From: Rhodococcus sp. 105337
GTDB lineage: Bacteria > Actinomycetota > Actinomycetes > Mycobacteriales > Mycobacteriaceae
Direction of reading: 5' to 3'
Assembly: GCF_012844225.1 (NCBI RefSeq)
Contig: NZ_JABAGQ010000001.1
Location: forward strand, 620,001-684,000
DNA: 64,000 nucleotides
In this document: in pieces, positions 1-64,000 of the stretch
Position numbering within the stretch: the first letter of the stretch is position 1
Layout of the letters: every line of letters begins with the position of its first letter
Position numbers and translations under genes: made by a program
The notes under the pieces: model-generated
What the model saw: the letters and a program-made list of their open reading frames with translations, nothing else
Told to the model about the DNA's origin: nothing
Database searches by the model: none

Positions 1-425
1 AGGTGATCACGCAGTGCCGGATCGGTACGGGCCGCGCCGAGAAGTTCGTACCACGCCGCATTCATCGGCGCCCGACATGCGCTGCGCAACAACAGCAGGC
101 AGGTCCGCACCACGTCGACGGTGGCATCGGCACCGCTGCGCTCCTCGAGGCGTCTGAGCACCGCGAGCCCCGCCCGGAAGTTCACGAACTGACGTTCGCT
201 CACCTCTTCGGCGGCCGCGACCATCAGGTCGAGCCGCGTGGGGAAGTGCCGGAAAACCCCGCCCGAGGACACTCCCGAACGACGGCACACCTCCCCGATG
301 GTCGTGGAGGTGTAGCCGCGTTCGGCGAGTGAGGCGATCGTCGCGTCGAGGATCCGGCCGATCGTTTCCTCGCGTCGTTCCTTCTGGGTGCGCCGGGGCA
401 GACGCTCGCCGTGCAGGACGGGCAC
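1..425 (-). CDS. TetR-family transcriptional regulator (C-terminus cut by window edge)
   Basis: Partial regulator running off the left edge; about 141 residues are visible. From a GTG start the protein reads VPVLHGERLPRRTQKERREETIGR, then a classic TetR helix-turn-helix at about residues 18-65 (ILDATIASLAERGYTSTTIGEVCRRSGVSSGG followed by VFRHFPTRLDLM). The ligand-binding half is incomplete. The GTG lies just behind the stop codon of the upstream amidohydrolase (bases between the two genes: two), so the genes are probably co-transcribed and the regulator may control that amidohydrolase. No in-frame ATG offers a better start. Ligand and targets are unknown. Confidence 0.8.
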   Translation of the reverse strand, partial: MPVLHGERLPRRTQKERREETIGRILDATIASLAERGYTSTTIGEVCRRSGVSSGGVFRHFPTRLDLMVAAAEEVSERQFVNFRAGLAVLRRLEERSGADATVDVVRTCLLLLRSACRAPMNAAWYELLGAARTDPALRDH

Positions 426-427
426 TC

Positions 428-2251
428 CTACCCCACCGACGCCGACGCCTCCGTCGTTCGTACCGGTGCGGGACCGCGCTCCTCCACACCAGCCTTCAGG
501 AAGCGGCCCGTTCCGACGGTGCGCCCGTATCCGTCCACGAACTCACCGGCGCGGAAGACGACCTTGCCCGCCACAGCGGTCGCGGTGACCGCCCGGTCGT
601 TGCGGTTCACCATCCGCCGCAGTCCGCCGAATTGCTCCAGCGGCGCTTCGTGATACCGGTCCGTGTCCTCGTCGAGGCCCGCCGGATCGATGACGACGAA
701 GTCGGCACGATCACCGATCCGCAGATGCCCGGCGTCGATTCCGTAGAAGTCCGCGAGTTCTCCGGTGAGCTTGTGGACAGCGGTATGCAAGGGCAACACC
801 GGCTTTCCGCGCTGCTCCCCCTCGTGGATCCGGCGCAGCAGGCAGATGCCGAAATTGTAGAACGCCATGTTGCGCAGGTGTGCACCGGCGTCGGAGAAAC
901 CGAGGGTGATGCCTTCCGTCCGGATGAGCCGGTCGGCCACCGCGGGTCGATCGTTGGCGATCACGGTGTGCCAGCGGAATTCCCGGCCGTATTCCACGAC
1001 GAGGTCGAGGAACGTGTCCACCGGGTGGAGCTTCCGTTCCCGCGCGACGTCACCGATGGACCGGCCGACGAGCGACTCGTCGGGGCATTCCACGATGCGG
1101 GTGTCGTCGAAGTCCCGGTGCCAGACCCTCGGCGAGAACTTCTTCTCGAAATCACGACGGAACCAGCGGCGATAGGCCTCGTCGCGCAGCAGGTCGTTGC
1201 GCCCCATCTCCTCCTGGAGATGCAGTGCCGCCCGCCCCGAACCGAACTCCTCGAATACGACGAGATCGATCCCGTCGGAATAGACCTCGAAGGTCGTCGG
1301 CAGGTGCTGCCAGCGGAACGCGCCCTTACCGATCTTGTTGGCCGCGTACGCGATCGGGCCGAAGATTCGATTGACCCACCGCTCCGCCTTGGTGTCGGCC
1401 GCTGCGAGGACGGAGGTCTTCATCGGCTTGCGCCCGAGTCCGGTGCTCGCCGCCGCGAAGAACGCCACGTCGTACTTCGTGTTGAGATTGGGGACGGCCT
1501 GCAGCACACGTCCACGCCTGCGCAGGATCCTGTGCAGGCGACGGAATTCCGACCACGAGGCATGCGTCGAGGGCAATGTGCGGGAGCGGTAGCGGTCGCC
1601 GTCCATCTTGTCCCACGGATTCGTCATCGTGGAGACGCCGAGGAAACCCGCGTCCAGAGCCTCCGATACCCGCGCGTCGATCGCGGCGAGTTCGTCGCGG
1701 GTCGGCCGATTGGCACCGTCCGTCGAACGCCCCAGACCCATCACCGAGGCACGGATGTCCGAGTGTCCGACGAATGCGGTGATGTTGGGGCCGAGCGGCA
1801 GTTCGTTGAGGGTATCGATGTACTCACGCGGCGAGTTCCACGTCTTGGAGCGCTCGAGTGCCGCGAGCACGTGTTCGCGGGGCAGCGCCTCCACGCGGCT
1901 GAACAGGTCGGCGGCGTCGACGGGCGGAACGTACACCGTGGAGATCGAGCAGTTTCCCATCAGCACCGTGGTGACGCCGTGTCGCACCGACTCGGGCAGA
2001 CCCGGGCCGACGAGCACCTCGGCGTCGTAGTGCGTGTGCGTGTCGACGAAGCCCGGCATGACCCAGCGGCCGGCCGCCTCGACCACCTCGGTGCCGGCCC
2101 CGACGGGCAGGTCGTCCGACGTCACCGCAGCGACGACACCATCTCGGATACCGAGGTTGCGGACGGCTCCGGGCGAACCCGTTCCGTCGAACCACAGGCC
2201 GCCGCGCACGACGACATCGAAATCCTCGTTCTTGTGATCCACACCACTCAT
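428..2251 (-). CDS. N-acyl-D-amino-acid deacylase-like amidohydrolase
   Basis: A 607-residue amidohydrolase-superfamily enzyme resembling D-aminoacylases, which remove the acyl group from N-acyl-D-amino acids. The beta-sandwich N-terminus (DVVVRGGLWFDGTG) is followed by the metal-binding HTHYD motif at about residues 81-85, GHSDIR at about 164-169, and the late FSDAGAH motif carrying the catalytic aspartate. The C-terminal LRIGDRADFVVIDP segment is typical of the fold. A TTG would lengthen the protein by 14 residues; I prefer the ATG opening MSGVDHKNEDFDVV. It is divergent from a D-threonine-aldolase-like gene, so a role in D-amino-acid or N-acyl-amide turnover is plausible but inferred. The substrate could differ; dihydroorotase-like and D-hydantoinase-like relatives share these motifs. 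Confidence 0.8.
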   Translation of the reverse strand: MSGVDHKNEDFDVVVRGGLWFDGTGSPGAVRNLGIRDGVVAAVTSDDLPVGAGTEVVEAAGRWVMPGFVDTHTHYDAEVLVGPGLPESVRHGVTTVLMGNCSISTVYVPPVDAADLFSRVEALPREHVLAALERSKTWNSPREYIDTLNELPLGPNITAFVGHSDIRASVMGLGRSTDGANRPTRDELAAIDARVSEALDAGFLGVSTMTNPWDKMDGDRYRSRTLPSTHASWSEFRRLHRILRRRGRVLQAVPNLNTKYDVAFFAAASTGLGRKPMKTSVLAAADTKAERWVNRIFGPIAYAANKIGKGAFRWQHLPTTFEVYSDGIDLVVFEEFGSGRAALHLQEEMGRNDLLRDEAYRRWFRRDFEKKFSPRVWHRDFDDTRIVECPDESLVGRSIGDVARERKLHPVDTFLDLVVEYGREFRWHTVIANDRPAVADRLIRTEGITLGFSDAGAHLRNMAFYNFGICLLRRIHEGEQRGKPVLPLHTAVHKLTGELADFYGIDAGHLRIGDRADFVVIDPAGLDEDTDRYHEAPLEQFGGLRRMVNRNDRAVTATAVAGKVVFRAGEFVDGYGRTVGTGRFLKAGVEERGPAPVRTTEASASVG

Positions 2252-2343
2252 GCGGCCGAGTGTAACCCCAAATAGAGGTTGCGCACTCTCCAAATCCCGA
2301 TGTGCTCCCCCGGGACCCCACTCACCCCCGATAGGCTGCGGAA

Positions 2344-3417
2344 ATGACCTCGTTCCCCGACCTCGACGCGACTCCGGTTCTCGTCGTCGATACCGATGTC
2401 CTCGACCGCAACGTCACGCGGATGGCGCAGTCGGCCGACGCGCGCGGGCTTCACCTGCGACCGCACGTCAAGACACACAAGTGCGTCGAGATCGCTCGGC
2501 GTCAGCTCGCCGCGGGTGCCTGTGGGCTGACGGTGGCGACGGTGTCCGAGGCCGAGGTATTCGCGGACGCGGGTGCCGACGACCTCTTCGTGGCGTACCC
2601 CTTGTGGGTGGACGCCGCCCGCGGCGCGCGGCTTCGGGCACTCGCCGCACGCGTCCGGCTCACGGTCGGGGTCGAGTCCACCGCCGGCGTCCGGGCACTC
2701 GCGGCGCATGCCGGCACCGGCGTCGGCGTGCTCGTCGAGATCGACAGCGGGCATCACCGCACCGGAGTTCCTCCCGAGCGGGCCGGCGCCGTCGCCGCGT
2801 CCGCCCGCGACGAAGGCCTCGAGGTACACGGCGTCTTCACCTTTCCCGGTCACTCGTATGGTCCGGGCGTTCCGCCGGTGGCCGCCGCCGAAGAATGGGT
2901 TGCGCTCGCGGCCGCGGCCGCCTCGCTGCGCGCAGTGGGCATCGAACCGGCGGTGATCAGCGGCGGCTCCTCACCCACGGTGATGATCGAGGCCCCGACC
3001 GAAGCCACGGAATTGCGGCCGGGCGTATACGTCTTCGGCGATGCGCAGCAACTCGAACTCGAGGCGATCACCGAGCAAGACCTCGCGCTCACCGCGCTCG
3101 CGACGGTGGTCTCGGCACGCGGCGATGTCGTGGTCCTCGACGCCGGGAGCAAGATTCTCGGTGCCGACCGGGCGTCGTGGGCAACCGGATACGGCCGTAT
3201 TCTGGGGACGCCCGATGCCCGGATCGTCGCGCTGTCCGAACACCACGCCACCGTGCAGTGGCCGGGTCACACCTCCCCGCCCGCGCTCGGTGAGCGGGTG
3301 CGAGTGGTGCCGAACCACGCATGCAACGCCGTGAACCTGGTCGACGAGTTGGTGGCGGTCTCCGGCGACGCGGTGGTCGGCAGGTGGCCGGTCGCAGCGC
3401 GGGGATGCACCACCTGA
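2344..3417 (+). CDS. D-threonine aldolase / D-serine dehydratase-like PLP enzyme
   Basis: 357 residues of the alanine-racemase-N-fold group (D-threonine aldolase, DSD1-type D-serine dehydratase). The motif RPHVKTHK at about residues 39-46 contains the lysine expected to hold pyridoxal phosphate. The C-terminal HACN motif near residue 328 matches the metal-binding site of this family (His and Cys ligands for zinc or manganese). EIDSGHHRTG and ISGGSSPT are typical barrel segments. It is divergent from the D-aminoacylase-like gene with about 90 bp between starts, which supports a shared role in D-amino-acid metabolism (inference). Aldolase versus dehydratase activity cannot be told apart here. 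Confidence 0.8.
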   Translation: MTSFPDLDATPVLVVDTDVLDRNVTRMAQSADARGLHLRPHVKTHKCVEIARRQLAAGACGLTVATVSEAEVFADAGADDLFVAYPLWVDAARGARLRALAARVRLTVGVESTAGVRALAAHAGTGVGVLVEIDSGHHRTGVPPERAGAVAASARDEGLEVHGVFTFPGHSYGPGVPPVAAAEEWVALAAAAASLRAVGIEPAVISGGSSPTVMIEAPTEATELRPGVYVFGDAQQLELEAITEQDLALTALATVVSARGDVVVLDAGSKILGADRASWATGYGRILGTPDARIVALSEHHATVQWPGHTSPPALGERVRVVPNHACNAVNLVDELVAVSGDAVVGRWPVAARGCTT

Positions 3418-3448
3418 CCCGTCCGCCGTTCACCGTTACGCTCCGTGG

Positions 3449-3898
3449 ATGCCACCACTGAATCCCGACTTGAGCGGACGGGTCTTCCCTGCGACGTCGT
3501 ATCTCGTCGGACGCGAGAAAACCCGCGAGTTCGCTCGTGCCGTGCGATCGAAGAACCCGATCCACCACGATGTCGATGCCGCTCGTGCCGCAGGTTTCGC
3601 GGACGTCGTCGCACCGACCACCTTCACCACCGTCGTCCAGAGCCCGGCGGTTGTGCAACTTCTGGAAACTCCGGGCACCGGCCTCGAGCTACATCGGACG
3701 GTGCACGGCTCGGAGAAGATCGAGTATCACCGCCCGATCGTCGCCGGCGACGAGCTGGCCACCACACTCACCATCACCGACGTCACCGAACGCGCCGGCA
3801 GTTCCATCCTCGCCACGGTGTGCGAGATCCGGGATACCGCCGGGGATCCGGTCGCCACGATCACATCGACACTGCTGCACCGGGGAGACGACGCATGA
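3449..3898 (+). CDS. MaoC-like N-terminal hotdog dehydratase, HadA-like
   Basis: 149 residues, a single hotdog domain of the FAS1-like dehydratase type. The segment VGREKTREFARAVRSKNPIHHDVDAARAAGFADVVAPTTF strongly resembles HadA, the non-catalytic partner subunit of the (3R)-hydroxyacyl-ACP dehydratase of mycolic-acid synthesis. Its stop overlaps the ATG of the next gene (ATGA), so the two are translationally coupled and probably form a heterodimer. The genuine had locus normally carries HadC and ribosomal or tRNA neighbours, none of which is here; this is therefore more likely a paralogous hydratase pair acting on acyl-CoA or acyl-ACP. Confidence 0.75.
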   Translation: MPPLNPDLSGRVFPATSYLVGREKTREFARAVRSKNPIHHDVDAARAAGFADVVAPTTFTTVVQSPAVVQLLETPGTGLELHRTVHGSEKIEYHRPIVAGDELATTLTITDVTERAGSSILATVCEIRDTAGDPVATITSTLLHRGDDA

Positions 3899-4332
3899 CG
3901 CGGAGCACGGCACCACGTTTCGACGATCTCGAACTCGGGGCGATCGTCGCGAAGTCGGACCTGAAGGTGACTCGGGCGGATCTGGTTCGCTACGCGGGCG
4001 CGTCGGGCGACTTCAACCCGATCCACTTCGACGACGCGGTCGCCGCCGGGGAAGGCCTGCCCGGCGTGCTGTGCCAGGGAATGCTGACAGCGGCACTGGG
4101 ACTGCAGGCCGTCGTCGACTGGGCCGGGGATCCGACCTCGGTGATCTCGTACGAAGCGCGCTTCACGCGGCCGGTCGTCGTCGACCCGCTGGACGGGGCC
4201 GACCTGTCGATCTCCGCGAAGGTCGCCCGCCTCGACGACGTGGAGCGTGTGGCACGCGTCGACATCACCGTGTCGGCAGCGGGCCGGACGGTCCTCGGGA
4301 AGACGCAAGCCCGCATCCGTTTCTCGTCCTGA
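3895..4332 (+). CDS. MaoC-family dehydratase, HadB-like catalytic subunit
   Basis: 145 residues forming one MaoC hotdog domain. The hydratase-2 motif is visible as YAGASGDFNPIHFDDAVA at about residues 35-52, with the catalytic Asp and His of the family. GVLCQGMLTAALG is the usual second conserved block. It begins at an ATG overlapping the stop of the HadA-like gene by four bases. Together the pair would hydrate or dehydrate 2-enoyl/3-hydroxyacyl thioesters. It ends about 30 bp before the sugar-dehydrogenase lipoprotein gene, which may share the transcript but is functionally unrelated as far as can be seen. Confidence 0.8.
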   Translation: MTRSTAPRFDDLELGAIVAKSDLKVTRADLVRYAGASGDFNPIHFDDAVAAGEGLPGVLCQGMLTAALGLQAVVDWAGDPTSVISYEARFTRPVVVDPLDGADLSISAKVARLDDVERVARVDITVSAAGRTVLGKTQARIRFSS

Positions 4333-4361
4333 CCCGGCAGAATCGCGCGCGCCGCGAGAGG

Positions 4362-5483
4362 ATGTACGACGTGACCAGAACTCTCCTGGCTCGGCTCGCC
4401 GTCACCGCTGTGGCGGTGCCCCTCGTGGCGTGCGCGTCGCCGTCCACTCCCGCGATCGACGAGGAACCCACCCGGGCGAGCACCGCCACGGCCGAGTCGC
4501 CGGCACCCGACGCGGGCGACCCGCGTGTCACCGGAACCGTCGCATCCGGGCTCGAGACTCCGTGGGGGATCGCGTTCCTGCCCGGCGGTTCCGCGCTGGT
4601 GACCGAACGGGACTCGGGGCGGGTACTCGATATCGCCCCCGACGGCACCGTCCGCGAGGTGGGCCGCATCGGCGATGTGGTCGCGCAGGGTGAATCGGGG
4701 TTGCTCGGCATCGCGGTCTCCCCAACCTTCGACGCCGACGGCCTCGTCTTCCTGTACGCGACGACCGGCGCGGACAACCGCATCCTGCGCGCCGTCTACG
4801 ACGGCACGGCCCTGTCGGAACCGTCCGTGATCGTCGACGGCATACCCGCGGCCCGGATCCACGACGGCGGACGGCTGGTCTTCGGTCCGGACGGCATGTT
4901 GTACGCCGCGACGGGTGAAGCCGGTGACGCCGAACTCGCTCAGGACCCCGCGTCGCTCGGCGGCAAGATCCTCAGGATCACGCCGGACGGCGCGCCCGCT
5001 CCGGGCAACCCCGATCCCGCATCGCCGGTCTATTCGCTCGGCCACCGCAACGTGCAAGGACTGGCGTTCGACGGACAGGGCCGCCTGTGGGCGTCGGAGT
5101 TCGGCCAGAACGACGTCGACGAGCTGAATCTCGTCACGCCCGGAGCGAACTACGGCTGGCCCGACGTGGAAGGGACCGGCGGCGCTCCGGACTTCGTCGA
5201 CCCCGTCACGACCTGGCCGGTATCCGACGCCTCCCCGTCCGGGCTCGCCTTCGCCGACGACCGGCTCTGGATGGCAGCCCTCCGCGGAGAAAGACTGTGG
5301 AGCATCACGATCCGGCCGGACGACACGGTGGACGCGCGGGAATTCTTCGTCGGCGAGTACGGACGGCTCAGGACCGTCGCCGCCGCGCCGGACGGTTCGC
5401 TGTGGTTGACCACCTCGAACCGCGACGGTCGCGGGCAGCCCGGCGACGACGACGATCGCATCCTGCGCGTCGAAATATCCTGA
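4362..5483 (+). CDS. PQQ-dependent sugar (glucose/sorbosone) dehydrogenase-like lipoprotein
   Basis: 373 residues with a signal sequence and lipobox: LLARLAVTAVAVPLVAC puts the lipidated cysteine at residue 23, so the protein should be anchored on the outer face of the membrane. A low-complexity Ala/Thr/Pro linker follows, then a six-bladed propeller with LETPWGIAFLPGG, LLGIAVSPTF, DGGRLVFGPDGMLYAATGE, and SLGHRNVQGLAF, all hallmark segments of the soluble glucose/L-sorbosone dehydrogenase family (PQQ cofactor). The ATG at 4362 is chosen; a GTG nine bases downstream is an alternative. The real substrate in actinobacteria is generally unknown. Confidence 0.85.
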   Translation: MYDVTRTLLARLAVTAVAVPLVACASPSTPAIDEEPTRASTATAESPAPDAGDPRVTGTVASGLETPWGIAFLPGGSALVTERDSGRVLDIAPDGTVREVGRIGDVVAQGESGLLGIAVSPTFDADGLVFLYATTGADNRILRAVYDGTALSEPSVIVDGIPAARIHDGGRLVFGPDGMLYAATGEAGDAELAQDPASLGGKILRITPDGAPAPGNPDPASPVYSLGHRNVQGLAFDGQGRLWASEFGQNDVDELNLVTPGANYGWPDVEGTGGAPDFVDPVTTWPVSDASPSGLAFADDRLWMAALRGERLWSITIRPDDTVDAREFFVGEYGRLRTVAAAPDGSLWLTTSNRDGRGQPGDDDDRILRVEIS

Positions 5484-5489
5484 GACGGA

Positions 5490-5942
5490 TCAGGGAACGA
5501 GTACGACGACCGTTTCGGCGACCAGCGCCGGCTTGGTTCCGCCCTCGACCTCGACGGTGTAGTTCACCACCAGATTCGCGCCTTTCGCGGTGCGTTCGAG
5601 CGACGTGAACTCGGCGCCGGCACGAATCCTGGAACCGACGGGCACCGGCGCGGGGAAACGCACCTTGTTCGCACCGTAATTGATCTTCATCGTCACGCCG
5701 TCGAGTGAGAAGATCTTCGCGCCGAGGACCGGCAGCAGCGACAAGGTCAGATACCCGTGTGCGATCGTCGTGCCGTACGGGCCGTTCTTCGCCTTGTCCG
5801 GATCGACGTGGATCCACTGGTGATCACCGGTGGCGTCGGCGAACAGGTTCACGCGCTCCTGGGTCATCTCCATCCACTCACTGTGGCCGAGGTCCTCCCC
5901 GACCGCCTTCTCGACCTCGTCGATTCCGTGGAAAACTCGCAT
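5490..5942 (-). CDS. MaoC-family enoyl-CoA hydratase
   Basis: 150 residues, a single hotdog domain. NLFADATGDHQWIHVDPDKA at about residues 33-52 is the hydratase-2 motif seen in Rv0130-type (R)-specific enoyl-CoA hydratases; YGTTIAHGYLTLSLLP follows. The ATG giving MRVFHGIDEVEKAVG is preferred over a start 11 codons upstream because that extension (MTATTTRTGAQ) is not family-like. It is the third gene of an acyl-CoA dehydrogenase-GntR-MaoC operon, which fits a beta-oxidation-type role, and it converges on the sugar-dehydrogenase gene with only a few bases between stops. Confidence 0.85.
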   Translation of the reverse strand: MRVFHGIDEVEKAVGEDLGHSEWMEMTQERVNLFADATGDHQWIHVDPDKAKNGPYGTTIAHGYLTLSLLPVLGAKIFSLDGVTMKINYGANKVRFPAPVPVGSRIRAGAEFTSLERTAKGANLVVNYTVEVEGGTKPALVAETVVVLVP

Positions 5943-5971
5943 TTGTGCTCCTGTTCGGGTAGTTGTGGCGG

Positions 5972-6718
5972 TCAATGCCCGGTCCGCCTGAGGGTGACGC
6001 GATACGAGTAGTGCTCCGGCAGAAAGTAACTCACCGACAGCTCCGCCGGTAGTCCCTCGGCGTTCGAGTACAGGCGGTCCACTCTCAGCAGCGGATGCCC
6101 TACCGCACAGTTCAACTCGGCCGCGACCTGCTCGGATGCCGATGCCACGGTGATCGACTGTGCGGCTTCGACGATCGGGCTGTCGAGATGAGGCTCGAGC
6201 AGGCCGATCACGGTGTTACGGCTCGACGCGCCCGCCCGCAACGCCGGTGCGTCCAGCACGTGCGCCGCGATCTCGTCGGGGAGATGAATGGTGGTGAGCA
6301 CGAAAGGGGTGGCCCCGTGCACCCGCCGGAGCACGACCGAGTAGAGCAGATCGGTGTCGAGCCGCAACCGGCTCGCCGCATCGATGTCGACTCCCCTGTG
6401 TAGCGGGGTGACGATCTCCATGACGGTGTCGGCGGACAACGCGAGGAGGTCCTCGATCGACCCGAGTTGCCGCCGGTAACGCCTGCCCGACTCGTCCGCG
6501 AACGTGCCACGCCCCGGGACGCGGTAGACGATGCCGTCCGCCACGAGATCCTGGAACGCACGCCGAACCGTCTGCCTGCTCACCCGGTGCTGCTCGGCCA
6601 ATTCGGCTTCGGTAGGCAGGCGCGTCCCGTTGCTGTACCGGCCGGCTTCCACCTCGTCCCGTAGCCGACGGGCGAGCTGCGCGTAGGCCGGTTCCGTCCC
6701 TCGTGCTCTGCCGTCCAT
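5972..6718 (-). CDS. GntR-family regulator with UTRA ligand domain (HutC subfamily)
   Basis: 248 residues. The N-terminal winged helix (AYAQLARRLRDEVEAGRYSNGTRLPTEAELAEQHRVSRQTVRRAFQDLVADGIVYRVPGRGTF, about residues 11-73) is followed by a UTRA effector domain from about residue 90 to the end. It sits between the acyl-CoA dehydrogenase and the MaoC hydratase in one operon, so it probably controls its own operon and perhaps the divergent hydratase gene. Two copies of a 12-bp element in the divergent intergenic region are candidate operators. The ligand is probably a small acid or acyl-CoA intermediate (inference). Confidence 0.88.
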   Translation of the reverse strand: MDGRARGTEPAYAQLARRLRDEVEAGRYSNGTRLPTEAELAEQHRVSRQTVRRAFQDLVADGIVYRVPGRGTFADESGRRYRRQLGSIEDLLALSADTVMEIVTPLHRGVDIDAASRLRLDTDLLYSVVLRRVHGATPFVLTTIHLPDEIAAHVLDAPALRAGASSRNTVIGLLEPHLDSPIVEAAQSITVASASEQVAAELNCAVGHPLLRVDRLYSNAEGLPAELSVSYFLPEHYSYRVTLRRTGH

Positions 6719-6742
6719 GACCGCCGATCCCGGTGGTACCGG

Positions 6743-7894
6743 TCAGATTCCGCCGCGGGCCACGAGTTGGCTCGCGATCACGTTGCGCTGGATCTCGTTG
6801 GTCCCCTCACCGACGATCATCAGGGGTGCGTCACGGAAGTAGCGTTCGACGTCGTACTCGGTCGAGTACCCGTAACCCCCGTGGATGCGCACCGCGTTCA
6901 GGGCGATCTCCATCGCAATCTCCGAGCAGTACAGCTTCGCCATGCCTGCTTCCATGTCGCATCGTTCGCCGCTGTCGTACTTTTCCGCCGCATAGCGGGT
7001 GAGTTGCCGAGCTGCGGTCAGTTTGGTGGCCATGTCGGCGAGGTAGTTGCCGATCGACTGGTGTTTCCAGATGGGCACCCCGAAGCTCTCGCGATGTTGC
7101 GCATAGGCCAGCGAATCCTCGAGTGCCGCGGCCGCAACACCGAGCGCGCGGGAGGCGACCTGCAGACGGCCGGTCTCGAGGCCCTTCATCATGTGTCCGA
7201 AACCTTTGCCCGGGTCGCCTCCGAGGATCGCCTCGGCCGGAATCCGGTAGTTGTCGAAGCTCAGTTCGCACGACTCGACGCCCTTGTAGCCGAGTTTCGG
7301 CAGATCCCGTGAGACCGTCAGGCCGGGGCCGTGTTCGACGACAACGACGGAGATGCCCTTGTGCCGCGGGGTGGCCTGCGGATCGGTCTTGCACAACAGC
7401 GCGATCAGCCCCGCACGTCGCGCATTGGTGATCCAGGTCTTCGCGCCGTTGATCACCAGATCGTCGCCGTCGCGCTTCGCGGTGGTCGTCATCGCCTGGA
7501 GGTCGGAGCCACCGCCCGGTTCGGTGAGCGCCATCGTCGCGCGGATCTCTCCGGTGGCAAGCTTGGGCAGGTACCTGCGCTTCTGCTCCTCGGTGCCGTA
7601 CAGCGCAAGCAGTTTCGCCACGACCGTGTGGCCGCCCATCGCGCCCGCAAGACTCATCCAGCCGCGCGAGAGTTCCTCGGTCACCTGCACGTAGCAGGGC
7701 ATCGACACCGGGGATCCGCCGTACTCCTCGGGTACCGCGAGGCCGTAGATGCCGATCTGCTTCATCTGCTCGATCCAGCGTTCCGGGTACTCGTTGGCGT
7801 GCTCGACTTCCTGCACGGTGGGCTTGACCTCGCGGTCGACGAAGTCGCGGACCGTCTCGATCAGAAAAGTCTCTTCGTCGTTCAGAGTGCTCAC
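6743..7894 (-). CDS. Acyl-CoA dehydrogenase
   Basis: 383 residues from a GTG start (VSTLNDEETFLIETVRDFVDREV). An upstream in-frame extension of 61 codons runs through promoter-like DNA and is rejected. Family landmarks: YGLAVPEEYGG, MALTEPGGGSDLQAMTTTAKRDGDDLVINGAKTWITNA (FAD-binding segment), RIHGGYGYSTEYDVERYFRDAPLMIVGEGTNEIQRNVIA at the C-terminus. The catalytic glutamate expected in this class is in the VGEGTNEIQ block. It would oxidise an acyl-CoA to a 2-enoyl-CoA and pass electrons to an ETF. It is the first gene of the operon with GntR and MaoC. Confidence 0.9.
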   Translation of the reverse strand: MSTLNDEETFLIETVRDFVDREVKPTVQEVEHANEYPERWIEQMKQIGIYGLAVPEEYGGSPVSMPCYVQVTEELSRGWMSLAGAMGGHTVVAKLLALYGTEEQKRRYLPKLATGEIRATMALTEPGGGSDLQAMTTTAKRDGDDLVINGAKTWITNARRAGLIALLCKTDPQATPRHKGISVVVVEHGPGLTVSRDLPKLGYKGVESCELSFDNYRIPAEAILGGDPGKGFGHMMKGLETGRLQVASRALGVAAAALEDSLAYAQHRESFGVPIWKHQSIGNYLADMATKLTAARQLTRYAAEKYDSGERCDMEAGMAKLYCSEIAMEIALNAVRIHGGYGYSTEYDVERYFRDAPLMIVGEGTNEIQRNVIASQLVARGGI

Positions 7895-7937
7895 GCGGAT
7901 CCTTCGATCGGTGCCGGGTGGCGACCCGACCAAACTT

Positions 7938-8076
7938 TGTACGGCCATTTTGTTGACCACGCGTAGCCGTGTCAATGCCTGCCCCTTCGAATCCGCCCGA
8001 AATTCCAGAGTTTTCAGCAATACGTGTGGCTGCATCTGCCTATAACTCTGGCGCAGCACCCCACAATGGCCGTACA
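7938..8076. promoter_or_regulatory. Divergent control region with paired 12-bp elements (candidate GntR operators)
   Basis: The element TGTACGGCCATT at 7938-7949 occurs as its exact reverse complement AATGGCCGTACA at 8065-8076, so each gene sees the same element in its own reading direction. On the minus strand a -35 TTGACA (7970-7975) and a weaker -10 CAAAAT (7947-7952) are separated by 17 bp, and the element overlaps the -10 and extends just downstream. On the plus strand a TATAAC box at about 8041-8046 lies roughly 20 bp before the second copy. This placement would suit repression by the operon's GntR protein. Binding is inferred. Confidence 0.5.
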
Positions 8077-8189
8077 TTCACCGCGTTCCCCGCTGTCCCG
8101 AAATCCACGAGGTTCTCCGTGACGTCCGAGCCACACTCTTCCGGCGGCGAGCAGCGCCCGTCGCACCCTGTCGAAAGCCGGAGCCTGAC

Positions 8190-9191
8190 ATGACCACGAA
8201 TCCCGTTTCTGTCGGCGGCCCATATTTCGACGAACTCACCGTCGGCCGCGTCTTCGACACCGCACCCGCAGTCACCCTCACCGACGGACTCGCGGCGACC
8301 CACCAAGCGATCCTCGGCGACCGGTTCCGTCTTCCCCTCGACCGGCACCTCTCGACCGCGGTCGCGGGCGGCGCTCTCGCACACGCCGGTTTCGTCACCG
8401 ACATCGCGATCGGCCAGTCGACGCTGGTGACGCACCACGTCAAGGCCAACCTGTTCTACCGAGGATTGCGTTTCCACCGATTCCCCTTCATCGGCGACAC
8501 GCTCTACACGACCACCGAAGTAGTGGGCCTGAAAGAGAATTCGGCGAAGCCGGGTCGTCGACCCACCGGCCTGGCGGCGCTGCGCGTGAACACCGTGGAC
8601 CAGGACGGCAGGACAGTGCTCGATTTCTACCGATGTGCGATGCTGCCGTTGAGCGAGACTCCAGATCCCGGCCGGATCGTCCACGCGGAAGACCTGTCCG
8701 TAATCGGACCTCGGGACCAGCCGATCTGGTCCTCACCCGGCAACTGGGACCTCGATCTGTATCGGAGTCGAGTTCCCGGAACCCATTTCGATCCCGCGCT
8801 CGCCGGCGCCGTGCTGCGATCGAGTGGAGACGTCGTGTCCGGTGCACCCGAACTCGCGCGCCTGAGCCTGAATATCGCTGCGACACACCATGACGAGCGT
8901 GTCGGGTCGGCGGGGCGACTGGTGTACGGCGGGCACACGATCGGGATCGCACTGTCCCAGGCGACGCGTGCACTGCCGAATATGGTGACCGTGCTCGGGT
9001 GGCGGTCGTGCGACCACACCGGTCCCGTGCACGAGGGCGACACCCTCACCAGCGACCTGCACGTCGAGTCCGCCGAACCGCTCCCACAGGGCGGAGGTGT
9101 GCTCGCACTGCGGTCTCTCGTGTACGCACAACGTGCGACCACCGAGCCGGCGCCCGTCCTGGATTGGCGTTTCACCGTCCTTATGGCCTGA
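8190..9191 (+). CDS. Double-hotdog MaoC hydratase, mesaconyl-CoA hydratase-like
   Basis: 333 residues, the length of two-hotdog acyl-CoA hydratases such as mesaconyl/beta-methylmalyl-CoA hydratase. The first half shows GPYFDELTVGRVFDTAPAVTLTDGLAATHQAILGD, characteristic of that group; the second half has LNIAATHHDERVG and LVYGGHTIGIALSQATRALP. It is divergent from the acyl-CoA dehydrogenase operon across a 295-bp region containing paired candidate operators. The substrate is probably a branched or dicarboxylic enoyl-CoA; that is inference from family resemblance. Confidence 0.78.
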   Translation: MTTNPVSVGGPYFDELTVGRVFDTAPAVTLTDGLAATHQAILGDRFRLPLDRHLSTAVAGGALAHAGFVTDIAIGQSTLVTHHVKANLFYRGLRFHRFPFIGDTLYTTTEVVGLKENSAKPGRRPTGLAALRVNTVDQDGRTVLDFYRCAMLPLSETPDPGRIVHAEDLSVIGPRDQPIWSSPGNWDLDLYRSRVPGTHFDPALAGAVLRSSGDVVSGAPELARLSLNIAATHHDERVGSAGRLVYGGHTIGIALSQATRALPNMVTVLGWRSCDHTGPVHEGDTLTSDLHVESAEPLPQGGGVLALRSLVYAQRATTEPAPVLDWRFTVLMA

Positions 9192-9206
9192 CCGGTCACG
9201 GAGGGG

Positions 9207-10271
9207 TCAGTCGGCGCGGATCTCGTCGATCAAGCCCCACGCCAACGCGCGATCCGCGTCCAGCGGCAGCGCCGTGACGAACAGATGCATCGCGCGCCAC
9301 CGCCCGATGCGACGGGGAATGCTCACCGTGCCGCCTGCTCCAGGGATCAGCCCCATCGACACTTCGGGAAGCCGGAACACCGTCGCCGGATGGGCCACCA
9401 CTCTGCCCGCGAACGCCGGAATCTCGATGCCGGCACCGACGCAGTGACCGTGCAGACGCACCTCGATCCGGTCTGCGAGCTGCGCGACGACTCGTCCCGC
9501 GCCCCCGCGGGTACGGATCAGGTGCGCGGTCGCCGCGTCAGGGGTGCGCCCGAACTCGTCGAGGTCTCCGCCCGCGCAGAACGACGGTCCCGCGCCGTCG
9601 AGGACGACACGCTCGATGCTCTCGTCCATCAGCGGCAACCGGAGCGCGTCGACCAATGCGTCGCGCAACTGCGTCCCGTACGCGTTGCGCCGTTCCGGGC
9701 GATTGAGCGTCACGTGCAGCGTCACGCCGTCGCGCACGAGGAGCACGGGATCCCCGGACGCGGGCGGGGGCAGCGGGCGGAGTCCCCGGTCGTCGAGCCA
9801 CCGGGCGAACTCGGGTCCGCTCTGCAGCGTGGAATATCCCAGTGACTCGACATCGAGCGCGCCGGATACCGCAAGGGTGTCGGCGGTGCGCAACACCTGC
9901 CGCAACACCAGCGCCGCGAGCGGATTGTCTGTCACGGCGTCGAGCACGGTTGCGGCGCTCGCGCCGGGATCGGGCGTGCCGACCACCGTCGTCGTGACCG
10001 GATCGGGGCCGGTGGCATATGTGAGGTCGAGCGCGCCGAGCAATGGGGACAAGGCGCCGGAATCGAGCGGCACCGTCGCCCGGCCGGCCAGCAGTCGATC
10101 GGACATCGCGGCCCGGTGAGCCGCCCGCTCGAGCACCGACGCGGGGACATCGTCGAGGTCGACGATCAGCATCGGACGGTCGGCCGCGCCCCCGTCCGCG
10201 AAGAAAGGCTCGTCGGCTGCCCCGTCCGCGAGATCGGCAACGGAAATCGTGACGGCTGTCGTCGGGTCCAT
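9207..10271 (-). CDS. Enoyl-CoA hydratase/isomerase-family protein with N-terminal extension
   Basis: 354 residues; the crotonase domain begins only near residue 160 (GDPVLLVRDGVTLHVTLNRPERRNAYGTQLRDAL). The oxyanion-hole blocks GPSFCAGGDLDEFG and GHCVGAGIEIPAFAGRV are present, as is EVSMGLIPGAGGTVSIPRRIG. The first ~150 residues (starting MDPTTAVTISVADLAD) are unlike ordinary crotonases of about 260 residues and contain LIVDLDDVPASVLERAAHRAAM; they may be a degenerate second crotonase half. The ATG at 10271 is chosen because the longer frame upstream overlaps the divergent gene. The gene is divergent from a CoA-transferase, suggesting shared acyl-CoA chemistry. Confidence 0.75.
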   Translation of the reverse strand: MDPTTAVTISVADLADGAADEPFFADGGAADRPMLIVDLDDVPASVLERAAHRAAMSDRLLAGRATVPLDSGALSPLLGALDLTYATGPDPVTTTVVGTPDPGASAATVLDAVTDNPLAALVLRQVLRTADTLAVSGALDVESLGYSTLQSGPEFARWLDDRGLRPLPPPASGDPVLLVRDGVTLHVTLNRPERRNAYGTQLRDALVDALRLPLMDESIERVVLDGAGPSFCAGGDLDEFGRTPDAATAHLIRTRGGAGRVVAQLADRIEVRLHGHCVGAGIEIPAFAGRVVAHPATVFRLPEVSMGLIPGAGGTVSIPRRIGRWRAMHLFVTALPLDADRALAWGLIDEIRAD

Positions 10272-10329
10272 ATGTTGTGCCTTCACGCTCGACTCCGGCC
10301 CCCTCGCGTTGGAATGTAGCATCACGCTC

Positions 10330-11553
10330 ATGTCCTCCTCTTCCGCCGGCGACCCGGTCAGGGACTGGGCGGAGAGCGGAATTGCTTCTCTCACGGGGAG
10401 AGTCGACGGCCCTCCTTTGATCCCACCGGGCCGGGCGGCAACCACGGCGAGGGAACTGACGGCACGGATCGCGTCCGCGACCGCCGGTTCGGTACAACTC
10501 GACGGCGCCCACCTGCTGTCCGAGCGTGCCGCATTCACCGGCGCCCGCAGGGCCGGCGCCACGTCGGTGGGCGGCGCGTGCCGACTGTTGCCCACCGCAG
10601 ACGGGTGGGCAGCGGTGTCGTGCGCACGTCCCGGCGACCCCCTGCTCCTGGGCGCCCTCGTCGGCGCCGACGTGGCCGACGACCCGTGGCCCGCCGTCAC
10701 GGCCTGGGTCGCCGGCCACACCGGCGCCGAACTCGCCGACCGCGCGGAACTGCTCGGCATCGCCGCCGGACCGGTGACGCCGCCCACCGGTACGCCGCCC
10801 GTACCACTGGAACCACGGCAGGTCGACGGACTGCTCGTCGTCGATTTCAGCGCTCTGTGGGCCGGTCCGCTGTGCGCTCACGTGCTGGGACTGGCGGGGG
10901 CGCGCGTCGTGAAGGTCGAGACGCCCGACCGGCCCGACGGAGCACGACGCGGCAACTCCGAGTTCTATCGCTTGCTGCACGGCGGCCACGAGTCGGTGGT
11001 GCTGGACCCGTCCGACGACCGGCAACGCCGGGAACTGGCCGCCCTGGTCGATGCTGCGGACATCGTCGTCGAGGCGTCGCGTCCCCGCGCCCTCGCCGGT
11101 TTCGGGCTCGACGCCGAAACAGTGGTGGCGCGCGGCGGCACGTGGGTGTCGATCACCGCGCACGGTCGCGGGTCGATGCGCGTCGGCTTCGGTGACGATG
11201 TCGCCGGAAGCGCCGGATTGCTCGCCCACGACGCGCACGGTCCGGTCTTCGTGGGCGATGCGCTGGCCGATCCCCTCACCGGCCTGACCGCCGCAACCCT
11301 TGCACTGTCGGCCCCCGCAGACGGGTCCGGTGTGCTGTGGGACGTGTCGATGTCGGCCGTCGTCGCGGCGACTCTGAACGCATCGCATTCTCCTGCACCG
11401 CAGGCATATCGGCGCGGCGGCCGGTGGTGGGTGGACACGGGTCCGGCCCCCGTGGAGATCGTCCCGCCGCGCCCACGCGAACCGCACGGGGAAGCCGCTC
11501 GCTCGGGACGGGACACCGCACAGCTACTGGGCGAACTGGGGATCCGGCGATGA
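10330..11553 (+). CDS. CaiB/BaiF-type (family III) CoA-transferase
   Basis: 407 residues. The C-terminal two thirds carry the family III landmarks: VDGLLVVDFSALWAGPLCAHVLGLAGARVVKVETPDRPDGAR (about residues 170-212), then HGGHESVVLDPSD and SITAHGRGSMR. The first ~165 residues look like a diverged partner half. The ATG (MSSSSAGDPVRDW) is 58 bp from the divergent crotonase start. Its stop overlaps the ATG of the amidohydrolase by four bases, so those two are coupled. Likely moves CoA between a carboxylic acid and an acyl-CoA; substrates unknown. The canonical YD active-site context of formyl-CoA transferase is not clearly visible, so activity may be altered. Confidence 0.72.
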   Translation: MSSSSAGDPVRDWAESGIASLTGRVDGPPLIPPGRAATTARELTARIASATAGSVQLDGAHLLSERAAFTGARRAGATSVGGACRLLPTADGWAAVSCARPGDPLLLGALVGADVADDPWPAVTAWVAGHTGAELADRAELLGIAAGPVTPPTGTPPVPLEPRQVDGLLVVDFSALWAGPLCAHVLGLAGARVVKVETPDRPDGARRGNSEFYRLLHGGHESVVLDPSDDRQRRELAALVDAADIVVEASRPRALAGFGLDAETVVARGGTWVSITAHGRGSMRVGFGDDVAGSAGLLAHDAHGPVFVGDALADPLTGLTAATLALSAPADGSGVLWDVSMSAVVAATLNASHSPAPQAYRRGGRWWVDTGPAPVEIVPPRPREPHGEAARSGRDTAQLLGELGIRR

Positions 11554-12941
11554 CGCCGCTGATGCTGCGCGATGTCGAACTCGGCGGCGTTCCCGGTTCG
11601 GCAGTGGTGATCCGGGACGGGGTGATCGCCGAGGTGGGGGTCGGACTCGAACCGACCGGGAACATCGACGTGATCGACGGCGCCGGCGGAGCACTCGTAC
11701 CGGGCCTGCACGACCACCACATCCACCTGCACGCAACAGCTGCCGAACGGTCGTCGGTGCGCTGCGGACCCCCGCATGTTCGTACCCCCGACGACCTCGC
11801 ACGAGTGCTGCGGACGGCACCGGGTGACTCGGTCCGTGGAGTCGGATACTTCGAATCCGTAGCGGGGGAGCTCGATTCCGAGGCTCTCGACCGGATGCAC
11901 GCGCGGCGCCCTGTGCGGGTGCAGCATCGCAGCGGCGCGCTCTGGGTCCTGAACTCCGCGGCCGCGGCGCTCGCCGGACTCGACGCCGCCGACCATCCCG
12001 GCGTCGAACGGTACGGCGACGGGCGCCCGACGGGACGCGTGTGGCGGGCCGATACGTGGCTACGCGACCGGTTGCCGCCGACCGCGCCGCCCCCGCTCGA
12101 CGCGATCGGCGCTCAGCTCGCGGCGTACGGGATCACCGGTCTGACCGACGCGACACCGGACCTGTCACCGAGTTCGCTCGCGGCTCTGGTGGACGCGCAC
12201 GGAGGCGGTGCGCTCCCCCAGCGCCTGCATCTTCTCGGTGCACCGGCCGGATTCGTCTCCCCCAGCGGCACTCTGAGCTCCGGTCCCTACAAGATCGTGC
12301 TCGCCGACTCCGGGCTCCCCGACCTCGACGTGCTCGCCGAGACGATCCGGGACGTGCACGCCGCCGGGCGCGCGGTCGCGGTGCACTGTGTGAGCAGAGA
12401 AGCGTTCGCAATCCTGCTCGCCGCCTTCGCCGAGGTGGGTGCCCGTCCCGGCGACCGGATCGAGCACGGTGCTCTCATACCCCCCGAATCGATCGACGAT
12501 CTGCGCCGGCTCGGCCTGCGGGTCGTGTCGCAGCCCGGGTTCCTCTCCGATCGTGGCGACAGCTACCTGCGCGACGTGGATCCCCGGGACCGCGGCGACC
12601 TGTATCGATGCCGCAGCCTGCTCGACGGGGGCGTACCTCTCGCGCTGTCGAGCGATGCCCCGTACGGGCCGCTCGACCCGTGGGCCATCATCGCAGCCGC
12701 CACGACACGGACGACGGAGTCGGGTGCGGTCCTCGGCCACTCCGAGATTCTCGATCCTTCCCAGGCGCTCGCCGGGTTCCTCTCGGCCGCAGACGATCCG
12801 GGCGGGAATCCGAGGACGATCCGGATCGGGCAACCCGGAGATGTAGTGCTCCTCCACGCTCCTCTCGCCGACGTTCTCTCGGCGCCGTCGTCATCAGCGG
12901 TGCGCACCACCGTCATCGGCGGCCGTGTCGTGCACGGATGA
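11550..12941 (+). CDS. Amidohydrolase family protein (YtcJ-like)
   Basis: 463 residues starting at an ATG that overlaps the CoA-transferase stop. VIDGAGGALVPGLHDHHIHLHATAAE holds the HxH metal motif near residue 59; VAVHCVSREAF (about 270-280), DRIEHGALI and LALSSDAPYGPLDPWAIIAAA supply the later His and Asp ligands expected in the amidohydrolase-3 group. A C-terminal PGDVVLLHAPL segment closes the beta-sandwich. Function is hydrolysis of an amide, lactam or related bond; substrate unknown. Pairing with a CoA-transferase suggests ring opening followed by CoA activation, which is inference. Confidence 0.8.
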   Translation: MTPLMLRDVELGGVPGSAVVIRDGVIAEVGVGLEPTGNIDVIDGAGGALVPGLHDHHIHLHATAAERSSVRCGPPHVRTPDDLARVLRTAPGDSVRGVGYFESVAGELDSEALDRMHARRPVRVQHRSGALWVLNSAAAALAGLDAADHPGVERYGDGRPTGRVWRADTWLRDRLPPTAPPPLDAIGAQLAAYGITGLTDATPDLSPSSLAALVDAHGGGALPQRLHLLGAPAGFVSPSGTLSSGPYKIVLADSGLPDLDVLAETIRDVHAAGRAVAVHCVSREAFAILLAAFAEVGARPGDRIEHGALIPPESIDDLRRLGLRVVSQPGFLSDRGDSYLRDVDPRDRGDLYRCRSLLDGGVPLALSSDAPYGPLDPWAIIAAATTRTTESGAVLGHSEILDPSQALAGFLSAADDPGGNPRTIRIGQPGDVVLLHAPLADVLSAPSSSAVRTTVIGGRVVHG

Positions 12942-12971
12942 CGCCGGAAGGCGCGGGGAGTCGTCAGGTCG

Positions 12972-14063
12972 TCAGGACACGGTCCAGGTGTGGGGACCGT
13001 CGAGGAGTTGCTGGAGGTCTGCCGGCGCTTCGGCTTTCGCCCGCGCCACCTGGTCGCGCGCACCGTCGTCGTATGCCGGCCGCTGTCCTGCTCGCACTAT
13101 TCCGGTGACCGTGTACTCGAGGTTCTGGTCCGACAGTCGCGACAGGGCGTAGGCGTACTCGAGGTCCTCGGTGTGCGCATCGTGGACCACGATGTCGCCG
13201 GGGTCCACCTCGGCGCGCTGCGCCACCCGCAGACCGAAACCGCGGCGCACGACGCACAGTTCGTCGTCGGTTCCGAAGATGATCGGTTCGCCGTGCCGCA
13301 CGTGGATCAACCGGGAGCCGGCGCCGTCCTTCCGGAGCACGTCGAACGAACCGTCGTTGAAGATCGGGCAGTCCTGCAAAATCTCGACGAACGCCGCGCC
13401 CCGGTGATGCGCCGCGGCGCGCAGCACCTCCGTCAATCCCTCCCGGTCCGAATCCAGCGCGCGGGCAACGAAACTCGCGTCCGCTCCGAGTGCCAGCGAC
13501 ATCGTGTTGAACGGGGCGTCGACCGAGCCCATCGGTGTGGACTTGGTGACCTTGCCGACCTCGGAGGTCGGTGAGTACTGCCCCTTGGTCAGTCCGTAGA
13601 TCCTGTTGTTGAACAACAGGATCCGCATGTTCACATTGCGGCGTAGCGCGTGGATCAGGTGGTTGCCGCCGATCGACAGCGCGTCGCCGTCACCGGTGAC
13701 CACCCACACCGACAGGTCGGGCCGGGTGACGGCCAGTCCGGTGGCCAGTGTCGGCGCGCGGCCGTGGATGGAATGCACGCCGTAGGTGTCGAGGTAGTAC
13801 GGGAACCTCGACGAACATCCGATACCCGACACGAAGACGATGTTCTCCCTCGCGAGCCCCAACTGCGGCAGCATGCTGCGCACGGTCGCGAGGATGACGT
13901 AGTCGCCGCATCCGGGACACCACCGGACCTCCTGGTCGGTGGTGAAGTCCTTCGCCTTCTGTGGCACGTCGGTGCGGGGTACATGGGCGAGGCCACTGAG
14001 ACCCAGATCCCTGCCGACCGCGCCGGTCTCGTGGGCCGTGCCGTTGTGCATCGTTCCCGTCAT
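12972..14063 (-). CDS. korB: 2-oxoacid:ferredoxin oxidoreductase beta subunit
   Basis: 363 residues. The N-terminal cysteine motif VRWCPGCGDY (about residues 46-55) and the thiamine-diphosphate motif starting GDGDALSIGGNHLIHALRRNVNMRILLFNN (about 124-153) mark this as the TPP-binding beta chain of a 2-oxoglutarate or 2-oxoacid:ferredoxin oxidoreductase of the mycobacterial KorB type. It lies 29 bp after korA on the same strand. The complex decarboxylates a 2-oxoacid to acyl-CoA with reduction of ferredoxin. No ferredoxin gene is adjacent. Confidence 0.93.
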   Translation of the reverse strand: MTGTMHNGTAHETGAVGRDLGLSGLAHVPRTDVPQKAKDFTTDQEVRWCPGCGDYVILATVRSMLPQLGLARENIVFVSGIGCSSRFPYYLDTYGVHSIHGRAPTLATGLAVTRPDLSVWVVTGDGDALSIGGNHLIHALRRNVNMRILLFNNRIYGLTKGQYSPTSEVGKVTKSTPMGSVDAPFNTMSLALGADASFVARALDSDREGLTEVLRAAAHHRGAAFVEILQDCPIFNDGSFDVLRKDGAGSRLIHVRHGEPIIFGTDDELCVVRRGFGLRVAQRAEVDPGDIVVHDAHTEDLEYAYALSRLSDQNLEYTVTGIVRAGQRPAYDDGARDQVARAKAEAPADLQQLLDGPHTWTVS

Positions 14064-14092
14064 CTGTCGGATCTCCGATCTTCGGTGGCGCG

Positions 14093-16000
14093 TCAGCGTG
14101 TCACGGCTGCCGCCACCGCGGCTGGGGTCTTTGCGGATTCGGCGCTGCGCAGTCCGTCCTCGAACTCGTCGAGCAGCGCCTCGTGGAGTTCGTCGGCGAG
14201 GAACGCCATGCCGGCAACTTTGGTCACCGGCTGGATGTCCGCGTCGTACCGTGCCCGAAGCAACATGGACAGCTGACCGAGGTTCATCTCCGGTACCAGT
14301 ACCCGCCGGTACCGGGCGAGCACGTCACCGAGGTTCGCGGGCATCGGGTTGAGATGACGAAGGTGTGCCCGCGCGACCGGACGGCCCCCGCGACGTGCCC
14401 GGCGGACGGCCTCCCCGATAGGTCCGTACGACGAACCCCAGCCGAGGACCAGGATGTCCGCGTCGTCACCAGGATCGTCGACCTCGAGATCGGGTACGGC
14501 GATACCCGCGATGCGGGCGACCCGAACCCGGGTCATCAGTTCGTGATTGGTGTGGTGGTACGAGATGTCGCCGGTGCCGTTGGCCTTCTCGAGACCGCCG
14601 ATGCGGTGTTCCCGCCCCGGGGTACCCGGGATCGCCCAGTCTCGGGCAAGCGTCTCCGGATCCCGCGCGTAGGGCAGATGACCGGGGCCTTCCTCCCCCG
14701 GCGGTGTCGCAAATCCGGGTTCGATCGCGGGGAGGTCCGCGGCGTCGGGAATGCGCCACGGCTCGGACCCGTTCGCGATGGCGCCGTCGGACAGCAGCAG
14801 CACCGGTGTCCGGTAGGTGACGGCGATGCGCGCTGCTTCCCGTGCCGCCTCGAAGCAGTCGGACGGGGACTGCGGCGCGACGACGGCGACCGGAGATTCC
14901 CCGTTGCGGCCGAAGATCGCCTGGAGCAGGTCGGCCTGCTCGGTCTTGGTGGGCAGGCCCGTCGAGGGCCCACCGCGCTGCACGTCGATGACGATCAACG
15001 GCAGTTCGGTCATCACGGCCAGTCCGATGGCTTCCGACTTCAGAGCAAGACCCGGTCCCGACGTACTCGTCACCCCGAGGCAGCCGCCGTAAGATGCGCC
15101 GATCGCAGCACCGATCCCCGCGATCTCGTCCTCGGCCTGGAAGGTTTGCACACCGAACCGCTTGAGTTTGCTCAGTTCGTGCAGGATGTCGGACGCCGGG
15201 GTGATCGGATAGGTCCCGAGGAACACGTCCATCCCCGCGGACCGTCCGGCCGAGACGAGGCCGTACGCAAGCGCGGTGTTTCCGGTGATCTGCCGGTATC
15301 GCCCGGGCGGTAACGCGGCTTTGCCCACCTCGTAGGTGGTGGCGAACGCCTCGGTGGTCTCGCCGTAGTTCCATCCCGCGCGCAGCGCCAGGACATTGGC
15401 CTGCGCGATGTCCGGCTTCGCGGCGAACTTGCGCTCGAGGAAGTCCTCGACGGGGGCCAGTGGACGCCCGTACATCCACGACAACACTCCGAGCGCGAAC
15501 ATGTTCTTGGCGCGGTGGGCGTCCTTCTTCCCCACACCGGACGGCTCGACCGCGCCCGCGGTGAGGGTGCTCATGGGGATCGCGTGAACCACGAACGGCT
15601 CGACGAGGTCGGTCTCGAGCGGGTTGGCGTCGTAGCCGACCTTGCTCAGATTGCGCCTGGTGAACTCGTCGCTGTTGACGATGAGGATCCCACCCGCAGG
15701 CAGGTCGCCGAGGTTGGACTTCAGGGCAGCCGGATTCATCGCGACGAGCACGTCGGGCCGGTCCCCCGCGGTGAGGACGTCGTAGTCGGCGATCTGGATC
15801 TGGAAGCTCGAGACGCCGTGCAGTGTGCCCTGGGGTGCGCGAATCTCGGCGGGGAAGTTGGGCTGGGTGGCGAGGTCGTTGCCGAACGCGGCGGCCTCGG
15901 CGGTGAATCTGTCACCGGCGAGTTGCATCCCGTCGCCGGAGTCACCCGCTATGCGGATGACGACTTGTTCCAACTTCCTCGCGGTCGGTCTCGACGTCAT
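14093..16000 (-). CDS. korA: 2-oxoacid:ferredoxin oxidoreductase alpha subunit (fused gamma-alpha)
   Basis: 635 residues. The N-terminal gamma-type domain starts LEQVVIRIAGDSGDGMQLAGDRF (about residues 10-32); the alpha domain begins near residue 215 with ITGNTALAYGLVSAGRSAGMDVFLGTYPITPASDILHELSKL. QAEDEIAGIGAAIGASYGG and TSTSGPGLALKSEAIGLAVMTELPLIVIDVQRGGPSTGLPTKTEQADLLQAIFGRNGE are diagnostic. The ATG follows a GGAAGAAGGAG ribosome-binding region; the long upstream in-frame extension overlaps the dienelactone hydrolase region and is rejected. It forms an operon with korB. Confidence 0.93.
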   Translation of the reverse strand: MTSRPTARKLEQVVIRIAGDSGDGMQLAGDRFTAEAAAFGNDLATQPNFPAEIRAPQGTLHGVSSFQIQIADYDVLTAGDRPDVLVAMNPAALKSNLGDLPAGGILIVNSDEFTRRNLSKVGYDANPLETDLVEPFVVHAIPMSTLTAGAVEPSGVGKKDAHRAKNMFALGVLSWMYGRPLAPVEDFLERKFAAKPDIAQANVLALRAGWNYGETTEAFATTYEVGKAALPPGRYRQITGNTALAYGLVSAGRSAGMDVFLGTYPITPASDILHELSKLKRFGVQTFQAEDEIAGIGAAIGASYGGCLGVTSTSGPGLALKSEAIGLAVMTELPLIVIDVQRGGPSTGLPTKTEQADLLQAIFGRNGESPVAVVAPQSPSDCFEAAREAARIAVTYRTPVLLLSDGAIANGSEPWRIPDAADLPAIEPGFATPPGEEGPGHLPYARDPETLARDWAIPGTPGREHRIGGLEKANGTGDISYHHTNHELMTRVRVARIAGIAVPDLEVDDPGDDADILVLGWGSSYGPIGEAVRRARRGGRPVARAHLRHLNPMPANLGDVLARYRRVLVPEMNLGQLSMLLRARYDADIQPVTKVAGMAFLADELHEALLDEFEDGLRSAESAKTPAAVAAAVTR

Positions 16001-16139
16001 ACGGTCGGCTCCTTCTTCCCCCGGCGTGCGCTGGGGGTCGGGTGTGCTCCATGGTCGTCCTCCGGCGCATTTCCGCAACCCGTTCCCGGAACTTTCTCGT
16101 CCGTGCCGCCCCGAACCGTGCGTCGGCCGACCGCGCGGC

Positions 16140-16853
16140 TCAGCCGAGCGTGGTATCGGCGACGAAGCGCAGGACCTGCGGCCAGGAGAGCGCGTAGGCG
16201 TCCGCATTGACCTGATTGCCGTGCCGTGACCGCACGCTGAAGCCGTGTTCGGCACCGGGATAGACATGGATGATGGTTGCCCCGGTTCGGCGCTGCTGGA
16301 GCGCCTGCTGAAGGTCGCGGAAGATCTCTGCGGACATCACGGTGTCGGCGCCGGCGTGCAGCACCATGACCGGCGCGGTGATCGTCGAGGCCTGGTCGAC
16401 CGCGTCGAGGGTGTGGTTCGGCGGAGCCGAGTCCCAGATGGAGGGGTGGTACGCGACCACAGCGGCGGGCCGCTCGTCGCGTGCGGCGAGGAGCAGCGCG
16501 AGGCGTCCCCCGAGGCACCACCCGATCACGCCGATCTTCGACACGCCCAACTCGTCGACGGCATAGTCCAGCAGCGTTCCCATCTCGGCGAGGGACGCCT
16601 CGTCGTCGAGTCGGCCCATCATCTCGGCGAGCCGGTCGCGCGGGGTGTCGTCGGCGCTCGGCCCGTGCCACGGGTCCCACACGAGCGCCGTGGCCCCGGC
16701 GCGCGCGATGTCCTCGGCGTATTCGCGGACCTGGGCGCCGATACCGGTGATCATCGGCAGGAGCAGCATCGCGCCGGTGCTGCCTCCGGCGGGACGAGCC
16801 AGGTAGGCGCGCAGTTCTCCGACGTGGAGGAAGTTCGCTTCGATGTCGGTCAC
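16140..16853 (-). CDS. Dienelactone hydrolase family protein
   Basis: 237 residues from a GTG start preceded by AAGGGA. The alpha/beta-hydrolase fold shows the cysteine nucleophile elbow GWCLGG at about residues 111-116, the acid region HAGADTVMS near 166-174, and the histidine in PGAEHGFSV near 199-207, matching dienelactone hydrolase. It is divergent from an SDR gene across a 214-bp region with a 20-bp perfect palindrome. Cleaves a lactone or small ester; the true substrate is unknown. Confidence 0.87.
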   Translation of the reverse strand: MTDIEANFLHVGELRAYLARPAGGSTGAMLLLPMITGIGAQVREYAEDIARAGATALVWDPWHGPSADDTPRDRLAEMMGRLDDEASLAEMGTLLDYAVDELGVSKIGVIGWCLGGRLALLLAARDERPAAVVAYHPSIWDSAPPNHTLDAVDQASTITAPVMVLHAGADTVMSAEIFRDLQQALQQRRTGATIIHVYPGAEHGFSVRSRHGNQVNADAYALSWPQVLRFVADTTLG

Positions 16854-16874
16854 AGGTGGTCCCTTCGCGGTGAT

Positions 16875-16894
16875 CGGGCCGGAACTCCGGCCCG
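16875..16894. promoter_or_regulatory. 20-bp perfect palindrome in divergent intergenic region
   Basis: CGGGCCGGA-AC-TCCGGCCCG forms nine-base perfect arms around two bases. It lies about 20 bp upstream of the dienelactone-hydrolase start and 174 bp upstream of the divergent SDR start. It could be an operator for a regulator encoded elsewhere, or a strong transcript hairpin. No regulator gene is adjacent. Confidence 0.4.
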
Positions 16895-17067
16895 TGACGA
16901 TCTTCGTACGGGGGGCCGAGCCGATGCCGATCCCATTCGCCGGAAAAATTTGGAGAATTCCATTTCCGTTTGCGATAGTGTGGCTCTCATCACCTCGGCG
17001 AACCGATGCCGAGCGTACTTCGGAGCCTCCCGGCGACCGAGCGAACCTGTCAGGAAGGGGCGGTGGC

Positions 17068-17760
17068 ATGACTCGCACCGTATTGGTCAGTGGCGGCACC
17101 GGCGGTCTCGGAGCAGCCGTGACGAAACACCTGCTCGATACCGGGTGGCGAGTGGTGGTGCCCTGGCTCGTGCGCGAAGAACTCAGCCGCGTCGGTACCC
17201 ACCCCAACCTGCATCTCGTGCAGGCGAACCTCACCGACGACCAGCAACTCGAAGATGCGCTGGCAGTCGCCGGCGAAGATCCGGACGCGCCGCTGTTCGG
17301 CGTCGTCAACCTCGTCGGTGGATTCGCCTCGGGTCCGAAGGTCCACGAGACACCCATCGAGGTCCTCGACTCCCAGCTCGACCTCAACCTGCGGACCGCG
17401 TACGCCGTCAGCCAGGCAGCGCTGCCCCACCTGATCCGTCGCGGCGGTGGATCGATCGTCTGCATCTCCACCGCCGCGACGCGCAGCCCGTTCCCAGGCG
17501 GCGCGTCCTACATCGCGTCGAAGGCCGCCGTCTCCGCTCTCGTCGAGACGATGGCACTCGAGTACCGCGAAGACCACATCCGGGTCAACGCCTTGCTGCC
17601 CGTCGTGATCGACACACCCGCCAACCGCGCCGCGATGCCCGACGCCGATACCAGCAAGTGGTCGCAGCCGGCCGACGTCGCCAAGGTGATCGAGTTCCTG
17701 ATCTCCGACGCGGGCTCGCCCGTCACGGGCGCGCTGATCCCCGTCACGAACGTCGGCTGA
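17068..17760 (+). CDS. Short-chain dehydrogenase/reductase
   Basis: 230 residues starting MTRTVLVSGGTGGLGAAVTKHLL, with the GxxxGxG cofactor motif at about residues 9-15, NLVGGF in place of the usual NNAG, the catalytic serine region CISTAATRSPFPGGASYIASKAAVSALVETMALEY with YxxxK, and a C-terminal ISDAGSPVTGALIPV. The ATG follows AGGAAGGGG. The NNAG replacement is a moderate departure from classical SDRs but is seen in family relatives. Divergent from the dienelactone hydrolase; about 100 bp before the convergent esterase of the next operon. Confidence 0.85.
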   Translation: MTRTVLVSGGTGGLGAAVTKHLLDTGWRVVVPWLVREELSRVGTHPNLHLVQANLTDDQQLEDALAVAGEDPDAPLFGVVNLVGGFASGPKVHETPIEVLDSQLDLNLRTAYAVSQAALPHLIRRGGGSIVCISTAATRSPFPGGASYIASKAAVSALVETMALEYREDHIRVNALLPVVIDTPANRAAMPDADTSKWSQPADVAKVIEFLISDAGSPVTGALIPVTNVG

Positions 17761-17860
17761 CCGCGCTCAGCCCGTGACGCGTGCCGCGCACCGGCATCGA
17801 CCGACATTGCGGTTCCGGTGATGCGGGCGCACTCACCTCGGCCGCGAGGAGCAGCATCGC

Positions 17861-18751
17861 TTATCGCGTTTCGTTGCCACCCGTACGTCGACCGTTCGTT
17901 GCACGCGACCGGACGAACCGGGCACACGACTCGATCGATGCGACTGAGACGCTGTGACCGGGATAAATCAGCGGCCATGTGTGCCCCTGATCCGCTACTA
18001 CTTCCAGTGTGCAGGTGACGTTCGCGTTCGCGAGCGATTCGGCCAGCCCGAGCGCATCACCGACCAGTGCCTCGTTGCCGCCGACCTGGATCAGGGTGGG
18101 TGGGAAACCGGTGTGGTCGGCCAGCAACGGCGAGACCAGCGGGTCGCTGGCGGAGGCGCCCTGCAGATAGTCGTCCCGCGCCGACGCCGCCGTCGCCAAC
18201 GGGAAGAAGACGTCGGGTGCCGTTTCGTAGAACGGTGACGAGCAGTGCAGGTCGAGCCAGGGCGACAACAGCATCAACCCGTCGGGGCGGCGCACGTCGC
18301 TCGTCCTCGACGCGACGATCACCGCGGCGGCGAGACCGGCGCCCGCCGAGTCACCGCCGAGGATGATCGGTCCCTCCGCGGCGGATGCGAGCTGCTCGTA
18401 GACCGCGAGGGCATCACGCAGTCCGGCCGGGAACGGATTCTCCGGTGCGAGCCGGTAGCGCGGCAGGACAACCGTCGCCTCGGCGTCCACCGCCAGCGCC
18501 GCAGCATAGGCGTTGTATGCCTCCGGACTACCCATCCGGTAGCCGCCCCCGTGCAGGTAGAGGATGGTGGCCCGGTCACCGGCCCGAATGGTCCGGCACG
18601 GCACACCCGCGAAGTCCGCGTCGCCCGCCGCGACCCCCAGCGCGGGGTCGATCTCGGTCGCGGCGAACTTCGTGCGGCGTTCCCGCAATTCCGGACTCGC
18701 CGGTGTGCCCGTCCGTTCCGCGGGCAGCGACTTGTGCACTGTCGTCGGCAT
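17861..18751 (-). CDS. Alpha/beta hydrolase, hormone-sensitive-lipase type esterase
   Basis: 296 residues. ILYLHGGGYRMGSPEAYNAYA contains the HGGG oxyanion motif (about residues 67-70), GGDSAGAGLAAAV carries the nucleophile Ser near 135, and DQGHTWPLIYPGHS supplies the histidine. The ATG giving MPTTVHKSLP is preceded by a GGGAGA box; a TTG four codons upstream is less likely. It is the last gene of regulated unit (a), downstream of a BVMO. A natural role is hydrolysis of the ester or lactone made by that enzyme (inference from order and chemistry). Confidence 0.87.
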   Translation of the reverse strand: MPTTVHKSLPAERTGTPASPELRERRTKFAATEIDPALGVAAGDADFAGVPCRTIRAGDRATILYLHGGGYRMGSPEAYNAYAAALAVDAEATVVLPRYRLAPENPFPAGLRDALAVYEQLASAAEGPIILGGDSAGAGLAAAVIVASRTSDVRRPDGLMLLSPWLDLHCSSPFYETAPDVFFPLATAASARDDYLQGASASDPLVSPLLADHTGFPPTLIQVGGNEALVGDALGLAESLANANVTCTLEVVADQGHTWPLIYPGHSVSVASIESCARFVRSRATNGRRTGGNETR

Positions 18752-18783
18752 ATCGTCTCCCAATGCTGATTACGAAGTGATGC

Positions 18784-19722
18784 TCACGAGCGGGCGGGCT
18801 CGACGAGCCTGCCCGGATGGCGAGTGGCAATCGTCCGACGGATGCCTTCACGCCAATCCACCGTGCACGGTCCGGTAATGGATGCGCGCCGCGTCGTGTC
18901 CGCGATCGATCCGCGCAGCGTCCCCTCGATAGGGACCACGTCGACGGTCTGGTCGAGGCCCATCAGCTCACCGGCATACGCCGCCCACTCCTGGACACTG
19001 ACCGGATGGTCGCCGCCCCAGTTGACGATGAGTGCCGGCGTGGACGCTGCTTCGAGGAGGGCGCCGACCTGCATGTTGATGTCGTCTTCGTAGATCGGGC
19101 TGTACATGCACGGATCCCATCGCGTGGTGATCGACCGGCCTTCGACGAGGGCGTCGATGTGCATAGCAGGCAGTCCACCGTTGGGACCGTACGAGGCGTT
19201 CATCCGAGCGATCGTGACCGGAATGCCGAAGGCGCGGGCGGCGAACCGAGCGGTGGCTTCCTGGCTGATCTTCGACATCGAGTAGGTCGGGGTGTGGGTG
19301 CTGTTGCACTCTCCCAGTGGCGACTGCTCGGTGAACACGTACATGGGGTCGTCCTGCGGGCGGTAGACCGAATGGGTCGACATCACGAGGGCACCCTTGG
19401 CGGATCGGCAGTGCTGCAAGAGAAGCCCGGTGCCTTCCGCGTTGGCGCGGATCGCGGCGTCGTAGTCCCATCCCGGAGCCAGACTCGCCGCCAGGTGTAC
19501 GACGTACGTGAAATCCGTCGGGACACCGTCGAAGTCGCCGCTGCCGAGATCACACGCGACCGGGACTATTCCCGCTTCGCTCACCCGCTGCCGGGCATCG
19601 GGGCGGCTGTACCGCGCCAGCCCCCACACCTCGTTCTCTGCCGCCAGCATCCGTGCGATCGGGAAAGCGATCTGACCGGTCACCCCGGTCACCAGAATCT
19701 TCTCGCCGCTCAACACGGGCAT
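18784..19722 (-). CDS. NAD-dependent epimerase/dehydratase (extended SDR)
   Basis: 312 residues. ILVTGVTGQIAFPIARMLAAENEVWGLAR gives the GxxGxxx nucleotide-binding motif at about residues 11-17; LAASLAPGWDYDAAIRANAEGTGLLL and the STHSVYRP...YSMSKISQEATARF segment give Ser and YxxxK. ARMNASYGPNGGLPAMHID is typical of extended SDRs. Its ATG overlaps the upstream gene's stop by one base (TGATG), so translation is coupled. Likely oxidises or epimerises an intermediate in the pathway of unit (a). The longer upstream frame is antisense-like and not used. Confidence 0.85.
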   Translation of the reverse strand: MPVLSGEKILVTGVTGQIAFPIARMLAAENEVWGLARYSRPDARQRVSEAGIVPVACDLGSGDFDGVPTDFTYVVHLAASLAPGWDYDAAIRANAEGTGLLLQHCRSAKGALVMSTHSVYRPQDDPMYVFTEQSPLGECNSTHTPTYSMSKISQEATARFAARAFGIPVTIARMNASYGPNGGLPAMHIDALVEGRSITTRWDPCMYSPIYEDDINMQVGALLEAASTPALIVNWGGDHPVSVQEWAAYAGELMGLDQTVDVVPIEGTLRGSIADTTRRASITGPCTVDWREGIRRTIATRHPGRLVEPARS

Positions 19723-20516
19723 CACCACAGTTCGTCGGTGTACTTGTCCGTACCGATCTCGGTCGGGATGAACGGTGAGGCGAAGGTGACGCGACCCGCG
19801 CCCGAGCTCTCGATGTTCGCGGCGTAGTCGACGATGTGCTGCCAGCTCTCGGCGGGATCGCCCTCGAGGAAGCACATCTGAAGGATGCGCTCGGTGGATC
19901 CGCCGTCGTTGCCCATCTTCATCGGCACGTTGTGATCGGCGGGCCAGGGCTTCATCCGCCAGTTGCTCACGAGATCGACCGTGCCGGTGGCAAGGAGCTT
20001 CTCGGCCGGGCTGCTGTTGATGATCTCGAGGGCGGCATCGCGGGCAACGCCCTCGGCCGGCTCGATCATGACGGTGACGAGTCCGCGGTAGTTGTGGTCG
20101 AGCGCGAGTTCGAGAGGAACGCCGTCCTCGTGTGCCGAGATGTTCGAGTCCGGCAGATACTGGCCGGTGTGCACGTGCTCACGCTCGGCGAAACCGCGTC
20201 CCGCAGCGTACAACTCGCCTACCTGGGTACGCGCCCAGGCTTCGGCTTCCTCGATCTCCGGTTCGTGCACCCAGTAGATCGCGAGGTACGAGCCGTCCTC
20301 GGTCTTGGTCGCGACCGGGCCGGTCTCCGGGAAGCGCAGGTCCTTGAGCCACTTCGGCGCCACCCAGCGGCTACCGGCGAACCAGCCGGGACCGATCATG
20401 CAACCCGAGTAGCGGTGGTCGCGCTCGTACCAGCGGTTGTATGCGACCTCGTGACCGCGCGCCGGGTCCACCATGGTGAACAGCGCTTGGCCGAGTCTCA
20501 CCGGAGTCAACGTCAT
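19722..20516 (-). CDS. Conserved hypothetical, probable dimeric alpha/beta-barrel (EthD-like) protein
   Basis: 264 residues without a firm family assignment. Two regions look like ferredoxin-like halves: GQALFTMVDPARGHEVAYNRWYERDH near the N-terminus and ILQMCFLEGDPAESWQHIVDYAANIE near the C-terminus. The first recalls EthD/dimeric alpha-beta barrel proteins that bind small hydrophobic molecules or assist monooxygenases. No signal peptide or membrane segment is visible. It lies directly downstream of a BVMO and is coupled to the epimerase, so a role in handling the BVMO product is possible but unproven. Confidence 0.7.
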   Translation of the reverse strand: MTLTPVRLGQALFTMVDPARGHEVAYNRWYERDHRYSGCMIGPGWFAGSRWVAPKWLKDLRFPETGPVATKTEDGSYLAIYWVHEPEIEEAEAWARTQVGELYAAGRGFAEREHVHTGQYLPDSNISAHEDGVPLELALDHNYRGLVTVMIEPAEGVARDAALEIINSSPAEKLLATGTVDLVSNWRMKPWPADHNVPMKMGNDGGSTERILQMCFLEGDPAESWQHIVDYAANIESSGAGRVTFASPFIPTEIGTDKYTDELW

Positions 20517-20613
20517 TACTCTCTCCTTCGTTTTCTGGCACGGACACGCGCGCAGCCGTTACATCGGCTGCGCGCGGTCCCGGAACAATTCCTGTGGGCG
20601 ACGTCCGGGTGAG

Positions 20614-22458
20614 TCAGCGAATCGCGGCGATGCCTTCGAACTCGTCGTCCTCACGCCACTTGCGGAGAAGGTCGAAGTACTCGTAGCCCGGTCCGTACAA
20701 GCCGCCGACGAGCGTGCTGCGCTTGTCGTCGACGCGGCCCTCGTTGTTGTAGTGGCCCGGGGTGCACGAGGTGTTCCAGTCGCGCCGCATCTCTGCGTGC
20801 TCGGCGATGGTCGCGTTCCATCCGGCTTCCGCCTCGGCGGTGGGTTCGATCGCCCGGATGCCCTCGTTCAAGCACTTGCCGACCATGTAGACCATGTGCC
20901 GGGCCTGGTTGTCGATGAGGTTCGAGATGTTCGATACCTGCGTCGACTGGGTGAAGCCCAGGAAGAACAGGTTCGGGAAGTCCTTGCTGAGGAAGCCGTG
21001 GTAGGTGCTGACGCCCTCGGCGAACTTCTTCGACAGCCGGTTGCCGTTGCGGCCCAGCACGTCGTAACCCGCCTTGTCGGTCCAGGTGCGTCCCTGCTGG
21101 AAGCCGGTCGCGTAGATGATGAGGTCGACTTCGTACTCTCGGTCACCGACGACGATGCCCTTCTCGGTGATCCGGTCGATCGGTGTGGTGGACGTGTCGA
21201 CGATGTCGACGGACTCCTTGTTGAAGGCAGGCAGGAAGTCGTCGCTGAAGCCGGGCCGCTTGCACATGGTGCGGTAGTAGGTCTTGAGCTTGTCGGCCTT
21301 GGCCGGGTCGGTGATGATGGCGTCGACGCGGTCTCGCAGCATCTCGTTCCACTCGTAGTCCGAGCGCTCCATCGCGTCCATGTACTGCTCGAGGGTCGGT
21401 TCCGCGCCGCCGGCCTCGTAGATCGCGCGCATCTGGTACTTCGCGAACTTGATCCAGCCGTCGTCGACATCGCAGTGGGCGGTGGCACGGTCCATCGCGC
21501 ACTTGTCGAAGGATGCGCGGCGCTCACGATGCCACCCTTCGGGCAGGGACTTGAACCATTCGACGTCGGTCGGAGCGTTCTCGCGGGGCGCAATCTGAGT
21601 AGGCGTGCGCTGTAATACGACCAGCGACTTCGCATACTCGGCGAGCTGCGGAATAGCCTGCACGCCCGTGGCACCGGTTCCGATGATGGCCACACGCTTG
21701 TCGTGCAACCCGGTCAGATTCCCGGTGATGTCACCGCCCGTGTACTCATAGTCCCAGCGGCTCGTGTGGAAGCTGTGGCCGGCGAACTTCTCGAGCCCCG
21801 GGATGCCGGGCAGCTGGGGGCGGCTGAACAGACCGCTCTGGGTCGAGACGAACCGGGCACGGAACACATCGCCGCCGTCGGTGCGTACCGTCCACCGCGC
21901 CGAGTCCTCGTCCCACTCCATCTCGGTGACCCGCGTCTGGAACAGGGCGTGCTCGTACAGGCCGAACTGCGTGCAGAGGGACTGGGTGTAGGCGAAGATC
22001 TCGCTGCCGCGGGTGTACCGCTCCGTCGGGATGTAACCGGTCTCTTCGAGGTACGGCAGGTAGATGTACGACTCGATGTCGCAGCGCACACCCGGGTAAC
22101 GGTTCCAGTACCAAGTACCGCCGAAATCGCTTGCGACATCGAGGATTTTGAAGTTCGTGACACCGACCTTCTTGAGCTCGATGCCGGTACTGATGCCCAT
22201 GAAGCCGGCGCCGATGACGAGCATGTCGAGATCAGCGGTCTCAGGGGGTGCGGTGCGGGGGCCGTCCGCGTGTGGATCGGCGTCGAACGAGGCGAACTTG
22301 CCGTCGAAATCGATGGCCTGGAAGGTGTCGGCACCGGTGTTCGGCAGGCGCTTGTCGCGCTCTTCCGCGTATTTCTGGCGGAACCATTCGAGGTCGTCGA
22401 CCTTGCGCTGGGGTTCCCAGAGGTGTGGATCGCGTGCTGTCTTGTCGGGGGCGGTCAT
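20614..22458 (-). CDS. Flavin-dependent Baeyer-Villiger monooxygenase with N-terminal extension
   Basis: 614 residues. An ~75-residue leader precedes the FAD motif DMLVIGAGFMGISTGIEL (GAGFMG near 83-88). FGGTWYWNRYPGVRCDIES is typical of type I BVMOs. The fingerprint is FAGHSFHTSRWD (about 225-236), with Asp in place of the usual final Pro. The NADPH motif IIGTGATGVQAIPQLA is near 258-272, and YATGFQQGRTW lies in the C-terminal half. It inserts oxygen next to a ketone to form an ester or lactone using NADPH and O2. Extended BVMOs of this type accept large cyclic or steroid ketones; the substrate here is unknown. Confidence 0.88.
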   Translation of the reverse strand: MTAPDKTARDPHLWEPQRKVDDLEWFRQKYAEERDKRLPNTGADTFQAIDFDGKFASFDADPHADGPRTAPPETADLDMLVIGAGFMGISTGIELKKVGVTNFKILDVASDFGGTWYWNRYPGVRCDIESYIYLPYLEETGYIPTERYTRGSEIFAYTQSLCTQFGLYEHALFQTRVTEMEWDEDSARWTVRTDGGDVFRARFVSTQSGLFSRPQLPGIPGLEKFAGHSFHTSRWDYEYTGGDITGNLTGLHDKRVAIIGTGATGVQAIPQLAEYAKSLVVLQRTPTQIAPRENAPTDVEWFKSLPEGWHRERRASFDKCAMDRATAHCDVDDGWIKFAKYQMRAIYEAGGAEPTLEQYMDAMERSDYEWNEMLRDRVDAIITDPAKADKLKTYYRTMCKRPGFSDDFLPAFNKESVDIVDTSTTPIDRITEKGIVVGDREYEVDLIIYATGFQQGRTWTDKAGYDVLGRNGNRLSKKFAEGVSTYHGFLSKDFPNLFFLGFTQSTQVSNISNLIDNQARHMVYMVGKCLNEGIRAIEPTAEAEAGWNATIAEHAEMRRDWNTSCTPGHYNNEGRVDDKRSTLVGGLYGPGYEYFDLLRKWREDDEFEGIAAIR

Positions 22459-22572
22459 GAAAGTCCTTTGGTCGTCACTGCGTCGGCATGTGCGATCCGG
22501 CGACGGTGGGATCGGTCGCCGTGACGCACTCAGCGATCTATCGGGGGAAGCTGTAATCCGGCGCAGGTCCCG

Positions 22573-23040
22573 TCACCAGGGGGTGCCGGCGGGGATGTGC
22601 ATGAGCTCGACTCGGTTACCGTCGGGGTCGGCCACGAACACGAACTGCGGGGCGGTCGGATCGCCCGCACCTGCGCGGGTCTGCGGCACCAGGACGCCGC
22701 CGAATTCACACAGCGCGTCGGCTGCGGCGTCGATGTCCTCGGCGAAGAACGACAGGTGGGTCATGCCCAGATGGTTGCGGCGTGTGGGCGGGGTCCCGAT
22801 CACGCCGGGCTGCCGGTAGGAGAGCAGCTCGATGCGCAGGCCGTCCTTCTCCAAAAAAGACGAGGTGAGGCTGCACGGCGCGTCGACCTCGGGGATCTGC
22901 TCGTCGATATCGTATTCCATGATCTTGACGAAACCCAGTCCGTCGCAGTAGAAGCGAAGACTCTTGGCGAGGTCGGAAACACACAGTCCGACGTGGGAGG
23001 TGCGGTACGTGTGCACGGCCGCCTCGGTGTTCTCGGTCAT
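22573..23040 (-). CDS. VOC superfamily (glyoxalase/extradiol-fold) protein
   Basis: 155 residues: YRTSHVGLCVSDLAKSLRFYCDGLGFVKIMEYD at the N-terminus and NHLGMTHLSFFAEDIDAAADAL...FVFVADPDGNRVELMHIP at the C-terminus form the two betaalphabetabetabeta modules. Possible metal ligands are the His in SHVGL, His in MTHLSF and Glu in RVELMH. It could be a lyase, epimerase or isomerase acting on a pathway intermediate. An in-frame extension of the open frame upstream overlaps the cyclase gene and is rejected; the ATG at 23040 lies 29 bp after that gene's end. Confidence 0.85.
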   Translation of the reverse strand: MTENTEAAVHTYRTSHVGLCVSDLAKSLRFYCDGLGFVKIMEYDIDEQIPEVDAPCSLTSSFLEKDGLRIELLSYRQPGVIGTPPTRRNHLGMTHLSFFAEDIDAAADALCEFGGVLVPQTRAGAGDPTAPQFVFVADPDGNRVELMHIPAGTPW

Positions 23041-23069
23041 CCGGAGGTCCTTGTCGTGTGAGAGGTTCG

Positions 23070-23963
23070 TCAGCCGACGGCGACCGGGGTTACCGGGCTC
23101 GCGGTGGCGCCCGTGATCTTCAATGCGCCGATGGTCAGCAGGAACTCGTAGCACCGGTCGGCTGCCAGTTCTGCGAGGTTCATGTTCTCGACCAGGTAGA
23201 TACCGTGCTCGACGAGCAGGATGATGTGCCCACCGAGGTAAACGTTCTGATCGAACGGGATGGGTTCGATTGCGGCGTTGTCGGAGCCGACCAGCGCAAC
23301 GTCCTTCTCCGCGAGGAAGGCGGCCGCTTCGAGACCGACGCCCGGTTGCGGCATCATCTCGCCTTGGTTGGCCAAGTAGTCCTCGAGCCATCCCGTACGG
23401 ATGAGTACCAGGTCGCCCGTCTGCAGTTCGATACCCTGCTCGTCCAGTGCCTTCTGCAGATCGGCCACGGTGATGACGTAGCCCGGTTCGAGCAGGTCGA
23501 CACCCTTGGAGGCTGCGACGTCGATGAGGACGCCGCGGCCGGCGATTCCGCCGACCTTGTCGATGCTGCACTTGGCGGCGCCCGAGTACGGGGTGACCTG
23601 GTCGGCGGGGTAGCCGTTATAGATCTTGTTGTCTGCGTACACGTGACACAGTGCGTCCATGTGCGTCGAGGTGTGCGACGGCATGACGAGTTGGTCCTCG
23701 TTGGCGCCGACTCCGGGCGCGCCACCGTTGGCGCGGGCCATCGCCTCGTCCTGATGATTGGTCAGGGTGAGTCGCTGTGGGATGCCGCGGTATTCGAGGT
23801 TCGGCACCCCGGACCGCTGGATCGGAATGCTGAGACTGTAGGTCTTGCCCGTCTTGGGAAGCCTGAGGGCGGCGAGGACCCGCTCCGGCGTGAGGTGATT
23901 GAGAGCGCCCAACTCATCCGACTCGCCCCAACGGCCCCAGTTCGACTTACGCGTGCTCAACAT
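23070..23963 (-). CDS. Cyclase-family metal-dependent hydrolase (kynurenine-formamidase-like)
   Basis: 297 residues starting MLSTRKSNWGRWGESDELGALNHLTPERVL. The metal-binding region HTSTHMDALCH (about 97-107) matches the HxxTHxDxxxH signature of the cyclase/KynB family, and TGDLVLIRTGW and EKDVALVGSDNAAIEPIP are further family blocks. The enzyme probably hydrolyses a formamide, lactone or ester. It is the first gene of unit (a), about 130 nt behind the regulated promoter. The 62-codon upstream extension runs over that promoter and is not coding. Confidence 0.85.
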   Translation of the reverse strand: MLSTRKSNWGRWGESDELGALNHLTPERVLAALRLPKTGKTYSLSIPIQRSGVPNLEYRGIPQRLTLTNHQDEAMARANGGAPGVGANEDQLVMPSHTSTHMDALCHVYADNKIYNGYPADQVTPYSGAAKCSIDKVGGIAGRGVLIDVAASKGVDLLEPGYVITVADLQKALDEQGIELQTGDLVLIRTGWLEDYLANQGEMMPQPGVGLEAAAFLAEKDVALVGSDNAAIEPIPFDQNVYLGGHIILLVEHGIYLVENMNLAELAADRCYEFLLTIGALKITGATASPVTPVAVG

Positions 23964-24083
23964 CGACTCCTCAACATCGTGTCCTCGTAGCGAGGTTCGG
24001 GGTGGTTGTCGGTCGGTTTCGGGGACATGCCGGACAACGAGTGCGAATCGAATCCGTGAGCCACGACATTTACCGTCCGCCTT

Positions 24084-24124
24084 GTGACCGGACTCACTGT
24101 AGCCATCGGCTACGTTCGCGTCAA
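24084..24124 (-). promoter_or_regulatory. Regulated promoter module (a)
   Basis: Minus-strand promoter: -35 TTGACG (24119-24124), 17-bp spacer, -10 TACAGT (24096-24101). The palindrome GTAGCCATCGGCTAC (24099-24113, perfect six-base arms) covers the spacer end and the -10 start. Immediately downstream is a second dyad GTGA-N6-TCAC (24084-24097). The same 41-bp arrangement occurs four more times in the window. It heads the cyclase-VOC-BVMO-barrel-epimerase-esterase unit. Bound regulator should block polymerase, with release by a pathway metabolite (inference). Confidence 0.8.
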
Positions 24125-24496
24125 CATCCTGGTTTCGATTCGGTTCCACTCGATTCTGCTCACACAGGCATTCCGGCCCGTATCGAAAATCCGCGAAATA
24201 GCGACGGCGGGTGAATGTTTAAGTGCCGTCTCCACGGAGCCGGGAAGCTCCCATTGGCAATTCCGGATCCGCGTGAGCAGCCGGATGCAGACCGGCAGAG
24301 CTCGACGTCGACCGCAGCGTCAACCAGTCGGGAGGCGGAAGATCCGTTCCCCGGATGAAGACGGATTCCGATCGGTGGGCGAGGTCATGTTCGTGCCCGA
24401 AGACCGAACACCATCCCGCCGCAACTCCGTTGTCCTGCTTCTCTTTTCATCGTTCCCGCCCCACGCCCCTGTCACCGCGTGAGCGAACGAAACGTA
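24125..24496. other. Intergenic region between units (a) and (b)
   Basis: About 370 bases between the promoter of unit (a) and the end of the HAPMO-like gene of unit (b). No open frame with coding character, no tRNA and no clear terminator with a U-run was recognised. It presumably holds the 3' untranslated end of unit (b). Confidence 0.6.
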
Positions 24497-26395
24497 CTAC
24501 TGCGCTTCGGTGAAGTCGAAGTGCGACTCGTCCGGGCTCTTGCACAGTTCGTAGTACTCCTCACCGTTCCACGGTGCATTCATCTGCAGCCGGCCGAACT
24601 CGTTGACGTAGTAGTTCTTCTCCATCGCAGAGTTCGGCATGAGGTAGATGAGTTTCTTGGCTTCCTCGTGCAACTGCTCGTTGTACTCGTCGAAGGCGTC
24701 CCTGCGGATGACCATCGACTTCCGGCCCTTCTCGAGCATGCCGACGATGCATTCGGCGATGTAGCGAGTCCAGATCTCGAACCACGTGGGCAGTCCCGCT
24801 CCGCTCGCCACCGGCTGCGAGTTGGGGCCGTACAGCATGAACATGTTGGGGAATCCGGGCACGGTCATGCCGAGATGCGCCTGAGCGCCCTGCGCGGTCC
24901 AGACGTCCTCGAGGCTTGCTCCGCCGAGGCCGTAGTACTGCGTCGGCCAGATGTACTTTTCGGTCTGGAAGCCGACCGCAGCGATGACCAGATCCGTCTC
25001 GCGGGTCTTCCCCTCGGTGGTGACGATCGCGGTATCGGTCATCCGCTCGATCGGCGTCGTGACGAGTTCGACATTGTTCCTCGTCAACGAGGCGTACCAG
25101 TTGTTGTCGACCACCGGGCGCCGCGTCATCGGCGGGTAGTCCGGGACAAGCTTGTCGATGAGGTCCTGGCGGCCGTCGACCTGGTTCGAGATGTAGGCGA
25201 TAAGCATCTCGCGCAGCATGTCGTTGCGCTCGCTGATGTGACCGCCCCCGGCGATCCACTCCTCGTCGGGCATGAGCACATTACGCAGATCGATCGTGCT
25301 CAGTCCGGCAACGTACTTGTTCCAGTTCCAGTAGAAGGGCATGTTCTGGATCAGCCACTGCAGTTCATCGGCGATCGGCACGCCGTAGTTGGTGCGCGGC
25401 GAGATCCACTGCGGCGTCCGCTGGTACACCACTACCGAGTCGGCCTTCTCGGCCACCTTCGACAGGAGCTGGACTCCGGTTGATCCGTTACCGATGACGG
25501 CGACCTTCTTGCCGGCGTACTCGACATCCTCGCTCCACTGGGCGGTGTGCACAATCCGGCCGGTGAATCCGGAAACACCCTCCACCGACAGCTCACGCGG
25601 TGTCGCGAAGACACCGCTCGCGGCGACCACCACGTTCGCTTCGACCTCCGCGACCGAGTCCTCGCCCCGCACGGTCATCGTCCAGCACTGGGTGGTTTCG
25701 TCGAAACGGGCTTCCTGAACGTCGGCGTCGAACCGGATATGTTCGTAGACGCCATATTTGCGCGCTACGTGGTCGATGTACTCTCGGACATCCGACTGCC
25801 GGCCGAAGTACTCGGTCCACGGATACTTCTTTTCGAACGCGTACTCGTAGGTGAAGCTCAGCGTGTCGACACGGACGTCCGGGTAGGTGTTGATGCTCCA
25901 CACCCCGCCGACCTCGGCGCGACGCTCGTAGATCGTGAACGGGATGCCGAGCTGCACGAGCTGCACCCCCATGGCGACACCGGCAAACCCGGCACCGACG
26001 ATCGCGACGTGGTAACCCTCCGGGATCGTCTTCTCCCCGGTCCACTGTGCCTGGAATGGCATGTCCTCGAAGGCCGGGATGTGGTGGCGCATGATCAGGT
26101 CGTCGGGCCCCAGTTCGCGGGCTTCGGCCATCTCGAGCAACTCGACGACTTCGTCGCGCGACGGGATGGGCAGTGCGGGTTCGTAGGGTTCGGTGAGCAG
26201 GTAGTCGACGGCTTTCGCTCGGATGAGTGCGACATCGTGGTCGGAGAACACGATGGCGTCCGTCGTCGGGCCGAAGACACGTTCGGGGGTGATCGCGGCG
26301 ATCTCCGCGTCACGGGTCGCCTGGTACAGCGCCATCCGCAACGCATTCGTGTCGGCGCATTCGACGGCGCGCTCTATGTAGCTACGTCCTGGCAT
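24497..26395 (-). CDS. Baeyer-Villiger monooxygenase, 4-hydroxyacetophenone-monooxygenase-like
   Basis: 632 residues, close to the ~640 of 4-hydroxyacetophenone monooxygenase. As in that enzyme, an N-terminal helical extension of about 125 residues precedes the FAD motif VAIVGAGFAGVAMGVQL (near 130-146). GGVWSINTYPDVRVDTLSFTYEYAF, the fingerprint-like FTGRIVHTAQWS (about 277-288; Ser replaces the final Pro), and IGNGSTGVQLLSKVAEKA (NADPH site) follow. The ATG giving MPGRSYIERAVECAD is preferred to a GTG ten codons upstream. It is the last gene of unit (b). The substrate may be an aryl or alicyclic ketone. Confidence 0.88.
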   Translation of the reverse strand: MPGRSYIERAVECADTNALRMALYQATRDAEIAAITPERVFGPTTDAIVFSDHDVALIRAKAVDYLLTEPYEPALPIPSRDEVVELLEMAEARELGPDDLIMRHHIPAFEDMPFQAQWTGEKTIPEGYHVAIVGAGFAGVAMGVQLVQLGIPFTIYERRAEVGGVWSINTYPDVRVDTLSFTYEYAFEKKYPWTEYFGRQSDVREYIDHVARKYGVYEHIRFDADVQEARFDETTQCWTMTVRGEDSVAEVEANVVVAASGVFATPRELSVEGVSGFTGRIVHTAQWSEDVEYAGKKVAVIGNGSTGVQLLSKVAEKADSVVVYQRTPQWISPRTNYGVPIADELQWLIQNMPFYWNWNKYVAGLSTIDLRNVLMPDEEWIAGGGHISERNDMLREMLIAYISNQVDGRQDLIDKLVPDYPPMTRRPVVDNNWYASLTRNNVELVTTPIERMTDTAIVTTEGKTRETDLVIAAVGFQTEKYIWPTQYYGLGGASLEDVWTAQGAQAHLGMTVPGFPNMFMLYGPNSQPVASGAGLPTWFEIWTRYIAECIVGMLEKGRKSMVIRRDAFDEYNEQLHEEAKKLIYLMPNSAMEKNYYVNEFGRLQMNAPWNGEEYYELCKSPDESHFDFTEAQ

Positions 26396-26435
26396 GGTTG
26401 TTCCAATTCTCGATTCGGGGGGCACGGGGGGCGTG

Positions 26436-28010
26436 TCACTCGTCAGCCGCGCCGGACAGGGCCCGCTGGTCGATGACGAATTGCCGGAGATGCTGCTTGC
26501 GGATCTTCATCGTCGGTGTCTTCGGCATCTCCGAGACGATCACGACGTCCTCGGGAAACTTCGCGGGCGAGATACCGGCGTCACGGCAGTACGTGCGGAG
26601 CGTATCGACGTCGAGGGCCGCTGCGCCGTCCTGCAGTTGGAGAACTGCACAGATGCGCTCACCCGACCGGTCGTCGGGCAGGCCGATGACGGCGACGTCG
26701 GCGACGGCAGAATGGGCCGCGAGGACCTCTTCGATCTCGGTAGGGCTGATCGACTCGCCCTTGCGGATGATCAGGTCCTTCTCCCTGCCGACCAGGACCA
26801 GGTGCCCCTCCGGCTCGAGCTTTCCGGTGTCACCTGTGAACATCCAGCCCTCAGCATCGAAGGGACGGATGATCTCGCCGTCGGCGCGGTACTCCTTGAA
26901 CAGCATCGGGCCGCGCAGCCATACCCGTCCGACCTGGCCGGTGGGCAGTACTTCGTCGTCCTCGGTGCGGATCTGTACCTCGCAACCCAGGACCGGGCGG
27001 CCGGAGGTGGTGGCCAGCTGTTCGACACTGTCGTCCATCCGGGCCGAGGTGATCATCGGACACTCGGTCATGCCGTAGGCATGCAGGATCGGAATGCCCA
27101 TCTCGGCGAGCACGTCCCGGAACAAACTCTCCGGCATCGGCGCTCCCCCGCCGGTCACCATACGCAGGGTCGGAACCACCGGGTTCCCCGGATTCTTCCG
27201 CTGCTCCTCGAGCAGCAGGGCGTAGTGCGGGGTCGATCCGCCGGTGATGGTCACCCCCGTCCGGCGCATCAGCTCCACTGCGGCAGCCGGCGCGTAGACC
27301 TCCATGACCACCAACGACATTCCGGTGGCCAGCGAAGCGATCAGCAGATCGGGACCACCGATATGTGCGTACGGGAAGAAGATGGTGCCGGTGTCGTCGG
27401 CGGTCGCACCGATCGCATCGGCCAGCGCGACACCGCCGGCGATGAGCGTGCCGTCCGTGTGACAGACGCCCTTGGGTGCCGAGGTAGTACCGGAAGTGGT
27501 GTAGATCCAGCGCACCTCGTCGCGGCCGACCGGCGCGGGAGGAAGAGTGGCCGGGTCACCGTCGGGCAGTTCCGAGGAGACAACCATCAGGTTCAGGAGA
27601 TCACCGCTCGCCGCGCGCAATTCCTCGGCCATGGCCCCGTGGTCGAAACCGCGGAACTCCCCCAGGGTGATGAGCCAATCCGACTCGCACTGGGCGATCA
27701 TGGCCCCGACCTCACGTGCCCGATAGAGCGGGATGATCGGGTTCTGGGTCACGCCGAGACGCGACAGCGCCAGGCTGAGCACGATGGTCTCGATGCGTGT
27801 GGGCAGTTGCCAGCTCACCGTGGAGCGGGGTTCGACCCCGCGGGCCAGCAGGCCGGCCGCGACGCGTTCGGCCATGGAGACGACCTCGGTGAAAGTCATG
27901 CGGCGATCGAACTCGTCGATGACGGCGACGGTCTCACCGCTGGTCTCAGCTCGCAGGGCCAGCAGATCCCACAGGGAGACTGCGTCGTTCGGCGCGATGT
28001 CCGAGTTCAC
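26436..28010 (-). CDS. Acyl-CoA synthetase (AMP-dependent ligase)
   Basis: 524 residues of the ANL superfamily. YTTSGTTSAPKGVCHTD is the P-loop, HAYGMTECPM the A5 motif, GWMFTGDTGKLEPEGHLVLVGREKDLIIRKGESISPTEIEEVL the A7-A8 region. The A10 motif reads PKTPTMKIRK; the usual PTGK has Met in place of Gly next to the catalytic lysine. It activates a carboxylic acid intermediate to its CoA thioester before beta-oxidation by the neighbouring dehydrogenases. Its start overlaps the crotonase stop by four bases (unit b). Confidence 0.9.
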   Translation of the reverse strand: MNSDIAPNDAVSLWDLLALRAETSGETVAVIDEFDRRMTFTEVVSMAERVAAGLLARGVEPRSTVSWQLPTRIETIVLSLALSRLGVTQNPIIPLYRAREVGAMIAQCESDWLITLGEFRGFDHGAMAEELRAASGDLLNLMVVSSELPDGDPATLPPAPVGRDEVRWIYTTSGTTSAPKGVCHTDGTLIAGGVALADAIGATADDTGTIFFPYAHIGGPDLLIASLATGMSLVVMEVYAPAAAVELMRRTGVTITGGSTPHYALLLEEQRKNPGNPVVPTLRMVTGGGAPMPESLFRDVLAEMGIPILHAYGMTECPMITSARMDDSVEQLATTSGRPVLGCEVQIRTEDDEVLPTGQVGRVWLRGPMLFKEYRADGEIIRPFDAEGWMFTGDTGKLEPEGHLVLVGREKDLIIRKGESISPTEIEEVLAAHSAVADVAVIGLPDDRSGERICAVLQLQDGAAALDVDTLRTYCRDAGISPAKFPEDVVIVSEMPKTPTMKIRKQHLRQFVIDQRALSGAADE

Positions 28011-28810
28011 GACTTCTCCTTATTTGCATCCGACGGAAGGGGACCAGGTGTCAAGAGCGGGTATCCGGTGCGCAGCAGGGCGTTCGCGTGTCCGTGCCAG
28101 TGGATGTCGAAGGCCGATTGCAATGCGGCCTGCTGGCCCATGATGTCGAGGGTCTGGTTGACGGCGCGCTTGGCGGTGGCCAGGCCCCACGCATCCATCT
28201 CCGCGATCTCGCGCGCCAGTTCCATGGTCTGCGTGCCGAGTTCGTCGAGCGGGACCACCCGGTTCACCATGCCGGCGGCGAACGCTTCGGCCGCGGTGAG
28301 CTTCCGGGCCGTGAACAGCATTTCCTTGGCACGACGAGCACCGAGTTCCCAGGTGTGCGCGTGGTATTCGACGCCACCGACACCGAACTTGACCACCGGG
28401 TCGCTGAAGTAGGTGTTATCGGCCGCGATGATCAGATCGCACGGCCAGATGACGTTGAGGGCACCGGCGACGCAGGCGCCCTGGACAGCTGCGATCGACG
28501 GCTTGGGGACGTCTCGCCACTTGCGGGAAAAGCCGAGATAGTGCTCGGTCTCCCAGCCGTAGGCGCTCTCGAGGGTGGTCTTGCCCTCCTTGAAGTACCC
28601 CGGGGCCGGGGTCTTCAGGTCATGGCCTGCGGAGAAGTGATCGCCGTTGGCGCGCACGACGATCACCTTGACCTCGTCGTCGGCGGCGGCCTGCTGCCAG
28701 CGGGCGTCGAGGTCACGCAGCAGGGACGCATCCTGGGCGTTGTGCTTGTCCGGTCGATTGAGACTGATGACGGCGACGGCGTCGTCGACCCGGTAGTCGA
28801 TGTAGCTCAT
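28007..28810 (-). CDS. Enoyl-CoA hydratase/isomerase
   Basis: 267 residues. VAVISLNRPDKHNAQDASLLRDLD opens the crotonase fold; DHFSAGHDLKTP and GACVAGALNVIWPCDLIIAADNTYFSDPVVKFGVGGVEYHAH form the oxyanion hole and substrate pocket. The usual paired acidic residues of classical hydratases are not obvious (VGGVEYHAH includes one Glu), so isomerase, hydrolase or retro-aldol activity is possible. Four-base overlaps with both neighbours indicate tight coupling inside unit (b). Confidence 0.87.
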   Translation of the reverse strand: MSYIDYRVDDAVAVISLNRPDKHNAQDASLLRDLDARWQQAAADDEVKVIVVRANGDHFSAGHDLKTPAPGYFKEGKTTLESAYGWETEHYLGFSRKWRDVPKPSIAAVQGACVAGALNVIWPCDLIIAADNTYFSDPVVKFGVGGVEYHAHTWELGARRAKEMLFTARKLTAAEAFAAGMVNRVVPLDELGTQTMELAREIAEMDAWGLATAKRAVNQTLDIMGQQAALQSAFDIHWHGHANALLRTGYPLLTPGPLPSDANKEKS

Positions 28811-29889
28811 CGGCCGGCCCCTGTGTAGATGTGGTCGAGGGCCGCGACGATGTCGGCGTCGTTGCGTGTGGCCGAGCCGAAGTCGAACTGCCAGCGCTTC
28901 GCGGCGTCGGTGAACAGGTGCACATTCGACTCGACCATGTAGCCGATGCCGGCGTGGACCTCGTGCGCCGAGTGGACTATCTCCAGTGCAGCTTTCGCCG
29001 CCTGTTTACACATCAGACCGATGTGGGGCTGCGGATCGAGGCCGGTGTCGAGGGCGGCGGCGGCCGCCCGCGTGTGCACCGAGGTGAAGTGCGCAGCGAT
29101 CGCGATGTCGGTGCACAGGTATTGCACCGCCTGGAATCGGCCGATCGGTCCACCGAACTGGTGTCGTTGCTGCGCGTACAGCACGGTCATGTCCAGCAGT
29201 TTCAATCCGGCACCGTAGACCTGCGCGGCGCGCAGCACCGCTCCGCGCTGCGCTGCGACCTCGACGGCGCGGTCGGCGTCGAGGCCGCGGGCCAGCACCG
29301 CCGCGTCGGTGACCGGTGTGCTGTCGAACCTCACTGCGAACAAGGGGTGCCCACCCATGTTCGGCATCGCTTCGACACCGGCCACCGAGCTCGGCTGCAC
29401 CACAGCCACAACGCTTTCCCTACCGGCTGCGTACACGAGGTAACTGTCGGCGCTGTCGGCGTGGTCCACGGCCAACGCGACTCCGTTGAGCACGCCGTTC
29501 TCGTACGTCACCGTCGAGCCCCATTCGGGGGACGGGAACACCGGGACCACCACGACCTCGCCGTTGCCGATCCGCTCGGCGAGGCTCGTCGCCTCGTCGG
29601 TGCCGATGACCAGTGCGGCGTCGCGGGACATCGTCAACTCGAGCAGCGGGGTGGCGGCCAGCGCCCTGCCCATCTCGACAAAGATGCCGGCGATCGTCGC
29701 AAGTGACGGACTATCGGCGTCGGCGCCGGTCGGATCACCGAGTTGCAGCCAGCCGAGTTCGGCGAACTGCGCGACCTGTTCCACCAACGGAACAGTGTTG
29801 GATCGGTCTTCGAGCGGCGAGTACCGCGCGAACACCGACTTGCTCACATCTGCGAGGGCAGTGAAGTCCTCGCCCCATGCCAATTCCAT
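28807..29889 (-). CDS. Acyl-CoA dehydrogenase, divergent subunit
   Basis: 360 residues of acyl-CoA dehydrogenase fold but diverged: the N-terminal FAD segment lacks the usual TEPxxGSD block, while the C-terminal domain is clear (GAVLRAAQVYGAGLKLLDMTVLYAQQRHQFGGPIGRFQAVQYLCTDIAIAAHF and HSAHEVHAGIGYMVESNVHLFTDAAKRW). It sits next to a full-length dehydrogenase. This arrangement is known for the alpha2beta2 heteromeric dehydrogenases of actinobacterial steroid side-chain degradation, where one subunit loses cofactor residues. I infer the same here. Confidence 0.87.
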   Translation of the reverse strand: MELAWGEDFTALADVSKSVFARYSPLEDRSNTVPLVEQVAQFAELGWLQLGDPTGADADSPSLATIAGIFVEMGRALAATPLLELTMSRDAALVIGTDEATSLAERIGNGEVVVVPVFPSPEWGSTVTYENGVLNGVALAVDHADSADSYLVYAAGRESVVAVVQPSSVAGVEAMPNMGGHPLFAVRFDSTPVTDAAVLARGLDADRAVEVAAQRGAVLRAAQVYGAGLKLLDMTVLYAQQRHQFGGPIGRFQAVQYLCTDIAIAAHFTSVHTRAAAAALDTGLDPQPHIGLMCKQAAKAALEIVHSAHEVHAGIGYMVESNVHLFTDAAKRWQFDFGSATRNDADIVAALDHIYTGAGR

Positions 29890-29898
29890 CTTCAGCTC

Positions 29899-31056
29899 CT
29901 ATCGGGGCAGGCCGAGGCCCCGCGTCGCGAGCACCATCCGCTTGAGTTGGGACGTTCCTCCGGCGTGGTTGGCAAAGGACTGCCGGTACCACGCCTCAGG
30001 CCTTCCACTGAGGGGGGCGTACGCCGACCCCGACTGCAGTTGACTGGTCGGGCCGAGCACTCGGTCGTAGATCTGAGCGAACAGCGGCTCGTACTCCTTG
30101 GCCGCGACCTGCTGGACGCCGCCGCCCCAGGGGGTCAGCCGACCGTGGGCATTGTCGCCGATGATCTCGTAGGCGAGCAGGCGCTGGGTCTGGACGATGC
30201 CTGCGAGTTCGGCAAGGTCGGCTTGCACGTGCGGGTCGTCGAGCTTGCCCGGGACCGCCTTGCAGTGCTCGATGAGATCGCGCAGACGTGCTTCTTGCAT
30301 CGCGTAGATCGGTTCGACGGTCCCCGAGGCGTAGAAAGCTCGCATGATGTATTGCCAGCCCTTGCCTTCTTCACCGATCAGCGAGGTCTCCGGCACTCGA
30401 ACGTGATCGAGGTAGGTGCTGGACTGGACGCCACCGCCGTAGTTGCGCATCGGATGGAGGGTTACGCCGGGACTCTTCAGGTCGACCACGAAGATGCTGA
30501 TCGCATCACGCGAGCCGGCGTCGGTCGCCGTGCGGGCAGCCACATACAGTACGTCGGACATCGGCCCCCAGGAAGTGAACGCCTTCTCTCCGGTGATGAC
30601 CCACTCGTCACCCTCCCGGACGGCTTTCGTCCGTAGGGAGCCGAGATCGGAGCCCGCTCCCGGCTCGGTGAGCCCTTCGGCCCAGAGAGTCCGCATGTTC
30701 GCGATGTCCGGCAGGAGACGCTTCTTCTGCTCCTCGGTGCCGCCCACCAGGATCGTGCCCGCGGCGAGGAAGATTCCGACGGAATTGACCATCGGCGCGT
30801 CGGCCGCGTACAGCTCCTCGAGGAGGATCTGGTTCGCGATCGGGGGCAGCTCCTTGCCGCCGTACTCCTTCGGCCAGGTCAGACCGATCCACCCTTTGGC
30901 GGCGACCTTCTTGCTGAATTCGACGGCGATCGCCCACTGATCGGGTGCATCGTCGAACTCGGGGTTGAAGGCGTGTCCCTGGGGCAGTTCGGCGTCGAGG
31001 AACTCCCTGATCTCGGCCCGCCAAGCCTCGTGTTCCGCTGTCAGTGTGGGTCTCAT
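29899..31056 (-). CDS. Acyl-CoA dehydrogenase, FAD-binding partner subunit
   Basis: 385 residues. GWIGLTWPKEYGGKELPP, WAEGLTEPGAGSDLGSLRTKAVREGDEWVITGEKAFTSWG (FAD-binding block), and the C-terminal FANHAGGTSQLKRMVLATRGLGLPR are typical. The start MRPTLTAEHEAWRAEIREFLDAELPQGHAF matches dehydrogenases acting on bulky CoA esters. The Rieske-oxygenase stop overlaps its start by four bases, and it is nine bases upstream of the divergent subunit. Probably forms a heterotetramer with that subunit and unsaturates a ring-derived acyl-CoA. Confidence 0.9.
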   Translation of the reverse strand: MRPTLTAEHEAWRAEIREFLDAELPQGHAFNPEFDDAPDQWAIAVEFSKKVAAKGWIGLTWPKEYGGKELPPIANQILLEELYAADAPMVNSVGIFLAAGTILVGGTEEQKKRLLPDIANMRTLWAEGLTEPGAGSDLGSLRTKAVREGDEWVITGEKAFTSWGPMSDVLYVAARTATDAGSRDAISIFVVDLKSPGVTLHPMRNYGGGVQSSTYLDHVRVPETSLIGEEGKGWQYIMRAFYASGTVEPIYAMQEARLRDLIEHCKAVPGKLDDPHVQADLAELAGIVQTQRLLAYEIIGDNAHGRLTPWGGGVQQVAAKEYEPLFAQIYDRVLGPTSQLQSGSAYAPLSGRPEAWYRQSFANHAGGTSQLKRMVLATRGLGLPR

Positions 31057-32099
31057 GAGACGTTGTCCGCCTGAAATTCGTCGGTGCCTGCGGTCTGCTC
31101 GGCGGCGCCGTAACCGAGGTGGCCCTCGGGGTAGAAGCGGCGAGCCCACTGGCGGATGTCACGGAAGCCTGCCGCCTCTGCGGTCGCCAGGCCCGGCGGC
31201 TCGGTGTATCGCTGGTGTTCCCAGATAGCGATGTCGGCCTCGAGCTGGCCGATCGCATTGCGCTGGCGTTTCGTCACTCGTGCGTCGTCCTGGCCGTCCT
31301 CCTTGCTCGCCCACGCGGAAAAGCGCACGATCGAACGCTCGTCGTCGACAGGGGTCACCGCGGTCAGGGAGCAGATGGCGCCGACGCCGTCTGCGTACGA
31401 GTAGCCCAGTCCCAGACCGAGGAGTGACGCTCTGGTCCGGCCCTCGACGAGTTCGAATTCGCCGTCGGCGCCGCGACGCTTGAAGTGCAGGGCAAGTTCG
31501 GTTTTGAAGTCGTACTCACCGAACTCGCGGTGTACCACCGTAGGGATCTCGTCGGCGCGGTGGACGTACTTGAAGTGCGCGAAGTCGACGCCGTTCTCGG
31601 CGGCGTACTGCGGGTGGATCGGCAGCGCGGCCGACTCGAAACGGCCGGCCTCCGCCGGCTCGTGGTAATCGTTCGCCGAACCGCAACCCGGAAAAAGGTC
31701 GAAGACGCTGGGCACCTCGTACAGCGGTTCGCGGCCGTCGACGTCGTGCCAGATATACATGATCCCGTCGCTTTCGGCCGTAGACCAGGTACCGATCTTG
31801 CGGACTCGGTTCGCAGCCTTCTGGTACGGAATGCAGGTGTTGCGGCCTTCCTGGTTCCATTGCCAGCCGTGGAACGGGCATCGGATGTCGTCGCCGGAAA
31901 CTGTGCCACCGTGGCCCATATGGGCGCCGAGGTGCTCACAGTATGCGTTCAGAACCACCAGGCGGCCGCTCTGGGCACGGTAAGCGACGAGGTCCTGACC
32001 GAAGTAGCGCAGCGGCTTCACATCGCCGATCTCGAGGTCGGCGGACCAGCCGATCTGGAACCACCCCGTCGGCTTCATCGATAACGCCATGGGCGACAC
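31053..32099 (-). CDS. Rieske [2Fe-2S] non-heme iron oxygenase (KshA/DAF-36-like)
   Basis: 348 residues. The Rieske cluster motif YCEHLGAHMGHGGTVSGDDIRCPFHGW puts ligands at C54, H56, C74 and H77. The mononuclear iron site is ENGVDFAHFKYVH, with D172, H175 and H180. GWFQIGWSADLEIGDVKPLRYFGQDLVAYR is the usual N-terminal strand set. The organisation resembles 3-ketosteroid 9alpha-hydroxylase oxygenase and related sterol or ring hydroxylases. A GTG start five bases after AGGAGG is chosen; ATG codons three and seven codons later are alternatives. A KshB-like reductase in unit (d) is its likely electron donor. Confidence 0.88.
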   Translation of the reverse strand: MSPMALSMKPTGWFQIGWSADLEIGDVKPLRYFGQDLVAYRAQSGRLVVLNAYCEHLGAHMGHGGTVSGDDIRCPFHGWQWNQEGRNTCIPYQKAANRVRKIGTWSTAESDGIMYIWHDVDGREPLYEVPSVFDLFPGCGSANDYHEPAEAGRFESAALPIHPQYAAENGVDFAHFKYVHRADEIPTVVHREFGEYDFKTELALHFKRRGADGEFELVEGRTRASLLGLGLGYSYADGVGAICSLTAVTPVDDERSIVRFSAWASKEDGQDDARVTKRQRNAIGQLEADIAIWEHQRYTEPPGLATAEAAGFRDIRQWARRFYPEGHLGYGAAEQTAGTDEFQADNVS

Positions 32100-32271
32100 T
32101 TCATCCTCCTGAACTGTTGTAACAGAGGCACTTTCGTCACCTGCGCAGAAGATGCTCCGCGACAGGGGTTTTCACGGGTCGCAATCAACGGGCGTGCGTC
32201 CACACGCCCGTTCGCCCGGCGTCCGGCGAAGACCCTCGTCGGGATGACGAGAGTCACTGCAACCACATTCC

Positions 32272-32312
32272 GTGACTGGCATCACTGTAGCCATTGGCTA
32301 CGTATGCGTCAA
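32272..32312 (-). promoter_or_regulatory. Regulated promoter module (b)
   Basis: Minus strand: -35 TTGACG (32307-32312), 17-bp spacer, -10 TACAGT (32284-32289). Palindrome GTAGCCATTGGCTAC at 32287-32301 with perfect arms. Second dyad GTGA-N6-TCAC at 32272-32285. It drives the Rieske-dehydrogenase-crotonase-ligase-BVMO unit through a leader of roughly 180 nt. Confidence 0.82.
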
Positions 32313-32361
32313 CAACATGACGCGGGTCGGGGGTTTTCCCAGTTCGGAGCGGATTTCGACT

Positions 32362-32518
32362 TGTCCCGCAGATATTTCGGGACAGAGCCGAAAGGTGTAC
32401 GCCGACCAGCGCACGGCCGTCACATTTCGAGCATTCGCCCGGGAAGCTCAGCCCCCCCCGAACCGCTCGGCGTCCGCCCACCCGAGAGCTTGACGGGCCG
32501 ACCCTCCACCCCTAGCAT
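32362..32518 (+). promoter_or_regulatory. Upstream region of alcohol dehydrogenase: dyad and sigma70-type promoter
   Basis: A TGTCCCG-N9-CGGGACA dyad lies at 32362-32384. Further on, -35 TTGACG (32490-32495) and -10 TAGCAT (32513-32518) are separated by exactly 17 bp and point toward the alcohol dehydrogenase. The GTAGCC palindrome of the five modules is absent here, so this gene may be controlled differently from its divergent neighbour. The remaining ~330 bases between the genes show no coding potential. Confidence 0.5.
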
Positions 32519-32641
32519 CACCAGCATCGATAGAGGTGCCACCGCAGTGGCCCGGATTCCCACCACCCCTTCATTTCTCGCCCGCACCCGTTGCGTCTCC
32601 CCGCCGTGCGAGCGAGTTCTCATCGACAGTGAGGTCGAGAA

Positions 32642-33712
32642 TTGAAAGCGATCGTCTTCGACGGCACCGACAACAAGCTGGTCGACGGTGTCACAGTCCG
32701 AGACCCCGGACCCGGCGAGGTTCAGGTGCGCATCGTTGCGAGCGGCCTGTGCCAGAGCGACCTGAGCGTGGTCAACGGCAAGATCCCGTTCCCTGCACCG
32801 GTGGTCCTCGGGCACGAAGGTGCAGGTGTCGTCGAGGCCGTCGGGCCGGGCGTGACCGTTCCCGTGATCGGCGACCACGTGGTGCTCTCGACGCTGGCGA
32901 CGTGCGGCCGGTGTGCCGCGTGCACCTCCGGGCGGCCCACCATGTGCCGCGAATCTTTCGGTAAGACGGCAACCCCCTTCGAATTCGACGGCACACCGGT
33001 CCACAACTTCGCAACGCTCTCGACCTTCGCCGAGCAGATCGTCGTCAAGGCCGGACAGGCGATACCTATTCCGAAGGACATTCCGCTGTCCACCGCATGC
33101 CTGATCGGTTGTGCGGTGTTGACCGGCGTCGGAGCGGTATTGAACCGGGCACGCGTCAACCCCGGCGAATCGGTGGTGGTGATCGGCGCCGGCGGTATCG
33201 GTCTCAACGTCATCCAGGGGGCACGCGTCGCAGGGGCTGCGACGATCGTCGCCATCGACACCAACCCCGACAAGGAGTCGAAGACCAACCTCTTCGGCGC
33301 CACCCACTTCATCGATGCGACCGCGGGTGACACCGTCGCCGCCGTCCGTGAACTCACCGACGGCGGGGCTCATCACGTCTTCGACTGCGTCGGCGGCGAG
33401 GCAATCACCAGCCAGGCAATGGAAATGCTCGACTGGGGCGGGCAGTTGATCATGCTCGGTGTCGCAGGCCCGCAGGCCAAGCTGTCCGTCCCGGCCGCCA
33501 CCTTCTACATGGATCGCGCGGTACTGGGCTGCCGCTACGGCTCGTCACGACCGGGCGCGGACATCCCGAAGTACGTGGACCTGTACCGGTCCGGCAGGCT
33601 CCTCCTCGACGAACTCGTCACCAAGACCTACGAGCTGGAGGACTTCGAGTCCCTCATGGACGACGCCCGGAGCGGAAAACTCGACCGCGGTGTGCTGCTG
33701 ATGCCGTCCTGA
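32642..33712 (+). CDS. Zinc-dependent medium-chain alcohol dehydrogenase
   Basis: 356 residues from a TTG start (the only fitting start; a GAGG box precedes it). Catalytic zinc ligands are recognisable in ASGLCQSD and GHEGAGVVEAVG; the structural-zinc cysteines are in CGRCAACTSGRPTMCR (about 93-108). The cofactor motif VVVIGAGGIGLNVIQGARVAGA is near residues 178-199, followed by AIDTN, which favours NAD. It belongs to the class III-like/NDMA-type dehydrogenase group. It probably oxidises an alcohol of the degraded compound. It converges on the regulator gene across a strong terminator hairpin. Confidence 0.9.
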   Translation: MKAIVFDGTDNKLVDGVTVRDPGPGEVQVRIVASGLCQSDLSVVNGKIPFPAPVVLGHEGAGVVEAVGPGVTVPVIGDHVVLSTLATCGRCAACTSGRPTMCRESFGKTATPFEFDGTPVHNFATLSTFAEQIVVKAGQAIPIPKDIPLSTACLIGCAVLTGVGAVLNRARVNPGESVVVIGAGGIGLNVIQGARVAGAATIVAIDTNPDKESKTNLFGATHFIDATAGDTVAAVRELTDGGAHHVFDCVGGEAITSQAMEMLDWGGQLIMLGVAGPQAKLSVPAATFYMDRAVLGCRYGSSRPGADIPKYVDLYRSGRLLLDELVTKTYELEDFESLMDDARSGKLDRGVLLMPS

Positions 33713-33727
33713 CGGCAACTCCCCTGC

Positions 33728-33772
33728 GCCGGAACGGGCCGGATGACCTCCGGACCGTCCACCCGTTCCGGC
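33728..33772. terminator. Bidirectional terminator hairpin
   Basis: GCCGGAACGGG (33728-33738) pairs perfectly with CCCGTTCCGGC (33762-33772) across 23 bases, and a smaller CCGG pair lies inside the loop. It sits between the convergent alcohol-dehydrogenase and regulator genes and has no U-run, as is common in high-GC actinobacteria. Confidence 0.7.
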
Positions 33773-33793
33773 TCCCTCGACGCGCCGAATGTC

Positions 33794-34822
33794 TCAGGTC
33801 TTCGGCCGGGCTGCATAGACGAGGAGCTTGAGCAGTTCGGTGACTTCCTGCCGGAGATCCTCCCGGCTACGCCACCGGTTGTCGGCGAGCTCGATCATGT
33901 AAGGCTCGTACAGATCCCACACCGATCCGAAGACACCGAGCAGCGCCGCCACCACGCTCGAATCGAACTCGGCCCGCACGTCCGGCTCGACCGGGTTGTT
34001 CCAGAGTGCGTCGATGTGCGGGCGGTAACCATTCGAACGTGCTTGTCCGAGCAGTCGATCCGGCTGGATCCCTTCGGAGATCGACCACATCAGCATCCGC
34101 CCGAACTGACCGGAGTCGAGGTCGGCGCCGATGGAGTTATCGATGGCGGCGTACGCGTCCTTCTCCCCGGACAGACGCTCGCCGCCGTAACCGACCAGCA
34201 GTTCCATCACCGCCACCAGCAGATTCTCCTTGTTGCGGTAGAACCGGTGGATCAGGCCGTACGACACGTCTGCCGCAGCGGCGATCTCCCGTAGCGTCAC
34301 TTTCGCGGGGCCTTTGCGCGAGAAGAGGTCTGCAGCAGCAAGAAGGATGGCTTCTTGAGCTCCGGATGCCCCTGGGCGGGTCGGCCTCCACTCGGCGACC
34401 TTCCTGTCCACGGATTCGTGGTCGGCCCCGCCCTCCAGCGCGGGATTCTCCTCGATCGAGTCCGCTGTGCAGGTACCGGCCAACCGCAATGCATCGTCCT
34501 CGGTGTCGGGGTCCAGCAACAGCTCGGCTGGTGTCCGACCGCTTCTCTCCATCTTCGTGATCGCCCACAGCGCGATGGCGGCCGGTTCGATCTCGTCGTC
34601 GAAGGCAGCGAGAAACTCGGGAACCTGCGGATAGATTCTGTGATTCGCCGTGTCGAACTGCCACACCGGAAACAGCGTCACTCCGCCACCTGCGTAACCG
34701 AGCATCTTCCGATTTCGAACACGCTTGTTGATCGCCTGACGACTGATGCCCAGGAAACTCGCCACCTGCGGTGTGGTCCAGACGTCGTCGGCTAAGGCGG
34801 CGGTCTCAGTGAGGTGCTCCAT
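33794..34822 (-). CDS. Regulator: N-terminal HTH/antitoxin-like region fused to TetR module
   Basis: 342 residues with two likely DNA-binding parts. Residues about 13-35 (DVWTTPQVASFLGISRQAINKRV) form a helix-turn-helix of excisionase/MerR or Xre style; up to about 112 the sequence (FPVWQFDTANHRIYPQVPEFL...LALWAITKMERSGRTPAELLLDPD-like) resembles ParS/MbcA-type antitoxin domains. After a linker, about 155-205 is a TetR head (EAILLAAADLFSRKGPAKVTLREIAAAADVSYGLIHRFYRNKENLL) followed by a helical ligand domain. An ordinary TetR is about 200 residues, so the first 150 are an addition. It is the only regulator inside the five-module cluster and is divergent from module (c), so it probably controls the whole regulon. 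Confidence 0.85.
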   Translation of the reverse strand: MEHLTETAALADDVWTTPQVASFLGISRQAINKRVRNRKMLGYAGGGVTLFPVWQFDTANHRIYPQVPEFLAAFDDEIEPAAIALWAITKMERSGRTPAELLLDPDTEDDALRLAGTCTADSIEENPALEGGADHESVDRKVAEWRPTRPGASGAQEAILLAAADLFSRKGPAKVTLREIAAAADVSYGLIHRFYRNKENLLVAVMELLVGYGGERLSGEKDAYAAIDNSIGADLDSGQFGRMLMWSISEGIQPDRLLGQARSNGYRPHIDALWNNPVEPDVRAEFDSSVVAALLGVFGSVWDLYEPYMIELADNRWRSREDLRQEVTELLKLLVYAARPKT

Positions 34823-35000
34823 ATGGCGCAGACCCTATCATTCTCAGCGACAGGGGGATTCGCGTAGCGACTCCCGGATGTCGGTGCCGGCGGTGGCGAC
34901 TGTTGCGACGAATCGATGTTGCGACCCCTGAGCACATCTTTGCGGATCTGCTGCGACGTGTCGCCCCATCGATGAGCCGACGATACCCGTCGATCACCTA
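34823..35000. other. Intergenic region upstream of the dual-domain regulator
   Basis: About 180 bases between the regulator start and module (c). No convincing minus-strand promoter with a 17-bp spacer was recognised. No open frame looks coding. Confidence 0.5.
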
Positions 35001-35041
35001 TTGACGCACGCGTGGCCAATGGCTACTGTGACGGCAGTCAC
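35001..35041 (+). promoter_or_regulatory. Regulated promoter module (c)
   Basis: -35 TTGACG (35001-35006), 17-bp spacer, -10 TACTGT (35024-35029). Palindrome GTGGCCAATGGCTAC at 35012-35026 has one mismatch in its left arm. Second dyad GTGA-N6-TCAC at 35028-35041 is perfect. It drives the SnoaL-transporter-SDR unit with an unusually long leader of about 270 nt. Confidence 0.8.
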
Positions 35042-35204
35042 TGAATCTGAGCGACCTGCGGGCAATAGCGCGGTACTCATCGAAGGCAATAGAAATGTCG
35101 TGCCGGTACCCCTTTCCCTGGCCGCAATCCGGCGAGACCGTCGTCTCGGACCAGTTCGTCGGCAGTGTCGAATTTCTGCAGTTCCCCAGTTCACGGAGGA
35201 TGAA

Positions 35205-35315
35205 GTGCCACCCACAACGTTGCCGAGGGAGTCGTCGGGGATGTTCGCCCACACCGAGCGGCCCAGCCTGTCCGCCGCGCGCGACAGCGTTGCCACACGG
35301 GATCGTCATGTATAG
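35205..35315 (+). CDS. Possible 36-residue leader ORF coupled to the SnoaL-like gene
   Basis: A GTG five bases after GGAGG opens a 36-codon frame (VPPTTLPRESSGMFAHTERP onward) whose stop overlaps the ATG of the next gene. The bases around this start (CAGTTC...GGAGGATGAAGTG) closely match those around the Rieske-oxygenase start at 32099. It could be a coupling leader peptide or the scar of a lost gene. No homology is recognised. Confidence 0.3.
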   Translation: MPPTTLPRESSGMFAHTERPSLSAARDSVATRDRHV

Positions 35316-35808
35316 CGACTCCAGAATTCGGGCGATGGAGGATCGACTGGCGATCCTGGAGTTGGAAGGTCTCTACGCACGCTTCTTCGATGATCACGAC
35401 GGGGCGGCGTGGGCGGCGCTCTTCACGTCGGACGGGGTTTATCGGTCTCGCGAGAGGAGATCAGACCTTTCGACCGGCACATCCGTCCGCGGCAGGGAAT
35501 CCCTGCATGCGTTCTGTAACGACGCTCCGTACACCGGTATCCACCTGATGCACCTCCCACAGATCTCCATCGACGGGGATCGAGCCAGGAGCCGAGTTCA
35601 CATGGAATGGTTCGGTTCGTTCGACACCCCGGGATCATCGTCGAAGCGGTTGGTGGGCTATTACGACGTCGAATACACGCGGGTTGGATCGACCCCGGTC
35701 TGGCAGATCTCCGACCGCGTGACCACTACGTTCATGGCCGAATCCCGGATAGTCCACGGCTACGTGTCCGGCAACGGCCTGGACGCGGCCGACACCCGTC
35801 GAATGTAA
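35308..35808 (+). CDS. SnoaL/NTF2-like protein
   Basis: 166 residues. MYSDSRIRAMEDRLAILELEGLYARFFDDHDGAAWAALFTSDGVY is the standard start of SnoaL-like polyketide-cyclase or hydroxysteroid-isomerase-type cone proteins. GRESLHAFC, HLMHLPQISIDGDRARSRVHMEWFG and YYDVEYTRVGSTPVWQISDRVTTT complete the fold. ATG 35335 is an alternative start; 35308 is chosen because the extra residues match relatives. It could be an isomerase or hydratase of the pathway. First full gene of unit (c). Confidence 0.78.
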   Translation: MYSDSRIRAMEDRLAILELEGLYARFFDDHDGAAWAALFTSDGVYRSRERRSDLSTGTSVRGRESLHAFCNDAPYTGIHLMHLPQISIDGDRARSRVHMEWFGSFDTPGSSSKRLVGYYDVEYTRVGSTPVWQISDRVTTTFMAESRIVHGYVSGNGLDAADTRRM

Positions 35809-35943
35809 ATCGGGAATACACTCCTCCGCTCGTTGCGGAGGTCTCGAGCAGCTGCGCGGTCCGCTCACAAGACCCGGCTGCAACGACTCGGAACCGAACT
35901 TCCCCGGTGCACACACCGGAGGACACAACCGAACAGGATCGAT

Positions 35944-37320
35944 ATGAACTCACCTGTGAGCGCGCCCTCACGCACCCTGGTGCGCAGGGCGTCGATGGCC
36001 GGCTTCTTCGGAACTGCCGTCGAAGCCTACGACTTCATGGTTTTCACCTTCCTCATCGCCTATCTGTCTCCTCTGTTCTTCCCCAGCGACAATCCTGCGG
36101 CCGGCATTCTGAGCTCGTTGGTGGTCCTCGGCACCGGATTCCTTGCGCGCCCGATCGGCGGTATCGTTTTCGGCCGGATCGGTGACCGATACGGTCGACG
36201 TTTCGCATTGATCGTCACCATATCCGGCATGGGTGGAGCCACAATCCTGATGGGACTGTTGCCGACGCACGCCACCGTCGGAATCCTGGCCCCGGTGCTG
36301 CTCGTTCTCACGCGGTTGATGCAGGGCTTCTTCGCCGGCGGCGAACAGATCGGTTCGGCCACATTCGTCACCGAGCACGCGTCTGCCAAGAACTACGGCA
36401 TCCTGAGCGCGATGACCCCGGTGGGGTTCGCCTTCGGCGGCACCCTTGCCCCATTGGTCGTCGCCCTCACGACCTCGCTGTCCTCGGAGGAATGGATGGC
36501 CAACTGGGGCTGGCGCCTTCCCCTTCTCATGTCGCTCCCACTGATGCTGTACGTGCTGTTTCTGCGTGCCCGGCTCGAAGAATCACCCGAGTTCAAGGAA
36601 CTCGCCGACAAGCACGAGGTGCAGTCCTCACCGCTACGTTCGGTCGTCAAGCGATACCCTGCGACCTTGCTGCGCGTGATCGCCCTGAGCACATCGGTTC
36701 TCGCGATCGGCTACGTGGTTCCCGCGTACATGCCGCTGTTCCTGCAGCAGGAGGTCGGTATGGCCCCGGGTACCACAGCTTGGGTGGCCACCGCCGGATC
36801 GACGTTTGCCATCGTCGTCGGATTCGCCTCCGGGTTCATGATCGACAGAAGCGGCCGGAGGAACACCATGATCCTGGGGTTGGGCATCATCCTCGTGTCG
36901 ATGTTCCCGATCATGTACCTGATCAAGGCGACCGGCGGCAATCTGTTCGTCACCGCGCTCGGCCACATGCTCCTCGTCGGCCTCGCGGGTGCCTCCGCTG
37001 TCCCTGTTTACGCGACACTCACCTCGGCCTTCCCAGCTGCGGTGCGCTACACCGGCGCTGCGATCGGATTCGGTCTCGGTTCGGCTATCGGCGGCGGGGC
37101 GGGGCCTTACCTCGCGGGCAAACTCACCGCGCTGACAGGGAACTCGTATGCTGCCTCCATCGTCGTCGGCGCCGCGGCCCTCCTGGGAATCGTGGTGATC
37201 GCCACCATGCCGAACAGCAACGGTAACGCCGCGCCCGAAGCAAGTCTCACGACAGGCGACATCGCTTCCGCCGACTCGGATTCGACCGAAGACTCTTCCC
37301 TGTCTCCGAAGATGGCGTGA
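35944..37320 (+). CDS. MFS transporter, metabolite:H+ symporter (MHS) type
   Basis: 458 residues with about twelve hydrophobic segments. FFGTAVEAYDFMVFTFLIAYLSPLFFPS, FLARPIGGIVFGRIGDRYGRRFALI (loop 2-3 motif), LMQGFFAGGEQIGSATFVTEHA and the late GLAGASAVPVYATLTSAFPAAVRYTGAAIGFGLGSAIGGG are typical of the MHS subfamily that imports organic acids and related metabolites. A hydrophilic acidic C-tail (about 40 residues) is cytoplasmic. The start MNSPVSAPSRTLVRRAS follows AGGATCGAT. It probably imports the substrate or an acidic intermediate of the cluster. Confidence 0.9.
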   Translation: MNSPVSAPSRTLVRRASMAGFFGTAVEAYDFMVFTFLIAYLSPLFFPSDNPAAGILSSLVVLGTGFLARPIGGIVFGRIGDRYGRRFALIVTISGMGGATILMGLLPTHATVGILAPVLLVLTRLMQGFFAGGEQIGSATFVTEHASAKNYGILSAMTPVGFAFGGTLAPLVVALTTSLSSEEWMANWGWRLPLLMSLPLMLYVLFLRARLEESPEFKELADKHEVQSSPLRSVVKRYPATLLRVIALSTSVLAIGYVVPAYMPLFLQQEVGMAPGTTAWVATAGSTFAIVVGFASGFMIDRSGRRNTMILGLGIILVSMFPIMYLIKATGGNLFVTALGHMLLVGLAGASAVPVYATLTSAFPAAVRYTGAAIGFGLGSAIGGGAGPYLAGKLTALTGNSYAASIVVGAAALLGIVVIATMPNSNGNAAPEASLTTGDIASADSDSTEDSSLSPKMA

Positions 37321-37357
37321 CATGCATCGTTCGCGCCCACCCTCGATCGGAGGACAC

Positions 37358-38176
37358 ATGGCTCAGGACTGTTCACCGCCGGGCGATCGCGCCGAACTCG
37401 ACCGGATCGTCGATTACCGCGGTCGGTTCGACCTCTCCCGACGCAGATACCTTGTGCTCGGTGGCGGGCAAGGAATGGGGCGGCAGGTCTCCCATGCACT
37501 CGCTCAAATTGGCGCCACAGTGATTGTCGTCGACCTCGACCGGGACCGTGCCGACCACGTATGCGCAGAGATCGGCCCAGCGGCCACGGCCGAGCAGGTC
37601 GATGCCACCGAAGACGCCGACATGGCCGCATTGGCCGAGCGCGCGGGGGAACTCGACGGCGTCGTCGACGTCATCGGTATGGCGAGATACGCGCCCCTGC
37701 TCGACATCACCGATGACGACTGGCGGTGGGAAGAGGGCATCGTCCTGCGCCATGCGGTGCTCGCGCTCAGACATTTCGGTGCTCGGTTGCGCGACCGCGG
37801 CGAAGGTTCCATAACGTTCGTCTCGTCGGTGTCCGGGCTCGGCAGCTCACCGGTGCACGCTGCCTACGGCGTCTACAAGGCTGCGCTCGGCTCCCTGGTC
37901 CGATCCGCGGCAATAGAGCTGGGACCTTCCGGTATTCGCGTCAATGCAGTGGCTCCCGGATTCGTCGTCACACCCAGGATCTCGGCGATCCTCGACTCCG
38001 CGGCGCTCGAGAACACCCGCTCACAGATACCACTTCAGCGGTTGACACTGCCGGCCGACGTCGCGAGTGCCCTGACCTTTCTGGTGAGCGACCTCGCCCG
38101 GACGATCACCGGCCAGGTGATGGTGGTCGACGGCGGAGCGACGAACAAGTACCCGTACGACATGTCGGGCTTCTGA
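37358..38176 (+). CDS. Short-chain dehydrogenase/reductase
   Basis: 272 residues. YLVLGGGQGMGRQVSHALAQIGATVIVVDLDRDRA gives the cofactor motif (GGGQGMG) and an acidic residue favouring NAD(H). VSSVSGLGSSPVHAAYGVYKAALGSLVRSAAIELGPSGIRVNAVAPGFV carries Ser and the YxxxK pair. NNAG is replaced by a VIGMARYAP-like segment. The ATG follows GGAGGA with good spacing; an ATG twelve codons earlier is weaker. Last gene of unit (c). Confidence 0.88.
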   Translation: MAQDCSPPGDRAELDRIVDYRGRFDLSRRRYLVLGGGQGMGRQVSHALAQIGATVIVVDLDRDRADHVCAEIGPAATAEQVDATEDADMAALAERAGELDGVVDVIGMARYAPLLDITDDDWRWEEGIVLRHAVLALRHFGARLRDRGEGSITFVSSVSGLGSSPVHAAYGVYKAALGSLVRSAAIELGPSGIRVNAVAPGFVVTPRISAILDSAALENTRSQIPLQRLTLPADVASALTFLVSDLARTITGQVMVVDGGATNKYPYDMSGF

Positions 38177-38216
38177 GTCGGCCCGTGCCCGTTCGAGACT
38201 GCTGTGCGACTTTCGG

Positions 38217-38257
38217 TTGACGAGAAAGTAGCCAGTGGCTACTGTTCCCTCAGTCGC
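38217..38257 (+). promoter_or_regulatory. Regulated promoter module (d)
   Basis: -35 TTGACG (38217-38222), 17-bp spacer, -10 TACTGT (38240-38245). Palindrome GTAGCCAGTGGCTAC at 38228-38242 has perfect arms. The downstream dyad position (38244-38257) is degenerate, matching GT...TCGC only. It drives the esterase-SDR-BVMO-reductase unit. Confidence 0.8.
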
Positions 38258-38333
38258 AGTGATCGCCGCCACTTCCAGCCGTTGCCAGTCGAGGTCGACC
38301 GGGCGCTCGCCCTATTGCACAAGGAGATGAATC

Positions 38334-39272
38334 ATGTCCTACGCCGTCGATCCCGCGTACCGGCCGATGATGGGATTCCTCCCCGAACTCGACGTCTCCG
38401 ACGCCGAAAAGGCGCGCGCAGTGATCCTTTCGATGAGGATGAAAGATCCGATGGCAGCCGTACCGGCAGGAATCGTGGTAGACCACCGGTCAATGCCGAC
38501 AACCGACGGATCCGAAATCGATCTCGTCGTGTTCCGCCCGGAAGACCCCGTCGGGCAACCACTTCCCTGCATCCTCTACTTCCACGGCGGAGGATTCATC
38601 TTCGGCGACGCTGCCACCGATGTCCGGGTTCCGTCGGCACTGGCCGCCGACCTCGACGCGATGGTGGTCTCCGTCAACTATCGACTCGCGCCGGAGCACC
38701 CCTTCCCGACACCGTTCGACGACGCCTTCGACGCTCTGAGCTGGATTGCAGGTGACAACGGCCTCGGGATCGACCCGACCCGGATCGTCCTCGCCGGGAT
38801 CAGCGCGGGTGCCGGACTCGCGGCGGCGGTCGCGCTCAAGGCCCGCGACGTCGGCGGTCCCGCGGTGATCTTCCAAGCCCTGGACTCCCCCGTCCTCGAC
38901 GACCGCCTGCTCACGACCTCAGCGACCGAGTACATCGATTCCCCGCTGTGGAACCGGGAGAACGGAATCGACAGCTGGCGTCACTATCTCGGGGACCCTG
39001 ACCGGAGTGTGACGTCTGAATACGCCGCCCCCGCACGGGCGCGCGACCTCAGCGGGTTGCCCCCGGCCTACATTGCGGTCGCCTCCTTCGACCCGCTTCG
39101 GGACGAGGGAATCGACTACGCACAGCGGTTGACGCAGGCGGGCGTGCCCACCGAATTGCATCTCTACCCGGGGACCTTCCACGGATCATCGGGAGTGTTC
39201 CCACAGGCTGCGATCTCCCAGCGGATCGACGCCGACTACACCGCCGCCATCCGGCGCGCGTTGACCAGCTGA
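38334..39272 (+). CDS. Alpha/beta hydrolase, hormone-sensitive-lipase type esterase
   Basis: 312 residues. PCILYFHGGGFIFGDAATDVRVPS has the HGGG oxyanion motif (about 84-87). The nucleophile elbow reads LAGISAGAGLAAAV, Ser157, with Ile in place of the usual Asp of GDSAG. SVNYRLAPEHPFP is a family hallmark and LYPGTFHGSSG supplies the catalytic His near 286. An AAGGAG box precedes the ATG. First gene of unit (d), 69 nt upstream of an SDR and ahead of a CHMO-like BVMO, so it probably hydrolyses the BVMO lactone. Confidence 0.88.
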   Translation: MSYAVDPAYRPMMGFLPELDVSDAEKARAVILSMRMKDPMAAVPAGIVVDHRSMPTTDGSEIDLVVFRPEDPVGQPLPCILYFHGGGFIFGDAATDVRVPSALAADLDAMVVSVNYRLAPEHPFPTPFDDAFDALSWIAGDNGLGIDPTRIVLAGISAGAGLAAAVALKARDVGGPAVIFQALDSPVLDDRLLTTSATEYIDSPLWNRENGIDSWRHYLGDPDRSVTSEYAAPARARDLSGLPPAYIAVASFDPLRDEGIDYAQRLTQAGVPTELHLYPGTFHGSSGVFPQAAISQRIDADYTAAIRRALTS

Positions 39273-39300
39273 ACCACGAGCATCCCGGAATCGGAGAGTC

Positions 39301-40026
39301 ATGTCGCATCGCTTCGAAGGAAAGGTCGCGATCGTCACCGGTGGCGCACGCGGACAGGGCGAACAGATCGTTCGGGCGCTGGCGCGCGAAGGCGGCTCGG
39401 TGGTGATCGGCGACGTTCTCGACGACCTGGGACAGACCGTCGCCGACGACGTCGGAGACGCCGTCGTCTACACCCATCTCGACGTGACCGCCCCGGAAGA
39501 CTGGGCAGGTGCCGTCGCCCTGGCGACCTCGACCTTCGGAGGCCTCGACGTCCTCGTCAACAACGCGGCGATCTACCGCAAGCAGTTGCTCAAGGACGAA
39601 ACCGCCGCCGACCTCGACAAAGTCCTCGCCGTCAACCTGCACGGGCCGTTCCTCGGCATCCAGGCCGTCGCCCCCGCGATGCGCGCCCGGGGTGGTGGCT
39701 CGATCGTGAACGTCTCGTCGCTCGCCGGAACGACGTCCTATGCGGGCCACGGCTCGTACAGCATGTCGAAGTGGGCCCTGCGCGGACTGACGAGGACCGC
39801 AGCGATCGAGCTCGAAGCGTCGAAGATTCGGGTGAATGCCGTGCTGCCCGGCAACATTCGGACCGGCATGTCGCCGACCACCGCATCCAGCGATACCCCG
39901 ACCGGCCTCAAGCGTCAGGCCGACCCGCAGGAGACCGCCAACGTCGTGGTCTTCCTCGCCTCGGACGACGCGTCCTTCGTCAACGGCACCGATGTCGTAG
40001 CGGACGGCGGCTCCCTGCTCGGGTAG
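39301..40026 (+). CDS. Short-chain dehydrogenase/reductase, hydroxysteroid-dehydrogenase-like
   Basis: 241 residues. GKVAIVTGGARGQGEQIVRALAREGGSVVIGDVLDD gives TGGxxxxG and an acidic NAD determinant. NNAAIYRKQLLKDET, NVSSLAGTTSYAGHGSYSMSKWALRGLTRTAAIEL (catalytic Ser, YxxxK) and LPGNIRTGM follow. The GARGQG turn and overall length resemble 3alpha/20beta-hydroxysteroid dehydrogenases. It would produce the ketone for the next gene, a BVMO. Confidence 0.9.
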   Translation: MSHRFEGKVAIVTGGARGQGEQIVRALAREGGSVVIGDVLDDLGQTVADDVGDAVVYTHLDVTAPEDWAGAVALATSTFGGLDVLVNNAAIYRKQLLKDETAADLDKVLAVNLHGPFLGIQAVAPAMRARGGGSIVNVSSLAGTTSYAGHGSYSMSKWALRGLTRTAAIELEASKIRVNAVLPGNIRTGMSPTTASSDTPTGLKRQADPQETANVVVFLASDDASFVNGTDVVADGGSLLG

Positions 40027-40112
40027 CGGTCGCCATCCGCGATTCGGTTCCCCTTCTTTCTCATCCGGCCGCAGCGCGTGCCGCTGAGCCAGATTCGATC
40101 CTTGGAGGAAAC

Positions 40113-41786
40113 ATGTCCATCTCGACCCCGGAAGCCGGCCCTACCGCCGAACACTTCGACGTTGTCGTCATCGGCGCGGGATTCAGCGGAATGTACGCGC
40201 TGCATCGTCTCCGCCAGCAGGGCCGTCGAGTCGTCTGTGTGGAAGCGGGCGACGGTGTGGGCGGCACCTGGTACTGGAACCGCTACCCCGGTGCCCGCGT
40301 GGACATCGAGAGCATGCAGTACTCGTACTCCTTCGACGAAGAGCTTCAGCAAGAATGGTCGTGGTCGGAACACTTCTCTCCGCAACCGGACTTGGAGGCA
40401 TACGCCAACCACGTCGCCGACCGCTTCGACCTGCGCGAGGACATACGGTTCGAAACTCGTGTCAACGAGCTGACATTCGACGACACCGTGGACAAATGGA
40501 CCGTCGGCACCGCTTCCGGCGACCGCTTCGTGGCCACATACGTGATCGCGGCAACCGGCAGCCTCGACGTCTCCAACGTCCCCGACCGGCCCGGTCTGGA
40601 TCGCTTCCGCGGCCAGGCCTACCACACATCACGATGGCCCAAGGAGGGCGCCGAACTCGCCGGCAAGCGCGTAGGGCTGATCGGCACCGGGTCGACCGGC
40701 ATCCAGATCACGCCGGAAATCGCCGCGGTCGCCGAGCACCTCACGGCCTTCCAGCGGACCCCGAACTTCAGTCTCCCCGCGCGGAACCGGAGACTGGATC
40801 CGGACTACGAGCGGGAGTGGAAGGCCGACTACCCCGAGCGGCGCAAGCAGATCCTGGGCACACACGGCGCGGTGCTGATGAGCAATGCCGCCGAGCAGCG
40901 CTCGATCTTCGACTACACCGCGGAAGAACGCGAAGAGGTGATGGAGCGAGCGTGGAACGCCCGGAACGGCCTCGAGTTCATCCGCACGTTCACCGACACC
41001 TCCAGCGACCCGAAGGCGAACGAGATACTCGCCGAGTTCGTGCGCAACAAGATCCGGTCCATCGTCCACGACCCGGAGACCGCTGAACTCCTGTGCCCCA
41101 AGACATATCCGATCGGTGGCAAGCGGATCTGCATCGACTCCGGCTACTACGAGACGTTCAACCGGGACAACGTGACCCTGGTCGACATACGGACCCACCC
41201 CATCGAGGAGGTCACCGAGTCGGGCATTCGCACCACCGAGGCAGAGCATGACCTCGACGTGATCATCTTCGCCACCGGCTTCGACGCGATGACCGGTTCG
41301 ATGCTGAGGATGGACCCGACCGGAGTCGACGGTGCACGACTCGCCGACCATTGGGCCGACGGACCGAGGACCGTCTTCGGCCTGATGACCGCCGGATTCC
41401 CCAACCTGTTCATGGTGCACGGCCCCGGTAGCCCGTCGGTTCTGGCACAGATGATCACCACAGGCGAATGGCAGGTCGACTGGATCCTGCGGACCATCGA
41501 CCATCTCGACGAGAACGGAATCTCCCGATTCGGTGTCACCCCCGCCCAGGAAAGCGAATGGGCCGGTGAAGTGGACACCGCCGCCTCTCGCACGATGCAT
41601 GCCCGTACCGACTCCTGGTACACGGGCGCGAACATCCCCGGCAAGCCGCGGGCGCTGCTGATGTACGTGGGCGGTTTCCAGCGGTACTCCGACCTGTGCA
41701 CCCGCGCCGCGGAAGAAGGATACACGGGATTCGAGATGAAGCAACGCGCACTGACCCTGGGTCCGAACCACCAGACCCCACAGTGA
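40113..41786 (+). CDS. Baeyer-Villiger monooxygenase, cyclohexanone-monooxygenase-like
   Basis: 557 residues, the usual CHMO-class length. FAD motif VVVIGAGFSGMYALHRL (GAGFSG near 21-26); GVGGTWYWNRYPGARVDIES; canonical fingerprint FRGQAYHTSRWP at 165-176; NADPH motif LIGTGSTGIQITPEIA near 189-204; IFATGFDAMTGSMLRMD and GPRTVFGLMTAGFPNLFMVHGPGSPSVL in the C-terminal half. The ATG follows GGAGGAA. It converts a cyclic ketone to a lactone with NADPH and O2. Of the three BVMOs in the window, only this one has the complete consensus. Confidence 0.92.
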   Translation: MSISTPEAGPTAEHFDVVVIGAGFSGMYALHRLRQQGRRVVCVEAGDGVGGTWYWNRYPGARVDIESMQYSYSFDEELQQEWSWSEHFSPQPDLEAYANHVADRFDLREDIRFETRVNELTFDDTVDKWTVGTASGDRFVATYVIAATGSLDVSNVPDRPGLDRFRGQAYHTSRWPKEGAELAGKRVGLIGTGSTGIQITPEIAAVAEHLTAFQRTPNFSLPARNRRLDPDYEREWKADYPERRKQILGTHGAVLMSNAAEQRSIFDYTAEEREEVMERAWNARNGLEFIRTFTDTSSDPKANEILAEFVRNKIRSIVHDPETAELLCPKTYPIGGKRICIDSGYYETFNRDNVTLVDIRTHPIEEVTESGIRTTEAEHDLDVIIFATGFDAMTGSMLRMDPTGVDGARLADHWADGPRTVFGLMTAGFPNLFMVHGPGSPSVLAQMITTGEWQVDWILRTIDHLDENGISRFGVTPAQESEWAGEVDTAASRTMHARTDSWYTGANIPGKPRALLMYVGGFQRYSDLCTRAAEEGYTGFEMKQRALTLGPNHQTPQ

Positions 41787-41835
41787 AATTCACGAACGCG
41801 ACGCAGCAGTCAACGGAGAGCGCAGGCGACCGAAA

Positions 41836-42879
41836 GTGAGCACCTTGCAGACCGTCGGTGTCGGGTACGAACTGTCCGTGACCGAGGTCATCGAAGAGAC
41901 CCCCGATGCGAAGTCGATCGTACTGCGCAAGCCGGAGAACTCTCGTGACCTGTTCGCGTACCGGCCCGGTCAATTCCTGACCGTCCGGATACCGAGCGAC
42001 CGCACCGGGCATGTCGCCCGGTCGTATTCGCTGTCGAGCACACCCCACGTCGACGACCAGTTGAAGGTCACCGTCAAACGCACTGCGGACGGGTACGGAT
42101 CGAATTGGTTGTGCGACAACGTGGAACCGGGGAACTCTCTCATCGTCCTGCCACCCTCGGGCCGCTTCACGCCGACGGACTTCACGAACGACTTCCTACT
42201 GTTCGCGGCGGGGAGCGGCATCACGCCGATCATCTCGATCCTGAAGACCGCCCTGCTCGGGTCCGACCGTTCGGTCATGCTGTTCTACGCCAATCGCGAC
42301 CGCAACTCGGTGATATTCCACAGCGAACTCGACGAGTACGCCGCGAAGTTCCCCGACCGGCTGACGATCCGATACTGGTTCGACGACGTGCACGGCCTCC
42401 CTTCCCAGGAAGGGCTCGCGGCACTGGCGTCCGACCACTTGTCTCGAGAAGTATTTGTCTGCGGCCCTGTACCTTTCATGGACAGCGTGGCGGAAAGCAT
42501 GCGGTCGGCCGGCGTACCGCCGGAGCGTCATCATCAGGAAGTGTTCGTCTCGATCTCGGGCGATCCCTTCGAAGCTCCCCGGCCGATCGTCGACGACAAT
42601 CCTGCCTCGGCGGTCGAAACAGTCGTACATCTGGACGGCGAGTCACATCGTTTCGAGTGGGCGAGCAGCAACACGCTCGTCGATGTGTTGCTGGACCGTG
42701 GTGTCGACGTCCCGTTCTCCTGCCGATCGGGTGAGTGCGGTTCCTGTGCGTGCACAGTGATTTCGGGCAAGGTGGTGATGGAAAATTCGGACATCCTCGA
42801 CCCGTCCGATGTCGCCGAAGGCTACGTCCTCGGGTGCCAAGCGCGACCCGTCTCGGGCCCCATCGAGATCGAGTTCTGA
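41836..42879 (+). CDS. Oxygenase reductase, KshB-like (FAD/NAD(P)H plus plant-type [2Fe-2S])
   Basis: 347 residues from GTG. The FAD motif is RSYSLSSTP, the NAD(P)H region FAAGSGITPIISILKTAL and VFVCGPVPFMD, and the C-terminal plant-type ferredoxin domain has CRSGECGSCAC with ligands C296, C301, C304 and C334. This order (FNR then ferredoxin) matches KshB, the reductase of 3-ketosteroid 9alpha-hydroxylase. It probably feeds electrons to the Rieske oxygenase of unit (b), which lacks its own reductase. Last gene of unit (d). Confidence 0.9.
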   Translation: MSTLQTVGVGYELSVTEVIEETPDAKSIVLRKPENSRDLFAYRPGQFLTVRIPSDRTGHVARSYSLSSTPHVDDQLKVTVKRTADGYGSNWLCDNVEPGNSLIVLPPSGRFTPTDFTNDFLLFAAGSGITPIISILKTALLGSDRSVMLFYANRDRNSVIFHSELDEYAAKFPDRLTIRYWFDDVHGLPSQEGLAALASDHLSREVFVCGPVPFMDSVAESMRSAGVPPERHHQEVFVSISGDPFEAPRPIVDDNPASAVETVVHLDGESHRFEWASSNTLVDVLLDRGVDVPFSCRSGECGSCACTVISGKVVMENSDILDPSDVAEGYVLGCQARPVSGPIEIEF

Positions 42880-42897
42880 TCCTCGCTCCCACAGATG

Positions 42898-42938
42898 TTG
42901 ACGCTACTGCAGCCGACGGCTACGGTGATCCTCATCGC
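42898..42938 (+). promoter_or_regulatory. Regulated promoter module (e)
   Basis: -35 TTGACG (42898-42903), 17-bp spacer, -10 TACGGT (42921-42926). Palindrome GCAGCCGACGGCTAC at 42909-42923 has one mismatch. Second dyad position reads GTGA-N6-TCGC (42925-42938). It drives the old-yellow-enzyme unit, leader about 150 nt. This is the weakest of the five copies. Confidence 0.72.
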
Positions 42939-43083
42939 CGCCCGAAGCGAGTGAATACAACCCCTCTCCAACACTTTTCATTGACGCTTCCGCAGCCTGG
43001 ATGAAGTCCGGGGCGGTCGCTCGCGCTCTGCGCGGCGGCCCGTGCACAGAGAGTCGCAGACCTTCCCAGAAAAGAGACAGCGA

Positions 43084-44187
43084 TTGATTCGGTTGTTCGA
43101 TACCCATCGGCTCGGTGAACTCGTCCTCGACAATCGCCTCGTGATGGCGCCCATGACACGGGCTCGGTGCGTCGACACCACCCCGACCGCGGACACGGCG
43201 GAGTACTACCGCCAGCGAGCGACCGCCGGATTGATCGTTACCGAGGGCACACCCATTTCTCCGGAAGCGCAAGGCTACGTGCATGTTCCGGGTATCTGGT
43301 CTCGAGCGCAGGTCGCCGGGTGGCGCATCGTCACCGATAACGTCCACAGCGTGGGTGGGCGTATCTTCGCGCAGCTCTGGCACGTCGGCCGGTTGTCACA
43401 CACATCCATTCAACCCGGAGGGCAGCAGCCGGTCGGCGCCGGCGCCCACCCGGCCCCGGAGAGCAAGGTTTTCGCCTTCGCCGACGACGGGAACGTAGGC
43501 TTCGTCGACGTAAGCGATCCCCGACCGCTGAGCACTCGCGAAGTCGGCCGTGTCGTCGACGACTTCGCGAGGGCGGCAACCAATGCCCGAGTCGCCGGCT
43601 TCGACGGAGTCGAGTTGCACGGTGCCAACGGCTACCTGTTCGAGCAGTTCCTCAACCCCGCGACGAACACCCGCTCCGACCGGTACGGCGGCTCACTCAC
43701 CGAGCGCGCCCGGGTCCTGCTGGAGACGGTCGACGCCGTGACCGACGCAGTCGGCTCCACCCGAGTCGGGATCCGGCTCTCGCCGTTCAGCGAGCTTTTC
43801 GACATGCCTCCATACTCCGAGGCGGCAGACACGTACCTGTACCTGGCCTCGGAACTGTCGCGCCGCGAGGTCGCCTACATCCACCTCGTCGACCAGCGCC
43901 CCGCAGGCCGTCGCCTTCTCGACACCGACTTCCTCACGACGTTTCGCGCCCGGTTCCGAGGAACCGTCATCCTCGCGGGCGGGATGACCCGGGAATACGC
44001 CGAGGACCTGATCGCGCAGGATCTGATCGACCTCGCCGCCTTCGGACAACCGTTCATCGCCAACCCCGACCTCGTCGCACGTCTGCAGAGCGGGTGGCCC
44101 CTGACGGCGCCGAATCCGAACACCTACTACGGCGGGGGCGCCGAGGGATACCTCGACTATCCGCGATTCACCCCGGCGCCGGCATGA
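43084..44187 (+). CDS. Old yellow enzyme family NAD(P)H:flavin ene-reductase
   Basis: 367 residues from a TTG behind an AAGAGA box; a GTG 14 codons upstream is the alternative. LFDTHRLGELVLDNRLVMAPMTRARC is the FMN-binding barrel start, QLWHVGRLSHTSIQPGG and DFARAATNARVAGFDGVELHGANGYLFEQFLNPATNTRSDRYGGS are diagnostic. LAGGMTREYAEDLI and FGQPFIANPDLVARL close the barrel. It reduces an activated C=C bond, such as an enone, using NAD(P)H. First gene of unit (e). Confidence 0.9.
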   Translation: MIRLFDTHRLGELVLDNRLVMAPMTRARCVDTTPTADTAEYYRQRATAGLIVTEGTPISPEAQGYVHVPGIWSRAQVAGWRIVTDNVHSVGGRIFAQLWHVGRLSHTSIQPGGQQPVGAGAHPAPESKVFAFADDGNVGFVDVSDPRPLSTREVGRVVDDFARAATNARVAGFDGVELHGANGYLFEQFLNPATNTRSDRYGGSLTERARVLLETVDAVTDAVGSTRVGIRLSPFSELFDMPPYSEAADTYLYLASELSRREVAYIHLVDQRPAGRRLLDTDFLTTFRARFRGTVILAGGMTREYAEDLIAQDLIDLAAFGQPFIANPDLVARLQSGWPLTAPNPNTYYGGGAEGYLDYPRFTPAPA

Positions 44188-44239
44188 CTCGACAGACCGA
44201 CCGCACATGCGCCGGCAACGCCAGAAGGGATCTCCATCG

Positions 44240-45046
44240 ATGACCGAACCGCAGACCCCCACCCGTTGGCGTGGCCACGACCTGGGCGCCCGGGTGGTCG
44301 GTTACGACGAGCGCGACGCCATCCTGTACGCGCTGGCGGTCGGTGCCCACGCCACCGACCTCGATCTGGTCTTCGAGAATCGGCTCCGCGTTCTGCCCAC
44401 CTTCGCCTTGACCCTGGCACAGTGGGCACCCGATGCGCTGGGCGCGCTCGGGGCGTTCGATACGAAGACCGCACTTCACGGTTCGCAGACCCTCGACGTG
44501 CTCTCTCCCCTGCCCCGCTCCGGCGAGATCACGCTGTCGGCGCGGGTCGGTGAGGTCTGGGACAAGGGGCGTGCTGCGGTCTTCGAGGTGGTGGTCGAAA
44601 GCAAGTACTTCGTGGCCGCCTGGTCACTGTTCGCGCCGGGCGCGGGCGGATTCGGCGGCGACCGCGGCCCCTCGGCACCGTCCGCGCCCGAGGGGGACCC
44701 CACCGCGGTGGGCACGATGACAACCGACACCGATCAAGCCGCCCTCTACCGGCTCACCGGCGACCGGCATCACATCCACATCGATCCGGACGCCGCTGCG
44801 CGCATCGGTCAGCCGCGCCCGATCCTGCACGGGATGTGCACGCTCGCGGCGACCACCTTGCCTCTCGCAGACATGCTCGGCGCCCACCCGGCCGACCTGA
44901 AGACCCTGTCCGGCCGCTTTGCGGCACCCGTCTTCCCCGGCGACACCGCGCAGATACGTGCCTGGGGCGGCTCCACCGATGCACGCTTCGACGTCACCAC
45001 CGACGGCGGTGCCGTCCTGACCGGCGGACACGCAACCTTCGCCTGA
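44240..45046 (+). CDS. Double-hotdog MaoC hydratase (MFE2-like)
   Basis: 268 residues, two hotdog halves. The N-terminal half opens LGARVVGYDERDAILYALAVGAHATDLDLVFE, characteristic of peroxisomal-type 2-enoyl-CoA hydratase 2. The C-terminal half has the hydratase motif YRLTGDRHHIHIDPDAA, where the usual N-P of GDxNPxH is changed to H-I, then GQPRPILHGMCTLAATT. Probably hydrates a trans-2-enoyl-CoA to the (3R)-hydroxyacyl-CoA. The ATG at 44240 replaces an 11-codon-longer frame. Confidence 0.87.
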   Translation: MTEPQTPTRWRGHDLGARVVGYDERDAILYALAVGAHATDLDLVFENRLRVLPTFALTLAQWAPDALGALGAFDTKTALHGSQTLDVLSPLPRSGEITLSARVGEVWDKGRAAVFEVVVESKYFVAAWSLFAPGAGGFGGDRGPSAPSAPEGDPTAVGTMTTDTDQAALYRLTGDRHHIHIDPDAAARIGQPRPILHGMCTLAATTLPLADMLGAHPADLKTLSGRFAAPVFPGDTAQIRAWGGSTDARFDVTTDGGAVLTGGHATFA

Positions 45047-45132
45047 TCACGAGCACAACCACTAGCACCCACGGTGTCGCCAGGCTGTGCAAGACCCTCG
45101 CCAACTCATCCGCTGACCACAAAGGGGCCTCG

Positions 45133-45642
45133 ATGTCCGAACTATCCATCCCGACGTACGACCCGGCTACGACCGTCCGATCCCTCGAGGTCGAGATCGA
45201 CGCGCCCGCGAGTGTCGTCTGGGAGGTCCTCACCGACCTCGACAGCTACCCGCACTGGAATCCGTTCTGCGTCGCGGCGAAATCGACACTGGAACTCGGT
45301 GCGGCCGTGGAGATGACGCTGGCCGACTACTCGGGGGCGACGGAAACGTTCCCGTACACCGAATACGTCTGTGCGGTCGTTCCCGAACGCCTGCTGTCGT
45401 GGGAACTGCGTCCCACCGAGGTCTCCGTTCAGGCCGCACGACGCGATCAGGTCATCGAACCGATCACCGACAACCGCTGCCGTTACTACTCCACCGACGC
45501 CTTCCTCGGCGAGGAAGCGCTTCAGATCATGGCCGACAGCGGTGAGTGGGTGAAGCGCGCGTTCGACGACACCGCTGTCGCGCTGAAGGAGCGCAGCGAG
45601 GCGCTCTTCACTGCGCGCAGTCTCGGCTCTCGATCCGCGTAA
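45133..45642 (+). CDS. SRPBCC (START/Bet v1-like) protein
   Basis: 169 residues. VRSLEVEIDAPASVVWEVLTDLDSYPHWNPFCVAAKSTLELGAAVEMTLAD is the classic SRPBCC opening; the C-terminal long helix is DSGEWVKRAFDDTAVALKERSEALF. These helix-grip proteins bind hydrophobic ligands in a deep cavity; roles range from cyclase to carrier. Located between a hydratase and an SDR in unit (e). Exact role unknown. Confidence 0.82.
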   Translation: MSELSIPTYDPATTVRSLEVEIDAPASVVWEVLTDLDSYPHWNPFCVAAKSTLELGAAVEMTLADYSGATETFPYTEYVCAVVPERLLSWELRPTEVSVQAARRDQVIEPITDNRCRYYSTDAFLGEEALQIMADSGEWVKRAFDDTAVALKERSEALFTARSLGSRSA

Positions 45643-45689
45643 CCCAAACACAGAGCACGCCACAGCACGACCACCCGAGAGGCCGACAG

Positions 45690-46439
45690 ATGGCACACCG
45701 CATGCAGGACAAGATCGTCATCATCACCGGGGCCTCTTCCGGCCTCGGCCGAGCAACCGCCGAACTGATGGTCGCGGAAGGCGCTCGTGTGGTTATGGCG
45801 GACGTCAACAGAGAGGCGGGCGAGGCGGCAGCGAACGCAATCGGTGCCGACTTCGTCCGGACCGATGTCGCCGACCCTGCCGAGGTCGAGACTCTGGTCA
45901 CCGAGACCGCCTCCCGGTACGGACGGCTCGACGTGATGTGCAACAACGCCGGCGTCCACGCCGCCGCCTCGCTTCTCGAGACGACGAACGAAGATTTCGA
46001 ACGCTTGGTGGCCGTGAACTTCGGAGGGGTTTTCTACGGCACGCGAGCGGCAGGCCGCGTGATGGCGGAACAAGGATCCGGCGTCATCGTCAACACCGCC
46101 TCGAACGGCGGTTACCTGCCCACCGAAGGCATGGCCGTCTACTGTGGCACGAAGGCGGCAGTGGTCGCGATGCCCAAAGCATGCGCCCTCGAACTCGCAC
46201 CCAAAGGCGTTCGAGTAAACACGATTTCACCAGGAACGATGCTGAGCGGCATGGTTCCGGACGTGGCGGGCGTCGTCGAGGTCCTCGACAGACTCCAACC
46301 CATCGGATACGCCGCGAATCCGTCCCAGATGGCCACGGGAATCGTGTACCTCGCCTCGGACGACGCCAACTATGTCACCGGGCACGATCTGATCGTGGAC
46401 GGAGGGGCCACCGCAGGCCGAGTCACTGTCGGAATCTGA
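45690..46439 (+). CDS. Short-chain dehydrogenase/reductase
   Basis: 249 residues. DKIVIITGASSGLGRATAELMVAEGARVVMADVNREAGEAAA (TGASSGLG, Asp for NAD), CNNAGVHAAASLLETTNEDFERLVAVNFGGVFYGTRAA, NTASNGGYLPTEGMAVYCGTKAAVVAMPKACALEL (YxxxK) and a C-terminal YVTGHDLIVDGGATAG. The ATG follows CGAGAGGCCGACAG. Last gene of unit (e); directly followed by relic DNA of another SDR. Confidence 0.92.
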   Translation: MAHRMQDKIVIITGASSGLGRATAELMVAEGARVVMADVNREAGEAAANAIGADFVRTDVADPAEVETLVTETASRYGRLDVMCNNAGVHAAASLLETTNEDFERLVAVNFGGVFYGTRAAGRVMAEQGSGVIVNTASNGGYLPTEGMAVYCGTKAAVVAMPKACALELAPKGVRVNTISPGTMLSGMVPDVAGVVEVLDRLQPIGYAANPSQMATGIVYLASDDANYVTGHDLIVDGGATAGRVTVGI

Positions 46440-46526
46440 CATAGCCCAGAAGAAATCTCCGAGAAGAACGCGAGTCGACGAGTCGGATCGAGAACAAGGT
46501 GGCATCGGTGACGGCCACCGCTGTCG

Positions 46527-46690
46527 CGGTCGATCGTGGCCGAAGGCGGTCGCGCCGTAAGTCGGCGCCCGGATTTCTCGTCCGGTGGAATGGGACAGGC
46601 GGTCGCCGAGACGGCCGGCACCTTCGCTTCCTCGGAATCCTGGTAGACAATGCGGGAATCGCCAATCCGGATCTGATCCAGGGGCACCGG
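46527..46690 (+). pseudogene. Decayed SDR fragment
   Basis: In one frame the DNA reads SIVAEGGRAVSRRPDFSS and then AVAETAGTFASSESW-stop; shifting frame around 46631 continues with LGILVDNAGIANPDLIQG. Joined, these match the middle of an SDR (the segment before and including NNAG, here DNAG). Both ends are missing and a stop interrupts it. It lies about 90 bp after an intact SDR gene, so it may be the remains of an additional pathway gene. Confidence 0.5.
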
Positions 46691-47193
46691 TGCGGAACTC
46701 TTCCTATGGCATCGTCCGGTTCGAGGCCGCCAAGGAAGGGTCCCTCCAGGGTCCTTCAGCGCCACCCCCGTCGCTGCGAATGCACGAAGGACGCCGGGGC
46801 CGACTCCGCCCCCGAGTTCTTCGGCCGACTCTTCGGTCGCTGACCGACGTAAAGAAGATGGGGCGGCGGCCCTCGCCTCAACGATGCGGGGCCGCCTCAC
46901 CCACACCCCGAACACACAACACCACCGATGACAGTCCGTGAACCTTCCGGGCGGTCCGGGGCCCGCGAGCTCTCGCCCGAGGCCCATCCCCTTCGCGCTG
47001 CTGACCTCGCGCTGCCGACCCCCACGCCCGCCGGGTACCCCCCGGGGCATCATAATTACCCCTGGGGGTATACCCTCGTACCGGCGCCCCCAGTCGATCA
47101 CCCGAGGACGTCCGCGTCGACCCCCCTGCGAATTTCCCGGGGTGTAGTGCGCTCGGATAAATACCCCCACCCGTATTAGGAGCTCCACAAGAT
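46691..47193. other. Non-coding stretch upstream of MmpL
   Basis: About 500 bases with no convincing gene. The left part may contain further gene decay. The right part carries C-run/G-run dyads: TACCCC-TG-GGGGTA at 47057-47070 and a partial TACCCC-CC-GGGG at 47036-47047, plus an ATAC...GTAT pair at 47161-47176 close to the MmpL start. Confidence 0.5.
47057..47070. promoter_or_regulatory. CsoR/CstR-like operator upstream of MmpL
   Basis: TACCCC-TG-GGGGTA is a perfect 6-2-6 dyad about 125 bp upstream of the MmpL start, and an extended version recurs at 49413-49428 upstream of the DUF2892 gene. The shape (ATACCCC...GGGGTAT) matches operators of CsoR-family copper or persulfide sensors. No CsoR-family gene is present in the window. 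Confidence 0.5.
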
Positions 47194-49380
47194 ATGAGTA
47201 GCAAGCACGTTGCCGACGGCGATCGGTCGCCGGGGACGACGACGCAGAAGCCGGAAACCGCCCCACCGAAGGGGTCGGGCGGTGTGCTGGCACGCATGGG
47301 CGCCGTCATGGCCACGCACGCAAAATGGGTTTTCGGCGCGTGGCTGATCGCTCTGATCGCACTCGGGGCCGCCGCCCCCACCGTGTTCAGTTCACTTGCC
47401 GGGGCCGGCTGGCAGGCGAACGGTTCGGAATCCGTGCAGGTGCGCGAGCTCGCCGAAGAGCACTTCGGCGGAAACTCCTCCGCCGCGGTCCAGGTGGTCG
47501 TGCACTCGGACACCGAGCAGGTATCCGATCCCGCTGTCCAGCACGTCCTCGACGAGGCCACCGCGGTGTTCGCCGACGACCCCCGGTTCGGCGAGGTCAT
47601 TCCACCCCGACCCGGGATGTCGATCAGCCCCGACGGGCACACCGGCATCCTGATCGCGGGCGCGAACGCGAGCACCGACGAGATGGTCAAGGCCGTCGAC
47701 GAATTGAAAGCCGAACTCACCGCCCTGTCCGGGGACGGCATCGAGGTCTACCCGACCGGGGCGTCCGCGCTCTGGAGTGACTTCAACGAGGCCAACCACG
47801 ACGCGATGATCAAGGCGGAGCTGTTCTCCTGGCCCGTGACGCTCGCGATCATGGTGCTCGCGTTCGGTTCCCTCGTCGCCGCCGGACTGCCGCTACTGCT
47901 GACCCTGGCCGGGCTCGTCGCCTCGGCGGGTGGACTGGTCCTGCTCAACACGGTCACTCCGATCTCGGTGTGGGCCATGAACTTCGCGATGATGTTCGCC
48001 CTCGCGCTCGGCATCGATTACGCCCTGTTCATCGTCGCGCGGTTCCGGGATGCACTGAGCAAGAGCGGAGACCCGCGCGCAGCGGTGGCCGAGACGATGG
48101 ACACCGCAGGCAAGGCTGTCGTGTTGTCGGGCCTGACGGTACTGGTGAGCCTGTCCGCAGTGCTCCTCGTACCGGCTCCCGCGGTCCGGACGATGGCCGT
48201 AGGGATCATGCTTGCGGTGACGTTCGTCCTTGCCGCGACCCTGACGCTGCTCCCTGCGGTGTTGGGAAAGATCGGTGCGAAGGTCAATGCCGGATCGCTC
48301 CCGTACGCCAAGCGCCAGCAGCACCGGTCTCCGAAATTCGAGGCATGGGGCAACCTGCTGCACGCGCATCCGTGGCCGTTCGCGATCGGGTCGCTTCTTG
48401 TGCTGATCGCACTCTCGATTCCGGTACTGGGACTGAAGGTTGCGATGCCCTCGATCCAGGTCGTTCCCACCGACGCGCCCGTCCGCCAGGGCTACGAACT
48501 CGTCCAGGCCCAGATGGGCGACGGCGCACCGGGAATGCTCCAGATCATCAGCCCGGCGGCCGACGCCGACTCGGCAGCGGCCACGGCGCGGGCGACCGAA
48601 GGCGTCACGATGGTCACCCCACCGATGCCGGCGTTGGACGGTTCCGACTACGTGATGCTGCAGGCCGTCCCGAACGTCGACCCGTCGGACGACGCAATGG
48701 GCTCGATCGTGGATCGATTGCGTTCCGACCTGCCGTCGCAGGCCCTGGTCGGCGGCGCGCCCGCGGAGAACCTCGACTTGCAACAGGCGCTCAACGATTA
48801 CCTCCCCGTGATCGTCGGGGTCATCCTCGCCCTCGGATTCCTGTTGCTGCTGGTCGCACTCCAGGCCCCGCTGATCGCCATCCTGGGCACGATGGTCAGC
48901 CTGCTCTCGACCGCGGCCGCGTTCGGCGTTGCCAAGTTGATCTTCCAGGACGGACACGGATCCGGACTCCTCGGCTTCACCCCGCAAGGCTTCCTCGACG
49001 GCTGGGGGCCCGTGTTCTTCTTCGCGATGATCTTCGCCATCGCGATGGACTACACGGTGTTCCTGCTCTCGACCGCCAAGGAGCACTACGAAGAGTCGGG
49101 TGACCCGAAGGTCGCCCAGGTCATGGGACTGGCGCATTCTGGCAGGGTCATCGCTGCCGCGGCGGCGGTCATGGTGGCGGTGTTCTTCACGTTCGCCTTC
49201 GCCGAACCGCTGCCGCCGAAGGAGATGGGCATCATCCTCGGCGTCGCCGTCCTGCTCGACGCGGTCCTCATCCGCCTCGTGCTGCTCCCGGTGCTGCTGC
49301 GCCTGACCGGCCACGCAGCCTGGTGGTCGCCGGCCTGGCTGCGCCGGATCCTGCCTTCCATCAGTTTCTCGCACAGCTGA
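47194..49380 (+). CDS. MmpL-type RND transporter
   Basis: 728 residues with the duplicated RND layout: a first membrane helix (WVFGAWLIALIALGAAAPTVF), an extracytoplasmic loop (about 70-195), five helices, then a second half starting PWPFAIGSLLVLIALSIPVLGL. The conserved membrane motifs FALALGIDYALFIVARFRDAL and FAIAMDYTVFLLSTAKEHYEESGD are present in each half. AGGAG precedes the ATG. It exports a hydrophobic compound or lipid by proton-motive force. Neighbouring operators and DUF2892/DUF302 genes suggest induction by copper or reactive sulfur, which is inference. Confidence 0.92.
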   Translation: MSSKHVADGDRSPGTTTQKPETAPPKGSGGVLARMGAVMATHAKWVFGAWLIALIALGAAAPTVFSSLAGAGWQANGSESVQVRELAEEHFGGNSSAAVQVVVHSDTEQVSDPAVQHVLDEATAVFADDPRFGEVIPPRPGMSISPDGHTGILIAGANASTDEMVKAVDELKAELTALSGDGIEVYPTGASALWSDFNEANHDAMIKAELFSWPVTLAIMVLAFGSLVAAGLPLLLTLAGLVASAGGLVLLNTVTPISVWAMNFAMMFALALGIDYALFIVARFRDALSKSGDPRAAVAETMDTAGKAVVLSGLTVLVSLSAVLLVPAPAVRTMAVGIMLAVTFVLAATLTLLPAVLGKIGAKVNAGSLPYAKRQQHRSPKFEAWGNLLHAHPWPFAIGSLLVLIALSIPVLGLKVAMPSIQVVPTDAPVRQGYELVQAQMGDGAPGMLQIISPAADADSAAATARATEGVTMVTPPMPALDGSDYVMLQAVPNVDPSDDAMGSIVDRLRSDLPSQALVGGAPAENLDLQQALNDYLPVIVGVILALGFLLLLVALQAPLIAILGTMVSLLSTAAAFGVAKLIFQDGHGSGLLGFTPQGFLDGWGPVFFFAMIFAIAMDYTVFLLSTAKEHYEESGDPKVAQVMGLAHSGRVIAAAAAVMVAVFFTFAFAEPLPPKEMGIILGVAVLLDAVLIRLVLLPVLLRLTGHAAWWSPAWLRRILPSISFSHS

Positions 49381-49385
49381 CCCGA

Positions 49386-49417
49386 GGTATGGGTGGCGGG
49401 ACCCTGCCACCCATACC
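49386..49417 (+). terminator. Hairpin after MmpL
   Basis: GGTATGGGTGGC pairs perfectly with GCCACCCATACC across eight bases, six nucleotides after the MmpL stop. It can act as a terminator or attenuating stem. Its right arm overlaps the operator-like palindrome at 49413. Confidence 0.6.
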
Positions 49418-49428
49418 CCGTGGGGTAT
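49413..49428. promoter_or_regulatory. CsoR/CstR-like operator upstream of DUF2892 gene
   Basis: ATACCCC-GT-GGGGTAT is a perfect 7-2-7 palindrome located about 50 bp before the DUF2892 start and sharing its core with the dyad before MmpL. It resembles operators of CsoR-family sensors. Confidence 0.55.
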
Positions 49429-49479
49429 ACCGAGTACAATCGAAAGGGTTGCCATGACAGGAAACGACGAGAACACGAA

Positions 49480-49746
49480 ATGGAACTTCCGGTGAAAACG
49501 CTTCCACATCACGACGGTTGGACCGTAGAACGCGTCGTTCCGCTCATGGCCGGCGTCATGGTGCTGCTGAGCGTGGCACTGACACTTGCCCTCTCCCCCT
49601 GGTGGCTGATTCTCACCGGATTCGTGGGCGTCAACCTTGTCTTCTACTCCGCCGCCGGGTGGTGCCCCGCCAGCCTGATCATGGAGAAGGCCGGACTGGA
49701 GCGGGCGAGCTGCCGCCTCTCGCCGACCGCCACCGGAACCCGCTGA
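49480..49746 (+). CDS. Small membrane protein, DUF2892 (YgaP-like transmembrane domain)
   Basis: 88 residues. TVERVVPLMAGVMVLLSVALTLALSPWWLILTGFVGVNLVFYSAAGWCPASLIMEKAGL has two membrane helices and the GWCPAS motif of the DUF2892 inner-membrane domain found C-terminal to rhodanese in YgaP. Free-standing copies accompany sulfide or persulfide-handling genes. The ATG is at 49480 after ACGAGAACACG; a longer frame starting upstream crosses the operator and is rejected. Confidence 0.82.
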   Translation: MELPVKTLPHHDGWTVERVVPLMAGVMVLLSVALTLALSPWWLILTGFVGVNLVFYSAAGWCPASLIMEKAGLERASCRLSPTATGTR

Positions 49747-49777
49747 TACCGCCCTTCGGGGCGAACGCAGACCGATC

Positions 49778-49957
49778 ATGAATCTCGCACTGTCCACCAC
49801 ACTGCAGACCACGTTCGCGGACGCGGTCGAGAAGACCCGAACCGCGTTGCAGGAACAAGGGTTCGGAGTGCTCACCGAAATCGATATGCAGGCCACCCTG
49901 AGGGCCGGGCGACCGCGTCACATCAGCCGACGATCCCCGCGTCGCGCAGCCCCCTGA
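49778..49957 (+). pseudogene. Truncated DUF302 gene
   Basis: MNLALSTTLQTTFADAVEKTRTALQEQGFGVLTEIDMQATLR is a clear DUF302 N-terminus. A complete member has roughly 125-130 residues with a conserved GACNPPLA-type block; here the sequence departs after residue ~42 (AGRPRHISRRSPRRAAP-stop) exactly where the 3' end of the oppositely oriented CoA-transferase gene begins. The 59-codon frame overlaps that gene by 35 bases. It is a broken gene, marking a rearrangement junction near 49905-49922. Confidence 0.75.
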
Positions 49958-51146
49958 TCTGTTCGTCCGTCAGCCCGAGTCCGGCGAGAACCGTGTCGGT
50001 GTGCTGCCCGAGTGCGGGGACAGGGCGCATCGGCAGCTCGACATCCCGGAAGTTCATCGGCGGCAGGAGCCCTCGCACCACGCCCGCTTCGGTGTCGACC
50101 TCACGCCATCGATCCCGGGCGGTGACCTGCGGGTGTTCGATGAGTCCGCGCAGGTCCCGCAGCTGTGCCGCGGGAATGCCGGCCGCCGCGAGCTTCTCGT
50201 CCAGGTCGGCGCTCGCGAAACAGCTCGTCGCGTCGCCGACCAGTTTGTCGACCTCGTTGCGGCGGCGTACACGTTCGACGTTCGTGGAATACCGCGGATC
50301 GTGTGCCAGTTCGGGCATTCCCAGCACCTCGGTCACCAACGTCCGCCACCCGCGGTCGTTCTGCACACCGATGAGGATCTCGCCGTCCGACGTGGGGTAC
50401 TTGTCGTAAGGGGCAATCGACGTGTGCGCCAGGCCCATGCGGGGAACCTGCCGGTCCTGGTACATCTGCAGGTACATCGGGTAGCCCAGCCACTCCGCCG
50501 TCGCATCGAACATCGACACGTCGATCGTCGCGCCGACCCCGGTGCGATGCCTGCGCAGCAGAGCCGCCTGGATCGCGGTCAACGCGTACATTCCGGCGGC
50601 GATGTCCGAGGTCGGGATTCCCGTCTTCACAGCCGTCTCGGGCGTCCCCGTGATCGAGCACAGGCCGGTCTCCGATTGGACCAGCAGGTCATAGGCCTTG
50701 CGGTCGCGCATCGGCCCCTCGGCGCCGTACCCGGACATGTTCACCACGACCAGTTCCGGGTGGCCGGCCCGGAGCATATCGGCGCCGAGTCCGAGACGTT
50801 CGGCGGCGCCGGGCGCGAGATTCTGGAGGAACACGTCCGCACCGGCGATCAGTGACGTGACGGCGTCGATACCGGCCGGGGACTTCAGATCCACCGCGAA
50901 CGACTCCTTGCCGCGGTTGAGCCAGACGAAATGCGCGGCGAGGCCTAGCACCGCACTGTCGTAGTCGCGCGCGAAATCGCCGTCGCCCACCCGTTCGACC
51001 TTCACCACCCGGGCGCCCAGATCCGCCAGGTGCCGGGTAGCGAGAGGTGCCGCGACGGCCTGCTCGAGGCTCACCACCGTCAGCCCTTCGAGCGGCAGTT
51101 CGGCCGCTGCCCCCGCGTGTGACGGGTCCGGTCGATTCTTCGTCAC
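49923..51146 (-). CDS. CaiB/BaiF family III CoA-transferase
   Basis: 407 residues. PLEGLTVVSLEQAVAAPLATRHLADLGARVVKVERVGDGDFAR is the standard start; NRGKESFAVDLKSPAG, MSGYGAEGPMRDRKAYDLLVQSETGLCSITGTPE contains the expected catalytic Asp (in AYDLLVQ), and SIAPYDKYPTSDGEILIGVQNDRGW follows. A GTG preceded by AAGGAC is selected over an earlier GTG eight codons upstream. Last gene of the operon that begins with the crotonase at 57523. It probably activates an acid using a CoA donor. Confidence 0.88.
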   Translation of the reverse strand: MTKNRPDPSHAGAAAELPLEGLTVVSLEQAVAAPLATRHLADLGARVVKVERVGDGDFARDYDSAVLGLAAHFVWLNRGKESFAVDLKSPAGIDAVTSLIAGADVFLQNLAPGAAERLGLGADMLRAGHPELVVVNMSGYGAEGPMRDRKAYDLLVQSETGLCSITGTPETAVKTGIPTSDIAAGMYALTAIQAALLRRHRTGVGATIDVSMFDATAEWLGYPMYLQMYQDRQVPRMGLAHTSIAPYDKYPTSDGEILIGVQNDRGWRTLVTEVLGMPELAHDPRYSTNVERVRRRNEVDKLVGDATSCFASADLDEKLAAAGIPAAQLRDLRGLIEHPQVTARDRWREVDTEAGVVRGLLPPMNFRDVELPMRPVPALGQHTDTVLAGLGLTDEQIRGLRDAGIVG

Positions 51147-51173
51147 GGGGACGTCCTTTCGTGGGGCCACGCG

Positions 51174-52202
51174 TCAGCCGGTGGGACCGTCGGTGACGAG
51201 CGGCCAGAGTTCGTCCGAGCCGACCGCAGTGCACAGGATCTCCGCGTCCCAGGACGCCACCGTTCCGAACTCACTGCGCCAGGAGAGGATTCGGTTTGCG
51301 TGGCGGTGCAGTTCGTGCTCCATCGTGAAGCCGATCGCGCCGAGAGACTGATGCGCGTTACGCACGATCACCGCTGCCGCGTGTCCGCTGCACGACGCCG
51401 CGGCAGCAATGGCGAACCGGGTCCGGGCGCTGTCGAAGCCGTGGTCGACCACAGCGGCGACAGCGGCATCGGTGGCGGCACGGGCGAGCGCTGATTCCGC
51501 CGCGAGATCGGCGACCAGCGCCTGGACCGCCTGGAACTTTCCGATGGCGCGGCCGAATTGCACGCGCGCGCTGGTGTGCTCGACGACGAGTTCGAGGATT
51601 CTGTCCATCGCACCGACCGACGCGAGGACCCGGATGAGTGCGCCCCGATACCGGAACTCCTCGACGAGTGTCCCGGGTACCTCGATACCGGACAACTCGG
51701 AGGTCTCCACCTGGATGTGGTCGCGTGGTTCGCTCGCCAGGTTCACCGATTCGGTCAGTTCGAGGTCAGCGCGAGCAACCTCCGCAACCCGCCAGGACGC
51801 GTCGGCGTCCGGCCACAGTACGACGACCGTGTCGGCGAACCGTGCCCACGGCACGTGCCGGGCGCTCCCGTTCTCGTCGAGTACGGCTGCCGTGCGGACC
51901 GCCGGACCGACACCGAGACCGGCCTGTTCGAGCAACCACCCTGCGAGCAAGTCGTTCTCTCCCACCGGTACCGCGGCCGCGGAAGCACCCGCGGCACCGA
52001 GAAGCAGCGCCGCCTCGGCCCAGCCCGCGCCGCTGCCACCGTCGGTTTCGCTCCCGGTCAATCGGTCGAGACCGAGTTCGCCGAGGGTCTGCCACAGCGG
52101 GCGGTCGAATTCGACGACCTCTCCGATGCGGTGGTCGTCCCCGGCGGTGAACACCTCGGAGAGCATCTGCGCGAAATCGCGCAATTCGGGGGACTCCGTC
52201 AT
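51174..52202 (-). CDS. Acyl-CoA dehydrogenase, divergent subunit
   Basis: 342 residues. A diverged acyl-CoA dehydrogenase: LTGSETDGGSGAGWAEAALLLGAAGASAAAVPVGE in the N-terminal part and ASVGAMDRILELVVEHTSARVQFGRAIGKFQAVQALVADLAAESALARAATDAAV and NAHQSLGAIGFTMEHELHRHANRILSWRSEFG in the C-terminal part. The FAD-binding TEPxxGSD block is absent. It overlaps the full-length dehydrogenase gene upstream by four bases, again suggesting a heteromeric pair. Confidence 0.86.
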   Translation of the reverse strand: MTESPELRDFAQMLSEVFTAGDDHRIGEVVEFDRPLWQTLGELGLDRLTGSETDGGSGAGWAEAALLLGAAGASAAAVPVGENDLLAGWLLEQAGLGVGPAVRTAAVLDENGSARHVPWARFADTVVVLWPDADASWRVAEVARADLELTESVNLASEPRDHIQVETSELSGIEVPGTLVEEFRYRGALIRVLASVGAMDRILELVVEHTSARVQFGRAIGKFQAVQALVADLAAESALARAATDAAVAAVVDHGFDSARTRFAIAAAASCSGHAAAVIVRNAHQSLGAIGFTMEHELHRHANRILSWRSEFGTVASWDAEILCTAVGSDELWPLVTDGPTG

Positions 52203-53344
52203 CGCATTCCCAATCCTCGTGCGATGACCCCGCGCAGGATCTCGCTGGTTCCGCCGCGCAGCGTGAAGCCCGGCCGTTGCATGACGCCGGCCCGGACGAG
52301 CCGGCGGAGCTGGTCGTCGGATGCGGTGTAGCCCGCGATCTCGTCGGCGAGGTCGGCGAGATCTCCCTCCGTCTTGGTACCCAGCACCTTGACCACCGAC
52401 GCCGCGAGTTCCGCATTCTCACCACGCTCGAGTGATTCCGACACCGCGGTGGACATGTGGTGCAGGCCCACCATGCGCGCGATCGTGGCACCGATCCTGG
52501 TGTCGGGCTCGAGAACACAGTCGGCAACGGACCGTACGAGACCGTCCAGCACACCGAAGGTGGACAGGAACCGTTCCGGCCCGCTCCGTTCGTACCCGAG
52601 TTCGCTCGTCACCTGTTCCCAGCCTGCGCCGACCGTCCCGAGCACGAGATCGTCGGGGACGAAGACGTCGTCGAGGAGCACCTCGTTGAAGTGGTGGTCG
52701 CCGGACATCGACATGATCGGCCGGATCGTCACGCCGGGGGAGTCGAGCAGGACGATGAACTGGCTCAGACCGTCGTGGCGGTGGGCAGGGTCGAGCGGGG
52801 CGGAGCGCGCCAGCGCGAAGAACGCATCGGCGTGGTGGGCGCCCGAGGTCCACAGTTTGGTTCCGCTGAGCTTCCAGCCGCCGTCGACCTGCGTCGCTTT
52901 CGTCTTGACACCGGCGAGGTCGGAACCCGAGTCGGGCTCGGACATGCCGATGGCCCAGCAGATCTCACCCGCTGCGATCCCGGGGAGAAACCGCTGCTTC
53001 TGTTCCTCCGTGCCGTATTTCAGCAACGACGGCGCCGCCTGGCGGTCGGCCACCCAGTGCGCCGCCACCGGAGCACCGACCGCAAGAAGTTCCTCCGTGA
53101 CGACGAACCGCTCCATGAACGTCCGGCCGTGGCCCCCGTACTCGACCGGAATGGTCATGCCGACCCATCCCTGCGCGGCAAGGCTGCGGGAGAACTCGGT
53201 GTTCCACCGCGTCAGCCACGTGTCGACACCGGGCGTGAACGTCCCCGCGTCGACCTGTTCCTTCAGGAACGCCCGGACGCGTGCGCGCAGTTCGGACAGT
53301 GCGGCATCCTCGGGTCCGGCTTTCGGCACCAATCGTGTGCTCAT
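52199..53344 (-). CDS. Acyl-CoA dehydrogenase, FAD-binding partner
   Basis: 381 residues from MSTRLVPKAGPEDAALSELRARVRAFLKEQV. GWVGMTIPVEYGGHGRTFMERFVVTEEL, CWAIGMSEPDSGSDLAGVKTKATQVDGGWKLSGTKLWTSGAH, and the C-terminal GFTLRGGTSEILRGVIARGLGMR fit the family. It overlaps the TetR gene by four bases and the divergent partner by four bases. Acts on an unknown acyl-CoA. Confidence 0.9.
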   Translation of the reverse strand: MSTRLVPKAGPEDAALSELRARVRAFLKEQVDAGTFTPGVDTWLTRWNTEFSRSLAAQGWVGMTIPVEYGGHGRTFMERFVVTEELLAVGAPVAAHWVADRQAAPSLLKYGTEEQKQRFLPGIAAGEICWAIGMSEPDSGSDLAGVKTKATQVDGGWKLSGTKLWTSGAHHADAFFALARSAPLDPAHRHDGLSQFIVLLDSPGVTIRPIMSMSGDHHFNEVLLDDVFVPDDLVLGTVGAGWEQVTSELGYERSGPERFLSTFGVLDGLVRSVADCVLEPDTRIGATIARMVGLHHMSTAVSESLERGENAELAASVVKVLGTKTEGDLADLADEIAGYTASDDQLRRLVRAGVMQRPGFTLRGGTSEILRGVIARGLGMR

Positions 53345-53961
53345 CGTCCATCTCTTCCATTGCTCGCCGGCACCGGAACACCGCCCGGGCACAGCAGATT
53401 CAAGGACAGTTCCGCGTATCGTTCCGCGATCACCTGCGGTGTATCCGGACCTGTGGGGTCGTACCAGTTCGCGATCGCGGACGTCATCGCCAGGATCGAC
53501 CGGCGGCAGTCGTCGGGGTAGCGGGTCGTGAACACACCCTCCTCGATTCCGGCGTCGATGATGTCCCGGATCCGGCGTCGCCCGGCCCGTCGTCGTTCCT
53601 CGTACAGTCGCGCGCCTTCCGGTTCGAGGTTACGCACCTCGGTGGCGATCATCCGGGCATGATCGGGAAACTGCGTACGGAACGCGACGTTACCCCGCAC
53701 GAAAGCGCGCAGTTGCTCTGTCGCATCGTCACCGGACTCGGCGAGTTCGGCATCGCACACGGCGTCGTACGTGTCCACACCGTCCATCAGCGTGGCGAGA
53801 AGCAACTCCTGTTTGTTCTTGTAGTGGTAGTACAGCGCCGACAGGCTGACACCGGCCTCGTGCGCGATCGTGCGAATCGACGACGAGCCGTACCCGTTCC
53901 GAACGAACTCCCTCCGGCCGGCTTCGATGAATATCCGTTGCTTCGCCGACGGTGCTCTCAC
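53341..53961 (-). CDS. TetR-family transcriptional regulator
   Basis: 206 residues. IFIEAGRREFVRNGYGSSSIRTIAHEAGVSLSALYYHYKNKQELLLATLMDG (about 10-61) is the DNA-binding head; the rest is a helical ligand domain (FPDHARMIATEVRNLEPEGARLYEERRRAGRRRIRDIIDAGIEEGVF). It is embedded in the acyl-CoA operon with four-base overlaps on both sides, so it should be autoregulated. The AACGATCGTT palindrome at 57575 is the obvious candidate operator. Ligand likely an acyl-CoA (inference). Confidence 0.92.
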   Translation of the reverse strand: MRAPSAKQRIFIEAGRREFVRNGYGSSSIRTIAHEAGVSLSALYYHYKNKQELLLATLMDGVDTYDAVCDAELAESGDDATEQLRAFVRGNVAFRTQFPDHARMIATEVRNLEPEGARLYEERRRAGRRRIRDIIDAGIEEGVFTTRYPDDCRRSILAMTSAIANWYDPTGPDTPQVIAERYAELSLNLLCPGGVPVPASNGRDGR

Positions 53962-55523
53962 GACGGGACCCCGGAGTCGCCGTACCTCGCGATGAGGTCG
54001 CGGAGTTCACCTTTGACCATCTTTCCGGTCGGTGTGCGCGGAAGCCCGCCCACGACGCGAACCTGCCTCGGGCACTTGAAGCGAGACAATCGTTCCCGGC
54101 AGAACTCGAGGATCTCGCGCTCCGGATCGTCACTGTCCACCACGTCCGAAAGCTGCACGAACGCCTCGACGCGCTCGCCGAGATCGGCATCGGGCACGCC
54201 TACGACCGCGACGTCGTGAACGAGGGGGTGCAGCGCCAGAACGCTCTCGACTTCCTGCGGATAGATATTGACGCCGCCCGAGATGATCGTGAAGTTCTCC
54301 CGACCGGTGAGGAACAGGACATCGTCGTCGTCCAGGTATCCGAGATCACCTGTTGTAAACCAGGATTCCCGGAACGGGTGTCGGGCGGACGCGGTCTTGA
54401 CCGGGTCTTTGTGGTATTCGAAGGAGAAGTCCCGGCGCTCGAAGTACACCGTCCCGATCTCTCCTGCCGGGAGCACCCGACCGGCTTCGTCGCAGATCCG
54501 GGCGAGGCCCAGAGTGCCCGGTCCCCCGGTCCGGCCGACACATCCGGGTTTACGGAGCCACTCCTGCGGGGTGACCACCGTACTGCCGATCGCCTCGGTC
54601 GCGGAATAGTACTCGTACACGATCTCACCCCACCACCGCATGAGTTCCTGTTTGACCTCGACCGGGCACGGCGCCGCGGAGTGGAGCGCATACCGCATCG
54701 ACGACAGGTCGTACCGGTCACGCACCTCGCGTGGGAGTTTCAGCAGCCGCACGAAATGAGTGGGAACCCATTGACTGTGGGTGACTCGATAGCGCTCGAT
54801 GCAGTCGAGTGCGAGTTCCGGTTCGAACCGTTCCATGAGCACTACGGTCCCCCCGAGCGCCTGGGTCGACACGCTGTAGCGCAAGGGTGCCGAGTGGTAG
54901 ATCGGCGCAGGCGAGAGGTACACCGAGTCTTCGCCGAAGCCGAAGCCGCGCACCGTCTTCAGGAGCGGCGGACCGGGCTCGTCCTCGATCCGGGCGCCGG
55001 TGAGCGGAGGCTTGATTCCCTTCGGCCTCCCGGTGGTACCCGAGGAATACAGCATGTCGCTGCCACGCGGCTGATCCGCCGGTGGTTCGGTGGGCAATCC
55101 CGCAATTTCGTCCTCGTACACGAGGTGCCCCGTGATCGGACCGGAGAAGGCGAGCCGGTGCGCCACTTTGGGCGTGAGCGCGACGATCTCTTCGGCGAGT
55201 GGTGCGAGTGGCGCCGAGACCGCCAGTACCGTTGCGTCACAGTCGTCGACGATGTACCCGGCCTCCGCGGCGGACAGATGCGAGTTGACGAACGTGATGT
55301 ATGCCCCGGATCGCAATGCTCCCCAGTACAGTTCGAATACCGAGGCGTCGTTGACCGACAACACGGCGATATGATCGCCGGCTCCGACACCGTGGGCGCG
55401 GAGCCAATGCGCGAACCGGACCGATGAGTCCTCGAGCTGACGGTAGGTGATCGTCCGGCCCGTCGCGACCTCGTGCACGGCGGGCCGATCCGGTTCCGCG
55501 GCTGCGTATCGGCCCGGATACAT
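53958..55523 (-). CDS. AMP-dependent acyl-CoA synthetase
   Basis: 521 residues. SDMLYSSGTTGRPKGIKPPLTG is the P-loop, YEYYSATEAIGSTVVT the A5 region, SWFTTGDLGYLDDDDVLFLTGRENFTIISGGVNIYPQEVESVLALHP the A7-A8 hinge, and LPRTPTGKMVKGEL the intact A10 motif with catalytic Lys. The ATG (MYPGRYAAAEPDRPAVHEV) begins three bases before the stop of the upstream dehydrogenase gene. A longer open frame extending upstream is out of phase with that gene and not coding. Activates the acid substrate of this operon. Confidence 0.9.
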   Translation of the reverse strand: MYPGRYAAAEPDRPAVHEVATGRTITYRQLEDSSVRFAHWLRAHGVGAGDHIAVLSVNDASVFELYWGALRSGAYITFVNSHLSAAEAGYIVDDCDATVLAVSAPLAPLAEEIVALTPKVAHRLAFSGPITGHLVYEDEIAGLPTEPPADQPRGSDMLYSSGTTGRPKGIKPPLTGARIEDEPGPPLLKTVRGFGFGEDSVYLSPAPIYHSAPLRYSVSTQALGGTVVLMERFEPELALDCIERYRVTHSQWVPTHFVRLLKLPREVRDRYDLSSMRYALHSAAPCPVEVKQELMRWWGEIVYEYYSATEAIGSTVVTPQEWLRKPGCVGRTGGPGTLGLARICDEAGRVLPAGEIGTVYFERRDFSFEYHKDPVKTASARHPFRESWFTTGDLGYLDDDDVLFLTGRENFTIISGGVNIYPQEVESVLALHPLVHDVAVVGVPDADLGERVEAFVQLSDVVDSDDPEREILEFCRERLSRFKCPRQVRVVGGLPRTPTGKMVKGELRDLIARYGDSGVPS

Positions 55524-55525
55524 CC

Positions 55526-56683
55526 CTAGAGCCCCAGATCCTTCGAGATGATCGTCTTCATCACTTCGCTGGTGCCGCCGTAGATTCGGGTGACGCGGGT
55601 GTCCGCGTACAGGCGGGCGATGGGGTACTCGGTGATGTACCCGTAGCCGCCGTGCAATTGGAGACACTTGTCGATCACGCGCCCGGCGACCTCGGTGCAG
55701 AACAGTTTTGCACGAGCGGCATCGGCGACGCTCAGTTCCTTGCGGTCGAGAAGTTCGAGACAGTGGTCGACGTAGACGCGGGCGGCCTGGGTCTCCGCGG
55801 AGCACTCGGCGAGGACGAATTTGGTGTTCTGGAACGCGGCGACCGGCTTCCCGAAAACTTTGCGGTCCCTGGTGTACGCGAGTGCGTGGGCAATCGCGGC
55901 TTCGGCGAATCCGACCTGGTTGAGCGCGATACTCAATCGCTCCTGCGGCAGGTTGTGGGTGAGGTATCCGAAGCCGGCACCCTCCTCGCCGAGAAGGTTT
56001 TCGACGGGAACGCGAACGTCGTTGTACGACAGTTCGGCCGTGTCCTGCTGGTGCAGGCCGATCTTGTCGAGTTTGCGCCCGACGGAGAATCCTTCGGTGT
56101 CGGTGGGCACGGCGATGATCGACAGTCCCCCTCGACGGTTCTCCGGGTCGAACGGCGAAGTCCGGCACACCGTGAGGATCAGGTCGGCCGTCACCCCGCC
56201 CGTGATGAAGGTCTTCGCTCCGTTGACGATGTAGTGCGAGCCGTCGTCCGACAACTTTGCGGTGGTCGCGATGTTGGCGAGGTCGGAACCGGTACCCGGT
56301 TCGGTCATTGCGATGGCCGTCATGATCGAGCCGTCCGCGAAGCCCGGAAGCCAGCGCTTCTTCTGCTCCTCGGTGGCGTATTCGAGCAGGTACGGCAGGA
56401 TCAGGCACGCATGAACGGTGTACGAGCCGAACGAGACTCCGGCGCGGGCCACCTCTTCGAACACGATGGTGTTGTAGACGAAGCTCGATTCTCCGCCCCC
56501 ACCGAACTCCTCGGGTACCTGGATGCCCAGAACGCCGAGTTCACCGAGCCGGGTGAAGAATTCGCGCGGGGGACGTCCGAGTTCGTCCCACTCCTCGCGG
56601 TGCGGAACGACTTCCTTTTCGATGAAGTCCCGCAACATCTTCCGGAATTGCTCGTGCTCTTCGGTCATGATCGTGCGTTGCAT
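55526..56683 (-). CDS. Acyl-CoA dehydrogenase
   Basis: 385 residues with all usual blocks: GVLGIQVPEEFGGGGESSFVYN, MTAIAMTEPGTGSDLANIATTAKLSDDGSHYIVNGAKTFITGG, QERLSIALNQVGFAEAAIAHALAYTRDRKVFGKPVAAFQNTKFVLAE, and LHGGYGYITEYPIARLYADTRVTRIYGGTSEVMKTIISKDLGL. The catalytic-base position in IYGGTSE aligns with long-chain or isovaleryl-type enzymes. Second gene of the operon. Confidence 0.92.
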   Translation of the reverse strand: MQRTIMTEEHEQFRKMLRDFIEKEVVPHREEWDELGRPPREFFTRLGELGVLGIQVPEEFGGGGESSFVYNTIVFEEVARAGVSFGSYTVHACLILPYLLEYATEEQKKRWLPGFADGSIMTAIAMTEPGTGSDLANIATTAKLSDDGSHYIVNGAKTFITGGVTADLILTVCRTSPFDPENRRGGLSIIAVPTDTEGFSVGRKLDKIGLHQQDTAELSYNDVRVPVENLLGEEGAGFGYLTHNLPQERLSIALNQVGFAEAAIAHALAYTRDRKVFGKPVAAFQNTKFVLAECSAETQAARVYVDHCLELLDRKELSVADAARAKLFCTEVAGRVIDKCLQLHGGYGYITEYPIARLYADTRVTRIYGGTSEVMKTIISKDLGL

Positions 56684-56713
56684 GGTGCGTCCTTCGAACG
56701 GCGCTGAGGCGGG

Positions 56714-57523
56714 TCAGTTACCCGTGAAGTTGCCCGGGCGGCGTTCGAGGAACGCGGAGAGGGCCTCACGGTGGTCTTGGGTGTGGTGTGACAGTGCTTG
56801 CAGGGAGGCAGAGAGTTCGAGCAGGGTATCGAGGTCCACGCGCTGGCCCTCGCGGAGAAGCTTTTTCGTCATGCGCAGCGCGTTCGGCGGATTGACCGCG
56901 ACCCGCGCGGCCAGTGCGTTCGCCGCCCCGAGCAGTTCTTCGGGTTCGACGACCTGCGACACCATGCCCCATTCGAGTGCGGTCGCGGCGTCCACGCGAT
57001 CTCCGGTGAACGCCATTTCGGCGGCGCGGGCAGCACCGACCGCGCGGGGCAGCAGCCACGCGCCGCCGTCACCGGGGATGATGCCGAGCTTGACAAAACT
57101 TTCGGCGAAGAACGCCTTCGTGGAGGCAATTCGCATGTCGCACATCATCGCCAGGTCGCACCCCGCGCCGACGGCCGGGCCGTTGACGGCAGCGATGATC
57201 GGTACCTCGCAGTGGTAGATCGCTTTGGGCAGCCGCTGGATGCCGCGGCGGTAACCCTCCCGGAGCGCGTGCGGCGCGCCCGCGAACATTCCGGCGCGCT
57301 CGTCCATGTCCTTGACGTTGCCGCCCGCGGAGAAGGCGCTTCCGGCACCGGTGAGGACCACCACGCGGGTCTCGATGTCGTTGTTCGCTTCGTCGACCAG
57401 ATACACGAGGCGCTCGACGACGTCGTCTCCCGAGATCGGGTTGCGGGCATCGGGAAGGTTGATCGTCCACGTGACGACGTTTCCGTTGCGCTCACTGAGT
57501 ACGACGTCCTGCGCTGTCGTCAT
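56714..57523 (-). CDS. Enoyl-CoA hydratase
   Basis: 269 residues. NVVTWTINLPDARNPISGDDVVERL, SAFSAGGNVKDMDERAGMFAG and EVPIIAAVNGPAVGAGCDLAMMCDMRIASTKAFFAESFVKLGIIPGDGGAWLLPRAVG are canonical crotonase segments; Glu in FFAESFVKLG is in the position of a catalytic acid. First gene of the operon, transcribed from the promoter/operator at 57575-57613. The ATG is preceded by GGAAGGACC. Confidence 0.92.
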   Translation of the reverse strand: MTTAQDVVLSERNGNVVTWTINLPDARNPISGDDVVERLVYLVDEANNDIETRVVVLTGAGSAFSAGGNVKDMDERAGMFAGAPHALREGYRRGIQRLPKAIYHCEVPIIAAVNGPAVGAGCDLAMMCDMRIASTKAFFAESFVKLGIIPGDGGAWLLPRAVGAARAAEMAFTGDRVDAATALEWGMVSQVVEPEELLGAANALAARVAVNPPNALRMTKKLLREGQRVDLDTLLELSASLQALSHHTQDHREALSAFLERRPGNFTGN

Positions 57524-57574
57524 AGGGGTCGTGGTCCTTCCGTCGCCGAGGTGGCCCGAACCGTGATTTGGTCG

Positions 57575-57613
57575 AACGATCGTTAAACTACGGACACGGC
57601 ACGCGACTGTAAA
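57575..57613 (-). promoter_or_regulatory. Promoter and candidate TetR operator of the acyl-CoA operon
   Basis: On the minus strand, -35 TTTACA (57608-57613) and -10 TAGTTT (57585-57590) are 17 bp apart. The perfect ten-base palindrome AACGATCGTT (57575-57584) abuts the -10 box on its downstream side, a position suited to repression. The TetR encoded in the operon is the likely ligand-responsive repressor (inference). Confidence 0.6.
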
Positions 57614-57632
57614 GGCCCCGAGCGGTGTCCGG

Positions 57633-59087
57633 TCAGTCGGGCAGGCTCATGCCCGATTCGGCAATTCGTATGCGAACCTCGTCGGGGAAGACGTTGCGGA
57701 ACACGAACGGATCCCGGCCCAGGACCCATCCGGGCGCGAGCGCCGTGGCGTACCGCTCGAAGTACCCGAGTTGTTTTCCGAAGAGGACGAGTTCCTCGGG
57801 GCTCGAGGTGTTCCATTTGCGGCCGAGCGACACGAGAGCGCCTATCAACTCGCTCAGACGCAACTCCCCCATGTCCCGGCCGAGCAGCGGCCCGAAGGTG
57901 TCGGCCACTTGCCGGCCCACCTCCACATCGTCGAGGTCGAGATCCGCCGCGACACCCAGCGCCCGCACACTGCGGGCCACCTCGGTGAAATCTCCCTCGA
58001 GCAGTGCGGCCCGGAACAGCGAGCGGAGCAACTCGCGCCATTTCTCGGGCAACTCGCCGACGATCCCGAAGTCGAGCAGTGCGACCCGGCCGTCGTCGAG
58101 GAGCCAGAGATTTCCCGCGTGCACGTCCCCGTGGAAAGGCCCGTGGCACAGCACCGCCTCGATCCACACCTTCACTCCCCGTCGCACGAGCAGCGCGGTG
58201 TCGATACCGTCCTGCCCCGGGACGACACGGTCGAGCGGTCGGCCGCTGAGCCGTTCCATGCAGATCACACGCGGGCCGCACCAGTCCCAGTACACCTCGG
58301 GGACCGTCACGAATCTGTTGTCGCCGAAGGCCGCGATGTTGCGCCGGAACCGGTCCTGCCGGTCCGCCTCGACCGTGGCGTTGAGTTCGGTCATGGTCGC
58401 GTTGTAGAGGTCGCGGATGATCGCGGGGGTGTTCGCGATGCGAAAGAACTCGAATACCTGCAACATTCGTGCGCCGACATACGCGGCACGGAGGTCGACG
58501 AGCATACGATGCGCGATCCCCGGTCGCTGCACCTTCACCACAGCACGTCGTCCGTCGCGCAGCACGCAGCCGTGTACCTGCGCGACGGAAGCCGCGGCGA
58601 GCGGCACGTCCTCGAACGACAGGAACATCTCGTCGATCGGGTGGCCGAGATCCGCTTCGATGACCGCGCGCGCTTCGGCGGACGGAAAGGTGGGGACGTC
58701 GTCCAGCATCCGCAGGCAGGCATCCGCGAGAGCGACCGGGAACAGCCCCGGCGACGAGGCGACCAGCTGGCCGAGCTTCACGAAGGTGGGCCCGAGGTGC
58801 TCGAACGCGTCGACCGTTCCGTGCGCGGCAGCACCGACAACGCCGCGGCCACGCGGACGAACGACCCAGCGCAGTACCGCCCACAGCACGAACGTCACGA
58901 GAACGACGCCCACCACCACGGCGCGGCCGAGTTCGGCGAGCCCGAACCGGTCGAGCGGCGGCCGGTCCACCCGCAGGGCCTCGGGTGACGGGCCGCCCGA
59001 ACACGGCCCCACGGGTCCGCGAGGCGAGGGGTGCGCCTCCCCCACGGTCACCTCCGATGCCTGGTCGCGCAGTGTGTGATCCTGCAC
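57633..59087 (-). CDS. ABC1/UbiB-family atypical kinase
   Basis: About 484 residues from a GTG behind GGAGTGGGGG; a GTG seven codons upstream is an alternative. One membrane segment (GRAVVVGVVLVTFVLWAVLRWVV) precedes the ABC1 domain. FEHLGPTFVKLGQLVASSPGLFP carries the KxGQ motif, AAASVAQVHGCVLRDGRRAVVKVQRPG the Ala-rich loop and lysine, GPFHGDVHAGNLWLLDDGRVALLDFGIVG the catalytic and metal-binding residues. Such proteins act in quinone biosynthesis or lipid homeostasis. A longer open frame upstream contains a repeat-derived EKYPEKYPE run and is not coding. Confidence 0.87.
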   Translation of the reverse strand: MQDHTLRDQASEVTVGEAHPSPRGPVGPCSGGPSPEALRVDRPPLDRFGLAELGRAVVVGVVLVTFVLWAVLRWVVRPRGRGVVGAAAHGTVDAFEHLGPTFVKLGQLVASSPGLFPVALADACLRMLDDVPTFPSAEARAVIEADLGHPIDEMFLSFEDVPLAAASVAQVHGCVLRDGRRAVVKVQRPGIAHRMLVDLRAAYVGARMLQVFEFFRIANTPAIIRDLYNATMTELNATVEADRQDRFRRNIAAFGDNRFVTVPEVYWDWCGPRVICMERLSGRPLDRVVPGQDGIDTALLVRRGVKVWIEAVLCHGPFHGDVHAGNLWLLDDGRVALLDFGIVGELPEKWRELLRSLFRAALLEGDFTEVARSVRALGVAADLDLDDVEVGRQVADTFGPLLGRDMGELRLSELIGALVSLGRKWNTSSPEELVLFGKQLGYFERYATALAPGWVLGRDPFVFRNVFPDEVRIRIAESGMSLPD

Positions 59088-59197
59088 CGCGTGCCCCCAC
59101 TCCTTCACCGACGCGCGCACCCGACGGCGCGGCTGTGAGCACGGTACCCGGAGAGGTGCCCAGGATCGAGAGGCACGAACGCTCGAACGTGAGTTCT

Positions 59198-59269
59198 CGG
59201 GGTATTTCTCAGGGTATTTCTCAGGGTGTTCTGTGTCGGTACCCACGACTACCCTTTGACGGGTAGTCG
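59198..59269. repeat. Short tandem repeat and hairpin in divergent ubiB/sigG region
   Basis: A 12-base unit (GGTATTTCTCAG) is repeated twice with a third partial copy around 59202-59229, followed by the perfect inverted repeat CGACTACCC-N6-GGGTAGTCG (59246-59269). The hairpin is about 30 bp before the sigma-factor gene and its loop contains part of a TTGACG box. It may be an operator or the sigma factor's own regulatory site. Confidence 0.5.
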
Positions 59270-59299
59270 TTCGGGCCGACGAATCGGAGTGGGTGCGGT

Positions 59300-60334
59300 A
59301 TGGCAGAACAACTTCTCCCCGGTCCCCCCGGCGCTGTCGCCGACGAGACCGATTTCATGGGGCTGGCCGAGCCGTTCCGGCGCGAGCTTCTCGCCCATTG
59401 TTACCGCATGAGCGGGTCGCTCCACGATGCCGAAGACCTCGTGCAGGAAACGTATCTCCGAGCATGGCGCGGGTACGACAATTTCGGCGGTCGCTCGTCG
59501 CTGCGCACATGGTTGCACCGCATCGCGACCAACGTCTGTCTCACTGCGCTCGAGGGTCGGAAACGCCGTCCGCTGCCCACCGGTCTCGGTGCGCCCAGTT
59601 CCGACCCCGCAGACGATCTCGTGGTCCGCCAAGAGGTTCCCTGGCTCGAACCCATCCCCGGCACCTACACCGACGACGGGCGGACCGACGATCCGTCCGA
59701 TCCGGCAACGATCGTCGCGTCGCGCGATTCGATCCGGCTCGCCTTCGTCGCGGCGCTGCAGCATCTGTCCGCACGGCAACGCGCGGTGCTCCTGCTGCGC
59801 GATGTCCTGCAGTGGCGCGCGGCCGAGGTTGCCACGGCGCTCGACACGTCGACAGCCGCGGTCAACAGTCTGCTCCAGCGTGCCCGCGCGCAGTTGAAAG
59901 ATGCTCAGGTCACGTCCGATCGGCCGACCGAACCCGAGAGCGCGGAGGCCAAGGCCCTCGTGGAGCGGTGGGTCGAAGGGTTCGAGAAGTACGACATCGA
60001 CTCGCTCGTCGACATGCTCACGAAGGACGCGATCTGGGAGATGCCGCCGTTCGACGGCTGGTACCAGGGCGCCGACGCCATCGTCACCCTCATCAAGCTC
60101 AATTGTCCGGCGAAGGGCCCCGGCGACCAGGTCATGCTGCCCACAACCGCAAACGGTCAGCCTGCGCTCGGGCTCTACATGCGCGGGGAGGACGGCGTGC
60201 ACCGCCCTTTTCAGCTCCAGGTTCTCGACATTGTCGGCGGGAAAGTCGCGCATGCCACGGCCTTCTTCGCCGATGACACCACCGCCCTGTTTGCCCGGTT
60301 CGGCCTGCCGGCGTTCCCGACGACCCGAAGCTGA
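59300..60334 (+). CDS. sigG: ECF sigma factor with SnoaL-like C-terminal domain (SigG type)
   Basis: 344 residues. Region 2 is PFRRELLAHCYRMSGSLHDAEDLVQETYLRAWRGYDNFGGRSSLRTWLHRIATNVCLTALE; region 4 is LAFVAALQHLSARQRAVLLLRDVLQWRAAEVATALDTSTAAVNSLLQRARAQLK. The linker has QEVPWLEPIPGTY, a signature of the SigG group. Residues about 215-335 (AKALVERWVEGFEKYDIDSLVDMLTKDAIWEMPPFDGWYQG) form a SnoaL-like domain that replaces an anti-sigma factor in these proteins. Regulated genes are not evident. Confidence 0.88.
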   Translation: MAEQLLPGPPGAVADETDFMGLAEPFRRELLAHCYRMSGSLHDAEDLVQETYLRAWRGYDNFGGRSSLRTWLHRIATNVCLTALEGRKRRPLPTGLGAPSSDPADDLVVRQEVPWLEPIPGTYTDDGRTDDPSDPATIVASRDSIRLAFVAALQHLSARQRAVLLLRDVLQWRAAEVATALDTSTAAVNSLLQRARAQLKDAQVTSDRPTEPESAEAKALVERWVEGFEKYDIDSLVDMLTKDAIWEMPPFDGWYQGADAIVTLIKLNCPAKGPGDQVMLPTTANGQPALGLYMRGEDGVHRPFQLQVLDIVGGKVAHATAFFADDTTALFARFGLPAFPTTRS

Positions 60335-60418
60335 GACACATTTCCGCACCGTGCCCCGACCGCGCGCAGCGGCTACCCGAGACACCCCGTGATCGGTGCC
60401 CCTGATAGAGAAGGGGAC

Positions 60419-61348
60419 ATGATCACCGACGCGGCGCCGTTCCCGCTCGACCGACCCACCACGTTCACAGGCATCGGCCTGTCGATCGCAGGCGACAACG
60501 AGATAGCGGTATCGCAGCCCGTCGGTCCCCGCTACCTCGACCACCGTGGACAGACGACCATCGGCTCGGTCGGTGTGCTCACCGACGTGTCCGTGGGCGC
60601 GGCTGTCGCGGTCGCGCGGTTGCACGCGACCGGCGAGCGACCACAGTCCGTGATGTCCCAGATCACCGCGTCGACGGCCCACCCGTTCCCCGTCACGGGG
60701 GCAGTCTCGGGACGTGGCCGCAGCGTCTACTTCGACGACACCACCGGACTGGCAGAAGCGACCCTGTTCGACGACGACGGCAACCCCGTGATGCACCTGA
60801 CCGGACGGTCGATCGTGGTGGGACGCGCACCGTCCGACGCACTTCGCGCGCCGGATGTCACTCACGCCGCTGCCACCGGCCCCGAGCCCGGGCCGTGCGC
60901 GGACCCCGGCGTACTCGCCGAACTGGGTGGCCTCGAGATCGTCGCCGGTATCGCCGCGGAGACCGTGCCCCGTGGCCCGCTGGCGGAACTACTGGGACTG
61001 ACCCTCACCGCCGTCGAGCACGGCACGGTGCAGGGCGAGATCGTCCCGCTCGCATGGATGGCCAATCCGATCGCCTCCGTCCACGGCGGCGTGCTCATGT
61101 CGATGGCGGAGATCGTGTCCGGTCTGGCCGCACAGACCCTCACCTGCGTCGGCGGCCGATACCGGCTTCTCCAGATCAGTGCCGACTATCTGCGTTCCCC
61201 TGCCGCACCGGGCCCTGCCGTGCAGATCAAGTCCGAGGTAACCCGCGCCGGGCGCCGCCTCGCCTCGATCGAGACGGTGATCTGCGGTGCGGACGGCACC
61301 GTGTATGTGCGTGCCCGCGCGAACGCTCAGCTCTTCCCCGGCGTCTAG
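60419..61348 (+). CDS. Tandem-hotdog thioesterase (PaaI-like)
   Basis: 309 residues with two hotdog units. The second half shows LAELLGLTLTAVEHGTVQGEIVPLAWMANPIASVHGGVLMSMAEIVSGLAAQT, the usual acyl-CoA thioesterase motif with HGG. The first half (TTIGSVGVLTDVSVGAAVAVARLHATGERPQSVMSQITAST) is a diverged copy. AAGGGG precedes the ATG. It probably hydrolyses an acyl-CoA; specificity unknown. It follows the sigma-factor gene by 84 bp. Confidence 0.82.
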   Translation: MITDAAPFPLDRPTTFTGIGLSIAGDNEIAVSQPVGPRYLDHRGQTTIGSVGVLTDVSVGAAVAVARLHATGERPQSVMSQITASTAHPFPVTGAVSGRGRSVYFDDTTGLAEATLFDDDGNPVMHLTGRSIVVGRAPSDALRAPDVTHAAATGPEPGPCADPGVLAELGGLEIVAGIAAETVPRGPLAELLGLTLTAVEHGTVQGEIVPLAWMANPIASVHGGVLMSMAEIVSGLAAQTLTCVGGRYRLLQISADYLRSPAAPGPAVQIKSEVTRAGRRLASIETVICGADGTVYVRARANAQLFPGV

Positions 61349-61382
61349 GCGGTACGGCGTCGCCAGGACCGGGACCGTGTGA

Positions 61383-62567
61383 TCACCCGGCTCGGCGTGC
61401 CGCCGCCACGGCTGTCGCGCCGAGGCGGGGGAAACGTCCGTCGGAGATTGTCGTGAACGTGTTACCCAGCCGATTCGTGACGAACGCGACCGACAGTCCC
61501 GTCTCGGGATCGGCGAAGGCCCCGGACCCGCCGAAGCCGTAGTGACCCACGGATCGGAGCGGCTGATGCCTCGAGGCAACCCAGCCCGGGTGATACCCGA
61601 GACGCCAGTTGGCCCGGATTCCGAGTACGTAATCGCGGCCTCGGGTCTGAACCTCGGTCAACTGCCGGACGGTGTCTTCCTCCAGGAAGCGGACATCGTC
61701 GATCGCCCCGCCGCAGGCGAGGGCCGCGTACATCCGGGCCAGCGCCCGGGCTGTGAAGACGCCGTTCCAGCCCGGCATCACGGAATCGTGCGCCCGGGAG
61801 CTTCGCATCAACTCGTCGAATCCCTCGGCCATGCCGGCCTCGGCGAGTCCACGCAGACCGGGTGTCCTGGCGAGTACCGCGCCTGCGGTGGCCCACGGGG
61901 CGGGCAGAAAATTGATCTTGGGGAAGACTCGTGCGATGCGATGACGCTGGTCCTGCGGCACCCGGTACCAGAACTCATCCATTCCGAGCGGCTCGGCAAT
62001 CTCGGTGCGGACGAGTTCCTCGAACGATTTCCCGGACGCGCGCGCCGCTACCTCCGCAACGAGGTTTCCGTAGGTGACGGCGTGATAGCCGGGTCCGGCC
62101 AAGCGACGCGGGTCCGGCGGCGCGGCGGCGAGCGCGGCAGCGACGGCTTCGGAGTCGAGCAACCCGAAGCGCCCCGGAACGAGTCCCCGCGCCTTGTGCA
62201 GCCCGGCGCGGTGGGACATCAGCTCACGAACGGTGATGGCGTCCTTGCCTGCGGCGGCGAACTCCGGCCAATACTGCGCCACGGGGCTGTCGTACTTGAC
62301 GAGCCCTCGCTCGGCGAGGCGGTGGAGAACCGTGCTGGCGACTCCCTTCCCCGTCGAGAAGGACAGCACCACCGTGTCCCGTTTCCACCGCTTGTCGCGG
62401 GCGGCCCACCCGGCCCAGATGTCGAGAACGCATTCGCCGTGCAGGTAACACGTCAGTGCGCCGCCACCTTGACCGGGCGAAAAGAACATCCGGAAGAACT
62501 GATCCGCGACCGGCATGAAGCGCGGGTCGACCACCATCTGCGTGGCCGGTATGTCGTTCTCGGTCAT
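61383..62567 (-). CDS. Serine hydrolase, class C beta-lactamase/esterase family
   Basis: 394 residues from MTENDIPATQMVVDPRF. SFSTGKGVASTVLHRLAERGLVKYDSPVAQYWPEF holds the SxxK nucleophile (S-T-G-K, about residue 72); HAVTYGNLVAEVAARASGKSFEELV supplies the YxN motif; GHYGFGGSGAFADPETGLSVAFVTNRLG replaces the KTG box (HxGxGG style). These features fit EstB/LipE-like esterases rather than antibiotic-hydrolysing lactamases. The longer open frame upstream is rejected because it overlaps the peptidase promoter. Confidence 0.88.
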   Translation of the reverse strand: MTENDIPATQMVVDPRFMPVADQFFRMFFSPGQGGGALTCYLHGECVLDIWAGWAARDKRWKRDTVVLSFSTGKGVASTVLHRLAERGLVKYDSPVAQYWPEFAAAGKDAITVRELMSHRAGLHKARGLVPGRFGLLDSEAVAAALAAAPPDPRRLAGPGYHAVTYGNLVAEVAARASGKSFEELVRTEIAEPLGMDEFWYRVPQDQRHRIARVFPKINFLPAPWATAGAVLARTPGLRGLAEAGMAEGFDELMRSSRAHDSVMPGWNGVFTARALARMYAALACGGAIDDVRFLEEDTVRQLTEVQTRGRDYVLGIRANWRLGYHPGWVASRHQPLRSVGHYGFGGSGAFADPETGLSVAFVTNRLGNTFTTISDGRFPRLGATAVAAARRAG

Positions 62568-62707
62568 GCCACCCGTGCTCCTAGCGCTACCGTCGCGAAC
62601 CGCTGTCCCCCGCACGATCGTAGGAGCCGCGCACCACGGGCGTGGAGGTTCTCCGCGTTCGGGTGGGCGTCTGCACCTCCCGGGGAATCGGTGTAAGGAT
62701 GGAGCCC

Positions 62708-64000
62708 ATGACCATCGCGCCACATTCGGAGATCCGCTCCGGCATCGATCTCGAACATGTCGACGAGCACGTCCGGCCCCAGGACGACCTGTTCGAGCAC
62801 GTCAGCGGGCGATGGCTCGCCGAACACGAGATTCCGGCCGATCGCGCTCTCGACGGCGCGTTCCGCACGCTCGCCGACAAAGCCGAGGTCGACGTCCGGT
62901 CGATCATCGAGGAGGCTGCGGCGTCGAGCGCCGAACCCGGCACCGATGCGCAGAAGATCGGTGACCTGTTTGCGAGTTTCATGGATATCGATTCGATCGA
63001 GGCCGCGGGCATGGCTCCGATCTCCGCGGAACTGGCTGCGATCGCGGGCGCGCCCGATCGCGCTGCACTCGCGTCGGTCCTCGGCGAACTTCAGCGAGTC
63101 GGTGTCAGCGGGGCGCTCGCGCACTACGTGGACACCGACTCGAAGAACTCGCAGCGTTATCTGATCCACGTCGCGCAGGGCGGACTCGGCCTTCCCGACG
63201 AGTCGTACTACCGGGAGGAGCGGTACGCCGCCATCCGCGACTCGTACACCGGGCACATCGGCCGTATGTTCACCCTCGCCGGCCTCGACCACGACCCTGC
63301 GCGGGTGGTCGCTCTGGAGACCGCGCTTGCTGCCGGGCACTGGGATGTCGTCACACGCCGCGACGCCGACCTGACCTACAACCTGGTCACGCTCGAATCG
63401 TTGATCGCCGATCTGCCCGGGTTCGAGTGGACGGACTGGATCACGGCCACCGGTGCGACCGCCGGGCAATGGTCCGAGATCGTCGTGCGGCAGCCCAGTT
63501 TCCTCGAGGTGTTCACACAGTTGTGGACCGACCAGTCGCTCGACGACTGGAAGGCGTGGGCTGCATGGCGGGTGCTGCGGGCACGTGCCCCGTACCTTTT
63601 CTCGGCAATCGTCGACGAGAACTTCGCGTTCTACGGACGCGAACTCACCGGCGCTCAGGAGATCCGCGCTCGGTGGAAGCGCGGCGTGTCGCTGGTGCAG
63701 GACCTGCTCGGTGAGGCCGTCGGCAAGATCTACGTCGAGCGGCATTTCCCTGCCGAGGCGAAGACCCGGATGCAGGTGCTCGTCGACAACCTCACAGAGG
63801 CGTACCGGCAGAGCATCACCGACCTCGAGTGGATGAGCCCGGAGACCCGTGGGGCGGCACTGCGCAAGCTCGACAAGTTCACCCCCAAGGTCGGGTATCC
63901 GGACAGGTGGCGGGACTATTCGGCGGTGTCCATCGCTGCCGACGACCTCGTCGGCAACTACCGCAGCGGGTATGCCGCGGAGTACGACCGCGATCTCGCC
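62708..64000 (+). CDS. M13-family (neprilysin-like) zinc metallopeptidase, truncated by window end
   Basis: 431 residues are visible, open to the right edge. MTIAPHSEIRSGIDLEHVDEHVRPQDDLFEHVSGRWLAEHEIPADRALDGAFRTLADKAEVDVRSII is the typical M13 N-terminus, and GLPDESYYREERYAAIRDSYTGHIGRMFTLAG, TYNLVTLESL and YVERHFPAEAKTRMQVLVDNLTEAYRQSITDLEWMSPETRGAALRKLDKFTPKVGYPDRW are conserved blocks. The zinc-binding HExxH would lie beyond the window. GGAG precedes the ATG at 62708. No signal peptide, so cytoplasmic or Zmp1-like unconventional export is possible. Confidence 0.9.
   Translation, partial: MTIAPHSEIRSGIDLEHVDEHVRPQDDLFEHVSGRWLAEHEIPADRALDGAFRTLADKAEVDVRSIIEEAAASSAEPGTDAQKIGDLFASFMDIDSIEAAGMAPISAELAAIAGAPDRAALASVLGELQRVGVSGALAHYVDTDSKNSQRYLIHVAQGGLGLPDESYYREERYAAIRDSYTGHIGRMFTLAGLDHDPARVVALETALAAGHWDVVTRRDADLTYNLVTLESLIADLPGFEWTDWITATGATAGQWSEIVVRQPSFLEVFTQLWTDQSLDDWKAWAAWRVLRARAPYLFSAIVDENFAFYGRELTGAQEIRARWKRGVSLVQDLLGEAVGKIYVERHFPAEAKTRMQVLVDNLTEAYRQSITDLEWMSPETRGAALRKLDKFTPKVGYPDRWRDYSAVSIAADDLVGNYRSGYAAEYDRDLA

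Follow-up and report, generated by a model that had tools for sequence, protein, structure and literature searches.

Which protein controls a set of catabolic operons that all start from the same composite promoter sequence, and how does it read that sequence? The question is raised by a 64-kb stretch of Rhodococcus DNA (the window, that is, the whole stretch analysed), in which an earlier note had described five promoter modules, at 24084-24124, 32272-32312, 35001-35041, 38217-38257 and 42898-42938. A check of the sequence found all five at these positions, the first two on the minus strand and the other three on the plus strand. Each has, as claimed, TTGACG as -35 box (five of five), a 17-bp spacer and a -10 box of the form TACNGT (TACAGT, TACAGT, TACTGT, TACTGT and TACGGT in modules 1 to 5). 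The palindrome GTAGCC-N3-GGCTAC is exact in three of the five copies and carries the single arm mismatch reported for those at 35012 and 42909; its 3' end coincides with base 3 of the -10 box and so lies within it. We also noticed a second dyad that the note did not contain, GTGA-N6-TCAC, which falls on the predicted start or directly after it, exact in three modules and with one mismatch in two (38259, 42925).

24084..24124, minus strand: module 1; -35 box TTGACG 24124-24119, palindrome 24113-24099, -10 box TACAGT 24101-24096
24097-24084, minus strand: second dyad of module 1, GTGAGTCCGGTCAC, exact; the module heads unit 1
32272..32312, minus strand: module 2; -35 box TTGACG, palindrome 32301-32287, -10 box TACAGT
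32285-32272, minus strand: second dyad of module 2, GTGATGCCAGTCAC, exact; the module heads the Rieske/acyl-CoA unit
35001..35041, plus strand: module 3; -35 box TTGACG, palindrome GTGGCCAATGGCTAC 35012-35026 with one arm mismatch, -10 box TACTGT
35028-35041, plus strand: second dyad of module 3, exact; the module heads the SnoaL/MFS/SDR unit
38217..38257, plus strand: module 4; -35 box TTGACG, palindrome 38228-38242 exact, -10 box TACTGT; heads the esterase/SDR/BVMO/reductase unit
38259..38272, plus strand: second dyad of module 4, GTGATCGCCGCCAC, 7/8, displaced 15 bp farther downstream relative to the other modules
42898..42938, plus strand: module 5; -35 box TTGACG, palindrome GCAGCCGACGGCTAC 42909-42923 with one arm mismatch, -10 box TACGGT
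42925-42938, plus strand: second dyad of module 5, GTGATCCTCATCGC, 7/8; the module heads the OYE/MaoC unit

The composite TTGACGN5GTAGCCN3GGCTACNGTGA, searched with up to three mismatches, has five matches in the 4.46-Mb genome, which are the five modules, and its reversed control has none. Within the window, the palindrome at up to three mismatches occurs 45 times, against 23.5 +/- 4.6 in shuffled sequences (0 of 100 shuffles reach 45). Considering the five genome matches against none in the control, together with this excess over shuffles, we rejected a chance origin of the composite. The palindrome alone is exact at three places in the genome, each within a module; at one mismatch or fewer it is unremarkable, since its 15 distinct places are below the 29 of a reversed control pattern. 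The observation that the motif was not seen elsewhere in the window holds for the composite, present at five places only, and fails for the palindrome, of which a further copy with one mismatch lies at 42811-42825. This copy was rejected as a site and looks like chance, because it is inside a reading frame and lacks promoter boxes.

The modules head the following units, between which the regulator gene is located.

23070..23963, minus strand: unit 1, putative cyclase/hydrolase (PF04199), start chosen in the analysis
22573..23040, minus strand: unit 1, glyoxalase-fold protein, start chosen in the analysis
20614..22458, minus strand: unit 1, Baeyer-Villiger-type flavoprotein monooxygenase, with NF045818 as nearest NCBIfam model, below its cut-off
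17861..20516, minus strand: possible continuation of unit 1, with a 264-aa protein without family, an NAD-dependent epimerase/dehydratase and an alpha/beta hydrolase
31053..32099, minus strand: unit 2, KshA-like Rieske oxygenase
24497..31149, minus strand: remainder of unit 2, with two acyl-CoA dehydrogenase subunits, an enoyl-CoA hydratase, an acyl-CoA ligase and a second flavoprotein monooxygenase
32642..33712, plus strand: Zn alcohol dehydrogenase, between module 2 and the regulator, without a module of its own
33794..34822, minus strand: predicted regulator, 342 aa, N-terminal winged helix, linker and TetR part
35095..38176, plus strand: unit 3, with a SnoaL-like protein, an MFS metabolite/H+ symporter and an SDR
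38334..42879, plus strand: unit 4, with an esterase (Abhydrolase_3), an SDR, a phenylacetone/steroid-monooxygenase-like BVMO and a PaaE-type reductase
40113, plus strand: probable start of the unit 4 BVMO
43042..46439, plus strand: unit 5, with an OYE-family reductase, a MaoC hydratase, a polyketide-cyclase-like protein and an SDR

We counted up to 23 genes in the five units; the earlier figure of 19 catabolic genes is obtained if unit 1 is limited to two genes. Relatives of the Zn alcohol dehydrogenase in three genomes (G057, G121 and G243) do have their own module. A shared site thus heads functionally linked operons and occurs nowhere else in the genome, as all five matches of the composite lie in the catabolic cluster, and the scattering over random positions that would have spoken against a regulon was not borne out. 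The interpretation of the five modules as one regulon, read from sequence, is supported. The regulon is apparently undescribed: literature searches returned no close match for such a cluster or its substrate, and no description of a GTAGCC-N3-GGCTAC system, among the matches listed. Three Baeyer-Villiger-like flavoprotein monooxygenases, a Rieske oxygenase and an ene-reductase-family enzyme would presumably be co-produced when the substrate is present.

Among the genes scanned between 17861 and 46439, only the one at 33794-34822 has a match to a DNA-binding family; one 264-aa protein in this range has no family match at all. The regulator matches TetR_N (PF00440) with 54.2 bits (cut-off 24) at residues 159-205. 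Ahead of it, at about residues 13-124, lies a winged helix-turn-helix of the Rv2175c/antitoxin type, followed by a linker of low model confidence (about residues 125-148). The TetR C-terminal part is predicted to be helical, with pLDDT mostly below 60, and in Foldseek the 50 listed matches are led by TetR proteins, the best at E 1.1e-3; the full-length model, weak in the ligand domain, has a mean pLDDT of 63.5. A LacI-type regulator, guessed from the length of 342 aa, was rejected by Pfam. A tandem TetR protein like Mce3R was also rejected, since there is one TetR_N stretch only and the N-terminal domain has another fold. The fusion of a winged helix to a TetR protein was absent from the earlier note.

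KstR and KstR2 are TetR-family repressors of actinobacterial catabolic regulons. The present system resembles theirs in that a common repressor (here putative) serves several operons of a single pathway, in the palindrome of about 15 bp overlapping promoters, here a putative operator, and in the TetR_N domain. It differs in the extra N-terminal domain of DNA-binding type, in a putative operator joined to TTGACG and to a CRP-type dyad, and in the palindrome itself, GTAGCC-N3-GGCTAC. Mce3R of Mycobacterium tuberculosis, in the excerpted source, has two fused TetR repeats and a nonpalindromic operator, and the genes that it regulates have been linked to the metabolism of cholesterol and the transport of lipids (PMC11667970). 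Two DNA-reading heads per repressor chain, here predicted, would be a common trait with the Mce3R of that excerpt, whereas the protein studied here has a single TetR domain, another, predicted head of different fold and a putative operator with a palindromic core (PMC11667970).

We lean towards a reading, built on sequence comparison, in which the 33794-34822 protein would be a two-headed, ligand-responsive repressor and the five modules the promoter-operators of one substrate-induced catabolic regulon. A TetR-type dimer would sit on the 15-bp palindrome, covering the spacer and the -10 box, and the extra N-terminal winged helix would contact the neighbouring TTGACG, the same six bases that form the -35 box. 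Binding of a pathway compound in the TetR ligand domain would take the protein off the DNA, after which a sigma-A-type polymerase would start inside the second dyad, a possible CRP-type site adding general carbon or nutrient control.

The first link of this reading, between regulator and site, was considered across the family. The regulator is encoded in 16 of 401 genomes of the same family; the site, at one mismatch or fewer, is present in 16/16 of these and in 0/385 others (hypergeometric 6e-29, kinship among genomes ignored), and in other genomes it precedes the same conserved catabolic operons. Of 49 distinct sites, 47 are at most 25 kb from the regulator gene. A regulator encoded outside the cluster might bind the palindrome, the fused protein controlling something else. 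We consider this very unlikely in view of that co-occurrence, of the lack of a second regulator among the scanned cluster genes, and of the fused regulator lying 2-6 kb from the nearest site even in four distant members (47-52% identity). What speaks for it is that visual inspection of the 300 bp upstream of each of 17 regulator genes showed no module directed towards the regulator (0/17), and that co-occurrence cannot single out the regulator, because the cluster travels as a block. The set of genomes encoding Rieske orthologues of at least 66% identity is identical to these 16; the next-best relatives, of at most 51% identity among the matches listed, are in other genomes, and a Rieske operon of at least 66% identity without the regulator, sought among the genomes, was not found among the matches listed. 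A divergent module is visible in the same 300 bp upstream of 9/17 regulator genes, and module 3 of the window is located in the divergent gap shared with the regulator gene.

For the base-by-base description, 60 palindromes with up to one mismatch were collected from 516 kb of cluster DNA in 17 genomes, and 54 were kept. The six dropped had no promoter frame: one is coding in the window, two are similar copies in L060/L062 and three have the -35 box shifted by one base. An overlapping reverse match in G057 entered the count a single time, giving the 49 distinct sites, and the strand was assigned by the better promoter match. A set of 44 nonredundant sites shows high information at TTGACG, the palindrome, NGTGA and GTCAC and low information elsewhere; part of the GTGA conservation is by construction, as the GT of the -10 box belongs to GTGA and the strand was set by the promoter match. 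These 54 natural examples define the elements of a compact promoter part base by base.

In 52 of the 54 regulon promoters TTGAC is the -35 box, a proportion favoured by the promoter-frame filter; the sixth base is G in 52/54, and the base preceding TTGAC is G or A in 54/54. This conservation has a second explanation, because TTGAC is also a canonical sigma-70-type -35 sequence. The TetR domain alone might read the palindrome, 15 bp being enough for a TetR-family operator, with TTGACG merely a -35 box whose spacing to the palindrome the promoter itself fixes at most sites, and with the N-terminal domain serving another purpose, for example protein-protein contact, or persisting as a relic of an antitoxin-like ancestry. 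We regard this as rather unlikely: the G or A before TTGAC in every site is not expected of a -35 box alone, and conservation of the N-terminal helix-turn-helix comes close to that of the TetR one (mean column identity 0.79 versus 0.83), with S27, R28, Q29, A30 and N32 invariant in 17 regulator sequences (the two-piece regulator of G010 was excluded from the alignment). Against it also stand the TTGAC arrays that accompany genes with homologous domains.

A profile of the N-terminal domain with its homologues matches Rv2175c (PDB 2kfs) at 1e-9; the window's fragment alone, in a single-sequence PDB search, gave no matches. The predicted fold agrees with Rv2175c in Foldseek (E 6.6e-4, TM 0.71, 117 columns), so that the similarity extends over the whole domain by profile and by fold, the difference being its fusion to a TetR domain here. 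By BLASTP, the domain has 31% identity over 101 aa to an antitoxin (C1:343700) encoded next to a RES toxin. The Pfam antitoxin domains PF09722 and PF23125 match seven and five of 31 homologous alignment members at E<=0.1 (best 1e-3 and 5.6e-5), with no match in the window regulator itself. Among the 46 listed antitoxin matches, 30 came with loci; 28 of these were read, L162 and L163 being excluded as fragments. The 28 upstream regions contain 86 copies of TTGAC, spread over 22 of them, where the background is 0.057 per 130 bp; the sixth base is G in 42/86, unlike the regulon sites, a difference that counts against the two-headed reading. TTGAC is missing from six: L155, which is partial and contains a stop, and L161 and L164-L167, whose matches start at residue 43-52 and which have no TTGAC in the 260 bp upstream. 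The helix was read in 17/28 homologues; L160 shares the SRQAINKRV helix with the regulator, and TTGAC arrays are also present there. These arrays beside toxin-antitoxin genes were absent from the earlier note.

According to the excerpted source, autorepression by MbcA requires two arginines of helix 3, and binding to GACAAA direct repeats was proposed (PMC7291234). The homologous domain in the C1:343700 antitoxin and the TTGAC direct repeats at its relatives bring the regulator close to such MbcA/Xre/RES-type antitoxins, as far as that excerpt describes them (PMC7291234). The regulator differs in having no RES toxin gene beside it, its neighbours being the alcohol dehydrogenase and the SnoaL-like gene, and MbcA itself is a weak profile match (E 0.21). 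With somewhat less than even confidence, we propose the fusion of an autorepressor domain of toxin-antitoxin type with a TetR sensor. A single protein may then read both core promoter elements, its antitoxin-type head the -35 box and its TetR head the -10-overlapping palindrome, and the -35 box would be promoter element and operator at every regulon promoter. If the two-head reading is true, a DNA-binding domain of toxin-antitoxin type would have been recruited to metabolic control, and a -35 box would be usable by a repressor as part of its operator. For similar fusions, the upstream regions of homologues of the extra domain could reveal the bound sequence.

The second dyad is exact at three places in the 64-kb window (24084, 32272 and 35028), each in a module. 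With up to one mismatch it occurs 31 times against 30.0 expected, so the copies of modules 4 and 5 are weak taken singly. Across the 54 sites, it scores at least 7/8 in a fixed register in 42, is displaced in six more and is absent from six. Its fixed register, together with the similarity of GTGAC to TTGAC, could mean that the N-terminal heads of the regulator, and not CRP, bind it, making a three-part operator. We hold this to be unlikely, as the six displaced dyads, 12-22 bp farther downstream, keep the 6-bp gap between GTGA and TCAC as an independent dimer site would, and as a similar dyad is present elsewhere in the genome without the palindrome: GTGAN5GTCACG has 16 matches genome-wide against seven for a control pattern, and seven of the 16, module 2 among them, look intergenic. 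The dyads also fit the putative CRP consensus of Rhodococcus jostii, GTGANNTGNGTCAC in the excerpted source (PMC5327559). For the three-part operator, and against the main reading, counts the poor fit to the stricter CRP consensus of M. tuberculosis, GTGnnAnnnnnCACA as excerpted (PMC4005916): A at position 6 and a terminal CACA are not combined in any of the five module dyads.

A CRP-type input is the role we infer for the dyad within the two-headed repressor reading. What marks a CRP promoter, GTGA-N6-TCAC sites (with one mismatch in two of the five modules) and a CRP in the genome, was found, the CRP-family protein at C4:113759 matching PDB 3d0s with 445 bits over 224 residues. In R. jostii, putative CRP sites were predicted ahead of genes whose expression goes up under nutrient limitation, as the excerpt has it; compared with these, the dyad studied here is set apart by its position at the predicted start, beside a putative repressor operator (PMC5327559).

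The five 41-bp promoter modules described in the earlier note are present in the window, at 24084-24124, 32272-32312, 35001-35041, 38217-38257 and 42898-42938, two on the minus and three on the plus strand, and in the sense of transcription they read TTGACG-N5-GTAGCC-N3-GGCTAC-NGTGA or a close variant. Matches to the palindrome GTAGCC-N3-GGCTAC with up to three mismatches exceed those of shuffled sequences in the window (45 vs 23.5 +/- 4.6). Its exact form occurs three times in the 4.46-Mb genome, always within a module, and at up to one mismatch it was found at 15 places, vs 29 for the reversed control. The whole composite, allowing up to three mismatches, retrieved exactly the five modules from the genome and no control match; the motif is thus not scattered genome-wide, which supports the proposal that the modules define a regulon.

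The predicted 342-residue regulator encoded at 33794-34822 (minus strand) is present in 6 of 18 genomes of the genus group, and composite sites with at most one mismatch are confined to the same six. At family level, the regulator was identified (E<=1e-20) in 16 of 401 genomes; all 16, and none of the other 385, carry such sites. At two mismatches, 22 of these 385 are matched, roughly as many as with the reversed control (27/401 genomes, counted from the listed matches). The regulator was also found in Nocardia vermiculata, and among 394 genomes sampled across the class, the window's own genome was the sole one with it. All but 2 of 49 sites are within 25 kb of the regulator; the exceptions are 322 kb away, ahead of an SDR gene (genome G187), and 35 kb away, ahead of a SnoaL/solute-binding-protein gene pair (genome G057), so the regulon may reach beyond the cluster in some species. 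In genome G010, the regulator appears as two overlapping pieces (loci L021/L023, C16:21794-22796), by frameshift or sequencing error, and genome G012 encodes, some 4 kb from its first fused regulator, a second and diverged one (59% identity; L022, C51:244788-245825). Outside the family, a sequence of Sinomonas humi (L059 6298-6423) matches the regulator weakly (5e-4) and just in its N-terminal helix-turn-helix, with 45% over residues 17-57.

As the earlier note proposed, orthologous clusters were compared, and the operons downstream of the sites recur from genome to genome, although some genomes are without one or more units:

Rieske oxygenase, two acyl-CoA dehydrogenases, enoyl-CoA hydratase and ligase
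cyclase and first Baeyer-Villiger monooxygenase (BVMO)
SnoaL/MFS/SDR
esterase, third BVMO and reductase
OYE and MaoC

An alcohol dehydrogenase/SDR pair has its own site in G057, G121 and G243. Phenylacetone and steroid monooxygenases are close relatives of the third BVMO, and the best solved relatives of the Rieske protein are 3-ketosteroid 9-alpha-hydroxylases. The inferred pathway would act on a ketone or alcohol that contains a ring and may be terpenoid or steroid-like. In G121 (C10, L118 5761 and 5975) and G243 (C7, L119 12256 and 12470), divergent exact palindromes 214 bp apart separate the Rieske/acyl-CoA and alcohol-dehydrogenase units, one member of each pair having a shifted -35 box that gives an 18-bp spacer. 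A separate small cluster in the window (49923-53961) encodes a CoA-transferase, two acyl-CoA dehydrogenases and an ordinary 206-residue TetR regulator; the genome scan placed no composite module within it.

Among 54 promoter-framed sites (44 once near copies were removed), information is high at TTGACG, the palindrome, NGTGA and GTCAC, and low on both flanks. TTGAC is present in 52/54, base six of the -35 box is G in 52/54, and the base preceding TTGAC is G or A in all 54. This TTGAC context and a second dyad, GTGA-N6-TCAC, are two features absent from the earlier note.

The regulator carries a TetR_N domain at residues 159-205, preceded by a separate winged-helix domain (residues 13-124), confidently modelled (mean pLDDT 88, residues 1-125). 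The latter's profile matches Rv2175c in the PDB at 1e-9, and MbcA weakly (0.21), and its model superposes on Rv2175c with a TM of 0.71. In its SRQA-N helix, S, R, Q, A and N are invariant across 17 aligned regulators. One other copy of the domain was found in the genome at E<=0.01, followed by a RES toxin gene.

Should such toxin-antitoxin operons regulate themselves, the target of the winged-helix domain would be expected in the DNA upstream of them. Three to five TTGAC copies are present in each of 22 of 28 regions upstream of homologous antitoxin-type genes, regions which share descent (the RES gene was checked for the own-genome operon only), mostly as two TTGAC-N4-TTGAC pairs and totalling 86 copies, with a background of 0.057 per 130 bp; the other six regions have none. 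Helix residues were read in 17 of the 28 genes: an S-R/K-Q helix is present in 12/12 with TTGAC and lacking in 5/5 without it. At locus L160, the helix SRQAINKRV is identical to that of the regulator, and TTGAC-N4-TTGAC lies upstream. These arrays and the shared helix make TTGAC in the -35 boxes of the regulon a good candidate for the site of the extra head, although TTGAC is also a standard -35 sequence. For M. tuberculosis MbcA, the proposed target is direct repeats of GACAAA, similarly arranged but with another word (PMC7291234). Within the own genome, a toxin-antitoxin operon (L137 1240-2393; C1, about 343,440-344,600) encodes an Rv2175c/Xre-like antitoxin and a RES toxin, with four TTGAC copies, in two pairs, at its head.

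Altogether, the proposed regulon is supported: it is a catabolic regulon of the TetR type whose regulator has a second DNA-binding-type domain fused to it and whose sites combine promoter and operator. Among the matches listed in the open-licence literature, none described this regulator or motif. The sites, their conservation and co-occurrence with the regulator, the domain fusion and the TTGAC arrays are shown by computation, and from them binding, the direction of control and an inducer are inferred. Without inducer, a regulator dimer would lie across the -35 and -10 boxes and block polymerase at all five promoters, and a pathway compound would release it.

The second dyad starts on the last two bases of the -10 box in 42/54 sites (at least 7/8 letters), is shifted 12 to 22 bp downstream in six (five of them esterase promoters, including module 4 of the window) and is missing from six; shuffled downstream DNA scored at least 7 in 10/2000 trials. 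Since the 6-bp gap is kept when the pair moves, we take the dyad to be an independent element. Its sequence agrees with GTGANNTGNGTCAC, a consensus found upstream of Rhodococcus jostii genes raised in nutrient limitation and regarded there as marking putative CRP sites (PMC5327559), but misses the stricter M. tuberculosis CRP consensus GTGnnAnnnnnCACA (PMC4005916). Among the proteins of this genome is a CRP-family member that scores 445 bits over 224 residues vs PDB 3d0s, M. tuberculosis CRP, and CRP may add a second layer of control at the start site. The genome has 16 copies of GTGAN5GTCACG, vs 7 for the control; 7/16 copies are apparently intergenic by a crude test, and some have an AlkB-like gene, a thiolase or a multicopper oxidase close by, named by eye from translations. 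GTGA-N6-TCAC dyads stand near promoter-like boxes at own-genome loci L127, L125, L129 and L124, whose genes resemble, by eye, a multicopper oxidase, an AlkB-like protein, a thiolase and a cyclase-like protein. The dyad at L127 follows another near-palindrome, ATACCGTATGGTAT, so that the layout resembles that of the modules while the operator differs.
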